This document shows, one piece after another, positions 1-64,000 of a DNA stretch of 64,000 nucleotides. Every line of letters begins with the position of its first letter. The stretch's first letter is position 1. Source of the DNA: Lycium barbarum (lineage: Eukaryota > Streptophyta > Magnoliopsida > Solanales > Solanaceae); contig NC_083340.1 in the NCBI RefSeq assembly GCF_019175385.1, forward strand, positions 13,094,336 to 13,158,335. The letters are read 5' to 3'. The position numbers and the translations under genes were made by a program. Under the pieces are notes generated by a model. That model did no database searches, was not told where the DNA came from, and was given only the letters and a program-made list of their open reading frames with translations.

Positions 1-2197
1 CCTTTAAAAGCATCAATGCACTTGCCCTTTTGAAATGAAAATCATACGTACATTATCATATACCGTACCCGGCCCATTATGGGACTCGGTGGATAAAATC
101 ATGTCATCACATCACCATATCATCATGCATGCATATATATAAATATATATACCATACCCGGCCCTCTAGTGAGGGACTCGGTGAATAAAATCATGCCATC
201 ACATTACCATATCATCATGCATGCATATGTATAAATATATATATATATATATACCATACCCGGCCCTCTAGTGAGGGACTCGGTGAATAAAGTCATACCG
301 TACCCGGCCCATCATGGGACTCGGTGCCATAATCATGTCATCATGTACATATACCGTACCCGGCCCATCATGGGACTCGGTGCCAAAATCATATCATCAT
401 ATACATATACCGTACCCGGCCCTCTAATGAGGGACTCGGTGAACAATGCAGTGGAATACGCACGATAACATATCCTGGCCCGGGACTTAGTGAAAGATAC
501 ATTGAGGCATGCACGAGCAGAGTAGTGAGAAACTGTATGCACATAAATCAATTTTCAAGACTCGATAGATAGGTACGCTAACCGACACTTGAAAGATCAC
601 AAACACGTTTCGGGTCAATCCGAGTTAGTATAAGAAAGTTATGGACATTTTAGTACAGAAACCTCTACGAACGTTTTAAAGCAATCCGAGACCGTCTACG
701 AAAGTTAGGAACATTAATTCTTACAGAACTCTTTTAAAAACATATCAAAAGTGCATTTGAATCATAAACAAGCTCGGAATCAACGAATAGAGTTACCCCA
801 AGATACGTATCATATCTTACTTGGCTCTAGGACATGCCAAAAGAAAGAAAGGGTAAGCCTCACATACCTGTTCCACGTCCTATTAGCTACGCTTATTTGT
901 CCAAGCTTGCTAGTCTACATTCAAGAGAATTTACACAATCATTAGACTCATCGTCATACGGTTGTCTTAGTCCTTCAAATAAATTCATTTATAATTTGCC
1001 GAAATTTCGGCAGCATTTCCCCTGTAAATTCAACCAACCCCGAGAATCCAACTCGGCCAAATTATCAACAACAATACCAACAACCACATTAACAGCTTCA
1101 ACAATCAATTCAAATGCATTCTAACGTTAGTAACTCCTTTTACATAATTCGACGACATTTCACTTACATTCAATTCAATCACATACAATCAAGCTAACAT
1201 CAATGCTCACACGTTCAAATACTTGCCCAAGACCTTACAAAAAAAAACTCAAGAACACTTCAAACAATCCGCGCAATGATCAAAATGGCCCAACCAATTT
1301 GCAACACCACCCGAAACTTTCCAACTCCATAAGAACAACAACGACACATTCTTTTCTTCCAAATTCATAAACTACTCCAACAATCCACACATTAGCAAAT
1401 TCATTCATACAAATATAAGAAACCATACTAATTTCACATTAACTTCTGCAACAACCCACAAACAATTACAACTTCTTTTCAAGCCATCAAACCTTCCTTT
1501 TCATTATGGAGTCCACAACAATAACAATCAAACTACTAAATAAAATCAATTCATCTTATCTTACCAACACACCTTTATTCGGCCACAATCTTCACATCCA
1601 TATTTCATGAATTTCATCCATTTCTACATACTACAACACTCACAAATCATCCACAACACATGAAAGAGAATATTAAACCTTACCTTCTTCCACTTGTCTT
1701 CTTACTTGGCTAGGGTTGTATATTGCACAAATGAATGATTTGATTATTCCAACAACCACTCCATGTTAATAAGGGCCCTCCACTTGGTTGAATTACTAGA
1801 AGAAAATGTTTTTTTGATCAATTTCTCATGGGGTAAATTTTTCTTAGCCATGGCCGAATACCACCATGTCCCTCTCTTGAAGTTTCTTGAAATTTTTAAG
1901 AAGAAGAATGAGTCTTGCTATGTAAGCCCTCACCTACATATATATGTATATACATGCCCCACCTCATGGCCTAAAGTAATTGGCCAAGCCATGGGTGGGA
2001 CCCACACACACGGCCAAATTGGCCCTTCATGAACTTTCTTGAATACTTGTGAATTTCTCTTTTTACCCTTAGCCTTTCTCAACATTTCCATACTAATAAA
2101 CAACTTGTGTATTAAAATAATTCCGGAAAATAGTCTTGCCCTTAACTTACCACGACTATCTTGAAATATCCGAATGTACAAAATATGGGATATAACA
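1..2197 (-). mobile_element. Tekay-type gypsy LTR, minus orientation, cut by window start
   Basis: The right end reads ATGGGATATAACA, the reverse complement of a TGTTATATCCCAT start. This resembles the TGTTACGTCCCGTAT start of the complete Tekay LTR at 29013. The first 750 bases match the LTR fragment at 57.9-58.7 kb in order: tandem CCCGGCCC/GGGACTCGGTG units, then a stretch about fetching 'GGTCAATCCGA' and 'GAAAGTTA' motifs. No internal region follows at 2198, so this is the 5' end of an LTR read on the minus strand, and either a solo LTR or a 3' LTR whose element lies left of the window. The short open frames inside it have no family resemblance. Confidence 0.75.
62..470. repeat. Imperfect tandem repeats with CCCGGCCC core inside LTR
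   Basis: At least six units share ACCGTACCCGGCCC, a variable half-palindrome (ATCATGGG or CTCTAGTGAGGG), then ACTCGGTG. Spacing is about 45 to 100 bases and varies through AT-rich spacers such as the TATA run near 240. Diverged copies occur at 57.9-58.2 kb. Confidence 0.75.
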
Positions 2198-2907
2198 GTT
2201 AAGAAGTGCCAAATATGCCCTTAAAGTATGTGAAATTAAGCAAATATGCCCTTTTTTAATAATACCTATGAGTGATATTCAACCAGGTCTGATTTCCCCA
2301 TATTTAACCAAATTAAAAAATTAGTTCTTTGGTTGACAACCCTCTTCCAACTATGCTAATTTTTTATAACAGTGTTTCTCCAAAACAAAATGACTTTGCT
2401 CCATAATTTCTTAACTTGAGTTACTTCATAAATACAAAACAAAGCAAAATGACTTTACTCCATGATTTTCTTCAGTGGCGAATTTAGGGCCTTTTTTTGG
2501 AGCACGTGAACACATGGTCTGGCCAAAAATTAGGTATTTTATGTATATATTTTCTAAAATTAGTATAATACTACCTACGGGAACATATACTACAAAAGAC
2601 TAAATGGTGCAGTTGATTGAAAATTGAGTGGTGAACCCATGCTCCAGAAATCCTAGATTCGCCTCTGATTTTCTTAACTTGAGAACCATTTGAGAAATTT
2701 GATTAATCTTCATTCTCCAATAGAGAACAACTCAAAAGTATAAAAATAAGCATCATTGAAAGCATAAAGCAGTCATTACAAACATAAGAAACAGGAAAGC
2801 TTATTAAGATCAAAAGTTGTGAGTAATATTATTTTGGAGGAATAAAGAGCAAGGATACCAACATAAAACATAGAAATTAAAGCTAAAGCATAAGAATAGG
2901 AACAAAT
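2198..2907. other. Intergenic spacer with a short MITE
   Basis: No gene is seen. About 193 bases at 2474-2666 have inverted ends (AGTGGCGAATTTAGG against CCTAGATTCGCCTCT) and look like a small MITE. The AT-rich text before it carries 'AAATATGCCCTT' pairs common in Solanaceae repeats. The remainder is the downstream flank of the minus-strand 2-ODD pseudogene. Confidence 0.5.
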
Positions 2908-3156
2908 TCAAATTCCACAATAAGCCTTGAGAAGATCTCTAGCTCCGTAACCAATTCCGGATATAACATGTTTATAGTATCCAGCGACGTCATAGGGCTT
3001 GAAAAGCATCGGGTGTTCCTGATCCACTAGTTCTTTTGGGGCCTCTACGATGTAACCTGGTTTTGGCGAAGCAAATAACATAATGGAGGACCTATCAATG
3101 TCGCACGCCATTTTTACTCTGTGGAAAGAAGGTGATAGTTGACCATTTGTCCATGC

Positions 3157-3291
3157 CTGTAACAATTTACACAAAATACTTCCTTTTTCAGCTTGTTTTG
3201 ATAATATAATAAGTAATCTCAATCATGTCATGTATTTATTGGCTTCGTATAAATTTGAAATACAGGTAAGTTTTTACCGGGAATCACTTGC
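3157..3291 (-). other. Candidate GC-AG intron (intron 2 of the 2-ODD)
   Basis: On the minus strand the exon 2 end GATTCATTGATG is followed by GCAAGT, and the exon 3 start by TGTTACAG/GCATGG. Joining them gives DSLMAWTNGQL, the expected family sequence, in phase 0. The next GT downstream (CGGTAAAA) would add residues and break the frame. The intron is 135 bases. Confidence 0.7.
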
Positions 3292-3779
3292 CATCAATGA
3301 ATCCGCAACTAAAACGACAAAGGAATTAGGGGAAACATTGGTCTCAATCCAGTCTCCATTTTTCATCTGAACTTGCAATCCAGCTTGATCTTGTTTCACT
3401 ATGGTCAAGAATCCAGTGTCTGTGTGGCCAATCATTCTTGGTTTACTCACATTTTCACCTTGTGAAACTTCCTTCTTGTAATTTATAAGCAGCAAACAAA
3501 AAGAGTTTTGAGCCAAGAATTCATCAATGTAATTTTTTATCCCTAGACTCTCCAAAATCATCCTTTTCAGCATTTCATTCAATTCCATAAGTGACTTTGA
3601 GTAGGTATTTACCACATTACTGACAAATTAATTTACTTATATGATTAAATTAAACATATAAAACTTGTAGAAATAGTAATATAAGGTGATTGTATTTAAA
3701 TTAAAAGACGTGATGGAATAACAATCCTGGGATTACTATTTCTGAGGTAAAACAACAAAATGACAAAAATGCCATCCTC

Positions 3780-4260
3780 AAATACTCTTCTCCCAGGTAA
3801 AGGTTGGGCGAAAGACTAGGCGAGCTTACTGCTTATAACTGCCATGGTTTAAGCTTTAGGCTCCATAGCCGGAACTCTATTTAGGTATTAGGGACGGAAG
3901 GACGCCACTCAACACATATGGTGAGGTTCAATGCCTAACAAAAACGGCCAAAAGAAAAAGGAAAAAAGAAGGATATGCGGATGAGGAGACGAGAGAAAGA
4001 ACGCATGCATTGAGATTAATTCTGCTGTCAGAGGTTCGAGGATCTATGAAAAGACATTTAAGGTTAAGGTTACGAAGTAAGAGAAGTCCATTGTTGAGAG
4101 AAGTGGTGATCTCGTCTTTGCTTGCGGGGAGAGAGGAAGCTTTCAGACCAAATTCAAGTCCTTTAAAAACATCCTCCCGTACAACACATCTATCGTGAGG
4201 CGAATGTGGTAGCATGCACTCTAGCTAGTCACTGGAGTACCTGGGCCTCGTGTGAATTTG
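3780..4260. other. Segment of unlike composition in intron 1, possible organelle-derived DNA
   Basis: This stretch is richer in G and C than its surroundings and lacks transposon ends that I recognise. It holds an open frame on each strand (4010-4198 plus, 3928-4215 minus), neither matching a known protein. The texture reminds me of plant mitochondrial DNA, so a nuclear mitochondrial insert is one possibility. This is impression, not identification. Confidence 0.25.
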
Positions 4261-4619
4261 TTGGAAATGAAGATGCTTTTTTCGAATTCTCCTCCTTTGT
4301 TTGCTTATTTTCTTTTCTGCAAAGACTTTCTTAGGACTGAATCATCACGATTAGTTCCTTTAGAACCCCTTAAATTTCCTTCTTTAATTTGAAGTTACTT
4401 TTATTAGTGGAAAAAATTCTTTAAGAAAATTAAGTTTAAAATTGAAAAATTAAAGTTCCTATATCTGATGTAAAATCAAATAAATATTTTATATGATGTT
4501 TTATACATCCAATTATTAATCCAATGAACCAAATATCAACTAATAAAAGTATATCCACAAAATAAATACTGATAATTCAAGTATAACTTATTCACTGATC
4601 AAACGGACCCCTAACTCCT

Positions 4620-4890
4620 CTAGAAACACAAGTTTTTCCCACTGAAATTTAGTCGGAAATTTGTGCTATAAAATATGATTTTTCCATCTCATTTCCACTG
4701 AACAACTCATTGGAAAAACGCATTGTGGGAAACATGTTCCTATTGAAACACTAAGAAACTTCCTAATTTTTTCGTGTGAAAACACTATGGTTTAGGTTTT
4801 ACCCACCCACATTTAGTGGGAAATAGCCACTGAACATTTTTCAGTGGGAAATCAGTGGAAAAATAGAGATTTAATAGTAGTATAATTACT
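4620..4890. mobile_element. Partial CACTA-like non-autonomous element in 2-ODD intron 1
   Basis: The text from CTAGAAACACAAG through GTGGGAAATCAGTGG matches, in order, the left arm of the element at 15108-15400. Shared blocks are TTTAGT-GGAAATTTGT, GAAAACGCAT-GTGGGAAACA and TTCCTAATTTTT. No right arm follows, so only one half is present. Confidence 0.6.
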
Positions 4891-4943
4891 CTTACTCTTG
4901 CTTGAATCAATAATCTAATGCAAAGGAATGATCACAAAAGGTA

Positions 4944-5243
4944 TGTTGGGCCTCATAATAAAAATGACAGAGCAGCCTAGTTAGTTGCAAGCCCAAGTTA
5001 ATTACCCGGAATATTTAATTTCTTTTCTCTTTATTTAATTAGCTGTACTCATCTGTATTATAAGATTCTTAGAGGACTTATGTATATAACAACTGTGTAC
5101 AGCTGTCTAAAAGGCAACTGAATCATTTTTCATTTTGCAGAGAAGCTTTAGATACTTCCAGAATTTCTCTCTCTAAAATTCTTAGCTTCTCTTCATTTCT
5201 TCTTCATTTTTCTTTCCGCATTCGCCATTTTAGTATGTTAATA
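4944..5243 (+). repeat. Copia 5' LTR
   Basis: It begins TGTTGGGCCTCATAAT and ends GTTAATA, immediately before the primer site. It is 300 bases and differs from the 3' LTR by a few substitutions and small indels. The end is TA rather than the usual CA in both LTRs. Confidence 0.9.
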
Positions 5244-5255
5244 TGGTATCAGAGC
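5244..5255 (+). other. Copia primer binding site
   Basis: TGGTATCAGAGC is complementary to the 3' end of initiator methionine tRNA, the common primer of plant copia elements. It follows the 5' LTR with no gap. Confidence 0.9.
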
Positions 5256-5742
5256 AGAGATTCTGCTTCAGTATATGATTTCCAATTGAGCGATGTTACC
5301 CTCGTACAGTTTCATTGATATTTTTTTTTGAAATTTTGTTCTTCGCCGGAGCTCCGGTAACTTCATCGGTGATTTACGCGATTTGGTCAATTTGAAGCTT
5401 ATTGTGGTGTTTGTTGACACAGACACACATCAATTTTGGTTGGATTTTGAATTTTGACAGAGTTAGGGTTTGTTTTCAAGTTTTCAGCAAAAAATTAGGG
5501 TTTTTTTTATTTGGAGTCTTCACAATCGAGATATTTGACATTGTGATCTGTGCACAGCTCTGTTTCTACAACAAAATTGGTAACTTCGCCTGAACATTAG
5601 GGTTTCCAGGCTAGAATCTTTGCATTTGAGACTTGTGACATCACGCTCTGTCCAAGCTTAGTTTTTGCAACAATTTTGGTGCATTCGTTCCTTGAATCTT
5701 TTCTATTGATTGTCTATTAAAGTAGCTTTGGTTTGTATAAGT

Positions 5743-6880
5743 ATGGGAACTAATGCACCAGCTAATGGTTCCACTACTGCTACTTACGTTCCTGACTCTT
5801 CGAGTCCATTGTACCTTGCAATGTCTGATGTGCCTGGGATATCTCTTGTTCCTGTTCCTTTCTCTGGAACTGGGTTTGGGGGTTGGAGAAGAAATATGGT
5901 CGTTTCTCTATTCGCTAGGAACAAAATTGCTTTAGTAGATGGGAGTTTTACTAAACCTTTAGATGATTCACCCCAGCTTAGGCAATGGAGTAGGGTTAAT
6001 CATCTGGTGATGTCATGGATAACTCATTCCCTTACCCTTGAGATAGCTGAGAGTGTGCAGTACTCTGAAACATCACAGAGCATTTGGTCTCAGTTGAATA
6101 AGAGATATGGGACTGTGAATGAAACTAGAATATTTGAGCTTAAAAAGGAGATAGCTTCCACTAGTCAGGGGTGTTTGGATATTGCCTTCTATTTCAATAA
6201 GCTCGAGAAACTTTGGGATAAATTGAGCTTCATGCACACTAAGAATGCAAATAGGTGCATCTGTACTGCTAAAGAAGCACTTATCCAAGAGGAAGAAGAA
6301 AATAGGCTCTACCAATTCCTCATGGGGACTTAATGAGACTTAAATGAGGATCAAGGGTAACTTACTGATGATGGATCCCCTTCCCTCTTTGGACTCAGCC
6401 TATAGTATACTCTTACAAGATGAGAAACAGAGACAAGTTACTCCTAGCTGTCAGTTTAGTACTGAGTCTGCCTCCTTCACTGCACAAACTGCTTCTCCCA
6501 ATAGGCAATTTACTCAAAGAATTAGCTTTACTCCCAATAATCAGTTTCCCAAGTCCAATTTGGTGTGTAAGTATTGTAAGAAGGCTGGGCACCTCATTGA
6601 TAAGTGTTACAAGCTTCATGGGTTTCCCCCTCATTTTAAGTTCAACAAAGGCAACAAAACCATTGCAATTGTTGAGGTTCAAAGTGGAGGCACTTCTAAT
6701 CATGCTAGCTCCTCAGAGCAAGTTCCTACTCTCACCAAGGAGCAGTACAATCTGTTGATGCTCATGTTGCAGCAGACTCACATTTCAGATTCTCGGCTAT
6801 CAGCATTTGCAAATTTGAAATGTGAGTCTTTAGCTGATATCAGCATTTGCAAATTTTACTGGTATTATATCTTTAGCTGA
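5743..6880 (+). pseudogene. Copia Gag, broken
   Basis: The frame opens at ATG 5743 (MGTNAPANG). It carries the plant copia Gag domain, with GTGFGGWRRNM near residue 45 and IWSQLNKRYG downstream. Stops at 6331 and a few codons later, with a one-base shift, break the region that should read through NET-GNLLMM. Beyond it a CCHC zinc knuckle (CKYCKKAGHLIDKC, about 6565-6606) is intact. Near 6800-6860 a stretch with CAGCATTTGCAAATTT is duplicated, then the frame ends. The product would be the structural nucleocapsid protein. Confidence 0.85.
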
Positions 6881-6908
6881 TAAAATAAATAGTGTTTCTA
6901 GTGCTTGC

Positions 6909-8334
6909 ATGCTAGGTAATGTTCCTGATTGCATTTGGATCATAGATTCTGGGGCCACCCACCACATGACCTATAACATAGACTTTCTTTTTGACATTAA
7001 ACCCTTAGTCATCCCCTATCTAGTAAATTTACCAAATGGGTACAAAGTTAAAGTGACATGCGCTGGCTCTTTACAATTTCTCTCTTTCACCTTACACAAT
7101 GTTCTGTGTCTACCATCTTTTCACTACAACCTCATTTCTGTCCACAAATTTGTTACTCAATTGGATTGCATTGTCCTGTTCACTAAATTTTCCTGTCTTC
7201 TACAGGCCCCTTCAATGAAGAGGCCACTGGAAGTTGGCAAATTGGATGATGGACTCTACAAGCTCCAACAATCAGCAATCTGCTTTGCATAGCTGTGCTT
7301 CTGGTTCTTTTGATATTCCTGTTTCTGTTAATTCTGTTCATGTTTCTGTTAATTCTAATTGTTGTTCTTCTGTTACTACTTCTCCATTGCCTGATGTCAT
7401 CCTTATTCCCTGTATAAATCATTCCACTTCAAATAAAATGGAGATTTTATGGCACAATCGTTTAGGACATATACCCTTTGCTAGAATGAAGGATATTTCT
7501 TCCATTCTCTGTAAATTTTCTTCTCAACAATCTTTGTAGCCCAGACTATCTTTTCCTACTAGTTCTATCAAAACTGCTTCCCTTTTTCAACTGATTCATG
7601 TTGATTCTTGGGGACCTTATAGTACCTCTATATATGGTAGTTCCAAGTACTTTATTACCATTGTTGATTATTACACTAGATCTACTTGGACCCACCTTAT
7701 GGGGTCTAAAAGCAATGCATTTCTCTTGTTAAAAGCTTTCTTTGCCATGGTCAAAACACAATTTGATGCTTCAGTCAAGTCAGTTAGGAGTGACAATGCT
7801 CTAGAATTAGGTTCAAGCTCTTTCAATAGCCAATTTTTTCATGATCATTGAATTATGCACCAAACATCCTGTCCACATACACCCCAACAAAATGGGGTGG
7901 TGGAGAGGAAGCATAGATATTTTCTGAAAACCTCTAGGGCATTACTCTTTCAATCTAGATTACCACTCATGTTTTGGGGTGATTGTCTGCTTACTACTAC
8001 CTACCTTATTAACAGATTTCCATCCACCTTACTTCACAACAAATCCCCCTATGAACTTGTATATGGTCATGCTCCGTTTTTTTCTCATCTCCGAACTTTT
8101 GGGAGCCTCTGTTTTGCTACTGTCCCTAAGGTCTATAGGAAAAAGTTTCAGCCTAGAGCTGACCCTTGTGTATTCATTAGTTACCCCCTAGGAAAGAAGG
8201 GCTATCAATTGTATAATTTGACCACCAACACTACTCTTATATCTAGGGATGTAGTCTTTCATAAATCCATCTTTCCTTTTGCTCAGCCTTTAACCTCTTT
8301 TATTAGTGCATCTACTCTTCTTCTTTCTTCCCAG
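6909..8334 (+). pseudogene. Copia protease and integrase, broken
   Basis: The aspartic protease motif DSGATHHM follows IWI near 6945. The GAG-pre-integrase segment LWHNRLGHIPFARM is near 7447. The integrase core has DSWGPYSTS, VRSDNALE and, past a TGA at 7851, TPQQNGVVERKH, i.e. the expected D, D and E. Stops or shifts near 7290, 7537 and 7851 interrupt the chain. The region ends in the copia domain with RTFGSLCFAT and GKKGYQLYNL. Confidence 0.85.
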
Positions 8335-8376
8335 TAACCTGAACCTGATCCACCTTCCACTACTTCTCCTCTTTTA

Positions 8377-10110
8377 GTGTCTGATCTTCCTGATTTAGCT
8401 ATACCACCTACACATGACCCTGTCCCTCCAGTTGTTCCCTCAGTTGAACCTAGAAGATCCTCTAGGGATCATCACCTTCCCTCTCACCTTCAACCTTACA
8501 TCTGTACCATTTCTCCATTCCTATGTGGCTCTAGTTCCTTTTTTCTCTTGCTTTCAGTCATTAGATGGACCTACTGCATTTGAACCTGTCTTATCAGTAG
8601 GCTGCCTCAATTCCTGCATGGTAAGAGGCTATGCATAAGGAATTTGAGGCTCTTGAGGCCAACAATACATGGTCTGTTGGTTCCTTGCCACCTGGCAAGA
8701 AGCCTATATGCTACAAATGGGTTTATAAGGTCAAATATAAAGGTGATGAGTCTGTAGAAAGATACAAAACTTGGTTAGTTTGTAGGGGGACACTCAAGTA
8801 GAAGGTGTAGATTTCAATGAGACCTTTTATCCTGTCATCAAGTTTTCCACCATTAAATGTCTCATCTCTATTGCAGTTAAGAAAAAATGGCCTTTATTTT
8901 AATTGGGTGTGAATAATGCCTTTCTCCATGGTGATTTGGAGGTAGAGGTCTTCATGAAGTTACCACCTGGTCTTACTGTCTTTTCTCCTACTGGTTCACC
9001 TTTTTTTTTGCTACTTCAAAAGTCCCTTTATGGGCTAATACAAGCTTCAAGGAAATAGTATGCAAAGCTTTCTCAAGCTCTATGCTCAAGGGGTTACATC
9101 CACTCTATGAATGACTATTCACTGTTCATCAAGCAGTCCCGTTCCTCCATTGTTCTATTGGCAGTGTATGTTGGTGACATTATTTTGACTGGTGATGATT
9201 TGGATGAGATTACTAGTCTCAAACAGTTTCTGGACCTTCAATTCAAGATCAAAGATCTGGGTGTTCTTCATTACTTCTTAGGCACTGAGGTGGCTTATTC
9301 AGAGTCTGGTCTTGTCCTACTTCAAAAGAAAATTCATTCATGATCTTCTCTTAGAGTTCTATTGTGATTCTGTTAGCCCTGTGACCTGTCCTTTGGATTT
9401 GAATATGAAGTTAAAGGTTGTTGATGGTGATCTGTTATCTTCTCCTGAATCATACAGAAGCCTAGTTGGGAAATTAAATTTCTTGACCCACACCAGGCCT
9501 GATTTGTGTTTTGCTGTCCAGCACTTGAGTCAATTTTTGAAATCTCCCAGAACTCCTCACATGACTGCTGCCCTGCACATACTATGTTATCTTAAGGGTT
9601 CTTCTGATGTTGGTATTCATTTTAGCCACTCTCCTGATCTGTCCCTTTCTGCCTATTGTGACAGTGACTGGGCCGCTGTCCAGATACTCGTAGGTCTGTT
9701 TCTGGGTTCTGTGTATTCCTTGGTGACTCTCTAGTTGGATGGAAGGTAAAGAAGCAACCTGTGGTGTCTTTTTCCTCAGCTAAGGCTGAATATAGAGCCA
9801 TTAGTAAGGTGGTGGCTGAGTTGACTTGGACTGTTCGTTTGTTGGCTGATTTTGGTGTTTTTGTTTCTGGGACTGTCCTAGTTTATTGTGAAAATCAAGC
9901 GGCTATTCATATTGCTCATAATCCAGTATTTCATGAGCACACTAAGTATATCGAGGTGGATTGTCATTTCATTACAAAGCTTCAGGATGGCCTTATTTCA
10001 CTTCACCATGTTTCTACCACTGCTCAACTGGCAGATATATTCACCAAGCCCTTGACTGGGGTCCTCCATCATTCCATTTTGCCCAAGTTGGGTGTATTAT
10101 TACCCTCCAA
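8377..10110 (+). pseudogene. Copia reverse transcriptase and RNase H, broken
   Basis: The region starts in FEALEANNTWSVGSLP (about 8640) and runs through KWVYKVKYKGD. It is broken near 8798, at 8900 (TAA), near 9057 and near 9340. The catalytic box reads AVYVGDIILT (about 9165), where a working enzyme has YVDD, so an active-site Asp is lost. The RNase H part is recognisable from SAKAEYRAISK (9778) and YCENQAAIHIAHNPVFHEH through ADIFTKPL. Confidence 0.85.
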
Positions 10111-10111
10111 C

Positions 10112-10136
10112 TTGAGGGGGGGGGGGGGGGGAGGGG
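10112..10136 (+). other. Copia polypurine tract with a run of 16 G
   Basis: TTGA is followed by 16 G (10116-10131), then AGGGG and the 3' LTR. It is the plus-strand primer site; the length of the G run is unusual and is likely slippage. Confidence 0.85.
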
Positions 10137-10432
10137 TGTTGGGCCTCATAATAAAAATGACAGAGCAGCCCAGTTAGTTGCAAGCCCAAGTTAATGACCA
10201 GGAATATTTTCTTTTCTCTTTATTTAATTAGCTGTACTCATCTGTATTATAAGATTCTTAGGGGACTTATGTATATAACAACTGTGTACAGTTGTCTAAA
10301 AGGCAACTGAATCATTTTTCATTTTGCAGAGAAGCTTTAGATACTTCCAGAATTTCTCTCTCTAAAATTCTTAGCTTCTCTTCATTTCTTCTTCGTTTTT
10401 CTTTCCGCATTCGCCATTTTAGTATGTTAATA
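10137..10432 (+). repeat. Copia 3' LTR
   Basis: This is the second copy of the 300-base LTR, starting TGTTGGGCCTCATAAT and ending GTTAATA. The next bases AGATA form the target duplication and are the intron 1 start region of the 2-ODD. Confidence 0.9.
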
Positions 10433-11640
10433 AGATAAGCAAGCATAATACCTATTATGAGGATTTCCATCAGGCCAAAAGGTATTGAAAAGGTCTCAAC
10501 ACTTTCAGGGAGGAGTAAATCGGCAGTGCGCCTAATGTCATTGAATGGTGTGTGTGGAAGTAGGTCTTGGTACCGAGCAAAGGGTTTATCTAGATATTCT
10601 CTCAGTTTGGACTCCAATGGGAATATTTCTTTTAAAGTATCAAGCATGGCTTCTCCAATTTCCTTTGGGATCTTATCATATATTGCTTCAAAGCAACCAT
10701 ACTCTTTCAAGGCCTGGAAGACTTGAGCTTTTGTTGAGTCTCATTGTGCAGTACCTGGTTTCAAGTCTGGCTTGCAAAAATCTATGGTGGGAATCTTGGA
10801 GACCATGGATGAATTTACTAATATAGTGGATTTGAATACACTAAGCTGCCTTCAGATATATCAAATGGACATATTCTTTACTCTTCCTTTCCAAATATAT
10901 ATATACTGGTTGTTGACACCCAATTTTGTCCCTCTTTTATTTAATTTACTCGGGCTTCTAAATTTACTGACGAGCTAAATACTTTATTTTTTACAATATT
11001 TTATTGCCACTACTACTAATATCATTACTTTTATTTTCAACATTACAAGTATTACTTTACTACAAATTTTAGATGATTCGTCATCATTTCATTTTTTTCG
11101 GGTTTGGACTCGTTAAATTAATTACAAGACAACACTTTGCAAAATATTTTTTTATATATTAATTATTTATTGTCTTTACATAATATATATTATACCATTT
11201 ATTAAATTAGAAGCCCAAAAATAATTAAATAGCGGAGGAAGGATCAACAATTTTCAGCCAAATTAATGACCCGAAATGCAAATACAATATTATGTCCCTA
11301 TCCAAATAAACAACCCACATTTTAATACCCAACCCACATTATATCAGCCCATTTCGAATAAAAATCAGCTCACTAACGACCAGCCCAATTCCCTTACCCG
11401 GTCCAGCCCAATTCTATTTTTACCCGACCCGGTCCGGCCCACTACAATTAAAACCCCTAAAACTCTCCTCCTCTTTCATTTCCCTCCCCTTCTCTCTTTC
11501 TCCTTCTTCTAGCCGCTCCCACCTCCCACCATTTCCACTCCATCCACTTCTCCTTGTCCCCCCACGCCTCATGCTCCTTCCACTTCTCTTTGTCTCCCAC
11601 TCCTATTGCTCATACGCTCCTCTCTCCCCTCATATTTTCC

Positions 11641-11652
11641 TATAAAAAGGGG
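11641..11652 (+). promoter_or_regulatory. TATA box candidate of the solo LTR
   Basis: TATAAAAAGGGG follows a C/T-rich region and precedes a likely transcript start about 30 bases on. It is on the plus strand, i.e. pointing away from the 2-ODD. Confidence 0.45.
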
Positions 11653-13937
11653 AATTCCATTTGTTTCTAGGGAGGAGTTTTGAAAATTCCAAACCTTATT
11701 TCTGTTTGCTCTTTTATTTTTCGAAGTCAAGCATATAAAAATTTCGAGGGATTTTTTTCAGATTTCTTTTGAGAAAGTTGATTCAGTTTTGAGGGACACA
11801 ACTATCTTCCACACTTGATTTTTCCTTTTCCGGTGAACTTTAGCCGCGACCAACAATTACTCTATTTTCATTTTTTCGTTTTGAAACTTTAGTTACTTTA
11901 ATCGGGTTCGGGTTCGGGTTCGTTCGAGTTCGAGCATAGATTCGAGACCCCGACGACCTCCGTTCACTGCACCCACAACAGGTCGGTGAATTTTAAGCTT
12001 TAACCTTTTCTCTGTTTTTTTTACTTTCACGGATGAATCTGCCTATTTGAAATAAAAACATGAATTTGAGTCTCTAGTGTAAAATCATGCCTTCGGAATA
12101 TGTTAATGTCGTATATGGGATGCTTGTGTTGATATTCGGACATCTGTTATGTTGATGTATTGTGAAAGTAGATATCAAGCATTCCTCTTGTCGATACCTG
12201 TGTCGTATGGATTAAATTCATTTTTAGAAATCAATGTTAAGTCGCTGTTGTTTTCTGCCTGTATAAACTTCAGAGCTCTGTTGCTATCTTGATGGTTTCC
12301 AATTAATTTTTAGCTTTGTTTTCTGCTTGTTTAAAGTGCGACATGGTTTGGTCGATTTGATTTTGTAAGAGTTTCGGTATGCGAATTGAGAAGCATGAAT
12401 CGTTTACAACTTTTGTATTTTCTTTTATCTGTTCAAATGATTTAGTGAAGATTGCTAAATTATACAGTTTGGCTTTCAAATGCATAAGTGTTTAGTTTTA
12501 ACTTAAAACTCGACTGTCGTATAAGCTATTTGGGTTAACATCTGTCCAGTCCATAGTTTGCTAACCTGCACCAATGCTCTATTAAGTCCTGTAAGGCTGT
12601 TTAAAGTCCTTTGTTGACAAAATTGTTGGTTGTATACTATATGATCATTTCCGTTAAATTGGTACCTGATCAGGCTCATTTAACTAAGTTTGTTTTAAGC
12701 ATTGAATTTGTAGTTTATTGGACATGTTCAGCATATAAATTGGTTGGCTGGTTCGGCCTTAATATATGTTAGCACATAAGTTAGTTCTATCTTGGTTTAT
12801 TTATCTGTGCTAGCATTAGTATGCAGTAGTTGAATCTAGTTGTCCAATATGTATATCCTCGTATTGATTCGCATGTTCATTTTTGGTTGTTTGATCAAAC
12901 ACTTAAAACACTCTATGCCTAAAATTACTGTTGGTACTGCTAGTATGAAATTAGACATGATCCTTTTGCCTTAGGTTATAATTGCCTTGAAGGAAACTTA
13001 TTTGATATGGTTTTCATGCATTATATTGTTGTCCCGTGTTTGTATAAAATCAGTTAAATGCTCTCTCCTTCCTGCACATGTGGCTGTTGCATTTAGCTAG
13101 GAATTCTGAAAATATGCACGATCTCCTGCACTGTTGAGAATGCAAAATATTTATGTGAACCTCATTCTTTATAACTAATAAGAGTGATTCAAATTTGGAA
13201 ATAGAGGTGGGAAGAGATGTTGATTAGTTGGTCTCGCTAAATGGGATCCTATTTGTTGGACTACTTCTAATCATATTCCCTTTAACACTTTCTTATAAAA
13301 AAAAAAAAAAAACGAACAGGAGTAAAAACTAGTGAATAGGGTGTGTGTATGTTGCCAGGAGTAGTGATAGCAATAGCAATGGTAGGCTGTTGCATTTTGC
13401 TTTATTTGTTTTCCTTCTCTTCTGAGTCATGAGTATAAAAGGCAAAGACAAGTGTTTGGTGTTTATGAGGTGGCTCTGTTATGTCACTATGATATGATAT
13501 TGGGAGAATATCGTGTTAGCCTCTATCCCAACAGCCATTAACGACTTCATTTCAATATTGCAATTGGAAATTTTGAGCTTACAATTGAACAAAATCAGAA
13601 ATCGTGTGAAGTGTCCGTAAAAAAAATGGTTCTTTGGTTCTACTCTTGTAGTATGATATAAGGAAATCTCTGTAACTATTCCTACCCTTTAATAATCTAT
13701 CTGTGCTAATTGGATCACTGCACTCTTCTCAACTTAACAATTTGTCACTTGGTTCCACTTACATGTCATATATGATTGACTCCCTCTGCGTGCTACTAGC
13801 ATATACATCTTGTCCTTATTTCGCACTCTATCTGAAGAATGTTTTGTATATCTTCACTTTACTAATTTTTTTCTTTTATTTTTATGCATGAATATCGCAT
13901 ACGAGTCCCTTGGAATCGTCATCTCCCGCATTTGATG

Positions 13938-14078
13938 TTGGGCCAAAGCCCAACAAAATCCTCCTCTCGAGTCAGCCTTCCGTTCGCAGTGAACGAATTC
14001 TGGGCCGAGGCCCATATGCCATACAGTATCAGGCAGTCCGCAACAACACATATAAATTGTTACTGGGCCGAAGCCCAG
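13938..14078. repeat. Three spaced GGGCC-GCCC palindromes
   Basis: TTGGGCCAAAGCCCAA (13938), TGGGCCGAGGCCCA (14001) and CTGGGCCGAAGCCCAG (14063) occur about 62 bases apart. Each is a near-perfect palindrome holding TGGGCC/GGCCCA, which resembles the TCP-bound Site II element. Their role in the LTR is unknown. Confidence 0.6.
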
Positions 14079-15107
14079 TTGCAAACAGATGGCAACAGTC
14101 TAAATGGGATGAGCCCATTCTCATTATATCTACTCCTCTATTTTTTATTTTTGTGTGTATTTAACATGTATTGTATGACTGACATTCGTGCTTGTTAATT
14201 AAACTTTAGTAACATTAAGGGTTTTAGTTTAGTTGTGGGTAGTTAATTTTACAAAATTACATTCACTTCTAGTTATGTTTTAAACTGCTTATATAGTATC
14301 GATAACATTTATTTGGAATAATTTTTTAATAGCATGACTATATATATTTGAGTTAAAAGAATCAATATTTATGCCTTTATCTTAGAACACTTGAAATACA
14401 CATTTGTTAAAATATTAATATAAATCTTGCAATAACTTTACAAATGCATTTTAATCTGCTAGTTAGCGTAATTCATAATCGGAATACATATGAAACATCA
14501 CTCATCCCATTTCTTTTGGTTTATTTATAATTAAACTCTTATTAAATCACTACATTTTCTACAAGTATTATTTTAAACATTACTATTACACTTTCGTTTA
14601 AAAATCAACAACATTTATAAGTCGTGTTTACGAAGTAACATTAGGAATATCCTTTTATACAACTTATTATTTTTACATGTCTTATTTCTAATAACATTAT
14701 TACCTTTTACTTTAAAAAACTTTAGCTATATTTATAGGTTATTCCCCAAACATTTATAATACTATATTTACCCTTAGCCTAATTAATCATAAGTCCGGTT
14801 GGTTAACCATTGTTAATGGGTCTTAAAGGATGCCTAATACCTTCCCTTTAGACTAATTGAACCCTTACCTAGAATCTTAAGTTTCGCAGACCTTAAACAG
14901 AGCTAACTTTAAACATAACTTTAAACTTTAGGTGTCCTAATTCACCATAAATAATTAGGTGGCGACTCCTTAAAATAAAACAAATTTAGGAATCTCCAAT
15001 ATGTCATACTTCTAATTTAACTCCGGTTAAAAGGGGGTATGACACTGGTCTCATGGTAGTTTCATGATATGTGATTTGCTACCTGATGCCAATGAGTATA
15101 CACTATA

Positions 15108-15349
15108 TACTGCTAGAAATACATATTTTTTCACTAACATTTAGTGGAAAATTTGTATTCTAAAACATGATTTTCCCATCTCATTCCCACAGAATCAGCT
15201 CACTGTGAAAACGCATGGTGGGAAACAGGTTCCCATTTAAACGTTGGGAAATTTCCTAATTTTTCCGTGTGAAAACACTGCTATTTTGTTTTTTCCCACA
15301 GACATTCAGTGGATAACCACTAAACATTTTTCCGTGGAACATCAGTGGG

Positions 15350-15411
<62 letters not shown>

Positions 15412-15845
15412 ATAGTGTTACAAATTTTAAAAATATATATTAATAGTATTAAAGCTATGTATTTGTGTTATAATATAAAAATTAAAGATGAATGTTAACT
15501 TTTCACACTAGAAGAACTAAAATTGTTCAGTGCTTATTGAAGGGATTATTTTGAATCTACCCTGAAACATACGGAACCAGTTTTTGCATTTTCACTAAAT
15601 GTCGATGGTATGACAGAATTACAACCTATAGAATTCTACTATAAAAATTCACTATTTTCTCACTAAAAAATGTTCAGTTGCTATTTTCACTAAATGTCGG
15701 TGGGAAATATCTAAATGGTAGTGTTTTCACATAAAGAAATTAGGAAGTTTTCAACGTTTCAATGAAAATCTATTTTCAACATGCATTTTCCCGGTGAGCT
15801 GATTAGGTGTAAATAAGGTGGGAAAAACCTCTGTTTCTACTAGTG
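15108..15845. mobile_element. Foldback CACTA-like MITE
   Basis: The left arm (TACTGCTAGAAATAC..., to about 15350) and the right arm (about 15640 to TTTCTACTAGTG) are inverted copies of each other over some 200 bases. The terminal bases resemble CACTA ends (CACTAGTAGAAAC read inward from the right). An AT run and 200 bases of unrelated text separate the arms. Flanking trinucleotides ATA and TTT do not match, so boundaries are approximate. Confidence 0.65.
15352..15408. repeat. AT dinucleotide microsatellite
   Basis: About 28 AT units lie within the loop of the foldback MITE. Open frames reading Ile-Tyr repeats through it are artefacts. Confidence 0.95.
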
Positions 15846-16449
15846 TTTTGAGCATAATTCCGAATCCCAAAATTTTAATTTTAAAATATTAAATTAATTT
15901 TATTCAATTTAGCTTTGAAAATTAGCAAATTAAATTCTCGAGAAGCGACAATAACATATATTTAGGGACGAAAGTGTAAAGGAATGGATCTTGGGATATA
16001 TATTTATTTAATTATAAAAAGCCTGATTGTTAAATGTCCAGAGTACCTAGCGCCCATACTCATTTAGTGGTGGATTATTATATGCACACATTTCAATGCC
16101 AAGGCAGGTAGAACGAAATCCGAGGCTAGGTTTGATACACGTGAATCATTTGGCTTAGATCTTCCGTTATTGAATTGCTCGATCTTGGCAATGAAGAACA
16201 CCTGATGAACGGTGAAAGACTAACAGAGATATAAACAGAGAGTTATGTGTATTTAGGTGAAAATTAGATGCGTGTAATCGTGAGAAAGTGAGCGATTTTA
16301 TAGATAGCTAATAGTAACGTCTTTAGTGGTCCTCATCTGTTTTTAAAAGATAGGAGCATAAGGTAAGACGTTTTACCTAATTTAGAGGAAGATGTCTGTA
16401 AGTCTCGAAATATGAGAAGTAAGCTCCATTGATCTTTAAATTTATTAAT

Positions 16450-16700
16450 TACTCTCTCTGTCCCTATTTATGTTGCACATTTCAGGATTCAAACAAGTTT
16501 TTTTAATCACATTTTTTTTATGTCTTTAAATATTTTGAATTGTTAATTATTGTGACTTATGATACTTTTTACGTAGTTTTTAATTATGTAAATTTTAATT
16601 AGAAGACATAATGATTCTTTGCCCGAAAGACACAGTCAAAATTAACATATTTGATTCTCGAAATTCAAACTGTGGCACATAAATTGAGATAGAAGGAGAA
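16450..16700. mobile_element. Stowaway-like MITE
   Basis: The ends ACTCTCTCTGTCCCTATTTA and, inverted, TTCTCCTTCTATCTCAATTT match over about 28 bases, continuing into ATGTTGCAC/ATGTGCCAC. This is the CTCCCTCCGTCC-type terminus common to plant mariner-like MITEs. Length is about 250 bases. Confidence 0.7.
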
Positions 16701-16716
16701 ATAAAATAGAGTAATA

Positions 16717-16789
16717 ACACGAAAATATATAAACAACAACAACAACCCAGTGAAATCCCACATCGTGGGGTTACACGAAAATATATAAA
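16717..16789 (-). mobile_element. 5'-truncated SINE with 17-bp target duplication
   Basis: A 39-base insert (16734-16772) reads on the minus strand CCCCACGATGTGGGATTTCA then CTGGGTTGTTGTTG, the 3' end of an Au-type SINE. ACACGAAAATATATAAA occurs on both sides (16717-16733 and 16773-16789). The short insert plus long duplication is a retroposition signature. Confidence 0.8.
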
Positions 16790-17899
16790 AAGTACATTAA
16801 ATGTTTAAGAGAATAAAAACAGCTTAAAAGACAAAATATCCAGGCTGTTTTTATTAGTATAAAAATAATGCATATTGTTAAAGTTATTTCTGAGATACAA
16901 ATCAACTGTAATGTCTTCAACTTTCAAACAATTAAACTAACATTCTACTTCCCTAAAAATAAATAGTCAATAAATTTCATCAGTACTACTAATTTAAAGC
17001 ATTACTCCATGAACAAATACAAAATTGATTACAAATAGCAAACTAATAAAAGCATGATAATTTTAGGAGACGTAGATGATAAAATAAGACAAGAAAATCA
17101 ATAACAAGTGAAAATATACATTTCGGCATCTATTTTCCCAAAAAAAATAATCAAAGTTTATTAATTCTCAATATGTTAACAATTAGTAAATATGCAATAT
17201 TATATATGACTCGTTATTCGAGTTACTTTCAATTTTCATTATTTTATAGATGAAAAGAAGTTTTGTGATTCATTTGTTAAAAAAATATAATTTTGAGGGT
17301 CAACAAAACTAATTAGGAAAATTAACACATAATTTACATAGAAATTACTGGGCAACTCCTAAGCATGAGCGTGGGGTGTTTTTAGGGTACACAAATAACG
17401 CTTGAGGTATAAGCCTCACAAAATGAAATCCCACACATAAATTTCAGAGCGTGTTGCAAGTACTCCGCCCAGAGACGAGCCCTCGACGAGTCTCAAAATA
17501 ATTTTTCAAAGCAATGTACCTGGCAACAATATCGTGTAAATGGCAACTTGATTGTACCAAAAAAAGATCTAAGTGGCAACTTGAAGCGGTAGCTGCAAAG
17601 GCGGATAGCTCCCCCTCTTCTTTTTTTCTTTTGAAAGTTTGATATACTTATGGCTTCTTTGGCCGTCTTTGAAATTATATGTTTATTTTAAAAATAAAAA
17701 AAAATTGTTAGAAGTGCTTTTTGAAAAGTATTTTTGAAGAGTAACATATTGTGTTTGGATAATCAATTTGAAAGACACTTATGACAATATTAGAGCATCA
17801 AGTTGTGCTTGGTCAATATTCTACAAATGCTTTTTAGAAAATTACTTTTTTCAGCTTCTCAAAAAAAAAAAAAAACTTTTTTGTCAATATTAAAGGAAC

Positions 17900-18390
17900 A
17901 TTTTATTAATCACCAAGTAGATATTTACAAACCAGGGGTGGATTAACCAATCCTCTCCCCTCACGGTATGAAACCTCTATACCAATCGAAGAAAACAAAC
18001 AAAACTAATCTACCAAAATTCCTAAGCTCCCAATGAGCTGATATAGTTAAGCAGCTTCATGTTGTATCTAACTCGAATACACAGATTGAGTTTCATCTGG
18101 TGCAGCATGCTGTCTCTGGTGGACGCCTTATGTTGAAACACTTGCATATTCCTTTCAACCAAATTCCATATACCATAGTAGCTAAGCTAGCTTTGAGTAG
18201 TACTCTCTTTCGTTGTTTACCTCTTGATTGCCGTTGTACTCATAGCCATTCTAATTCCCAGTCCTGAATCCTTTTATCCCATTTCTGTCATCTGAGTAGC
18301 TTTAGCCATAATTCCTGAGTAAACTGACACTCAAAAAACAGATGCTGCCTAGTTTCTGGAGCAGTAATACACAAAACATAATTCCTGAAA
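17900..18390 (-). pseudogene. LINE 3' coding remnant
   Basis: The minus strand reads as a degenerate tail of a plant L1-like ORF2. Recognisable pieces, across several stops, are ETRQHLFFECQFTQELW (a zf-RVT-like block), YGIWLKGICKCFN and IRVRYNMKLLNYI. It has no intact frame longer than about 60 codons. Confidence 0.65.
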
Positions 18391-18643
18391 AATAATTTCT
18401 AATACTACTTAAAAGGCCCTTATTTTAAAATAAAATAAAATAAAATTAGGACAAACACCTCGACTCCCCAAAATAAGCATTTTTGACTTTCAAGAAGCTT
18501 GATCAAACAGAATATTATACAATCCCGTTTCATTTTATATAACACTATTTCTTTATTAATTCATTCTTTAATAGTAACACAATCTCATGGCATGTTAAAG
18601 AACTACAAGTTCAAAATCAGTGTTTTTTGTTTTGGCTGCGGCT

Positions 18644-18833
18644 CTAACATTCGTGTAACGCTCTAAAGCACACATGAAGGGTATCATGCCTTAAAATTAC
18701 GTGACCGTCCTGCAATACTCTACCCACAGTCAGCGAACCAACTTTAAGTTGATCTAACACTTCTGAGAGTTCACGTTTTGAAAGATTCAATCGCATTAAC
18801 TTTTTATCAAGAATTTTAAAAGCGTTTCGTTAA
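18644..18833 (-). other. Unrecognised open frame of about 63 codons
   Basis: One minus-strand frame reads KLMRLNLSKRELSEVLDQLK, then VGSLTVGRVLQDGHVILRHD, and ends in HEC and a TAG at 18646-18644. Codon pattern and residue mix look protein-like. There is no ATG at the expected place (only an internal Met) and no family that I recognise. It could be a last exon or a fragment of a lost gene. Confidence 0.2.
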
Positions 18834-20525
18834 TAATGTAGGTTGGAGATTTTTTTTTTCTACCTTGCCATGTTTCCCATTAATTTTTCTTACACTCAAA
18901 TGACTATAAGTTGATCTAACTAGTACAAACATGAGTTGATTGAGACAACAAACAAGATCGGTACTCCAAAAAAGATTGAAGAAAATACGTTATTCCTTCA
19001 TACCATCTCCAAAATCTAATTTATTGTAAATATGAAGTTTGCGTTTAATCTGATCTGTAGTGTTAAATCTCTCAATAAATAATTTATCATTGATTCTTTG
19101 ATCAATTTCAGTTATTTATCTATTGTATAGAATAATTACAAGCAAAATGGAATCAGGATCATGTATTCATTCCTTCCTAGTCTCCACCTAACTGCCGGTA
19201 GGCAAACATTTTCTTCTCTCCTTTAATGTACCACCAACCTTTCAAAGTCCCCAAAAAAAATTTGGAAAGATAATGGAGTTTGAAGAGAATATATCACATC
19301 GGTGAAGGATGAGAACTCTGGGCTCCTTATAGCTTTTGGGATGTGAGTTACGTCCAATGCCTTATTTGACAAAGTTTTATTTAAGGCTAAATATTTCAAT
19401 CGCCTTTTAAACTTATTACTTTTTGCATGTTACACTTTAAAATTTAACTAGTCGTCAGTTATATTTTTTTTTTCTGGCAAAATAGACACTTATACTTAGA
19501 AATACATGACCAAGTGATAGCCTTTCTATCATACATCGAGTTTAGTCGGATAAACGTGGCTTGACGTGACTCTTTTTTTTTTTTTTTAACACATAAAGTC
19601 GTCACTGCACTTGCTCACTAAAATAATTATTAATGACACTTGTAATTAAGTGTAACTAAGAAATTAAAAAAAAATACAAAAGTACAATAAATAAGAAAAC
19701 AATTAGACAAATCCCATTCCACACCATATATACCTTCCCCTACATTTCCCTACCCCCGGCAGTCCCCTTTGTTTTCCTGCAGGGGCGGACTTACTTTGTA
19801 GGTGCCGGGTACTCGAGCACCCATCGACCACGACATGAATTGTGTATAGTTAAACAACCCCTGGACATCCCCCTTCTTCCTTTTTGGTTTCCATTCAATT
19901 TTTACGGTGGGTGATATTTCGTTTGTAGACCCAATCTCGATTTTCTACCTTATTTTCCTAGGCGATAATTTTGGTACGAAACATTCCTATCAGCACCTTC
20001 TCAAAACATAATTAAAAGAAAAAAAAATCAGGTGGTGAACATGTGAAGGACGATGAATTTTTGAACCTTTCTTCCTTTATTTTGTCTGAATTATGTTTTT
20101 AAGTTTGAAGCTCTAAATTTTCCAATTAGTTATTTGCCGGAGAAAATGACTGAATCTTTTTGGCTTTTTCAGTTACTCCTATAACATAAAAAAAAAAAAG
20201 GTTCAAGGAAAATACTCTCACGCACTCAAAACTGATATTTGAGATGCGCAATTTGTTTGATTTATTTTGACACAAAAAAAAAAAAAAAAAGAGATAGATA
20301 AACAACAATCATTTTCTTTAAAATGTTGCACCCTTAAATGCTTAGCATTTTGCGATGCAGCACCCTGTTGGTAGAAGTAATATTTATGTGCAATTCGTTT
20401 TCATGAGATACTTAAGATCTCTGGATTACCAATACAGAATGGAAGAAATAAAGAGGAACTGGGTAAGTTAAGGTCAAGTTCACTGGAATTTTATTAATTA
20501 AGCATGATCATACTTAAAAATTTGC

Positions 20526-22932
20526 TTACAGTGGATGAAGAATGATTTGAATTCCATCTTTAGGACGGAGGGTAAACATCGGAATCGGATAGTGATTATA
20601 ATTTGGTGAAACAGTGAGCCTGTAACGCCGCAAGATCATCGACAGTGCTATTTTCACTTCCATTGTGGCGAAATTGTATCCAACACATTTTCGAAGACCA
20701 TAACCAAATGATAGGAAGGCCATAACTTGATCCCTTGCTGCTTTAGACACACCATCAGCAAATCTCTCTGGCTTGAAAAGATGAGCTTCTTCTCCCCATA
20801 CTTCACTGTTGTGATGAACTGCTAAAGTTGCTATAATCACTTCAATTCCTGCTGGAATTCTTAGTTTTCCCAATCTTGTATTTTTTGTAACATCTCTTTG
20901 TAGAAGAAGAAATGGTGGATAAAGCCTTAGTGCCTCATTTATTATCATGCCCACCTACAAGCAAATATCAAATAATAGGGGTTATAACTTTTTGTGAAGT
21001 TAGGAGATCAGTAAAAAGTAATACAGGAAGATCGTTGTAGGATTGCTTCTTCTATTCAAATTATAAAAAGATAAAGGTCAAAAACACACTTGAACTATTA
21101 TTTTTTCGTGAGTTTCTCACCTGAACTATATGCGTGCGAGTTTCCTACCTAAACTATCACCAACTATTTATCAAAACACTCTTTAACTATCACTTGTTCC
21201 ATTTTTGTACCTCAACTATTCAAATATTGTGTGTGTAAGATTAAAGATCTATTGTAAAAAAACATAAAACTAAAAATAAATTTGTGAAGAGCTTAAAAAC
21301 CAATTGACCGGATTAATTCCAAGGAAGAATATAATAGGTCCTTACAATTTTTAGCCTTGAAATGCTTTCTGCCTTTGGATTTTCTTGCCCAACAGTTTCA
21401 AAAACTTCCTCTCTTGCTTTCTCTTGCCAATCCGGGTTGATTGCTAAGAGTAGAACACTCCAACTTAGCAAACTGGTCACTGTTTTATGTCCAGCAAAAT
21501 AGAATGATTTGCATTCTTCTATGATTTCATCCACAGAAATTCTTGCTATTTGATCAGCATTAAAGCGACCCTCCAAGAGCGATCCAAGAAAATCATCTCC
21601 AAAATTGTCTGATTGTCGTGCCTTAACTCTATCTTCTCTTTTCTTTATGATTCCTGCGAACGAGTCACTGAGTTCTTCAAGGATTTTGTCTGCTTCTATC
21701 TCGTCGGATGACCTGAAAAATTTACTGTAGAGGAGCCAGAGTAAATTAAATAAAAACGATAGTAAGTTAAAGTTAATTTGATGTAAATAAAAGTTGTTTA
21801 AGCGTACTCGATAATAGGATTCTGATTCTTTCCATAGCTCATTGAACTTATATAAGCTATATTGTCCAGCATAGTGAATATATGTTTCCCAGTTGAGTAA
21901 TCGCTTCCGAAAACAGAGTTTGAGATGATCTCCAAGCTTAAAAGCCTGAATTCTTCAAACACTTCAAGTTCTTTACCTTCATAAGATTTCCATGTTTTCA
22001 ACATTGCTTCGACTCTTCCAACCATTGCTGGCAACATATCCTGTTTGATAGGTAACATTAGTTAGATATATTCACTACTGAAACAACTGCAATTCACTGC
22101 GAGCTTCGTCGTTAATTTATCGCTAAATTGTTCTTAGCTAGCATATTTGTTGCTAATCTGTAACTAAATAGGATTAGGGACAGATTTTGCAGTGTAACAA
22201 CATAACTTGTTCGTCGCTAATGCCAGTTCTTTTTTTAATAATTAGTGGTTCATAATTTGTTCGTCACTAATGCCCAGTTTTTTTTTTTTTTTTTTTAATA
22301 ATTATTGGTTCTTGAATCTTGATTTTAAATATTGGAGAAGATTTAAGAAATTAGTTCACCTTCAAGCTTTGGGCATGGAAAACATTGTCAGCCACTTTCC
22401 GAAGTTTTAACCATTTGTGACCTTCTTGAAAAACACTTCCATCCCCGACGAATTTCTTCAGGATGCCATCAAATTTAGCCTTCCCAAATGTACCTTGTTT
22501 GTTGGTAAAAATATCTTTGATCAACTCAACATCACTTACAATTAATTGTGGTTGACTACTATTCACCCAGTAAAGAAAAGTACTTCCTGATACATAAATT
22601 CACAAATCGTTTAAAAGGCAATTGATAAAAAAAAAAATGAAAAAAAAGAGAGAAGGAAAATGGATATTACCATATAGTTTGATCCATGAGTGGAAATGTG
22701 GCTGCAATCTAGGGAATATGTCATGTGATATATCCATGGGAGCATTATTGCATTTCAATTGCATTTCTAAAGTTGCTCTGCAATTTCCATTGCGAAACTC
22801 GTAACGTGGACCTTTGATTCCCTGTGAATTCATGAAATACTGTAGGGAAATTGGATACAACCATGATTTGTATAAGAACCTAGCAAGAACCAGTGTGGCA
22901 ATTAAGAAAACAGAGAAAATTATTGCTATCAT
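20526..22932 (-). CDS. CYP749-like: Cytochrome P450, CYP749-like (CYP72 clan), five exons, intact
   Basis: Exons are 22932-22671, 22586-22360, 22040-21808, 21712-21346 and 20954-20526, joined by GT-AG introns in phase, giving 505 residues plus stop, the normal P450 length. Residues 1-22 form a membrane anchor to the ER. SQGIKGPRYEF is the CYP72-clan segment after the hinge. WLKLR is the helix C W-x-x-x-R. The I-helix reads FYFAGHKT at 311-318, with Lys 317 where the family has Glu or Asp. ExxR is E370-R373, the PERF block is FKPERF at 423-428, and the heme loop is FGYGLRKCVG at 446-455, Cys 453 binding iron. The wording ECKSFYFAG and SWSVLLLAINPDWQEKAREE fits CYP749 as I know it. The partner is an ER P450 reductase. 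The substrate is not readable; recalled work places CYP749B enzymes in withanolide side-chain oxidation. ATG 22932 is chosen over an in-frame TTG nine bases upstream. Intron 2 holds short repeat DNA. No lesion is seen. Confidence 0.92.
22073..22194. mobile_element. Possible short CACTA-like insert in CYP749 intron 2
   Basis: The stretch begins CACTACTGAAAC and ends TTTTGCAGTG, and contains TCGTCGTTAATTTATCGC and GCTAATCTGTAACTAAATA blocks. Similar TAGC-rich phrases occur in the CYP88 intron element at 45312. The flanking bases do not form a duplication. Confidence 0.35.
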
Positions 22933-23007
22933 GGCTGCCAAGTTTCAAAAAGAACTCTGCCTTTATGGCTGTTCTTATCAAATTTTACGGCTTGATTTAA
23001 AGTGGCA

Positions 23008-23250
23008 TAATACATAAATAGGCCCTTAAACTTGGTTTCATTTTGAAGTATGCCCTTCAACTTTGGGTGTGCATAAGTAGGCACCTCAACTTGTCTCTAA
23101 ACACCTTCAAAATTTATCTGTCATGTTAGTGTCACGTCAGCATTTATGTTTACGTGTTTAATTTTTTACAAGTTGAGATGCCTACTTGTATACATCAAAA
23201 GTTGGAGGACATACTTAAAAAAATAGCCAAGTTTGAAGCCTATTTATGAA
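23008..23250. mobile_element. MITE-like inverted repeat just upstream of the CYP749-like gene
   Basis: CATAAATAGGCCCTTAAACT (23013) is mirrored by AAGTTTGAAGCCTATTTATG (to 23248), with inner matches such as AAGTATGCCC/GGACATACTT. The element is about 240 bases and its near end lies about 80 bases from the start codon. Confidence 0.6.
23011..23021 (-). promoter_or_regulatory. TATA-like site for the CYP749-like gene
   Basis: On the minus strand this reads CTATTTATGTA, about 79-89 bases before the ATG. It coincides with the terminus of the MITE. No stronger TATA is seen closer in. Confidence 0.3.
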
Positions 23251-24228
23251 AAACAATTCCCTTCGTACCAAACACACCCTTAATTATATGACTTTTTATT
23301 GTAGTAGATCGTTAGAAAATATTTAACGTGTTTGGTAAATAAAACAAAATAAATTTTATTTAAGCTTATTTTCTTTATACTAATAATCTAAGATCATTTT
23401 CTCGACACGAGGAAAAAAGAATACTGTATTACTATATATATTTATAAGTTTGGCTTGCTTGCTCGTGTTATTGAGATCTTTGTCTTTTTTTAGGTGTCGT
23501 TTGGTCATAAATATAAAAAAAAAAATATTTTTTTTGAAATTTTTGAAGTTAGAGTTGGAGTTGTATTTAGCCATAGTTTTTTAAGTTGTAATTTTTAGTG
23601 AAATGTAGTGTAAAAAGGTGAAAAAAGTAAAAAAATCTTGAAAAATAAGTTTTTCTAAAAGTGAATAATTTTGATGGCCAACCGTCCACTTAAAATGCTT
23701 AATTAACTATCATATATTTTCTTCACACGTTCCAAGACAGAGCCACGAGATCTTGTTTGATTCCTTGCCTTGCGGACCTCCATTATTTGGATAGTACTCC
23801 GTCAATAAAATATTTCCCTTATTTCATTTTTCTGTGACTGCTTTTAGGTACTTCTGTATTTATTTATTTTTTATTTTTTAGGTAGAAGATGACAGTGCAA
23901 TGGATCTGTTGGACAGGTTTACTGTTTATCTTTTATCGCTACAGGCAACATAATTGGATTAAAGCTCTGTGATTAGCTTTTATTGTCTGGGCAAAGAGCC
24001 AAATGGAATCTCTAAGAATTTTCATAACTTGCGTCAATGTGTGGTTTGTTGCCCTTCGATTTCATACTAGTAGTCGTAGTATTACTTCTGTAGCTTCTTA
24101 CACTTCGATTTCTGCAACGACCATATGTTGTTTCTTGTACTTCGATTATTGTATTAATTTGTGATAGTCATGCTTTTTATAGTATATTGCCATGACTTTT
24201 TAAACTGTTTTGAATTGCTTATTCTTGT
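23251..24228. other. AT-rich intergenic, nothing recognised
   Basis: There are no gene-like frames, and no transposon ends that I can name. The part near 23490-23680 (GTTTGGTCATAAATAT, GTTGTAATTTTTAGTG) has the feel of a decayed MITE. Confidence 0.4.
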
Positions 24229-24354
24229 GCCGAGGGTCTACCGGAAACAGTCCTTCTATCTCCCAAGGTATGATAAGGTCTACGTACACTTTACCCTCCC
24301 TTGAGTCCTTGACCCCACTTTATGAGATTTTGCTGGGTATGTTGTTGTTGTTTG
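24229..24354 (+). mobile_element. Au-type SINE, 3' portion
   Basis: GCCGAGGGTCTACCGGAAAC, AAGGTCTACGTACACTTTAC, CCCACTTTATGAGATTTTGC and CTGGGTATGTTGTTGTTG occur in the order of the Au SINE 3' body, including the GTT tail. The tRNA-like head upstream is diverged and not separately resolved. Confidence 0.85.
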
Positions 24355-25694
24355 TGCGTCAACGTGTGGTGTCACTCTTTTGGAATATTTAGCTCTAGCA
24401 TTGGGGCTTTCACAGCCCCCAACTAGTTAGCTAAGAAAATGAAAAATTCCACTTCTTGAAAATGGTTTGAAAAGACAGTATTTGACATGCAACATAAACT
24501 ACGCGCGTGTATAAAAACTACACGTACCGAGTTTAAATCTTGAGGCTGGCGGTTATAATTTCACTTCGGACAAGTCTTGGTGGATCATAGGATTCCGCAA
24601 AAGTAGACAAGTTTAGAGGGGTAATTAGGTATTCTCTGTGGTAAAGGTTGTACTGTATAGGATTCCATCTAATTAATGGGTTTAAATCTCATAGTTTGCC
24701 AAAATATGAGTACTTCATAATAGAATCTTGCTTACTCTTATGTCCTTGTAAATTAAATCGAGAATACAGTTGTTACTTCTCGGGATGCATGTGGTTATAC
24801 TATAAGTTGATAGTTCCTAGAGATTTAAATTGGTGCAAGATCTATTTTTTTTACTGGCCCTCATCCTGAAGCACACATGTTTGAATGAAATGCTTATTTT
24901 GTATAGAATTAATAGAAAAAAACAAGCTGATCTCAGAATACATTACAGGCATCTCCATCCATGTTAAGACAAAAACTGATGCGGTGATGGGCAATAGGCC
25001 CCAATGCAGTATTTTGAGCAAGATGATTTTGTCTGCATTAATAATTCAATTTGTATTTTATGCTGGATAAAATATAATCGTAGAGCCTTGGCCGCGAAAT
25101 CAGTAGTACTGACTCTTTGAAGCCTAGGTACCTGTCATTAAACTGCGATTACGGATTCACTCCAGCGATCGTAATATAACTGTGCTCGGAGGGGCTGGGC
25201 AAGGATCTGCTATGCAGTGAACGCGGTTCTTAATTTCCACTATCGTGAAAGTACTAAGTTATGAGGATTTGTGAAATTTCCCATTATATATGGTGTAAAT
25301 GTGGCTATATCAGCAATTGGCTTCGTAGCCTTCACACGTAGTGTCGTGATCGAAGTGGTGGACTTTCTACGATCGCACTACTGAACACTGGACTGGTACA
25401 ACAGCCAAAAATTAGCAATGTGATTCCTGTTCCGAATCCCTCCAAACTTGGTTCCAGCACCCAAACACATCAAAAACAGTTATAACAGCATGTGACATTT
25501 CACTTGCGGGGTCAAATTATAATAACGGATCAGGGTGTTACATTGTATTAAAGCTAAACTTATGATCCCCTTAATGAAGTGAAATTAATGTTTAATATCG
25601 ATCAACTTCGTAACATTTACAAGAAATCTGATCGAGTGGTGTTATGGTAGACCAGTAGTGCCTTATTTCAAACAAACCTGATAGGACTTCCATC
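24355..25694. other. Intergenic with an LTR remnant (25130-25542)
   Basis: The end CAGGGTGTTACA at 25542 read on the minus strand is TGTAACACCCTG, a gypsy LTR start, and the 400 bases before it have the GC-richer style of such LTRs (GCGATCGTAATA, CTACGATCGC). No other end is found. The remaining text holds nothing recognised. Confidence 0.45.
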
Positions 25695-25860
25695 AGGTTA
25701 AATGGAAACCTCCTCACGGATGAAGCTATAAACTAAACACCGATGGCTCCTCTCTTGGCCGAACCCTGGTCTAAGGGGAACTGGCGTGGTGATTAGAAAT
25801 AGCAATGACGATTGGATCATTGTATTCATGAAAGGAAAACTCAACACCAAACATTCCTTT
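25695..25860 (+). pseudogene. LINE RNase H fragment
   Basis: On the plus strand KPPHG, a stop, then YKLNTDGSSLGRT reads as the N-terminal strand of the plant LINE RNase H (usual pattern KLNTDGS). Stops break the frame within 60 codons. Confidence 0.6.
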
Positions 25861-27803
25861 TGAATTGTTAACTCTTATACAACGATTTAAAATACATTGG
25901 AAAATACTCTTGCTCCACCGGGAATCAGGAGTCCACAGAGGTAATTAATTGGAATGATTAATGGTGATCACCTATCTTAGGCGAATATAGGATTTCTAGA
26001 ACACAGGTTCACACCTAAAAAAAGAAGAAAAAAATGTATTAAGTAGGAATTGATCCCTAGTCCTCTAAGTAAATAACTCAACCTTCTACCAAGTGCATCA
26101 TGTAGCCTTCTTGTAGCATGTGTTCCACTGAGTAATATTATACCAATTTTAAAAAATATATACATAAAATACTTTGTTTTACAGAAAGACCATGTGTTCA
26201 CTTGACCCAAATCACCACATAAAATCGCCCCTGGCTCCATGTGGCATGTGATTATTATCTGAATTAATATATTCTATATATATCCAGATCACCAAAAAAA
26301 GTGCCTTATTTGATGCACTTCGTGGCAGATATTCTTATATATATCCAGTTCACCAAAAAGAAAGTGCCTTATTTTTTGTTTCCTTCATCCTCTGTTTTGA
26401 GAGGAGTAGGTTGAGGGAAAATGTACACCTATATTAAGTGGATCCAGGATTTAAAATTTATGAATTTTACAACAAATCGAGTTAATATACATTAACGTTT
26501 GGGTTCACAGTCACATACTAAAAGATATTTAGTGAAATTTTTAATACATATACAGAATTTTAGGCAAAAGTTATTGAATTCCTCTAAACCCGAAAATTTC
26601 ATTTTGGATCCGCCACTGCAGCTGTATCAAATCCAACATGTTTTGGTTGGAATAGGTTCATCAATATTAATTGCTAGATTTTTGGGTGTCAATGATAGCT
26701 TCTCAATTATTGAATCAAGAGGAACGGGTCTCATCCTTCTTCAGCTTAAGATGATAGCAATCATTTTCTGTGACAAAAGCTCCATCTGTGTCTGTTTCTA
26801 ATATTTAACAGAATATTTGAGAAGTGACTATGACAAACGTTATACACTATTAGGACTTGAGATAATAAATGAATAATGGATGATATTAGAGCGGAGCTAG
26901 TGCTTCAGTTACGGGTTCGCCTGGACCAGTATGTTCGATCCAAATTTTGTATTTATATTAAAAAATCTTTTGAATATGTACAAACTATTATTGTAATTCA
27001 CAACCCAAAACCTTACAAAAACTAGAATTTCAAACACATAAACTTCAAATTCTGACTTCGCCTAGGACAATTTTGAGCTCAAACACAAAAATGTTGTACT
27101 GTTTTGGGCCTTTTCTCGACGGTATGAACTAAGCGATTGCCATGGAAGGGCAGACAGTAATGTATATTTTCATTGGCTGTCACATTTCTTAGTGGTCCCT
27201 TTATTATCTCTGACTCTCTGTGTAGATAATAACCAGGATAGGATAATGTACTTACGGTTCACTAATTCAAGGACAGACATCGCAATGCTGAATCCCTTAT
27301 TCAGATTTACTGATTCTTGATCTATCTTTTTTATCTCTTCATATCTTTTGGTGATCCATTGTATAGTTTAAACTACACAAGGAAGCATGATCACCTAGGT
27401 TCTAATCATTTAATGCTTAGAATCAAGGCGTGAACCAAAACTACTAAAATCTGTCGAATTTGTTAACACCATTGTAGGTCCATTTAATGCTGATAGTTTC
27501 TTAATTCTTGCGAGACAATTTTCAGCATGCTTCATGGCAGAGGCAAGTCAGGATTTTTGGTTTATGATCTCTTGTCCATAACTAGTCAGGATTTTTGGAT
27601 TATGATCTCCAATTTTTTATCATAATTATTTTTGCTTACTAGGTCCGTCTGATAGATTATTTGTCACACTAAATACATTTTTAACCCAAATACATAATTT
27701 AAACCAAAACTATTAAGTTCTCACAAACCTGTACACACCATTGTAGTTCCGCCCCTGCTTTATGGTCGGAAAATATGATTAAATCGTTCAACTGAGTTTT
27801 TCT

Positions 27804-27805
<2 letters not shown>
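25861..27805. other. Intergenic, small repeat traces
   Basis: A phrase of about 30 bases, TATATATATCCAG-TCACCAAAAA then GTGCCTTATT, occurs twice (26275 and 26335). The minus strand at 26030-26100 has tRNA-promoter-like text (GGATCAATTCC), which may be a SINE head. No gene is seen. Confidence 0.4.

Positions 27806-27872
<67 letters not shown>
27806..27872. repeat. TA microsatellite
   Basis: About 33 TA units. It directly precedes a CACTA-type terminus. Confidence 0.95.
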
Positions 27873-27874
<2 letters not shown>

Positions 27875-27880
27875 AACTAT

Positions 27881-28000
27881 CACTACAAGAAGAAAGGTTA
27901 GACCAAAATTTAAAGACCGAGTTAAAAATCTAGTAACTAAAAGCATACTTTAAGGACCAGAATTTTTGTCAGTCCCTAACTCTCGAATTTATATTTCTAA
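27881..28000 (+). mobile_element. CACTA transposon terminus
   Basis: CACTACAAGAAGAAAGG is a typical En/Spm-type terminal sequence, followed by AAAGACCGAGTTAAAA and TTTAAGGACC subterminal-like repeats. No opposite end or transposase is found. Further right (28095-28190) the minus strand has tRNA-like A and B box text (TGGCTCGGTGG, GGTTTCAAGTT). Confidence 0.5.
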
Positions 28001-28273
28001 TTGATGAAGGGAATGGATATGGTCCCGAATATGATCAACGTCTGGTCCCTACTACCCAAATCAAGTGGGACTAGTTATGGATCTAGGATCTCACTAAGAG
28101 GGTTCGAAAAAATACAAATGTAGTGCTTGAAATTTAAACTTGAAACCTCAAGGTAAATTTTGAACCTCCTAAACCACCGAGCCAACTTCTAATCTTGTGT
28201 TTGGAGGATTCAAAGTCTATGTACATACATAAAAGGATTACAGTTATATACTATGGAATATTTACTAAGGGAG

Positions 28274-28589
28274 TGATATGGAATGAAAAAAATACACAGA
28301 AAATCAAACGGACAATGAATGAAAACTCATTGCATTAATTCATTACATTGTTATTGAAAAATAAAAAACTACATCTCTATTTATAGAGAAATAAAAAGAA
28401 TAAAATAAAATAAAATATATTATTTTCTTTATAGATACTAAACTAAAAGGAAACTAAATATTTTATAATTAATGCCGTAACTAGACTTAAAAGGAAACTA
28501 AATGTGGCAGAATATTGTTAGACTAAAAAGGAAGTAAATATTTTTACCATCAATTAAATCATAACGTAGAAGAAAAGTAAATTTTAATA
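28274..28589 (-). repeat. 3' LTR of the split copia-type element
   Basis: Plus-strand text runs from TGATATGGAATG to AAATTTTAATA. It matches 40891-41204 throughout, including CATTGCATTAATTCATTA and TATAGATACTAAACTAAAAG. Confidence 0.85.
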
Positions 28590-28849
28590 GTTCCCCTCAA
28601 ACTCAACTTGGTGTATCTAATTTGAGTTTGAAGACTTGATTATTCTCCTTCTTCTTGAAGGTCGTGTAAAATTATTTTTTAACTTCACCTTCATTGGCCA
28701 ATTGTGATGGTTTTCACTTTTCCTCCAATGAAGATTTGTGAAGCATTCAAATATATATTGATGCCTGACATGGTTCAAAATAGATACAGATAAAATTTGT
28801 ATGGATTAAAACAAGTATTGGTTAAAAATTGCATTGATTGAAAATTGGA

Positions 28850-28990
28850 TCCCGGTGCATTGAAAGTGAACACGGGTTAAAATTATTGGAGCCCGGTGTG
28901 TTGAAAGTGAGCACGGATTAAAATTATTGGAGCCCGGTGCGTTGAAAGTGAGTATGGGCTAAATATGAGCCCCGCGTTAAAATAAAAGCA
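28850..28990. repeat. Short tandem repeats of about 55 bases in the element interior
   Basis: Three units carry GAGCCCGGTGTGTTGAAAGT or close variants, then GAGCACGG and TTAAAATTATTG. They lie in the non-coding interior beside the Tekay insertion. Confidence 0.75.
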
Positions 28991-29012
28991 TGGGTTAAAA
29001 TTGGATTGAAAA

Positions 29013-32000
29013 TGTTACGTCCCGTATTTTTATACATTGGGACAATCCGGATTAACTATGACAATTTAAGGCCAAGACTATTTCGGGGATTTGAAGTCCG
29101 GACTTTTGACCATTTGATTTTATTTTGAGACATAAGTTATATATGAAATTGATGGCATTGAACACTTAGGAAAAATTGGGACCACAATTCATAAAATTGG
29201 AATTTAAAAATGTGGTGCAAAAATTGCCATGGGGCCGTGTAAGTTGAGATGGTCCCACACCTTGTGTGGCCAATTTTAATTGGTCCAACACATTGTGTGG
29301 ACCAAAGACATCTAAGGGATATAAGTGGACTTAAATAGATGACTCTAAGTCATCTTTCCCTCATTACACTTCAACACTTAGAACAAAAGAAAGACAAGAA
29401 CTTGAGAGCCCTTTCCTCCACTATTTTCGGCCCCAACCAAGAAAAACCAAATCAAGTTCTAGCTTCCCCAAAATTATTTCTTTGGTATAGACCCACTATA
29501 TTGAAGTCCCTAAGTAGCGTGGAAGTATTGTTTGGATCATTCAACCATTCATTGTGTCCAATTGCAAAACCCTAGCCAATTGTGGTATTGAAGAACAAAG
29601 GTAAGATTTCATCTTGTTTATGTATTGTGAATCTTGTATGCCTATTGTAGTATGCTAAAATGGATAGAAATCATGAAATATAGAATGTTGAAGTTGGGTT
29701 GTGTGTTTGGCATGTTGGCCGTGTAAAGTGGGGATGTGTTGTGTGGTATTGGATTGATGAATTTATTCTTGTATCATGTTAAATTGTTGTAGAATGGAGA
29801 AGAGAATACAAATCGTCGATATATGAATATATGTGTGCAATGTAGCCGTGTGTAGCCCCAAATGTTTGGCAAAGAATGAATTTATATCGCTTAGCGTCGT
29901 AATGGTTATTGTGATGACTTCTAGGTTGGAAATGGGAATTTAATGTCCCAAATTGACATAGTAAGCGTTGCGGACTGATTTCGAGAACTTTGTGCATTGA
30001 ATGAAATTCGTATATATATGAATCCTTAACATATGTATATATGTGTGTTGTGGACGAATGTGAGTTTTATAAGGTGTCGAAGATCGCATTACTACCGCTT
30101 AGTATGTTAGTTGTCGTCGTCTTGAATTCTAGTCTTGAAATGAACATTTAATGACTTATGATTGATGTGAGGTTGTGTGGGCTGTTTTGAGGCTTATCGT
30201 GCGTTGATGTAATTGGTATATTATATGAGAATAACATCGTTATATTGTGGATTGTTGAGACAAAACATGACTTGAAAATGAGGAAAATAAAAAGAGGGCT
30301 GCTCTCGGCCAAAGGGCTGTTTTCGGCCAATTGGGAGAAAAATTGTGAATTGTTTAGAATGTCCTAGAATATTGTTGGTAAAGATTCGGGTTGATAATTA
30401 AATGTGTGAGCGATATTGTGGCTTGAATGTAAGCCGTTGAATTGAATATTTGGAAAGTTGTCGAATGATGAAAAAGAGAGCTATTAATGTTATTTTGCCT
30501 TCCGAATTTATTATTGATGTTGCTAGGTTGGTTATTGTGGTTGTTTTTGTTGATTTTTAAGCGAGATAAATTCTCGGGATGGCCTATTTACAGGGGAAGT
30601 GCTGCCGAGTTTTCTGTAGAATTTAGAGTTAGTTGGAATAAATAATTGCTTAAGTGCCTATGGTTAATATTGGGTATTCATTGGCACATTTTGTAGACCT
30701 TGGGGAGCCCGAGGCGTAGATTTGGAGTAGCTTTAGATTGGCTAGCTTGGAAGCACGTTCGAGGTATGTAAGGCAACTTCCTTTCTTTTTGGCATGTCTT
30801 AGTTTTTCATAGGCTAAATTAGAGCCTTAAGGAAATTCCAAATCCGACATCCGAGCATGTTATGATCCGTATATGTTCTTTGGAATTCTTATGCATGATT
30901 TGATGAAATATGAATCTTTATGTATTCGAAATAATCGTTCGGTGAACTTTGCACCAAAAGGGTTTCATTTTAAAGAATTCGCAAATTTTGAATGTCATAT
31001 CTTTCGTATAAATGCTCGGATTGCTCCAATATATTTTTATAAAAGTTTGCATTACGCATAACGAGTATGTTTTCCATAAGCGGGCCCGACTTGGGTAAAT
31101 TCCCGTCCTTGGGTCCCGCGACTTCCCTTTATGAAATTCGGGAGCTTTTGAAAGAATTTGTTAAGACTATTATTTCGATTTTCAAATATGATCATTTTGC
31201 TTATGTTTGAATTTATGATATTGATTTTATGCATATGACTACTCACGACTCTATTCGTGCATTCTGCTATTCCTTTCGCCGAGTCCCGGGCAGGTTCTGT
31301 TATCGTGCGCGCTTTGATATACTCCGGAGTTATGCTGTGTTTATGGTCCTCCGAGCTACTCGCTAATGAGGGTCGGGTTCCACTTATGTTTGGTGTTATG
31401 CTGTATATGGCGTTATGTTGGGTTATGATATGTGACGGGGATTCGGAGAATTTAAACTTACATATGGAGTTATGCTGTGTATTGGCGCCATTGACAAGCT
31501 GGCGACCATATTCTTCTGTACCCTATGCATTACTTACATATTTTTGAAAGTAAACAAATTTTGATATGTTGGATTTGCGCTTATGTTTGATACTCCCCTT
31601 TTATTTAAAGTCTCCTATATGTTTTCTGTATATTCTGCTTTGCATACTCAGTACATATTTCGTACTGACCCCCCTTTCTTCGGGGGGCTGCGTTTCATGC
31701 CCGCAGGTACCGACGCACAGTTTGGTGATCCACCGCTTTAGGACACCCCTTTTGCTGTTGGAGTGCTCTTCTCCTTTCAGAGCATATCTGTTGGTATATC
31801 TTTTGTTCGCTATGTTTGTATATATATATATATTCGTTCAGGGGTACGGCGGGGCCCTGTCCCGCCATATGACTCGTTTGGTCTGTATAGAGGTCTGTAG
31901 ACGTATTTGTGGGTGTGTGTGCCTACTTTTGTACAGTTGGGTTTGTATGATCTCATTTGTTATGGCAGCCTTGTCGGCGTGCATTTTGTATATGTGTTTT

Positions 32001-32093
32001 GGGCCATTGTGCCATTTGATAGCCTTGTCGGCTTTTTGACATCTTTGATAGCCTAGTTGGCTTTTGATACATTTGACAGCCTTGCCGGCTTTT

Positions 32094-32174
<81 letters not shown>

Positions 32175-32354
32175 TGTGTGTGTGTGTGTCTGCACATGGT
32201 TGCGTTGAAATGCGGCTGATGCAGTTTGATATAGTTTGAGACGACATATAGCATTTTAGCCGTATATACTATTTGGATGTGATTCGATATGTACAGGTAT
32301 GTCAGGGTGCCCAAGTAGGGCACTAGTCACGGCCTATGGGGTTGGGTCGTGACA
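29013..32354 (+). repeat. Tekay 5' LTR
   Basis: It starts TGTTACGTCCCGTATTTTTA and ends GGTTGGGTCGTGACA, 3342 bases. It contains short 'AGCCTTGTCGGCTTTTTGA' repeats (31965-32095) and a TA run. Open frames inside occur in both LTRs but resemble no protein. Confidence 0.95.
32097..32171. repeat. TA microsatellite in 5' LTR
   Basis: About 37 TA units; the matching run in the 3' LTR (40555-40606) is shorter, so the length changed after insertion. Confidence 0.95.
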
Positions 32355-32358
32355 GAAG

Positions 32359-32370
32359 TGGTATCAGAGC
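32359..32370 (+). other. Tekay primer binding site
   Basis: TGGTATCAGAGC, complementary to initiator methionine tRNA, four bases after the LTR end. Confidence 0.9.
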
Positions 32371-32559
32371 AGTTTGTCCTTGGGATGTCTACAGACCGTG
32401 TCTAGTAGAATCTTGTTTATCGATGTGTTGTGCACCACATCGATAAACAGGAGGCTACAGGACATTTAGGATGTTTCCTTCCTTTGAATCTTAGATCGTG
32501 AGATAGAGCTGTGCTATTAGGATGACTCTGTTCTGATCAGTTGTTATGTTTTTCTTTCA

Positions 32560-34710
32560 GTGATGCCTCCGAAAAAGGCGGCAGCCGCCCAGAAGGGCAA
32601 GTCATCAGCGGCCGGAGAGACTAGCCGGGCTCGGAAGGGTACTCGGACCCTTGCTCAGATGATGCGTGATATGGCGCCCCGGCCAACAGACTCTGCTACG
32701 TCTTCATCATCAGAGGAGTCTGGAGCAGCTTCACCATTAGCTCCAGAGGCTCCAGCTCCCGCGCCTCCAGCACCCCAGCCAGGGGCGGAGGATAGGACAT
32801 TGAGGGAGGTCGTGCAGCTATTGACTACTTTGGTAGCGAGACAGGTTCGCAGACGCGGGCAGAGGGATTATGATGATGATGACAGGCGTGATAACCTTAG
32901 GGTTCGAGACTTTCAGACATGCCGTCCCCCAGAGTTTTACGGGTCTAGGCCTGAGGAGGACCCCCACGACTTCATTCGGGGGATTCGGCGCTCATTAGAT
33001 TTGGTCAGGGCTTCGGAGACCGAGTCTGTTGAGTTGGCCTCGCACAGATTGCGAGATGTTGCTGCCAATTGGTATGAGTCTTGGGAGCTATCCAGGGGTA
33101 AGAGTGCATCCCCAGCTACTTGGGATGAGTTCGTGGCTGCTTTTACCCGCCACTTTTTGCCCCCGGAGTTACGACGGGCGCGGGTTGATAGATTTCTACA
33201 GTTGCAGCAGAGAGGCTGGAGTGTTCGCGAGTATAATTTGGAGTTTGATTCTCTGGCTCGATATGCCCCTGCTATAGTAGCGGATATGGCTGACCGTATG
33301 CACCGGTATGTGATAGGATTGGACCGCTACTTGATCGACAGTTGCATGGCGATGGCGTCACAGACAGATATGGATATCGCCCAGTTACAGGCCCACGCTC
33401 AGGGTATGGAGGATCGACACAGGGCTGATTATTCTGGTAGGGATCGAGACAGGAGGCCGCCCAAGAGGGCCAGGTCCGCTGGGTATTCGGGAGGTTCTCG
33501 GGGCGGACACCCTCAGCAGCAGCCGTCAGGCAGATATTTTCCTCCGTCAGGCCGGGGTGCACAGTCAGCCGGCAGACGATTTGATAGTGCAGGACCATCT
33601 AGGGCTGGTCAGAGTTCTAGAGCTTCAGGTTCACAGACAGCCAGAGGTCCCAGCCAGTCCAGACCACCCAGGCCCCGTTGTTCTTATTGCGGTAAATCGC
33701 ACCCAGGGGAGTGCTACCGAGCTACAGGAGCTTGTTTTTCTTGCGGCCGTCAGGGCCATATTATGCGTGATTGTCCAATGTCGGGTGGCTCTGGCAGTAC
33801 AGTTCAGCCGACGGGATCAGCTGCAGGTTCATCTTCTACTCCCTCAGCTGTGCGCCCTGCGGGGCGAGGTATGCCGGTTCAGGCCGGTCGCGGTCGAGGC
33901 CGTGGCGGTGTTTCAGGTTCTAGCGGTCCTTCGAACCGCATATATGCATTGGCTAGCCGCCAGGATCAGGAGGCTTCGCCAAACGTTGTCACAGGTACTT
34001 TACTGGTTTTCTCCCGATCTGTGTATGCATTGATTGATCCTGGTTCGACTTTATCGTATATTGCTCCACTTATTGCTAATGAAATTGGGATAGAGTCTGA
34101 GCCGATAGAGCCTTTTGAGGTAGCTACACTTGTAGGGGATTCTGTTATAGCCAGACAGGTTTATCGGGATTGTTCTGTTATCATATCTAATCGTTGTACT
34201 AAAGTTGATTTGATAGAGTTAGATATGCTTGAATTTGATGTTATTATGGGCATGGACTGGTTAGCGTCCTGTTATGCTAATGTTGACTGCCAGCAGAAGG
34301 TAGTTCGTTTCCAGTTCCGAGGGGAACCAGTTATCGAGTGGTCCGGGAGTACAGCGTCGCTGAGGGGTAAGTTTATTTCATACCTCAAGGCTAAGAAGAT
34401 GATTCAGAAGGGTTATATTCATCATTTGGTCCGTGTTCACGATACTACAGCCGAGGCACCCATTTTGCAGTCAGTTCCGGTTGTCAATGAATTTTCAGAT
34501 GTATTCCCAGATGAGCTTCCGGGTCTTCCGCCTGAGCGAGAGATAGACTTTGCTATTGATTTGTTTCCAGATACGCAGCCCATATCTATTCCTCCGTACA
34601 GGATGGCACCGGCAGAATTAAAAGAATTGAAGGAACAGTTGAAAGATTTATTAGAAAAAGGTTTCATCAGACCAGTACATTACCCTGGGGAGCACCGGTA
34701 TTATTTGTGA
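32560..34710 (+). pseudogene. Tekay Gag, protease and start of reverse transcriptase
   Basis: The frame of 716 codons is open and begins at ATG 32560 or 32563. Residues 120-290 hold the Gag capsid domain ([20 protein letters not shown]). An arginine- and serine-rich stretch is followed by a CCHC knuckle ([14 protein letters not shown], about 393-406). The protease motif is [13 protein letters not shown] near 490. The RT lead-in ends [16 protein letters not shown] and [21 protein letters not shown] one-base insertion near 34680 then takes the frame to a false stop just before the WGAPVLF region. Confidence 0.93.
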
Positions 34711-35356
34711 GAAAGAAAGATGGGTCACTGCGGATGTGCATTGATTACAGGCAATTAAATAAGGTGACTATAAAGAATAAGTATCCCTCCCCCGGATTGA
34801 TGATTTATTTGATCAGTTGCAGGGTGCCAAATATTTCTCGAAGATAGATCTGCGTTCGGGTTATCACCAGGTATGGGTACGAGAGTCTGATATTCTGAAG
34901 ACTGCTTTTAGGACCCGGTATGGGCATTATGAATTCAGAGTTATGTCTTTTGGGCTGACTAATGCTCCAGCGGTATTCATGGATTTGATGAATCGGGTAT
35001 TTCGGCCTTTCCTTGATATGTTCGTGATTGTGTTTATCGATGATATATTAGTTTATTCACAATCAGCAGAGGAGCATTCTGATCATCTGAGGATAGTGCT
35101 TGGCACTCTTCGGCAGCAGAAATTATATGCTAAATTTTCGAAATGTGAATTCTGGTTAACTTCTGTGGCATTCTTGGGGCATATAGTCGGAGCAGATGGT
35201 ATTCAGGTTGATACGCAGAAAATTGAAGCTGTACAGAATTGGCCCAGGCCTACTACACCTACAGAGGTACGCAGTTTTTTGGGTTTGGCCTGTTATTACA
35301 GAAGGTTCGTAGAGAATTTTTCTTCTATTGCGGCGCCATTAATAAGGTTAACCTAG
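34711..35356 (+). pseudogene. Tekay reverse transcriptase core
   Basis: [20 protein letters not shown] reads in one frame from 34710. A one-base loss near 34790 (TCCCTCCCCCGG) shifts to the frame beginning [20 protein letters not shown]. The catalytic box [10 protein letters not shown] (about 35032) keeps both aspartates. The frame ends at TAG 35354-35356 where related elements have Gln in LTQKA. Confidence 0.93.
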
Positions 35357-37423
35357 AAGGCAACGAAATTTCAGTGGACCGATGCCTGTGAGCGCGACTT
35401 TCAGATGTTGAAGCAAAAATTAATTACAGCTCCAGTTTTAGCTCTCCCAGAAGGGCCAGACGGGTATGTGGTTTATTGTGATGCCTCTGGTATGGGTTTG
35501 GGTTGTGTGTTAATGCAGCACGGTCGAGTCATAGCCTATGCTTCCCGGCAGCTCAGACCGCACGAGAAGAATTATCCCACTCATGATTTGGAGTTAGCCG
35601 CGGTTATTCATGCTTTGAAGATTTGGCGGCATTACTTATATGGGGTCCACGTTGATATTTATACGGACCATAAGAGCCTCCAGTATATTTTCAGACAGAA
35701 AGAATTGAATTTGCGACAGAGGTGGTGGTTAGAGTTGCTGAAAGATTATGATGTTGATATTCTATACCACCCAGGGAAAGCTAATGTTGTAGCAGATGCG
35801 CTTAGCCGCAAGTCCATGGGCAGTTTGATTGATGTGCAGTATGATAAGAAAGAAATGGTTCGTGATATTCATCAGTTAGCCAGTCTTGGAGTTCGGTTAG
35901 CCGATTTTGGAGATGCTGGGATTTCTGTTCGAGGAGTGGCCGACTCCTCTATTCTGGGTGAGATAAAGCGGCGTCAGTATGAGGATCCTGTTCTGATTCA
36001 GTATAGAGATGCAGTCCGTGAAAAAGAGCAGACCCCGTTTAAGATTACATCTGATGGAGTACTATTATTCAGGGGCAGATTATGTGTACCTGACGTTGCG
36101 GGGCTGCGACAACAGGTTATGGGTGAGGCACATCATGCCAGGTATTCTGTTCACCCAGGGTCGACGAAAATGTATCATGATCTTCGATGTCTGTATTGGT
36201 GGGACGGTATGAAAAAGGACATAGCAGAGTTCGTTGCCCAGTGCCCAAATTGTCAGCAGGTGAAAATTGAGCATCAGAAGCCCGTTGGGTTATTGCAGGA
36301 AATGGAAATACCAGCGTGGAAGTGGGAAGTAATTAATATAGATTTCACTGTAGGCTTGCCTCGCACTCCACGGAGGTACGACTCCATTTGGGTTATCGTC
36401 GATCGGCTGACAAAATCATCCCATTTTCTTCCAGTTCGGACTACCTACACAGCTGAAGATTATACCAGATTATATATTAAGGAGATTGTGAGACTGCACG
36501 GAGTTCCTGTGTCTGTTATTTCCGATAGAGGTGCCCAGTTTACAGCTAAGTTATGGAGGTCATTCCAGGAGGGATTGGGGACCCAGGTGAGCCTGAGTAC
36601 AACATTTCATCCCCAGTCCGACGGACAGGCCGAGCGCACTATTCAGACATTGGAAGATATGTTGCGTGCCTGTGTTATTGATTTTAGGGGTAGCTGGGAT
36701 GACCATTTGCCGCTTGTTGAATTTGCTTATAATAACAGCTACCACTCCAGTATTCAGATGGCACCATATGAGGCTTTGTATGGCAGGAAATGCAGATCTC
36801 CGATAGGTTGGTTCGACGTGGGTGAGATTCAGTTAATTGGTCCAGATGTGGTCCAGCAGGCAGTCGATAAAGTGAAACTGATTCGAGAGCGATTATTAGC
36901 GGCCCAAAGTCGACAGAAATCTTATGCTGATAAACGACGTCGACCGTTAGAGTTCCAGATTGGCGATTGGGTTTTCCTGAAAGTGTCACCTATGAAAGGT
37001 GTTATGCGATTTGGCAAGAAAGGAAAGCTCAGTCCGAGATATATTGGGCCTTATCTGATTATTCGTAAAATAGGCAAGGTAGCCTACGAATTGGATCTGC
37101 CAGCTGACTTAGGAGCGGTTCACCCGGTATTTCACGTCTCTATGCTTCGTAAGTGTATTGGTGACCCTTCCAAAATCTTTCCTTCAGATGATATGCAGGT
37201 CACAGAGGAGCTATCTTACGAAGAGCAGCCTATAGCCATATTGGATCGTCAGGTAAGAAAGTTGCGAAATAAAGATGTGGCTTCGGTTAAAGTGCTGTGG
37301 CGGAATAATAACCGCGAAGAAATGACCTGGGAGGCGGAGGAGCAGATGAAGAAAAAGTATCCTCACCTATTTCCAGTACCTTCAGGTAATTCAAATTCTT
37401 TGTTTGCCTATGTTGATTTGTGA
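35357..37423 (+). pseudogene. Tekay RNase H, integrase and chromodomain
   Basis: After the stop the frame is open for 689 codons. RNase H has [25 protein letters not shown] and ADALSRK. Integrase has the zinc-binding [11 protein letters not shown] and CPNCQQVK, and core residues Asp in NIDFTVGLP, Asp in SDRGAQF and Glu in GQAERTIQ. The C-terminus [10 protein letters not shown] and [16 protein letters not shown] is chromodomain-like, typical of chromoviruses, and ends at TGA 37421-37423. Confidence 0.93.
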
Positions 37424-37512
37424 ATGATTGGTATGTGATGGCTATAAAAGAAACTCCCCCGAGTTTAAGTAAGATTCGTATCGTTAATCCAACATTCGAG
37501 GGCGAATGTTCT

Positions 37513-37526
37513 TAAAGGGGGGAGGA
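37513..37526 (+). other. Tekay polypurine tract
   Basis: AAAGGGGGGAGGA directly precedes the 3' LTR. Confidence 0.9.
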
Positions 37527-40500
37527 TGTTACGTCCCGTATTTTTATACATTGGGACAACCCGGATTAACTATGACAATTTAAGGCCAAGACTATTTCGG
37601 GGATTTGAAGTCGGGACTTTTGACCATTTGATTTTATTTTGAGACATAAGTTATATATGAAATTGATGGCATTGAACACTTAGGAAAAATTGGGACCACA
37701 ATTCATAAAATTCGAATTTAAAAATGTGGTGCAAAAATTGCCATGGGGCCGTGTAAGTTGAGATGGTCCCACACCTTGTGTGGCCAATTTTAATTGGTCC
37801 AACACATTGTGTGGGCCAAAGACATCTAAGGGATATAAGTGTACTTAAATAGATTACTCTAAGTCATCTTTCCCTCATTACACTTCAACACCCCAACCAA
37901 GAAAAACCAAATCAAGTTCTAGCTTCCCCAAAATTATTTCTTTGGTATAGACCCACTATATTGAAGTCCCTAAGTAGCGTGGAAGTATTGTTTGGATCAT
38001 TCAACCATTCATTGTGTCCAATTGCAAAACCCTAGCCAATTGTGGTATTGAAAAACAAAGGTAAGATTTCATCTTGTTTATATATTGTGAATCTTGTATG
38101 CCTATTGTAGTATGCTAAAATGGATAGAAATCATGAAATATAGAATGTTGAAGTTGGGTTGTGTGTTTGGCATGTTGGCCGTGTAAAGTGGGGGTGTGTT
38201 GTGTGGTATTGGATTGATGAATTTATTCTTGTATCATGTTAAATTGTTGTAGAATGGAGAAGAGAATGCAAATCGTCGATATATGAATATATGTGTGCAA
38301 TGTAGCCGTGTGTAGCCCCAAATGTTTGGCAAAGAATGAATTTATATCGCTTAGCATCGTAATGGTTATTGTGATGACTTGTAGGTTGGAAATGGGAATT
38401 TAATGTCCCAAATTGACATAGTAAGCGTTGCAGACTGATTTGGAGAACTTTGTGCATTGAATGAAATTCGTATATATAGGATCCTTAACATATGTATATA
38501 TGTGTGTTGTGAACGAATGTGAGTTTTATAAGGTGTCGAAGATCGCATTACTACCGCTTAGTATGTTAGTTGTCGTCGTCTTGAATTCTAGTCTTGAAAT
38601 GAACATTTAATGACTTATGATTGATGTGAGGTTGTGCGGGCTGTTTTGAGGCTTATCGTGCGTTGATGTAATTGGTATATTATATGAGAATAACATCGTT
38701 ATATTGTGGATTGTTGAGACAAAACATGACTTGAAAATGAGGAAAATAAAAAGAGGGCTGCTCTCGGCCAAAGGGCTGTTTTCGGCCAATTGGGAGAAAA
38801 ATTGTGAATTGTTTAGAATGTCCTAGAATATTGTTGGTAAAGATTCGGGTTGATAATTAAATGTGTGAGCGATATTGTGGCTTGAATGTAAGCCGTTGAA
38901 TTGAATATTTGGAAAGTTGTCGAATGATGAAAAAGAGAGCTATTAATGTTATTTTGCCTTCCGAATTTATTATTGATGTTGCTAGGTTGGTTATTGTGGT
39001 TGTTTTTGTTGATTTTTAAGCGAGATAAATTCTCGGGGTGGCCTATTTACAGGGGAAGTGCTGCCGAGTTTTCTGTAGAATTTAGAGTAAGTTGGAATAA
39101 ATAATTGCTTAAGTGCCTATGGTTAATATTGGGTATTCATTGGCACATTTTGTAGACCTTGGGGAGCCCGAGGCGTAGATTTGGAGTAGCTTTAGATTGG
39201 CTAGCTTGGAAGCGCGTTCGAGGTATGTAAGGCAACTTCCTTTCTTTTTGGCATGTCTTAGTTTTTCATAGGCTAAATTAGAGCCTTAAGGAAATTCCAA
39301 ATCCGACATCCGAGCATGTTATGATCCGTATATGTTCTTTGGAATTCTTATGCATGATTTGATGAAATATGAATCTTTATGTATTCGAAATAATTGTTCT
39401 CTGAACTTTGCACCAAAAGGGTTTCATTTTAAAGAATTCGCAAATTTTGAATGTCATATCTTTCGTATAAATGCTCGGATTGCTCCAATATATTTTTATA
39501 AAAGTTTGCATTACGCATAACGAGTATGTTTTCCATAAGCAGGCCCGACTTGGGTAAATTCCCGTCCGTGGGTCCCGCGACTTCCCTTTATGAAATTCGG
39601 GAGCTTTTGAAAGAATTTGTTAAGACTATTATTTCGATTTTCAAATATGATCATTTTGCTTATGTTTGAATTTATGATATTGATTTTATGCATATGACTA
39701 CTCACGACTCTATTCGTGCATTCTGCTATTCCTTTCGCCGAGTCCCGGGCCGGTTCTGTTATCGTGCGCGCTTTGATATACTCCGGAGTTATGCTGTGTT
39801 TATGGTCCTCCGAGCTACTCGCTAATGAGGGTCGGGTTCCACTTATGTTTGGTGTTATGCTGTATATGGTGTTATGTTGGGTTATGATATGTGACGGGGA
39901 TTCGGAGAATTTAAACTTACATCTGGAGTTATGCTGTGTATTGGCGCCATTGACAGGCGGGCGACCATATTCTTTTGTACCCTATGCATTACTTACATAT
40001 TTTTGAAAGTAAACAAATTTTGATATGTTGGATTTGCACTTATGTTTGATACTCCCATTTTATTTAAAGTCTCCTATATGCTTTCTGTATATTCTGCTTT
40101 GCATACTCAGTACATATTTCGTACTGACCCCCCTTTCTTCGGGGGGCTGCGTTTCATGCTCGCAGGTACCGACGCACAGTTTGGTGATCCACCGCTTTAG
40201 GACACCCCTTTTGCTGTTGGAGTGCTCTTCTCCTTTCAGAGCATATCTGTTGGTATATCTTTTGTTCGCTATGTTTGTATATATATATATATTCGTTCAG
40301 GGGTACGGCGGGGCCCTGTCCCGCCATATGACTCGTTTGGTCTGTATAGAGGTCTGTAGACGTATTTGTGGGTGTGTGTGCCTACTTTTGTACAGTTGGG
40401 TTTGTATGATCTCATTTGTTATGGCAGCCTTGTCGGCGTGCATTTTGTATATGTGTTTTGGGCCATTGTGCCATTTGATAGCCTTGTCGGCTTTTTGACA

Positions 40501-40552
40501 TCTTTGATAGCCTTGTTGGCTTTTGATACATTTGACAGCCTTGCCGGCTTTT

Positions 40553-40619
<67 letters not shown>

Positions 40620-40795
40620 CGTGTGTGTGTCCGCACATGGTTGCGTTGAAATGCGGCTGATGCAGTTTGATATAGTTTGAGACGGCATATAGCATTTTAG
40701 CCACATATACTATTTGGATGTGATTCGATATGTACAGGTATGTCAGGGTGCCCAAGTAGGGCACTAATCACGGCCTACGGGGTTGGGTCGTGACA
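37527..40795 (+). repeat. Tekay 3' LTR
   Basis: It starts TGTTACGTCCCGTATTTTTA and ends GTTGGGTCGTGACA, 3269 bases. It differs from the 5' LTR by scattered single bases, a loss of about 53 bases near 37890, and a shorter TA run. Confidence 0.95.
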
Positions 40796-40876
40796 GAAAA
40801 GGTAGGGTTAAAAGTGGTTGAAGAAGTTCTTTTTCTTCATCAATTAAGTCCCAGATTCATTAAGATCAATAAACCT

Positions 40877-40889
40877 GGCTCTGATACCA
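40877..40889 (-). other. Primer binding site of the split copia-type element
   Basis: On the minus strand it reads TGGTATCAGAGCC, one base past the 5' LTR at 40891. Confidence 0.85.
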
Positions 40890-40890
40890 C

Positions 40891-41204
40891 TATTATGGAA
40901 TGAAATATTTAGAGAGAAAATGGAAGAAAGAATGAATAATAAATCATTGCATTAATTCATTATATTGTTTCTTGTATTGAAAAATAAAATACTACATCTC
41001 TATTTATAAAGAGAATAAAATAAAAGAAAATATATTATTTTCCTTATAGATACTAAACTAAAAGGAAACTAAGTAATTTACTATTAATGTAGTAACTAGA
41101 CTTAAAAGGAAGCTAAATGTTGCAAAATATTCATAGACTAAAAAAGAACTAAATCTTTCTATCATCAATTAAATCATAAAGTAGAAAAAAATTAAATTTT
41201 AACA
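40891..41204 (-). repeat. 5' LTR of the split copia-type element
   Basis: On the minus strand it begins TGTTAAAATTTAATTTT and ends ATTCCATAATA. It is the partner of 28274-28589. Confidence 0.85.
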
Positions 41205-41239
41205 AAGAGTTGGGCTGAACACCCTCTGCCTGACAAGAA

Positions 41240-41370
41240 GGGGTGGCTCAGATGGTAAGTATCTACCTTCCACCTCGAACCCGAAGGTTGTGGGTTCGAG
41301 TCACCAAAGAAGCAAAAGGGAAGCTCCCGGAGGAATGGGTTTGAAAAAAAAAAAGAAGAAGAAGAAGAAA
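41240..41370 (+). mobile_element. tRNA-derived SINE
   Basis: GGGGTGGCTCAGATGGTAAG contains a pol III A box, and GGTTCGAGTC at 41293-41302 is a B box at the right spacing. A 3' A-rich tail with GAA repeats follows at about 41340-41370. This fits a tRNA-derived Solanaceae SINE. Confidence 0.8.
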
Positions 41371-43642
41371 GAATGCCCCCCCCCCTCTACCCCACCCCAC
41401 CCCTCCCAGATTTGCCCCTAAGCGGGACTGAGCACCAGTGGCGGAGCTAGGATATTCATCTAAGGGGTTCACAAATATGAAGAAGTAAATACACGAAAAA
41501 GCTAAGGGGGTTCAACATCTACTATATATACATGAGAATTCCGACACAATTTTGTGGAGTCCTCCTTGTTGTATGTCATCTTAATCGTTTGCAAAAGGTC
41601 TTTTTCACACCGTAGGATGAGCTTATTATCATGTCTATTCCTTGACCATGTCCGAATGGAAAGTTGTCGTTATGTTTATTTAATTTTATTTTTAATTGAT
41701 GTTTCGATTTTTGTGGGAACATGAACAGTGAGTAATTTTGAGTTTTTTTTTTTTCAAATGATCGAATTAGACTCGTGTAAATTGTGTGATCCTTTTTTCA
41801 ATCCTGCATAATATGCTTTATAGGAGCTAGTGTTGTAAGTCCCTCTTCAGCTTTTGTCTTTGTTATAATTTTCCATAAGATTTTTGAGTTCTGTTCAACC
41901 TATTAAAAGAGTTTTTGTAATCTACTTATTTGACAGATAAATCTAGAACTGCAACGATACAAACATAGCTAGGAACTTGCTTTGCGACCAAACTGGAGAA
42001 GAAAGGGCGACAATCCAATTACTTTTTTGGATGTACATTTGCCTTTACCTCTGCTAGTTAAGTTGGGTAGTCATGAATCTCTTGAAGTTACTTTGGGTTG
42101 GATATTAGCAAACTTGAGTAATGCTCTTAAGAATGGACTGTTAGTATGTTGTTGGACGTCTCCTGCTTTTGGAGATTTTCCCCAAGGGGTACTTCTTACA
42201 TTCTTATTCGAGACGGTATTTAGTTGCTAATTGAACTGCATTTTCTTAAGAAAGCTGCTTTTTTGGTTCTACTAGGTTGATACTAATGAGCTTTCTGTTT
42301 CTCTCATCATGTAGCAGCTAGTCATAATTTAGATGATAGTCCAAGAAAGATCATTTCTTCAGGAACAACAAGTCCATTGAATCTAAACTCATATGAGGTT
42401 AGCACTTTCTATTTGGTTTGTATGGGGTAGCACGACCAATATTATTATATCTATTTATTAGGAAGTTTTTACAATTAAGTGCAAAAGCAAGCCCTGCCTT
42501 ACTATGTTTCAGCCACTCATTGGTTCCTGCTACTTTTGACAAGCCCTTGCCAAACCAAAGTCTTTTTTTTTTTAATTTTTTTTTTTGGAATCCCGAAAGT
42601 ATTGCAAACCTTTCAATCGAGGAGTTTAATTTTCAAACAGAAATTGTGATTGAACCTAAAAATTTGGATGCTGTCATTGATTAACTGAGGTATAATTCTC
42701 AACCATATATTTCATCTAGAGGCACTCTACACAAGCTTTATGCATTTAGCTATTTTCTACTTGGAGGAAGTTTCCACTTATTACATGACACGATTCCTCG
42801 TGTGTTTAGATGGACAAAATGATTGCTTTTGGTACTCCTATTAGTCTGAACTGCTTATAAAATGTCTATGAGTTCTGAAAGATAATTATCTATAGTTGAT
42901 TAAAATCTTATTTAAGAAAATGTAAAGAAATAAGTAACCTTTTGATTTTGTGCTAGGCTGTGGTTTTTGTGAACAACATTAAGACTTCTTGAAAGGCCTG
43001 CTGATCTGGCGTGCAAACGTGGAAGTATTATTCTGGCATATTAAGTTTATATCAGTTTGAGAAAACTTATTCAGGAAGGAAAGCTCAGGTGTCTTGTCCT
43101 AATTGTATCCTCAGTTTCAATAATGTGGCACATAATTTTCTTTTTAGTCTTTCCAAAGAGAATATCAATTTTTTTTATTTAGAAATAATTTAGCTTTAAT
43201 GAGAATATTTATCACCACACAAGTGCCGGCTAAAGCTTATTTTAGATTATAGAAGTTCCAAAAGCTTCCTTTTTCTTTTAAATATGGTGTCTAGTCAAAT
43301 GTAACACATAAATTGGGATGGAGAGAGTAGATATTACCAATAAATATATATTTTTCAATTATTTTTTCCGAAGAGATGGGTACACTCGGCGAATTGATGA
43401 GGGAAGGTAAAACAAGAAACATGGAAAGGTCATTGGTAGAATTTAAATCATGAACCACATGATGTATAAATTGAAGATGGAACCACTGGACTACAACTTC
43501 ATTATTGATAAAATATTACAACGGTGCCCATGCTCATATGACAGATTGCTATTAAAAGAAAAGGCCAATTTAAGATTCACATCATGATAAAGAGCAATGC
43601 AAATGGGGAATAATGGAAAACATGGTGAAGTTGTCATTCATA
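41371..43642. other. Intergenic with weak exon-like text, no gene assigned
   Basis: 41440-41520 begins GTGGCGGAGCTAGGATATTC, a common Solanaceae repeat end. On the plus strand, 41950-42228 reads VHLPLPLLVKLGSHESLEV and ILANLSNALKNG, and 42312-42396 reads SPRKIISSGTTSPLNLNSYE between CATGTAG and GTTAGC splice-like sites. These could be exon remnants, but no family is recognised and no frame links them. Poly-T runs near 42560 and the rest show nothing. Confidence 0.25.
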
Positions 43643-46500
43643 TTATGCTGAGATCTTCTTGAATCTCACTAGACAATTTTCAGGAGGCTCGCCTTTGCTC
43701 GGTGGCTTAACTTGCTCAAGCCTGCATCATAGCGATAAAATTGAAATATTCTTTGATCAGTAATTGATATTCTATATAATTTATTTCATAAAATGTATAT
43801 ATATAATTTGTGAATTACCTGTAGTTAAGAAGAAAGTAATGACCAACTACTAAATTCGTAAGCTTTGCCAAATTGGCTCCTGGGCACATTCGGGGACCTA
43901 CTCCCAAAGGAAGAAAGGAGGTTGGCTTGATCTCTGCATCCTGTAAAATTATAGTGTTGTTCACTTGATACTATAACATCTTTGGGAATTTAATCATTCA
44001 TGTGCAGTAATTACAAGGATATTGACTAAATGATGCAAATTTATGAACAAAATTAATAGTCTGTTTGGTCAAGTTTTTGAGAAGGCAATAGTATTTATTT
44101 TCTTAAAAATACTTATTTCAGAGAGTTGAGGTGTTTAGCCTAGAAAATAAAAGTGCTTTTGAATAATAGCAAAAGCAAATTTTTAGAAACTAAAAAGATA
44201 AATTTTCTCCATAAGCACTTCTGGAATTTTGGCCGAACACAAATTACAACCCTAATTGACAAAAATATTTTTCAGATTGATTAGCTAAACACTAGCAACT
44301 ACTCTGTAAAAGTACTTTTTCAAAATAAGCAGATTTTGACAGTTTGGCAAAAAACTTACATCCCATCTTGAAGGATTAAATTCCTTAGGTTTCACATAAG
44401 TGTTAGGGTCCATATACCAATGCCCTGACGTTGTCAAAACCTTCCACCCCTTAGGTATGGTGTACCCTGCGCAATGGATATTGATTAAATCATTTTAGTG
44501 TATCATTAACATTAATTGGCTTTGAGATAAGAGAACCAACCATTTATGTTAACAGTAGTTTTTGCAATTCTAAAGAAGATTGTTTCAGTGCTACCAAAAC
44601 GTAGTGTTTCATGATATACCTGTCAATTTTGAAAGAGATATAGTACTTAGTACAAAAGGACTTGATCTTATTGAACTTGAAAAGAAATATTTTACATTGT
44701 GAATGGTGTGCTGTGCCTATTAAAGAGAAATTAGGCCTTACGTTTGAAAGATACTTCATCTGTCCAATCTCGTCGAAAGTAAGGCCTGCATCTGGAGATG
44801 GTCTTCTGTTAACTATTTCTTCTTGTTCCTCCTGAAAACAGAGAAATTTGTCTTAATAAATTAATTTAAAAGACCCTCTCAACTTTATTGCACTTTTTGA
44901 ATAAAATAAAGTAGTGATCCATTGATAACGTACTTTTGCTTTCTGCAACAACTCAGGGTGTTTTTCCAGATGCATAATTGTCTTTATGGCAACCAGAGCA
45001 ACAATTTCATAACCACCAAATGTATAGGAAAGTAGCACTTTAATGATATCCTCATCACTAAATCCATTTCCATGTTCATCTTGAGTGTCTAGCATCGCGT
45101 CCAGCATGCTCTTGGGCCTGCCTTGTTTGTTTGCAATCATCACTTTTCTTTGATTTATTACGTCTTGAAGCATCCTACCTACTGCTTTTCTAGCCTGAAA
45201 CCATAAAAACAGAGAAGTTACACAAACGAATAGTTCAAATTTTGTGCCCGGTCACTTATAACAATAGCAAGCCTAATACTCTTCACAGCAAGCATAATAC
45301 GGTAACCTGAACACTAGCAAAAAAAAAAAGATAATATAAATTAGCAAGAGATAAGTTCTGTAGCTAAACAGCAAAATCGGCTGCTAATCCTATTTAGCGA
45401 CCAATTAGATGGATTGTTAAAATGTTAGCTACAAAGCAATTTAGCGATGAATCGACGGCGGATTATTAAAAATTTATGTTGACTACGAGTAAATAGCAAT
45501 GAAGTTCGTAGCTCATTCCAGATTTTTTTAGTGGAAAGATAGAAGAGTAACCTGATTCACCCTATTAAATTGGCATGATGGTGTAAATTTCTTTAGAACG
45601 TCAGTATATAAAACTTAAATCCATTTTGCCCCTATTAGATATATTATCTCTTTTTCCTCTTTTTTGGTGATTAATCAAATTTTAAACTCTAGATCTTACT
45701 AATTACCTTGACTCCCCTGTAGAAAGCAAATCCGGGGATATTAACGGCCAAGCTTTTGTAAGCTTTAAACCTGTGTTGATTCTCCTTGAAAACATAGTCA
45801 AGCACTTCTCGAGAAACTCCATCTTCGCCGCCTACAAGAACTTGCATAAGCACCTCAAATGCAGGCCTTTTCATCTCAGAGAGCAACTCGAGGGGTTCAT
45901 CTGTGGCAAGCCATTTGTCGAAGGAACCTTTCACGATTTTGTTCACGCTGTCAAAGTAGTAGGACAACGATCCGTGAGTTTTTATCGCGTTTGCTGCTGT
46001 TCGACGAAGAATCTTGTGTTCTTGGTTCTCTTGATTTCCTAGGAGGTTCAACATGTAGTCTGGAAATGCTACGGCAAAATTCTCTTCATCCATCAGGATT
46101 TTCCTGCACGTTTCGGGCGTTGTGACAATAATGCTTGGCCTTCCAAACATGTGTCCCGTGTACATCCCTCCTGGCCCGAACCTAATTAGTTACACACCAA
46201 TGTGAACTTCAAATTCAAATTCAAAACAGAACATCAAATTAATACAACAATAATAATTGTGTCATGAGAAACGTACCGAGTAGAAAAGTAAGCTGCAAAT
46301 GCGTCGAGATTTCCACCGACGTAACATTTCAAGAGAAAAAGCATATTACCAACGAATGGCCAGCCCATGTCACCTGGAGGCAAACGACTTTCCTCTGGAC
46401 TAAGTTTGAGTAAATAATACCAGCCATTTACTCTCTTTAGCACATTAATAAAGGTTAAAATCCCTATTCCCAGAGCTGTGCACAAGTACACTAACTCCAT
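43643..46500 (-). CDS. CYP88-like: Cytochrome P450, CYP88-like (CYP85 clan), eight exons, intact
   Basis: Exons are 46500-46277, 46181-45707, 45194-44934, 44831-44742, 44619-44541, 44466-44360, 43940-43819 and 43721-43643, with GT-AG introns in consistent phase, giving 478 residues plus stop; CYP88A enzymes are slightly longer. Residues 1-30 form an ER anchor. The hinge LPPGDMGWPFVGNM (40-53) is a CYP88 hallmark. FGRPSIIVTTPETCRKIL follows in exon 2. ExxR is E354-R357 in HETLRFGS. KEFNPSRW is the PERF-like block. The heme loop LGVGPRMCPG (424-433) binds iron through Cys 431. Two positions are odd: the I-helix reads FGGYEIVAL at 292-299, with Ile where Thr usually assists oxygen cleavage, and Leu 424 replaces the heme-loop Phe. 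CYP88A members oxidise ent-kaurenoic acid in gibberellin synthesis; this divergent form more likely serves specialised metabolism, CYP88C-like by recalled literature. Intron 2 holds a CACTA MITE; intron 6 a repeat. No lesion is seen. Confidence 0.92.
44050..44340. repeat. Repeat insertion in CYP88 intron 6
   Basis: Text from GTCTGTTTGGTCAAGTTTTT to GTTTGGCAAAAAAC has near-inverted ends (TTTGGTCAA, TTTGGC) and internal AAGTGCTTTT and AAGTACTTTTT phrases. It resembles 17640-17880 and is probably a hAT-like MITE. Confidence 0.45.
45312..45533. mobile_element. CACTA-type MITE in CYP88 intron 2
   Basis: The 222-base element begins CACTAGCAAAAAAAA and ends TTTTTTTAGTG. GAA flanks both ends (45309-45311 and 45534-45536), the 3-base duplication expected of CACTA elements. 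The interior has several TTTAGCGA-type phrases. Confidence 0.75.
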
Positions 46501-46569
46501 TTTTACTCTAAGAAACCTTTGTGAAGCTGATATATTGTAAGTTGGTTTAATGTATAGACTTCAGGGTCA

Positions 46570-46582
46570 GTATATATATATT
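46570..46582 (-). promoter_or_regulatory. TATA box candidate of the CYP88-like gene
   Basis: The minus strand reads CCAATATATATATACTG, about 70-80 bases before the ATG, a normal distance for a plant TATA box plus short 5' UTR. Confidence 0.5.
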
Positions 46583-46674
46583 GGACTTAATTTTGATTAT
46601 ACATATATATTCAGATCTAGATCTGCGCACCTATGCTTGAGTACTCTTCTCCTAGAGAAATGTGCCAGTTAATA

Positions 46675-47013
46675 CTCCCTCCGTCCCATAATAAATGTCA
46701 CTTTAGCCAAAAAAATTCGTCCCATAATAAGTGTCACCTTAGAAAATCAAGACATAAATTGACTAATTTTTTCCAATTCTACACTTAGACAATAAAGGAA
46801 CATTTAAATGATGATTGAAAAAGTTACATAGTAACTTGGTATTGTTAGATTCGTAATGTCAAAAGGTTTACTTCTTGTGCATGCTCTAATCAAAAGATAA
46901 AAGTAATTTATTTTTATTATATAGAGGTAATTTGCTAAACTTTATATTGCATTATTAATTTGTTAATATGTTTATTTTTTGCTAATGTGACACTTATTAT
47001 GAGACGGAGAGAA
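46675..47013. mobile_element. Stowaway-like MITE with TA duplication
   Basis: Ends CTCCCTCCGTCCCATAATAA and, inverted, CTCTCCGTCTCATAATAAGT match over about 25 bases. TA flanks both sides. The paralogous site in copy 2 reads GTTAATATTTAATACGG with one TA and no element. Confidence 0.92.
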
Positions 47014-47227
47014 TATTTAATACGGTGAATCAGCACCAAAAATAAGGCAAAAAAAGATTCCACCAAATTATAAGGACGTGCTATTCATTAAAAAATGAAC
47101 GCCATACACACATTTTTAATGCCGGAAATCAAAAGGGGCAGCATAAGATAATACTCCTATTGAGGAAGCCGATTTTGTCTCTTACAAACTTGTCTTATTT
47201 TGTATTTTAAAACAGGACAGACTAAAA

Positions 47228-47837
47228 TGTAACACCCCGTACTTTTAACATAAGCTTTGACCATGATTCTATACTTAGAAAATCAGATAAAGAATGTGAG
47301 AATTGAAATTTCCCTGTTCGGTTGTAAGATGGGGGTTTACGCCCATGAACAGTGACCGTATTTCAGTATACGGGTCGTAATTCAAGTCGTAAACTGGTAC
47401 CAAGGATTTCTGAGCATTCTGGAATTTGGCATTTGGATGTCAAATGGTTAAATACGGACCGTATATATGGACCGTATATACGGCCCGTATTTCAAAACGT
47501 ATTTGGAATTTGGGAAAACGTCCTTGATGAAAGTTGTAGAGCTTTGAAATATCTTTCCAACGGTATATTATGGGGGTCAAACGGACATCTGTGCAAAGAG
47601 TTATGACCATCTGTGCAGTCCGTATTTCAAAATACGGACCATATTTCAATGGATCCAGTTAGGACGATACCTTAATTTTACACTGAATGGATCCATCAGG
47701 CACGTTACCACCTTATACCCTGGCAAGGTATGAGGGCTCTGCTGGTCCGGCAAGGTACCAGACTCCACGTACCCACGTGGTGATATCACATGTCGGTTTA
47801 TTAAATGCTCTCCCTACTTATCATGTTTTACTTATGT

Positions 47838-47882
<45 letters not shown>

Positions 47883-48487
47883 TCATGCTCATGTTCATGT
47901 CCAGGTTTTCAGTTTCAGTTCTTATCATGTTATTCCATGTCCCATGTTATTTCTTTCAGTTGCTTTACATACCAGTACATTCAATGTGCTGACGTCCCCT
48001 TTTATTGCCCGGGGGCCTGCATTTCACGATGCAGGTACTGATCTACAAGACGACACATCTGCTAAGTAGGACAGCATTCGTATCAGCTTATTGGTGAGCC
48101 CCATCTCATTTGGGGTTTAGTCAACTTTTGTTTTATGATTAGTTATGCCTCTAAGGTATGCTGGAGGCCTTGTTCCAGTAAGTATTTTTCCAGTCAGACT
48201 CATGATAGAGGTTTCATAGACTAGACAAATCAGTTATGTTATGTCAGACATTCGGAGTAGTATAGTCATTTTGGCTCATTCATGTTATTTTCGCACTCAT
48301 GTTTAAACAAATATTTTTATTAAGTATTATGACTTACTACGTTTTACAAAGGCTTATCATGCATTCACGTTATATTCCGCTCATGTTATGCCTCATGATG
48401 ATTCAACAAGCCATGTGGTTCGCTTGGTCACATGCAGTAAGGCACCGAGTGCCGTGTTTCGCTCAGGCCATGGGTCGGGGCATGACA
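47228..48487 (+). mobile_element. Solo LTR of a gypsy element, 1260 bases
   Basis: It starts TGTAACACCCCGTACTTTTA and ends GGGTCGGGGCATGACA. TAAAA is duplicated on both sides (47223-47227, 48488-48492). The unoccupied site in copy 2 reads GACTAAAATAGTAAAGCC. The ends and the CCTGCATTTCACGATGCAGG stretch near 48015 resemble Tekay LTRs. It contains CGGACCGTATAT-type repeats (47450-47640) and a TA run (47842-47879). Confidence 0.93.
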
Positions 48488-48581
48488 TAAAATAGTAAAG
48501 CCAGCCCCTAAGATAAACGTATTAATGTAATTTTGTCATGATCCAAATTCAAGAGGCCGTGTCTAGAACCTAATCATTAGT

Positions 48582-48885
48582 CAGAGGCGGATTTAAGATT
48601 TAAACTCTACGAGTTCAACCTTAAGGTTTTTAGCATTAATTCATTATATTTTTAAAGTTATGTGTTTATATCTACTATTATTGTGATTTAGTAAGTTCTT
48701 AATTAAACTAGTACTCCGCTCAAAAGTACTAGATTCAGATGAACTTGGTGTCGTAATGATGGATCCGTCTGTCGTGAGCACATGGCAAACAAGCATAACT
48801 CATACGTGTATATGTAAATAAATGTAATTGAAAATATCAGCAAAATTATTATCAAAGTAAAATTTAAATTCTGAATCCGCCTTTG
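48582..48885. mobile_element. MITE shared by both duplicate copies
   Basis: CAGAGGCGGATTTAAGATTT and, at the far end, AATTCTGAATCCGCCTTTG form imperfect inverted ends. The same element lies in copy 2 (about 49975-50275), so it was there before the duplication. Confidence 0.6.
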
Positions 48886-49070
48886 CTACCATCGGTCTCG
48901 GCAAATAAATGGATGGCTAAGGTTCTTCCAACAAACAAATGTAACCACTATTTAAATTTTATTACTAGTAAAGAAAAATATAAAAAAATATTCTTTAATT
49001 TTATTGAATATTTCAATCCAAATCCTCCGATCTACTCCTCTCTTTTGCGAAATTCCAAGAGACATTCCTA

Positions 49071-49611
49071 GAAAATTTTTAGTATGTGTGAGGCATGCCA
49101 AATCACACTTGTGTGAGGCATTTACTTGATTGACAAATGGACTTATGTAGGTCCTACATTCCAAGCAATTAAAGACCCATACTTCTTTCTTCTGTATTTA
49201 CGGCTCACTGTTTGAGTTTTTCTTTTCTGTTTTGCAACACCTCTTCTTTTATTTTATCTCAACTATTTCTCTCTTTCACTTATATTTTCATAGCTCTTCC
49301 TTATAGTCCTATAAAAAAGTTGGATAGATATCATTATTATTTGTTTTTCTACCCTTCTTTATTCATATACTTTTTTTTGCGCTTTGACAAATTCGTATGG
49401 TTGGCGCTCTTTCTTTTGCCATTATTCCATGTACTCCTCAACCAAATCTACAGGGAAAAAGATGTAATCCTTGTATCTCAGAATAAAAAATTAAAATTGT
49501 GAAAGTTTTCAATTGACATCTCAAAAAATTATATCAAACCCCAAGGGAACCTCAAAAAAGATAATTCCTGAATAAGAAACTTACACAAAATTTATATTTA
49601 CAATACTCACT
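49071..49611. other. Spacer between duplicate copies, nothing recognised
   Basis: This is AT-rich text with T/C-rich stretches (49210-49440). The frame at 49212-49502 is a hydrophobic low-complexity reading with no family match. Confidence 0.4.
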
Positions 49612-50450
49612 GGATCTACGTACCTATGCTTGAGTTCTGTTCTCCTAGAGCAAAGTGAGCTAGTTAATATTTAATACGGTGAATCAGCACCAAAAATCAG
49701 GCAAATAAAGGTTCCACCAATTAATATGGACATGCTATTCATTGTAAAATGAACGCCATACGCACATTTTTAATGCCGGAAATCAAAAGGGATAGCATAA
49801 GATAATACTCCTATTGAGTAAGACAATTTTGTCTCGTATAAACTTGTCTCATTTTGTATTTTAAACAGGACACACAGACTAAAATAGTAAAGCCAGCCCA
49901 TAAGATAAACGTATTAATGCAATTTCGTCACGATCCAAATTCAAGAGGCCGTGTCTAGAACATAGTCATGAGCCAGAGGCAGATTTAACATTTAAACTCT
50001 ACGAGTTCAACCTTAAGGTTTTTAGCATTAATTCATTATATTTTTAAAGTTATGTGTTTATATCTACTATTGTTGTAATTTAGCGAGTTCTTACTTAACC
50101 TAATACTTCACTCAAAAGTAATAGATTCAGATGAATATGATATCCAAATGATGAATCTGCCCGCCGTGAGCACATAGCGAACAAGCATAACTCATGTGTA
50201 TATGTAAATAAATGTAAGTGAACATATTAGCAGAATTACTATCAAAGTAAAATTCAAATTCTGAATCCGTATTTGTTAATACCAGTCTCTGCAAATAAAT
50301 GGATGGCTAACGGTTCTTCCAACAAACAAAGCAACCACTATTTAAATTCTATTACTAGTAAAGAAAAACATTCTTTAATTTTATTGAATATTTCAATCCA
50401 AATCCTCCTATCTACTCCTTTCTTTTGCGAAATTCCAAGAGACATTCCTA
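49612..50450. repeat. Tandem segmental duplication, copy 2 (empty sites)
   Basis: This copy matches copy 1 at roughly 90% by eye and lacks both later insertions. It breaks off at CCAAGAGACATTCCTA. Confidence 0.9.
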
Positions 50451-51126
50451 TCATACAAGATTTATTTAATTTTTTTGCACTCTTCTTGACCAATAAACGC
50501 ACACTCCCATCTAGTTCACGGTCATTGAATTGACGTAAAACTAACAAGCTAAAAAAAACTTTGATATGTTATTTTCATCAAAATATTCTAACGTGGCAGT
50601 TCAAGCTATCATCTGATTTTTGACACGTGGTTGAAAAAATGTATATCCTCATATCATGAAAACTTTTCATTTTAAATCTATAAATAGTGCAAGACGCTTA
50701 TTGCATTTTAATGTTAAAAATTTATAGTATGCAGTGGAATGATGAAAGGTGATACTAAGGGTCTTTGGTTAAATTATTTCATATTTGATTTAAGTATTTT
50801 AAAAATCACCAAAATGACGTTTTTAGAGAGAATACGGAAAATAAATTTTATTAAAAATGTCCTCGTCGAACATAGATAAAACGTGTTCAAAGACTCCAAT
50901 TGTAAAAACAAATTTGAGTTTCTCGAAGAATAAAACAATATAGAATTGATATCATACAAACTATTTATCCCATGTGAAGATTGATAGTCAGGTAAAATTT
51001 TGATATATCTATACTCCCTCCATTAAATTTTATATGATTCGAATAAGTGAAGTTTCTTTGAACGCTTTTTTTTTTTTTTTTTGACTTTAAGCTGGTCAGC
51101 CAAACACTTTTTTTTAAAAAAAAAAA
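50451..51126. other. AT-rich spacer
   Basis: No gene is seen. 51066-51125 has a T run, then GCTGGTCAGCCAAACAC and a T/A run, which may mark the poly(A) end of the adjacent minus-strand LINE or an older insertion. Confidence 0.4.
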
Positions 51127-52890
51127 GTCATCACCATTAGGCTGTGGACCTATGGTGTGGGGGGTTTGGCTTGACCCCTACCATGTTAAATTAAGTAATT
51201 AGAGTACAATGATTAGAGGGGGACATGGAACCTTGCCTCTAATCTACAAAAGAAGATTGAAAGCCAATCTTAAGGAAAGAGGCAGCCTAGACAAATCTCT
51301 TTCCGTACTACAAAAGGGTTATTAACTAACAAAGAAATTAGATTTCTCAAATCTTCTTCTAAAAGTAGGTAATTGCCATTGATCCAGTTGAGTCAGTCCC
51401 TTTGCCTCGCCAGGTAAACTGTCATGAGAGTAATATACGGACCTGGTTCTACTTGATAAAGCAAGCTTAGCTAAGTAGTCCGCCACCGAATTTGCTTCTC
51501 TGAAACAGTGCAGGAATTCAATATTAGTGCCCTCCACATTCTTTAGGATCTTGTTGATTATGTGCTTGAGCTTCAAGTTTCCCAGATTTTGTTTTGTGAG
51601 CATGTTGGCAATGATTAGCGAGTCAAGTTCCATTTGAATATCATTTATGCCATTAATTTTGCACCAGGAGCTTCCAAACTCAACAGCCAAGGCTTCCGCA
51701 TGGTTACTGCTTTCACATTCGACTGGGATAGAGAATGCCATGACCATCTTTCCGTGTTCATCTCGAAGAATCCCTCCAATTCCAGCTCTTTTAGAAGTAC
51801 TGCAGAAGCTGCCATCAGTGTTAGCTTTAAACTTGCCAGGCTGTGGCTTTTTCCAGCAGATTGGAGTACATTTTTGCACTGGCTTAATTCTTTCCGCTGT
51901 CGCACAGGTACTGATCCAGTTGCCACCGAAGTCAATGTTTGGAACAGCAACGTTTAGCGCAGTTTTGATGTTCCATACGGTCTGGTTTTCCATTCTATAT
52001 AATGAGAATTGTTTTTGCTCTCCAAACCTGCAAGAACTCCAATTTTTCCAAATTTCCCAGCATATCATAATAGGAGCAATTTTATACATAAATTTCTGTA
52101 CCTTGTTGTTGGCTGTTTGGTTCCACCATTGATGCAGCAGGCCATTAATAGGAATATGTTGATGATTAATGCCCAAGGGGGCTCCAATAAATTGCCAAAT
52201 ATGATCAGCTACTTGTCCCTCCACAAATACATGTTGAATGGAATCATTTTCAGGAATAGTACAGCATATACAATTAGGGAAGCCTTGTTTTCCGAATTTA
52301 GCCACTGCTTCATTGAAAGGAAGCTTCTTATGAATCAATCTCCAAGTAAGAAAGGATATTTTAAATGGGATAGAACTATGCCAGATATTATTTAAAAAAA
52401 GGCATCTTAGTTCTATATCTTCTTGATAGGTGCCACGCTGAAGTATTTGAAAAGCAACCATTCTCTGTTTTATCCCATATAGCATAATCGTCACTGTCTT
52501 CTTGACCAGTGTCAATTGTGCTAATGTGAAGAGCAATATCTCCAGGCAACATATTATACAATTTAGTCATGTTCCATCTATGGTTTATCAGGAAGTGTTT
52601 GACCATGACTTTGTTGCCACCACCAGTCCTGTAATCAGAGAAGTAGTCAGCTAACGGACCAAAACCAAGCCAATTATCCCACCAAAAATTGCATTCTCCT
52701 TTATTGATTTTCTAGGTTATACATTTTTCAGCCTTATCTCTAGCTAACAAAATACTCTTCCATGCTTGTGAGTTCCCAGGGACCCATTTTTTTTCCACTG
52801 GATGTTTCCTTTTGCAATATTTAGCCACTAAGAAATCAGTCAGGTAGTCTTCACTTATCTTTCCTAACGTTTAGAGTAGTTATGGTTGAG
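51127..52890 (-). mobile_element. LINE (L1-like), 3' part
   Basis: Minus-strand ORF2 C-terminal region plus a 3' UTR of about 190 bases. The left boundary is near A/T runs at 51105-51125. The right boundary abuts the Tat LTR at 52893, so the rest of the LINE was either cut off or lies beyond the Tat element, outside the window. Confidence 0.85.
51322..52870 (-). pseudogene. LINE ORF2 C-terminus: zf-RVT and RNase H
   Basis: Reading from 52862, SEDYLTDFLVAKYC and WWDNWLGFGPLADYFSD lead to LYNMLPGDIALHI, with one stop (about 52715) and a shift near 52440. The 51322-52430 frame is open. It has the zf-RVT block (IPFKISFLTWRLIHKKLP, CICC, DSIQHVF) and an RNase H domain with all four acidic residues: Asp in KANTDGSF, Glu in NHAEALAVE, Asp in MELDSLI and Asp in ANSVADYLAK. 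The reverse transcriptase itself is absent. Confidence 0.85.
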
Positions 52891-52892
52891 AT

Positions 52893-53568
52893 TGTTTACC
52901 CTTAAAAATGGTAACAATTAAATTTATAAGTGGGTTAATAAGATATGTGGTTTGATTAATAGGTTACGTATAACAATAGCAAGAAAATAATAAACGTATA
53001 TTGATGAATAATAGTAAATAAAGCTTAAGAAACCAAATTTGTGAACTCAGAGAATAGGTCCGGTTTTGGAGATTGCTTTCTTTAACCGAGCCAATCACTT
53101 GAGAAAGTTCCACTGCCTCCTTTTCATATTACAAGTATGTAAAATAATGAAAAGTTAACCCTCAAATGAAGAGACTATACCCCTATTTATAGCTACAAAA
53201 TAGATGGGCCTTAGTACAATCTAAAAAAAACTTTTTTAAGAAAATCCTAAAATGGATAAGGCGGTGTCCATACGGTCATTCTGACACTCATACTGTTGTC
53301 AGCTCAAATGGCGGAACGGTCAGGTGACACGTGGGTCTATAATGGCTACTCCAAGCCTATGTTGAGTGTGTTCGCCTCAGGCTCGTGTTCTCTTTGCTTA
53401 TCAACATACCCTTGATTTTGACACTCAGTTGAATGAACTTACGACCCCTCGGTCCTCATTCCGTTCGATGGCCAACGACCTTATTCTTCTTCGATCTCGT
53501 ATCGGTCAGCTGTAATATTTACTTTGGTTCTAACCGAATACAAATTTCTTCGATTTTTACCGTATACA
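52893..53568 (-). repeat. Tat element 3' LTR
   Basis: On the minus strand it starts TGTATACGGTAAAAATCGA and ends TTTAAGGGTAAACA. The plus-strand text TTACCCTTAAAAATGGTAA recurs at 63904. Confidence 0.88.
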
Positions 53569-54090
53569 GATAGTCCCCACACTTCTCGGATCGAAGTTTC
53601 ATCGAAGTGACGGGAAGTGGAGTGATTACCTCGGTAACTTCCCTAGTAGGAATCTTCTTTGAGAATACGGAAAATGAAACGTCCTTTCATGTCACGTCTC
53701 TATGACTTCGGAAACGTGTCTCCTTTTTGGTTGGACGACTTGGGTAACCGCCTACAATATTTTCTCTATATAAGGTGTTATAATGGTTTTATTTTTCACT
53801 TTTTACCTTTCACTTCTACTTTCATTTTTCACTCTCCAATTCTTGATCATCTCACTTTTCCTTGTTCTGTTCTTGCCTTTTGTTCCGAAATTCTGTGTCT
53901 TCGAAAATTCGTTGAGCAAATTCATTTGTGGTCTCAAAATCTTCTCCATTTTCTGGAAAACCCTTCTTAACTTCATCTGTTCATCTCTAAATCTTCATAT
54001 CTTCATATTTTTAGCCTTCAAACCTTTAGATCTTCATCTCCAGATCTTTAAATCTTCATATCTTCATACTTTTATCTTCCAAGTTCAAGA

Positions 54091-56604
54091 AATGACAACA
54101 AACACCGACTCTACTTCCCAAAACGTTCCTTCGATTTCTTCTCCAAGTATCGAACCTATCACCAGCCTCGGAGACAAAGCTCAACCCAACTCCTTCGAGC
54201 CTACGGCCAAAGACATAATCCCCTCGAGATACAATTTCAACCATGAATTTGCCATCGAAATGGTCGTAAAAAAAATTGACCGGGGTTTTGATGTGTGACG
54301 TTACCCATCCTCGATCAAAGAGAAGCACCTTCCCAAAGTCCGAACTGAATGTGGCTGGGCTAACCCCCGCATAGATATTATTGCTCCCGGTGATGATGAA
54401 TCAATTACCGACTTTAAAAGGGGTTTTATATGTTTATACATACCCCTTCACCTTCAAGCTTAACCCTCCAATAAGTCCGGTTATTCTTGAGATGTGTTGG
54501 ACATATAAAGTATGCTTTGCTCAAATAGTTCTGAATGTTTGGAGGATCGTGGCCTCTCGGTCTTTTGGCCAATAATGCCAAAATTAACTTTACCCTGCAC
54601 CATCTGATCCGGTTATATTGCTCGAGGATCTTCCGTGGCGGAGTCATAAAGTTCGCCAAACGAGGGAGGAACTCATTCTTTCCTGCGTTGATGAGAACAG
54701 AGACCGGGGTTAGTACAAGTGTTTGTCTGAGTTAAGACCGTAGACATTATACCGGAGGAGTATATGCCTTTCCCCGAAAAGTGGAACGATAAACGTAAGT
54801 TCATAGGACCTATCTCCCTTTTATATGCCTTTGAGCATATCTTCTAACTATTCCTAATATTTCAGCTGATGGACGGCTTTCGGATGCAATCCCTGAATTT
54901 GCTAAGTGGATCGAAAATATTACCAGCCAACATCCGCATGAAGAGCGGACATGGAAAGATTTGTCCCATGACTGGTGAATAGCACAAAGTCGTGGTATCC
55001 TCTTCTTGCCTTATTCTTTATTATTTGCTTTCGTTCAACTTTCCCTGATCTAATCCTTTAATATTTAGGTTGGCCAGAGGTTCTTCGACCCCACGGCCCG
55101 TACCTGAGGAAGAACCCACCATACTGGATTCAGATTTTGATATTTCTAGATCAACATGGCTCATTGCCGAGGCTGAAAAGAAAAAGAAGAAACCCAAGTC
55201 TTGAGGTCAGAAAAGAAAGAAAGGCTCGAAGGATGCCGCAGGTATATCCGAAGCTCGAGGTCTGAGGGATGACCCCGATGATGACATTTGGATTGCAAGC
55301 ATCAGGTTGGATCCTTCTGTTGCTACAACCACCGGGGCTGAGACAATCTCGGTGGAGGTCTCGGAAGGGAGTGCCACAGCTAATTTGCTGAGCTCAACCC
55401 CAGATAGGGAGGCTGAGACCCCTTTTCTCCCAATAACCGAATATCTCCAAGCCCCTGTTCCCATAAGTGTTGTTGAACTGATCGATGTAACGGGCGATAC
55501 TTCACCCGAGGCGCTGCCTTTGTTAAAGAGGGCCAGAAGGGCTGAAACAACTTCAAGAGAAGAACGCCTTCTAGGGTCGAACCACCTTCAAGGGCAGAAA
55601 CAACTTCGGCTCCTCCCCCTGCTCCATCTTTGAAGCAAGAGAATCTTGATGACATGTTCACCGATAATCCCCCAGCTATGGTGAAATACTCGGGGTTTGG
55701 GCACCTCCATATTCCTCAAGCATCGAGGAGGCCTTCTTGGTCCACTGAGTCAAGTTCAAGGTCCAAACTTGTAGATACTTTTCCGGCAGTAATTGCAGAG
55801 CCGGGGAGGACCAGGTCGACCATGGTCACCGTTCCTAAAGACCGTAGTTTTTTGTCTCGCTCCGTGGGGGTGTCCAGTTATCTACGACCTCTTGTGTCAG
55901 AGTACGATAAAGAGAAGATGGACGGGCTTTCATGGCAATGCCTTCTCAGCAAGGGTATGTATGCTGGCAACCAGGTGAGCACTTTTTCCCCCTTCCTCCA
56001 ACAAGTTTTAATTTATTTGGTGTAACTTTCACTGTTTGCCAATATCTAACCTTTGTTGATTTTACTTTTGCAGTCTCTCTTGATTGTGAACGAAGGTTTT
56101 CTTCAAGCTTGGCACAACTTTGAACGAGCCCAGTTAGATGCCTAGGGCCGAGAGACTGAGAATTCAAACTTCTCTTCCAACAAAATGAAGATCAATTGAG
56201 CCAATTCGTTGCTCCTCAAACCCTCTAAGCCGAGCTCGAAGCAGCCAAGGAGGAGAACCATCTAAGCTTGATGATACAACTGAAAAGAACAAAGTCCTAG
56301 AAGAGGATAACAAGCTTCTCAACCGAGGGAACTTCGAATATGCTACCAAACTCAGTGAGTTAGAGGCCACTGTTACCCAATTGAGGCAGGAACTTGATTC
56401 GATTAAAGTCAAGGCTACAAAGATGGAGCAGAAGTTCAGGCAGCTCGAAGTCGAAAGGGCCACTGAGAAAGAAACCTTAAAGGTTGCCCAAGAGAAGGCC
56501 GAAACTCAAGCTCGGGCTAATAAGAAATTGAAGAGTGACCTCGAGGCAGCTATCCAGATAGTGATGGGCTTCAGAGCTAGTTGCTACTAATGATGTTCAG
56601 ATCT
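54091..56604 (+). pseudogene. Antisense ORF of the Tat element, PF04195-like with coiled coil
   Basis: On the strand opposite gag-pol, ATG 54091 opens MTTNTDSTSQNVPSISS and EFAIEMVVKKID. Across stops it continues VRRYPSSIKEKHLPKVRTE, CGWANPRIDIIAPGDDESI and TYPFTFKLNPPISPVILEMC, which I recognise as the 'putative gypsy type transposon' (Transposase_28) family. Likely introns lie at about 54795-54865 (GTAAGT to TTTCAG) and 55974-56073. The middle part is acidic and Ser/Thr-rich. The end (56230-56600) is a coiled coil, with KLSELEATVTQLRQELDSIK. Its role is unknown. Frame breaks near 54297, 54570, 55202 and 56575 indicate decay. Confidence 0.7.
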
Positions 56605-56609
56605 CTTTG

Positions 56610-58753
56610 TGTCACACCCCGACCTTACTAGGGTGTGATGGGCACCCGACCCTTACTTAGGGCCGAGCAAACCTTCAGACTCTTGATGCACATAAAGTTA
56701 CATCAAACTTTTAAATCAAATCAGATAAAATACATAGTAATTTTTTTTTTCTTTCTTTCAAAAATGTTCTTTCTCGAAGCTTCCAAGCGAACAAATCTAT
56801 AGTCATACAAAATTCAATACATAACACAGACCGACATATCGGCTGACGGAGCCGCTTACAGACTGACATACTATACCCACGACGTTGTCTGCAAAGTCTC
56901 TAATACCATACAAAAACCATAACACATATACCATACCCTGAGTTGGCAGTCCTCCAGGAGCAAATGGAGTTCGCCACCACTGCTGAAATATCTTTTATAG
57001 GGTCCTTATCTCGTCTGGGAGTACCTGCGCGGCATGAAACGCAGCCCCCAAGGAACAGGGGTCAGTACGGAATATGTACTGAGTATGTAAGGCATAGAAT
57101 ACAGAAAGCAGAACTATAATCGAAACAAATAGTACCAAGAGTACGCATGTTATCCAGATTACCAAATTACTTGTTTCTCAGACACAGTTTATACAGACCA
57201 ATACCGACCATACAGACCGACACAGACCATACCGACCAATACAGATCCTACAGACCGTACAAATCATACAAAGCATAACAAAATCATACAGAGCATACAG
57301 AATGCCGACATACTTACTTTCCAGACACGGATGGCACATACCGATACCAAATGTCAGAAGGAGTGTGGCACGTACAGAACGCACAGATAAGGTCATACGT
57401 CAGACGGAGTACAGAACGTACTGAATACTCAGATGATGTCATATATCGGACGGTACACAGAACGTACAGATTACTCAGATGATGTCATATATCGGACGAA
57501 ATACAGAACGTACAGATTACTCAGATAATGTCATATATCGGACGGAATACAGAACATACAGATTACTCAGATGATGTCATATATCGGACGGAATACAGAA
57601 CGTATAGATTACTCAGATAATGTCATATATCAGACGGAATACAGAACATACAGATTACTCAGATGATTTCATATATCGGACGGAATACAGAACGTACAAA
57701 TTACTCAGATGATGTCATATATCGGACGGAATACAGAACGTACAGATGATGTCATATATCGGACGGAATACAGAACGTACAGATGATGTCTTATATCGGA
57801 CGGAATGCAGAACATACAGAATACTCAGATGATGTCAGAACATACAAAATACTCAGAATCGTATGTCACATATGCGTATAACAGAACTCGGCCCTGTGAT
57901 AAGGGACGCGGTAAACAAAATCATCATATATCAAATTCATGTATCATATATGCATATATCAGAACCCGACCCTCCAGTGAGGGGTGCGGTAACAGAGCCC
58001 GGCCCTCTAGTACGGGACGCAGTGAACAGACAGATCATATGCCATCCTGGCCACCACCCCATATCATCATATCATCAAACCATATAATAGAGCCCGGCCC
58101 GCCTATGAGGGACGCGGTGAACAATGCAGAGGAATGCGCACAATAACAGAATCTGGCCCGGGACGCAGTGAATCATATCGTAGCGGACACACGAGGACAT
58201 AACAGAACCTGGCCCGGGACGCAGTGAAGGATACATTGAGTCATGCACGAGCAGAGTCATGAGAAACCACATGCATAGGAATCAAGACTTGACAGACCAG
58301 TATACTTACCGATACCTGGGGGCTCGGAACAGATTTCAGGTCAATCCGACGTAGTATGAGAAAGTTACGTGCGTTCGAAGTACAGAACGCTTTATAAGTG
58401 TTTCAGAAGCCTTTTTCGGGGAATCAGAGTCATAGTCATATCAGGCACCTTCGGATGTCCTTACGAATCAGATCAAATAGAGATTTTGGAACCACACTTA
58501 CGTATAAGAAAATTATGGACGTCTTGATACAGAAACCTCTTTGAACATTTCAGAGCAATCCGAGATCGTACACGGAAGTTAGGGACGTTAAATCTTACAG
58601 AAGTTCTCTAACCATAATAAACATATCAGAACGCTCATATCATAATACTGATTTCGGAATTCTCATATCAGGATACTCATATCAGAATCCTTATATCAGC
58701 AAACTTACATCGGAATACTTATATCAAAATACTCGTATCGAAATACTTATATC
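56610..58753 (-). mobile_element. Tekay-type LTR fragment inside the Tat element
   Basis: The left end TGTCACACCCCGACC is the reverse complement of a GGTCGGGGTGTGACA LTR end. GCATGAAACGCAGCCCCC, then GGGGTCAGTACGGAATATGT at 57033-57085, match the reversed Tekay LTR at 31640-31710. The right end TATATC lacks a TG start, so that side is truncated. CTTTG occurs on both sides (56605-56609, 58754-58758), which may be a target duplication or chance. Confidence 0.75.
57429..57824. repeat. 46-bp tandem repeat array in LTR fragment
   Basis: Unit TCAGATGATGTCATATATCG, then GACGGAATACAGAACGTACA and GATTAC, repeats with exact 46-base spacing from 57429 to about 57740 (seven full units). Two shortened units lacking the ATTACTC part follow. 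Confidence 0.92.
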
Positions 58754-59580
58754 CTTTGAGGGAGTCATTAACCTTAGTTCCTATGAACTGTCGACCATTG
58801 TCGCAAGTTATCTTGGCTGGAATGCCGAACTGGTAAACGATATGGTCCCAAATGAAGTTAATGACTTCCTTCTCTCTAACTTTCTCGAAGGGCTGTGCTT
58901 CAATCCATTTGGAAAAATAATCAATCATAAATAAAATGAACCGAGCCTTACCTGGAGCTCGTGGCAAGAGACCGACAATGTCCATCCCCCATTTCATAAA
59001 TGGCCAAGAGGATAGGACCGGATGAAGCAATTCCCCCGGTCGGTGTATCATCGGTGTATGCTTTTGGCATCCATCACATTTTCGGACAATGTTTTTTACG
59101 TCCTCCTCTATTTGGTTCTAGTAATATCTTGCTCTGATTGTCTTTCGGACCAAGGCTTCAACTCTTGAATGATTATCACAGGTTCCTTCGTGGATCTCCC
59201 TCATCACATAATCTATTTCTACGGGCCCCAAGCATTTGGCCAAAGGTCCGTAGAAAGATCGACGATACAACTAGTCATCGACCAAGCAGAATCTCACAGC
59301 TTTGGTTTGAAGGGACCTTGATTCCTTAGGGTCTATTGGGAGTTTCCCTTCTCGTAAGTAATCTATGTATTTATTGTGCCAATCTCATGTCAAGCTCATT
59401 ATATTTATGTCGGCAGGGCCATTTTCTACTGTCGAGTTTATTAACTGGACGACCGTGCCAGAATTGAATTCCTCCGGTCCGACCGATGAACCTAAGTTGG
59501 CCAATGCATCTTCTTCATTGTTTTGCTCCCTTGGCACATGCTACATAGTCCATTCTTTGAACCGGTGCAAGACTACTTAG
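58754..59580 (-). pseudogene. Tat integrase, N-terminal and core part, truncated
   Basis: Minus strand: DYVMREIHEGTCDNHS near 59200, then VRKCDGCQKHTPMIHRP (zinc-binding CxxC), KWGMDIVGLLPRAPG and ITCDNGRQFIGTKVN hold the first two core aspartates. The chain stops at NDSLK, before the region with the catalytic Glu, where the LTR fragment begins. Stops at several points upstream separate it from RNase H. Confidence 0.82.
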
Positions 59581-60440
59581 ATTTTTTCTAGGTACCTCTG
59601 CATTCGTTCGTCTTTGACTTCGAAGACACTGTTGACTTGGTTTACGACCAGAGGGAGTTGCACTTTACTTCAATGACTTCAGCCCCTAAACTTTGAGCTA
59701 ATTCCAAACCTGTAATCATAGCCTCATAATCGGCTTTACTGTTAGTTAATTTTAAAGTTCTGATTGATTGTCGAATAATATCGCCTGCGGGCGCTCTAAG
59801 AACAATCCCCAATCCGGACCCTTTCACGTTCGATGCACCGTCCGTGTACAGGGTCCAAATTCTCGTGGTTTTCCCCAAGGTTAGAAAAAATTCTTTTTCT
59901 ACCTCGGGAACCATTGCCGGAGTAAAATCAGCTATAAAGTCGGCCAAGATTTGGGATTTTATAGTCGTTCTAGGTTTATGCTCGATATCATAACTGCTTA
60001 TTTCTATGACCCATTTCGTTAACCTTCCTGATAAGTCCGGTTTATGCATGATATTTTTTAACGGGTAAGTAGTCTCTACACATATGGGGTGGCATTGAAA
60101 ATAAGGTTTCAGTTTCCTAGAAGCATTTACCAAGGCTAACGCTAATTTTTCGAGGTCAGGATGACGAGTCGTTGCATCCCCTAATGTTCTACTTACATAA
60201 TAGATAGGGAATTGCGTACGTTCTTCTTCTCGGACCAAGACGCCACTTACCGCAACCTCGGATACAGCCAGATATAAGAACAATTGTTCATCTACTTTCG
60301 GATTGTGTAGTAAAGATGGACTTGGCAGGTACCATTTCAAATCTTCCAAAGCTCTTTGACATTTCGGTGTCCACACAAAGTCATTTTTCTTCCTTAGCAA
60401 TGAAAAGAAACGATGACTTTTATCCCAAGATCTTGAAATG
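59581..60440 (-). pseudogene. Tat RNase H pair
   Basis: The 252-codon frame (60400-59642) has the connection WTPKCQRALEDLKWYL, the first RNase H domain (LFLYLAVSEVAVSGVLVREE, YYVSRTLGDA) and the start of the second (WTLYTDGASNVKGSGLGIVL, ADYEAMITGLELAQSLGAE). The first domain has Leu-Ala where an Asp is usual (LYLAVSE), which fits its degenerate status in Tat elements. Confidence 0.85.
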
Positions 60441-61584
60441 AATCAGCTCAGAGCAGCTATTTTTTCGATTAACCTTTGCACCACCTTCACGTTGTTAACC
60501 ACCTCGATATCTTCAATGGCCTTAATTTTGTCCGGGTTGATTTTAATCCCGTGGTTCGATACCATGAAGCCCAAGAACTTCCCTGATCTAACGCCGAAGG
60601 CACACTTCTATGGATTCATCTTCATGTTGTATTTACGAACTATGTCGAAGGTTTCCTGCAAATGCTTTAAATGGTCCTCTATTTCGAGGGACGTAACTAG
60701 CATGTCATCAATACAAACCTCAATTATTTACCCTATTTGTTCTTCGAACATTCAGTTAACTAAGCATTGGTAAGTTGCACTGGCAGTTTTTAATCCGAAT
60801 GGCATTACATTATAACAATAAGTCCCATATCGGGTTATAACAGAAGTTTTCTCTTGATCCTCCGGATATGGTTATATCCGGAGTAGGCATCGAGAAAACT
60901 CAAAATTTTATTCCCTGCCGTGGCATCGATCATTCGATCAATGTGAGGTATAGGGAAGGAATCCTTCGGGCATTCTTTGTTCAGATCCTTATAATCAACA
61001 CACATTCTAAATTTATTACCTTTCTTCGGTACGAAAATGACATTAGCTAACTAGTCGGAGTATTTAACCTCCCGGATGGAACCTATTTTTAAAAGCTTTG
61101 TTATCTCTTCTTTGACGAAGGCATGCTTTACTTCGGCCATCGATCTTTTTTTCTGTTTCACTGAGGAAAACTTCTTATCAAGGCTTAACTTATGCATTTT
61201 TACTTCCGGTGGCACATCTGTCATGTCTAAATGGGACCATGCAAAACAATCGGCATTAGCTTGAAGAAATTTAATTAACTTATGCGTGAGCTCTGAGGTT
61301 AACCCCGTGCCAAGGTATACCTTTCTGTCCGGCAAGTGCACAAACAGGATAATCGGTTCCAGCTCCTCTATGGTAGATTTGGTTGCGTCTGAATAACCCG
61401 GTAGCACGAACGATCTAGGCATTCCAAAATCATCATCTTCGAAGTTCGAGCTCATCTCTTCCCTTTCTTTACCCAATAGCTCTTTGGTCCGGTTCTTTCT
61501 GAATGAGGGGTGCTTCTTTGACCGCGAACGTGAGAGGTGCTTCTTCGACAGCGAACATCTCCTTTGCCCCGAGTTGTTCCCCAT
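60441..61584 (-). pseudogene. Tat reverse transcriptase
   Basis: The lead-in holds HLDMTDVPPEVKMHKLSLDK and EEITKLLKIGSIREVKY, then, past a TAG (61055-61053), NVIFVPKKGNKFRMCVDYKD and SFLDAYSGYNHI. The catalytic box reads CIDDMLVTS (about 60715), with both Asp kept but Tyr replaced by Cys. A frame break lies near 60850 and stops near 60730 and 60610. Confidence 0.82.
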
Positions 61585-61723
61585 AGATTATTTTTATCCC
61601 TTTCGAGGTCGGGAATTTTAACATTTGATGCAATGTCGAGGGTACTGCCTTCATGCTATGGATCCACGGTCTGCCAAGAAACGCATTATACTTCATCTCA
61701 CTTTTGATGACATAGAACACTGT

Positions 61724-62011
61724 TTACTGAATAGTCCCGGCTATGTTGACCGGCAAAAAGATTTCTCCCTTAGTGGTTTCGCTTGCCATACTGAATCCAC
61801 TGAGAACCCGAGCTATTAGCACAATTTGATCTAACAGTCCCAATTGTTCTACCACTCTCCATCGAATAATATTGGCCGAACTACCTGGATCAATCAAAAT
61901 ACGTTTAACTTGAGATTTAAAAATAAGGATAGAAATTACCAACGCATCATTATGTGACTGAATGATGCCTTCGGCATCCTCATCGTTGAAAGAAATAGAT
62001 CTTTCAGGCAC
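61724..62011 (-). pseudogene. Tat protease
   Basis: HNDALVISILIF is followed by the aspartic protease motif ILIDPGSSANII and, later, LSGFSMASETTKGEIFLPV. The frame is open over 95 codons, but a stop parts it from the reverse transcriptase. Confidence 0.82.
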
Positions 62012-62717
62012 GTAATCCCTGGTCCGCTTCTCTCAAACAATTGAAACCTTTGTCCTCTTCTTTATCATTGGCCCTCGTGGTACATCCGTTCCTCCGATTA
62101 TCATATTGATCACGTGTTGCGGCTCCACGATTTTGACCTATTTGTGATTTCCCCTACCTTTGTCTCGGTCAATAAAGAATTCATGAAGGTGACCATCTTT
62201 TAACAACCAAGCCATCTTCTCTCTCAATTGGCAACAGTCCTCGGTCCTATGGCCATGAGTACCATGATACTCACACATCACTCTTGGATCTCTTTGAGCT
62301 TAGATTGGATCTTAATGGTCTCGACCACCTGGCATCTTTGATATGGCCATTGGCCGAGACAAGATCTGTGGTATTGATGTTGAAGTTGTACTCTGATAAC
62401 CTTGGGTTGTCACCGTCATTGGCTGACCCACCAGTATCACCTCTAAACAGCAGACCTCAGCTGCTAGTTCCGTGTTCAAGTCGCCTATCACTTCTACTCG
62501 AAAGATGAGCGGGGCCGATTCTTCCCTTATCCGTACTAAAGCCGAATTTATCTGGTCGAGCATATGGTCGGTACCTATCCTTCGATGGCCTTATCTCCTG
62601 TTCAAAATTCCTCCTCGATCTCTCAGAATTCTTACCCGCGTTTATCGGACCGGGGAGAAGTTCAAGTTGATCATCCTCTACATTAATCTTGGTTTTGTAC
62701 CTATTAAGGACATCAGC

Positions 62718-63803
62718 CTAAGTTACTGCCTCGTACTCCAACAAATTTTCCTTTAACTTGAACGAGGCAGTGGAGCTTCGAGAATTGAGACCCTTTGTAA
62801 AGGCTTGAGCTTCCCACTCTTTCGGGACCAGAGGGAGTTCCATTCGTTCTCTTTGGAACCTATTCATGAACTCTCGGAACAACTCATTATCTCTTTGGGT
62901 GATTCTGAAAATGTCCGTTTTTCTTGCTTGTACCTTCTTGGCTCCGACATGGGCTTTGATAAATGTATCTGCGAGCATTTCAAAAGAAGTGATGGAATGC
63001 TCGGGCAGATGGTCGTACCAGGTCAGCGATCCTTTAGAGAGTGTTTCTCTAAACTTTTTTAATAGTACTAATTCGATCTCGTCCTCTTCAACGTCGTTGC
63101 CCTTTATGGCACAAGTATACGAGGTCACATGTTCCTGAGGGTCTATCGTCCCGTCATACTTCGGGATATCCGCCATCTTGAACCTTTTTGGGATCAACTT
63201 TGGGGCCGCACTCCGAGGGAAAGTCCTTTGAATGTACCTCTTTGAGTCCGATGCTTTTAGGATTGAGGGTGCCCCGGGGATCTGGTCCAGTAGTGAGTTG
63301 TACGTTTCCACCCTATTCTCTGTGGATTCAACCCGTTTAGCATATTTTTCAAGCATTTTCAGGACCTCAATAGATGTACCTGACCCCTACCTGTTATCTC
63401 TATCAACCACTCGAGCTTCCTCTCGCCTTGGTTTGGTAGCCCGAATTGGCCCTGCCGATGCTGTTCTGTTATCCTTCTTTTAGAGCTTAGCTATAACCGC
63501 TTGTTGTTCCTGCAACATTTCAAATATCAGACGTAAGCCAATTTCATTTGCGACACCCGATGTCTTTTGGGCTTGTGCCCGAAGCAAAGTAGCTAAATTG
63601 TTGCTATTTAAAGGATCTATGGCCGGAAAGGCGGCATTGTCTTGGTTGACGGTGTTCTGGTTAAGGCCTTCCATCGAGTTCACAGCATTTGGGTTGGCTG
63701 GATCAGCAGGGGGTGCGTTCGGGTTTGGTAGCTCGGTGTTGTTGTCATTTTCAGCAGCTATCTCGTTGTTGTTCACGTGTCCGGATTGACCACTACTTAC
63801 CAT
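62718..63803 (-). pseudogene. Tat Gag
   Basis: Two frames separated by stops near 63480 and 63390. The first starts at ATG 63803 (MVSSGQSGHV) and is Asn/Pro-rich. The second holds the capsid domain: DIPKYDGTIDPQEHVTSY, LTWYDHLPEHSITSFEML, then LFREFMNRFQRE and KEWEAQAFTKGL. A spacer with further gag text, including a CQLREKMAWLLK-like part near 62210, follows to 62030 in broken frames. Confidence 0.85.
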
Positions 63804-63881
63804 CTTAAATATCTGAAACGCAAACTTTCAAAGAAAAAATGAAAGAGGGAGTTGAAAATTAATCACCACTATTATCCTAGG

Positions 63882-63898
63882 CCCCACAGTGGGCGCCA
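63882..63898 (-). other. Tat primer binding site
   Basis: The minus strand reads TGGCGCCCACTGTGGGG, three bases inside the 5' LTR end. TGGCGCC starts are typical of Tat/Athila-type primers. Confidence 0.8.
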
Positions 63899-63901
63899 AA
63901 C

Positions 63902-64000
63902 TATTTACCCTTAAAAATGGTAATAATTAAATTTATAAGTGGTTAATAGAATATGTGATTTGATTAATAGGTTATGTATGACAATAGCAAGCAAATGATA
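63902..64000 (-). repeat. Tat element 5' LTR, 99 bases visible
   Basis: TATTTACCCTTAAAAATGG and the following text match 52893 onward, up to AATAGCAAG. The remainder is beyond the window. Confidence 0.85.

What the first reader, a model, noticed from the sequence alone, without database searches (positions are those of the whole stretch)
2908..46500. CYP749-like, CYP88-like and 2-ODD genes together: candidate withanolide-type cluster
Seen: three oxidase genes of distinct families, all on the minus strand, with no other host gene between them; the spacing is mainly transposons. Established: these families decorate terpenoid and steroid-like scaffolds. Recalled and to be verified: work on Withania and Physalis places CYP88C, CYP749B and CYP87G P450s, with a 2-ODD, dehydrogenases and the sterol isomerase 24ISO, in a withanolide cluster. 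Inference: this window is part of such a cluster.
Basis: partly seen in the sequence, partly recalled or inferred. Interest (0 to 1): 0.88.

Follow-up and report, generated by a model that had tools for sequence, protein, structure and literature searches.

The report
Goji withanolide-type cluster, one dead gene
This stretch of the goji plant genome holds two intact steroid-type oxidase genes and one broken one that resemble genes grouped together in the known withanolide cluster of related nightshades, so it is probably goji's version of that known cluster.

Summary
The window is Lycium barbarum (goji): both P450s match database proteins at 100%, on a 149,041,705-bp sequence. The CYP749 gene (20526-22932, 509 aa) and the CYP88 gene (43643-46500, 478 aa) are intact. 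The CYP749 groups with Withania and Datura proteins (100/99). The ODD groups with a Datura gene two locus-tag numbers from the Datura CYP749. The CYP88 is CYP88C-type but forms its own Lycium+Datura branch. This fits the cluster published for Withania, Physalis and Datura (PMC12246201). 24ISO, CYP87G, SDR and acyltransferase could not be sought outside the window, and Capsicum has similar genes without known canonical withanolides. One odd trait: eight Solanoideae CYP749 proteins carry lysine where 107 of 120 listed relatives carry an I-helix acid. Verdict: new member of a known kind.

The parts
20526..22932 (-). CYP749B-type P450 gene, intact, 5 exons (22932-22671, 22586-22360, 22040-21808, 21724-21346, 20954-20526), 509 aa; candidate sterol C-26 oxidase
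   Evidence: Splice model with GT-AG introns and open frame; identical to L. barbarum P0001; Pfam p450; clade with Withania and Datura 100/99
43643..46500 (-). CYP88C-type P450 gene, intact, 8 exons (46500-46277, 46181-45707, 45194-44934, 44831-44742, 44619-44541, 44466-44360, 43940-43819, 43721-43643), 478 aa; reaction unknown
   Evidence: identical to L. barbarum P0121; Pfam p450; pairs with Datura P0135 at 100/100
2908..10806 (-). AOP1-like 2-ODD pseudogene, 3 exons (10806-10452, 3619-3292, 3156-2908); premature TGA 10743-10741, one base short at about 10489-10486, GC donor after exon 2
   Evidence: tblastn with intact L. ferocissimum P0241 and Datura P0242; coordinates and splice sites; tree
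4944..10432 (+). copia element in ODD intron 1; LTRs 4944-5243 and 10137-10432, 6 mismatches and one gap over 300 columns; PBS-like TGGTATCAGAGC after the left LTR
   Evidence: Self-BLAST, flanks, copia gag Pfam match
29012..40798 (+). gypsy element with chromodomain between the two P450 genes; LTR pair about 29012-32357 and 37526-40798, about 98% identical
   Evidence: Self-BLAST; Pfam gag, protease, RNase H, integrase, chromo

Best explanation
The window is a segment of the L. barbarum counterpart of the Solanaceae 24ISO/withanolide gene cluster. Likely mechanism, by homology and not shown here: 24ISO makes 24-methyldesmosterol, CYP87G and CYP88C enzymes hydroxylate C-22 and C-1, and this CYP749B-type enzyme oxidises C-26 so that an SDR can close the lactone. 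The CYP88 here is an extra CYP88C-type paralogue of unknown reaction, probably not the C-1 step. The AOP1-like 2-ODD belonged to the set but is dead in this genome.
For: 100% match to L. barbarum proteins on one 149,041,705-bp sequence that also carries three further CYP88C-type genes (P0122, P0126, P0129) and two ODDs (P0268, P0275). CYP749 clade with Withania and Datura 100/99. ODD clade 100/100 with Datura HAX54_012124, two locus tags from CYP749 HAX54_012126 on one scaffold. Withania CYP749, CYP88 and ODD records share contigs of 81.7 and 12.4 Mb. The published cluster has CYP749B2 as C-26 oxidase and CYP88C7 as C-1 hydroxylase. Reference titles in a Lycium review name withanolides of L. 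chinense.
Against: No 24ISO, CYP87G, SDR, acyltransferase or sulfotransferase in the window by Pfam scan of its ORFs, and no means to look beyond it. The ODD is dead. The CYP88 is not a direct counterpart of a listed Withania protein. Capsicum, not known for canonical withanolides, has the related CYP749 and ODD on one contig. The Withania ODDs on the 12.4-Mb contig group with L. barbarum P0268, not with the window ODD. Large contigs show the same chromosome only, not distance.
Confidence: 0.75

Rival explanations
1. A decaying remnant: L. barbarum has lost or is losing the pathway, and the two P450 genes are open only because the loss is recent.
For: ODD with a stop, a frameshift and an inserted element; window CYP88 alone has Ile after the I-helix acid among 117 ungapped listed rows; Datura clade-mate of the CYP88 is listed as a 279-aa protein.
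Against: Both P450 genes have complete frames and splice sites; three more CYP88C-type genes with database proteins lie on the same sequence; reference titles report withanolides in L. chinense.
Confidence: 0.15
2. The cluster is live but makes another 24-methyldesmosterol- or sterol-derived product in Lycium, as petunia does with petuniasterones; the Lycium+Datura CYP88 branch gives the different step.
For: Separate CYP88 branch; petunia has a 24ISO-CYP87-CYP88 cluster and other steroids; Capsicum has related genes without known canonical withanolides.
Against: Datura, which shares the CYP88 branch, is a withanolide producer in the cluster paper; the CYP749 is closer to Withania than to petunia.
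Confidence: 0.08
3. Chance neighbours from large families, with no shared pathway.
For: P450s and AOP1-like ODDs are large families; many Solanaceae ODD paralogues are listed.
Against: The clade-mates of the CYP749 and ODD are near neighbours in Datura, and share a chromosome-size contig in Capsicum galapagoense.
Confidence: 0.02

Closest known systems
Withanolide biosynthetic gene cluster of Withania somnifera, Physalis and Datura (Hakim et al. 2025, PMC12246201)
   Same: CYP749B, CYP88C and ODD families together; the window CYP749 and ODD have clade-mates in Datura on one scaffold.
   Different: Lycium was not in its synteny set; here the ODD is dead and the CYP88 is of a separate Lycium+Datura branch; 24ISO, CYP87G, SDR, AT and ST not seen in 64 kb.
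24ISO-containing clusters of Petunia (PMC10619512)
   Same: 24ISO, CYP87, CYP88 in one cluster and DOX (2-ODD) and acyltransferase genes in PhERF1-regulated clusters (passages); petunia B3RFJ8 and B3RFK1 are relatives of both window P450s.
   Different: Petunia CYP749 is 64% identical and keeps Glu in the I helix; petunia makes petuniasterones and petuniolides.
Second CYP749-ODD pair of Datura (HAX54_024612 and HAX54_024611)
   Same: CYP749-type P450 next to an AOP1-like ODD on one 1,262,990-bp scaffold.
   Different: Both members fall in other clades than the window genes.

Membership tests
Withanolide (24ISO) gene cluster | 24ISO in the cluster | not testable with these tools
   Absent from the window ORFs tested; own-genome search unanswered.
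Withanolide (24ISO) gene cluster | CYP749B P450 grouping with producers, without tomato, potato or tobacco orthologues | tested here: met
   Clade with Withania and Datura 100/99; Nicotiana row outside; no Solanum row among the 120 listed hits. Capsicum and Anisodus join at 100/100.
Withanolide (24ISO) gene cluster | CYP88C-type P450 | tested here: met
   In the 24-row Solanaceae clade (100/100) with petunia B3RFK1 at 59%. That B3RFK1 is named CYP88C1 and B3RFJ8 CYP749B1 is recalled, not from a call.
Withanolide (24ISO) gene cluster | CYP88 of the C-1 hydroxylase orthogroup CYP88C7 | tested here: inconclusive
   Window gene pairs with Datura P0135 only; it shares an 8-row set (99/97) with the Withania P0125 / L. 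barbarum P0122 branch.
Withanolide (24ISO) gene cluster | 2-ODD gene | tested here: met
   Present as a pseudogene of the clade of Datura HAX54_012124.
Withanolide (24ISO) gene cluster | CYP87G, SDR, acyltransferase, sulfotransferase members | not testable with these tools
   None seen in the window; the rest of the chromosome could not be searched.
Withanolide (24ISO) gene cluster | Conserved gene neighbourhood with producers | tested here: met
   CYP749 and ODD clade-mates on one Datura scaffold of 921,622 bp with locus tags 012126 and 012124. CYP88 neighbourhood not shown: Datura P0135 is on another, 120,211-bp scaffold.
Withanolide (24ISO) gene cluster | Co-expression of cluster genes | not testable with these tools
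   No expression data held.

The most novel reading that the evidence does not exclude
The C-26 oxidase lineage of withanolide biosynthesis works without the canonical I-helix acid. The eight Solanoideae CYP749B-type proteins found, three Withania ones among them, have Lys (Lys321 here) where 107 of 120 listed CYP749 relatives, petunia's included, have Glu or Asp. If the active Withania enzyme is one of these, a plant P450 hydroxylates and further oxidises C-26 with reversed charge at its proton-relay site, a change fixed before Capsicum, Datura, Lycium and Withania split and perhaps a step in recruiting the enzyme to lactone formation.
Probability: 0.45. Interest if true: 0.62.

Novelty: new member of a known kind. 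Interest (0 to 1): 0.42.

Why it matters
It gives goji, a food and medicinal crop, a concrete candidate locus for withanolide-type steroid lactones, and suggests that this AOP1-like 2-ODD is dispensable there. The CYP88 branch shared by Lycium and Datura is an uncharacterised enzyme beside a valued drug pathway. The lysine at the catalytic acid position of the whole C-26 oxidase lineage allows a sharp mechanistic test on an enzyme that is already characterised.

Tried and rejected
An early reading that the copia element sits in the ODD coding exon was rejected: exon 1 ends before a GT donor at 10452 and exon 2 starts after CAG at 3619, so the element is in intron 1.

The ODD as an intact gene was rejected. 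A sequencing error cannot be excluded, but a stop and a frameshift in one exon, and no L. barbarum protein above 56% among the 120 hits listed of 122, speak against it. Members hidden inside a 90% cluster are not visible.

An ERF-type promoter motif (CMGCMNNCCA, recalled) was searched: 7 matches in the window, 3.29 expected, 6 of 100 shuffles reach 7; none lies in the first kilobase upstream of the three start codons. The petunia paper held none of the terms P-box, P box or GCC box. No evidence.

A compensating charge swap for Lys321 was sought among clade-specific columns (8 rows against 96): 43 such columns, several shared with petunia, no obvious partner.

Papers: (Lycium, withanolide, 24ISO) gave only PMC12246201; one search listed 15 of 22 papers and one search listed 20 of 23, among whose titles I saw no Lycium withanolide cluster; one search found no paper with two of CYP749B1, CYP88C1 and petunia; none of the 6 papers holds CYP749B2. 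This concerns the held open-access library only. PMC9589361 (term search) held none of four terms. PMC8602270 (term search) has no 24ISO.

Structure prediction was not run: fold membership is not in doubt. Selection tests were not run: no coding DNA of the relatives was held.

Full report
What the window is. Both spliced P450 translations are 100% identical over their whole length to Lycium barbarum proteins P0001 ("CYP749A22-like") and P0121 ("beta-amyrin 11-oxidase-like"), both listed with a longest contig of 149,041,705 bp. My gene models equal those proteins as printed.

Anatomy. CYP749 gene: minus strand, 22932-20526, five exons, 509 aa. CYP88 gene: minus strand, 46500-43643, eight exons, 478 aa. 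All introns of both are GT-AG and there is no internal stop. Pfam p450 matches both. The 2-ODD runs from 10806 to 2908 in three exons: 10806-10452, 3619-3292 and 3156-2908. Against the intact L. ferocissimum protein P0241 (90% overall), exon 1 matches 102 of 106 residues with a stop codon inside, then the match switches frame. The HxD and the distal His are still encoded. Exon 2 is followed by a GC donor (GCAAGT). Intron 1 holds a copia element whose LTRs differ at 6 positions, plus one gap, over 300 columns.

Nothing else found in between. tblastn of the 360 proteins held at that point found only these three loci. Of 36 left-over ORFs of 75 aa or more, none reached a Pfam cut-off. A gypsy element with chromodomain separates the P450 genes. 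Beyond 46.5 kb I found reverse-transcriptase, gag and integrase fragments. ORFs under 75 aa and non-coding DNA were not tested against Pfam.

Family placement. CYP749: tree of 26 of the 120 listed hits. The window protein, Datura HAX54_012126 and three Withania proteins form a clade (100/99). Anisodus, Capsicum and an unnamed protein join at 100/100, and petunia B3RFJ8 next (100/100). CYP88: tree of 40 of 120. A Solanaceae clade of 24 rows (100/100) contains four L. barbarum genes listed on the same 149-Mb sequence. The window gene pairs with a 279-aa Datura protein (100/100). That pair lies in an 8-row set (99/97) with two other branches: L. barbarum P0122, Withania P0125 and petunia B3RFK1; and Capsicum with two Anisodus rows. 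The order among the three is open. L. barbarum P0126 and Withania P0142 are in a further clade. ODD: tree of 44 of 120 plus the window. The window ODD, two L. ferocissimum proteins, Datura HAX54_012124, two Capsicum proteins and an unnamed one form a clade (100/100). I chose the rows, mainly Solanaceae with some outgroups.

Conserved neighbourhood. Datura HAX54_012124 (ODD) and HAX54_012126 (CYP749) share a 921,622-bp scaffold. Withania records place two CYP749 (P0003, P0009) and three CYP88 records (P0125, P0136, P0142; P0136 is a shorter near-copy of P0125) on an 81.7-Mb contig, and one CYP749 (P0004) with three ODDs (P0272, P0283, P0285) on a 12.4-Mb contig. Capsicum galapagoense has CYP749 P0006 and ODD P0286 on one 316.5-Mb contig. 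For the large contigs this shows the same chromosome only, not distance. Against a simple picture: the Withania ODDs on the 12.4-Mb contig group with L. barbarum P0268, not with the window ODD, and the Datura clade-mate of the CYP88 is on another scaffold (120,211 bp).

Comparison with print. In Hakim et al. 2025 (PMC12246201) I read the abstract, introduction, the phylogenomics and dihydroxylation sections, the discussion, and part 1 of the lactone section, with term searches; its supplements were not open to me. It describes a cluster with 24ISO, CYP87G, CYP88C, CYP749B, ODD, SDR, AT and ST genes. CYP87G1 acts at C-22, CYP88C7 at C-1, and CYP749B2 with SDR at C-26. Two other CYP88C genes of a different orthogroup were inactive in their test, and only one of two CYP749B2 homologues of Withania cluster 1 was active. 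Lycium is not among its synteny species. Its introduction says that Capsicum, where 24ISO co-occurs with P450 and ODD genes, is not known as a producer of canonical withanolides, so cluster-type genes alone do not prove production. The petunia paper (PMC10619512, passages) reports 24ISO, CYP87 and CYP88 in one cluster and DOX genes among clustered PhERF1-regulated genes. Reference titles in a Lycium review (PMC6152755, passages) name withanolides of L. chinense.

How it probably works. Shown: two intact P450 genes and one dead ODD of the right lineages. Inferred: the CYP749 is the C-26 oxidase. Inferred more weakly: the CYP88 is a side-branch enzyme, since P0122, the near counterpart of Withania P0125, or P0126, that of P0142, is a better CYP88C7 candidate. 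Not shown: 24ISO nearby, expression, product.

An unexpected trait. At the I-helix acid position, among the 120 listed CYP749 relatives (of 1386 found), 101 have Glu, 6 Asp, 8 Lys, 4 Leu and 1 Gly. The eight Lys proteins are the members of the 8-row Solanoideae clade. The lysine aligns without a nearby gap to the Asp of FAGHDT in CYP4B1, a solved structure. In the CYP88 set (120 listed of 626 found; 3 gapped), the window protein alone has Ile after the acid; the Datura fragment has Thr. That the acid-alcohol pair serves proton delivery in P450s is established knowledge, recalled here.

Verdict. New member of a known kind, in a species outside the synteny set of the cluster paper, with a dead ODD, a separate CYP88 branch and a lineage-wide lysine worth testing.

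Noticed in passing
20526-22932 (residue 321 of the CYP749): Lys replaces the I-helix acid in the eight Solanoideae CYP749B-type proteins found; petunia B3RFJ8 keeps Glu.
   Followed up: partly
43643-46500 (residue 297 of the CYP88): Ile at the position after the I-helix acid, where the other 116 ungapped listed relatives have Ser, Pro or Thr.
   Followed up: partly
Datura stramonium scaffold of 1,262,990 bp (P0022, P0259): A second CYP749-type gene (HAX54_024612) with the next-numbered ODD (HAX54_024611), both in other clades than the window genes: CYP749-ODD pairing may be older than this cluster.
   Followed up: no
28277-28587 and 40894-41202: A direct repeat pair (83.6% identical) just outside the LTRs of the gypsy element.
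   Followed up: no
57370-57837: Tandem array of a 46-bp unit, about 10.6 copies.
   Followed up: no
47012-50450: Two duplicated non-coding stretches upstream of the CYP88 (47012-47232 with 49666-49890; 48484-49070 with 49877-50450), about 89% identical.
   Followed up: no
Lycium ferocissimum sequence of 70,723,904 bp (P0241, P0245): Two ODDs of the window ODD's clade lie on one L. ferocissimum sequence; one is the intact counterpart of the goji pseudogene.
   Followed up: no
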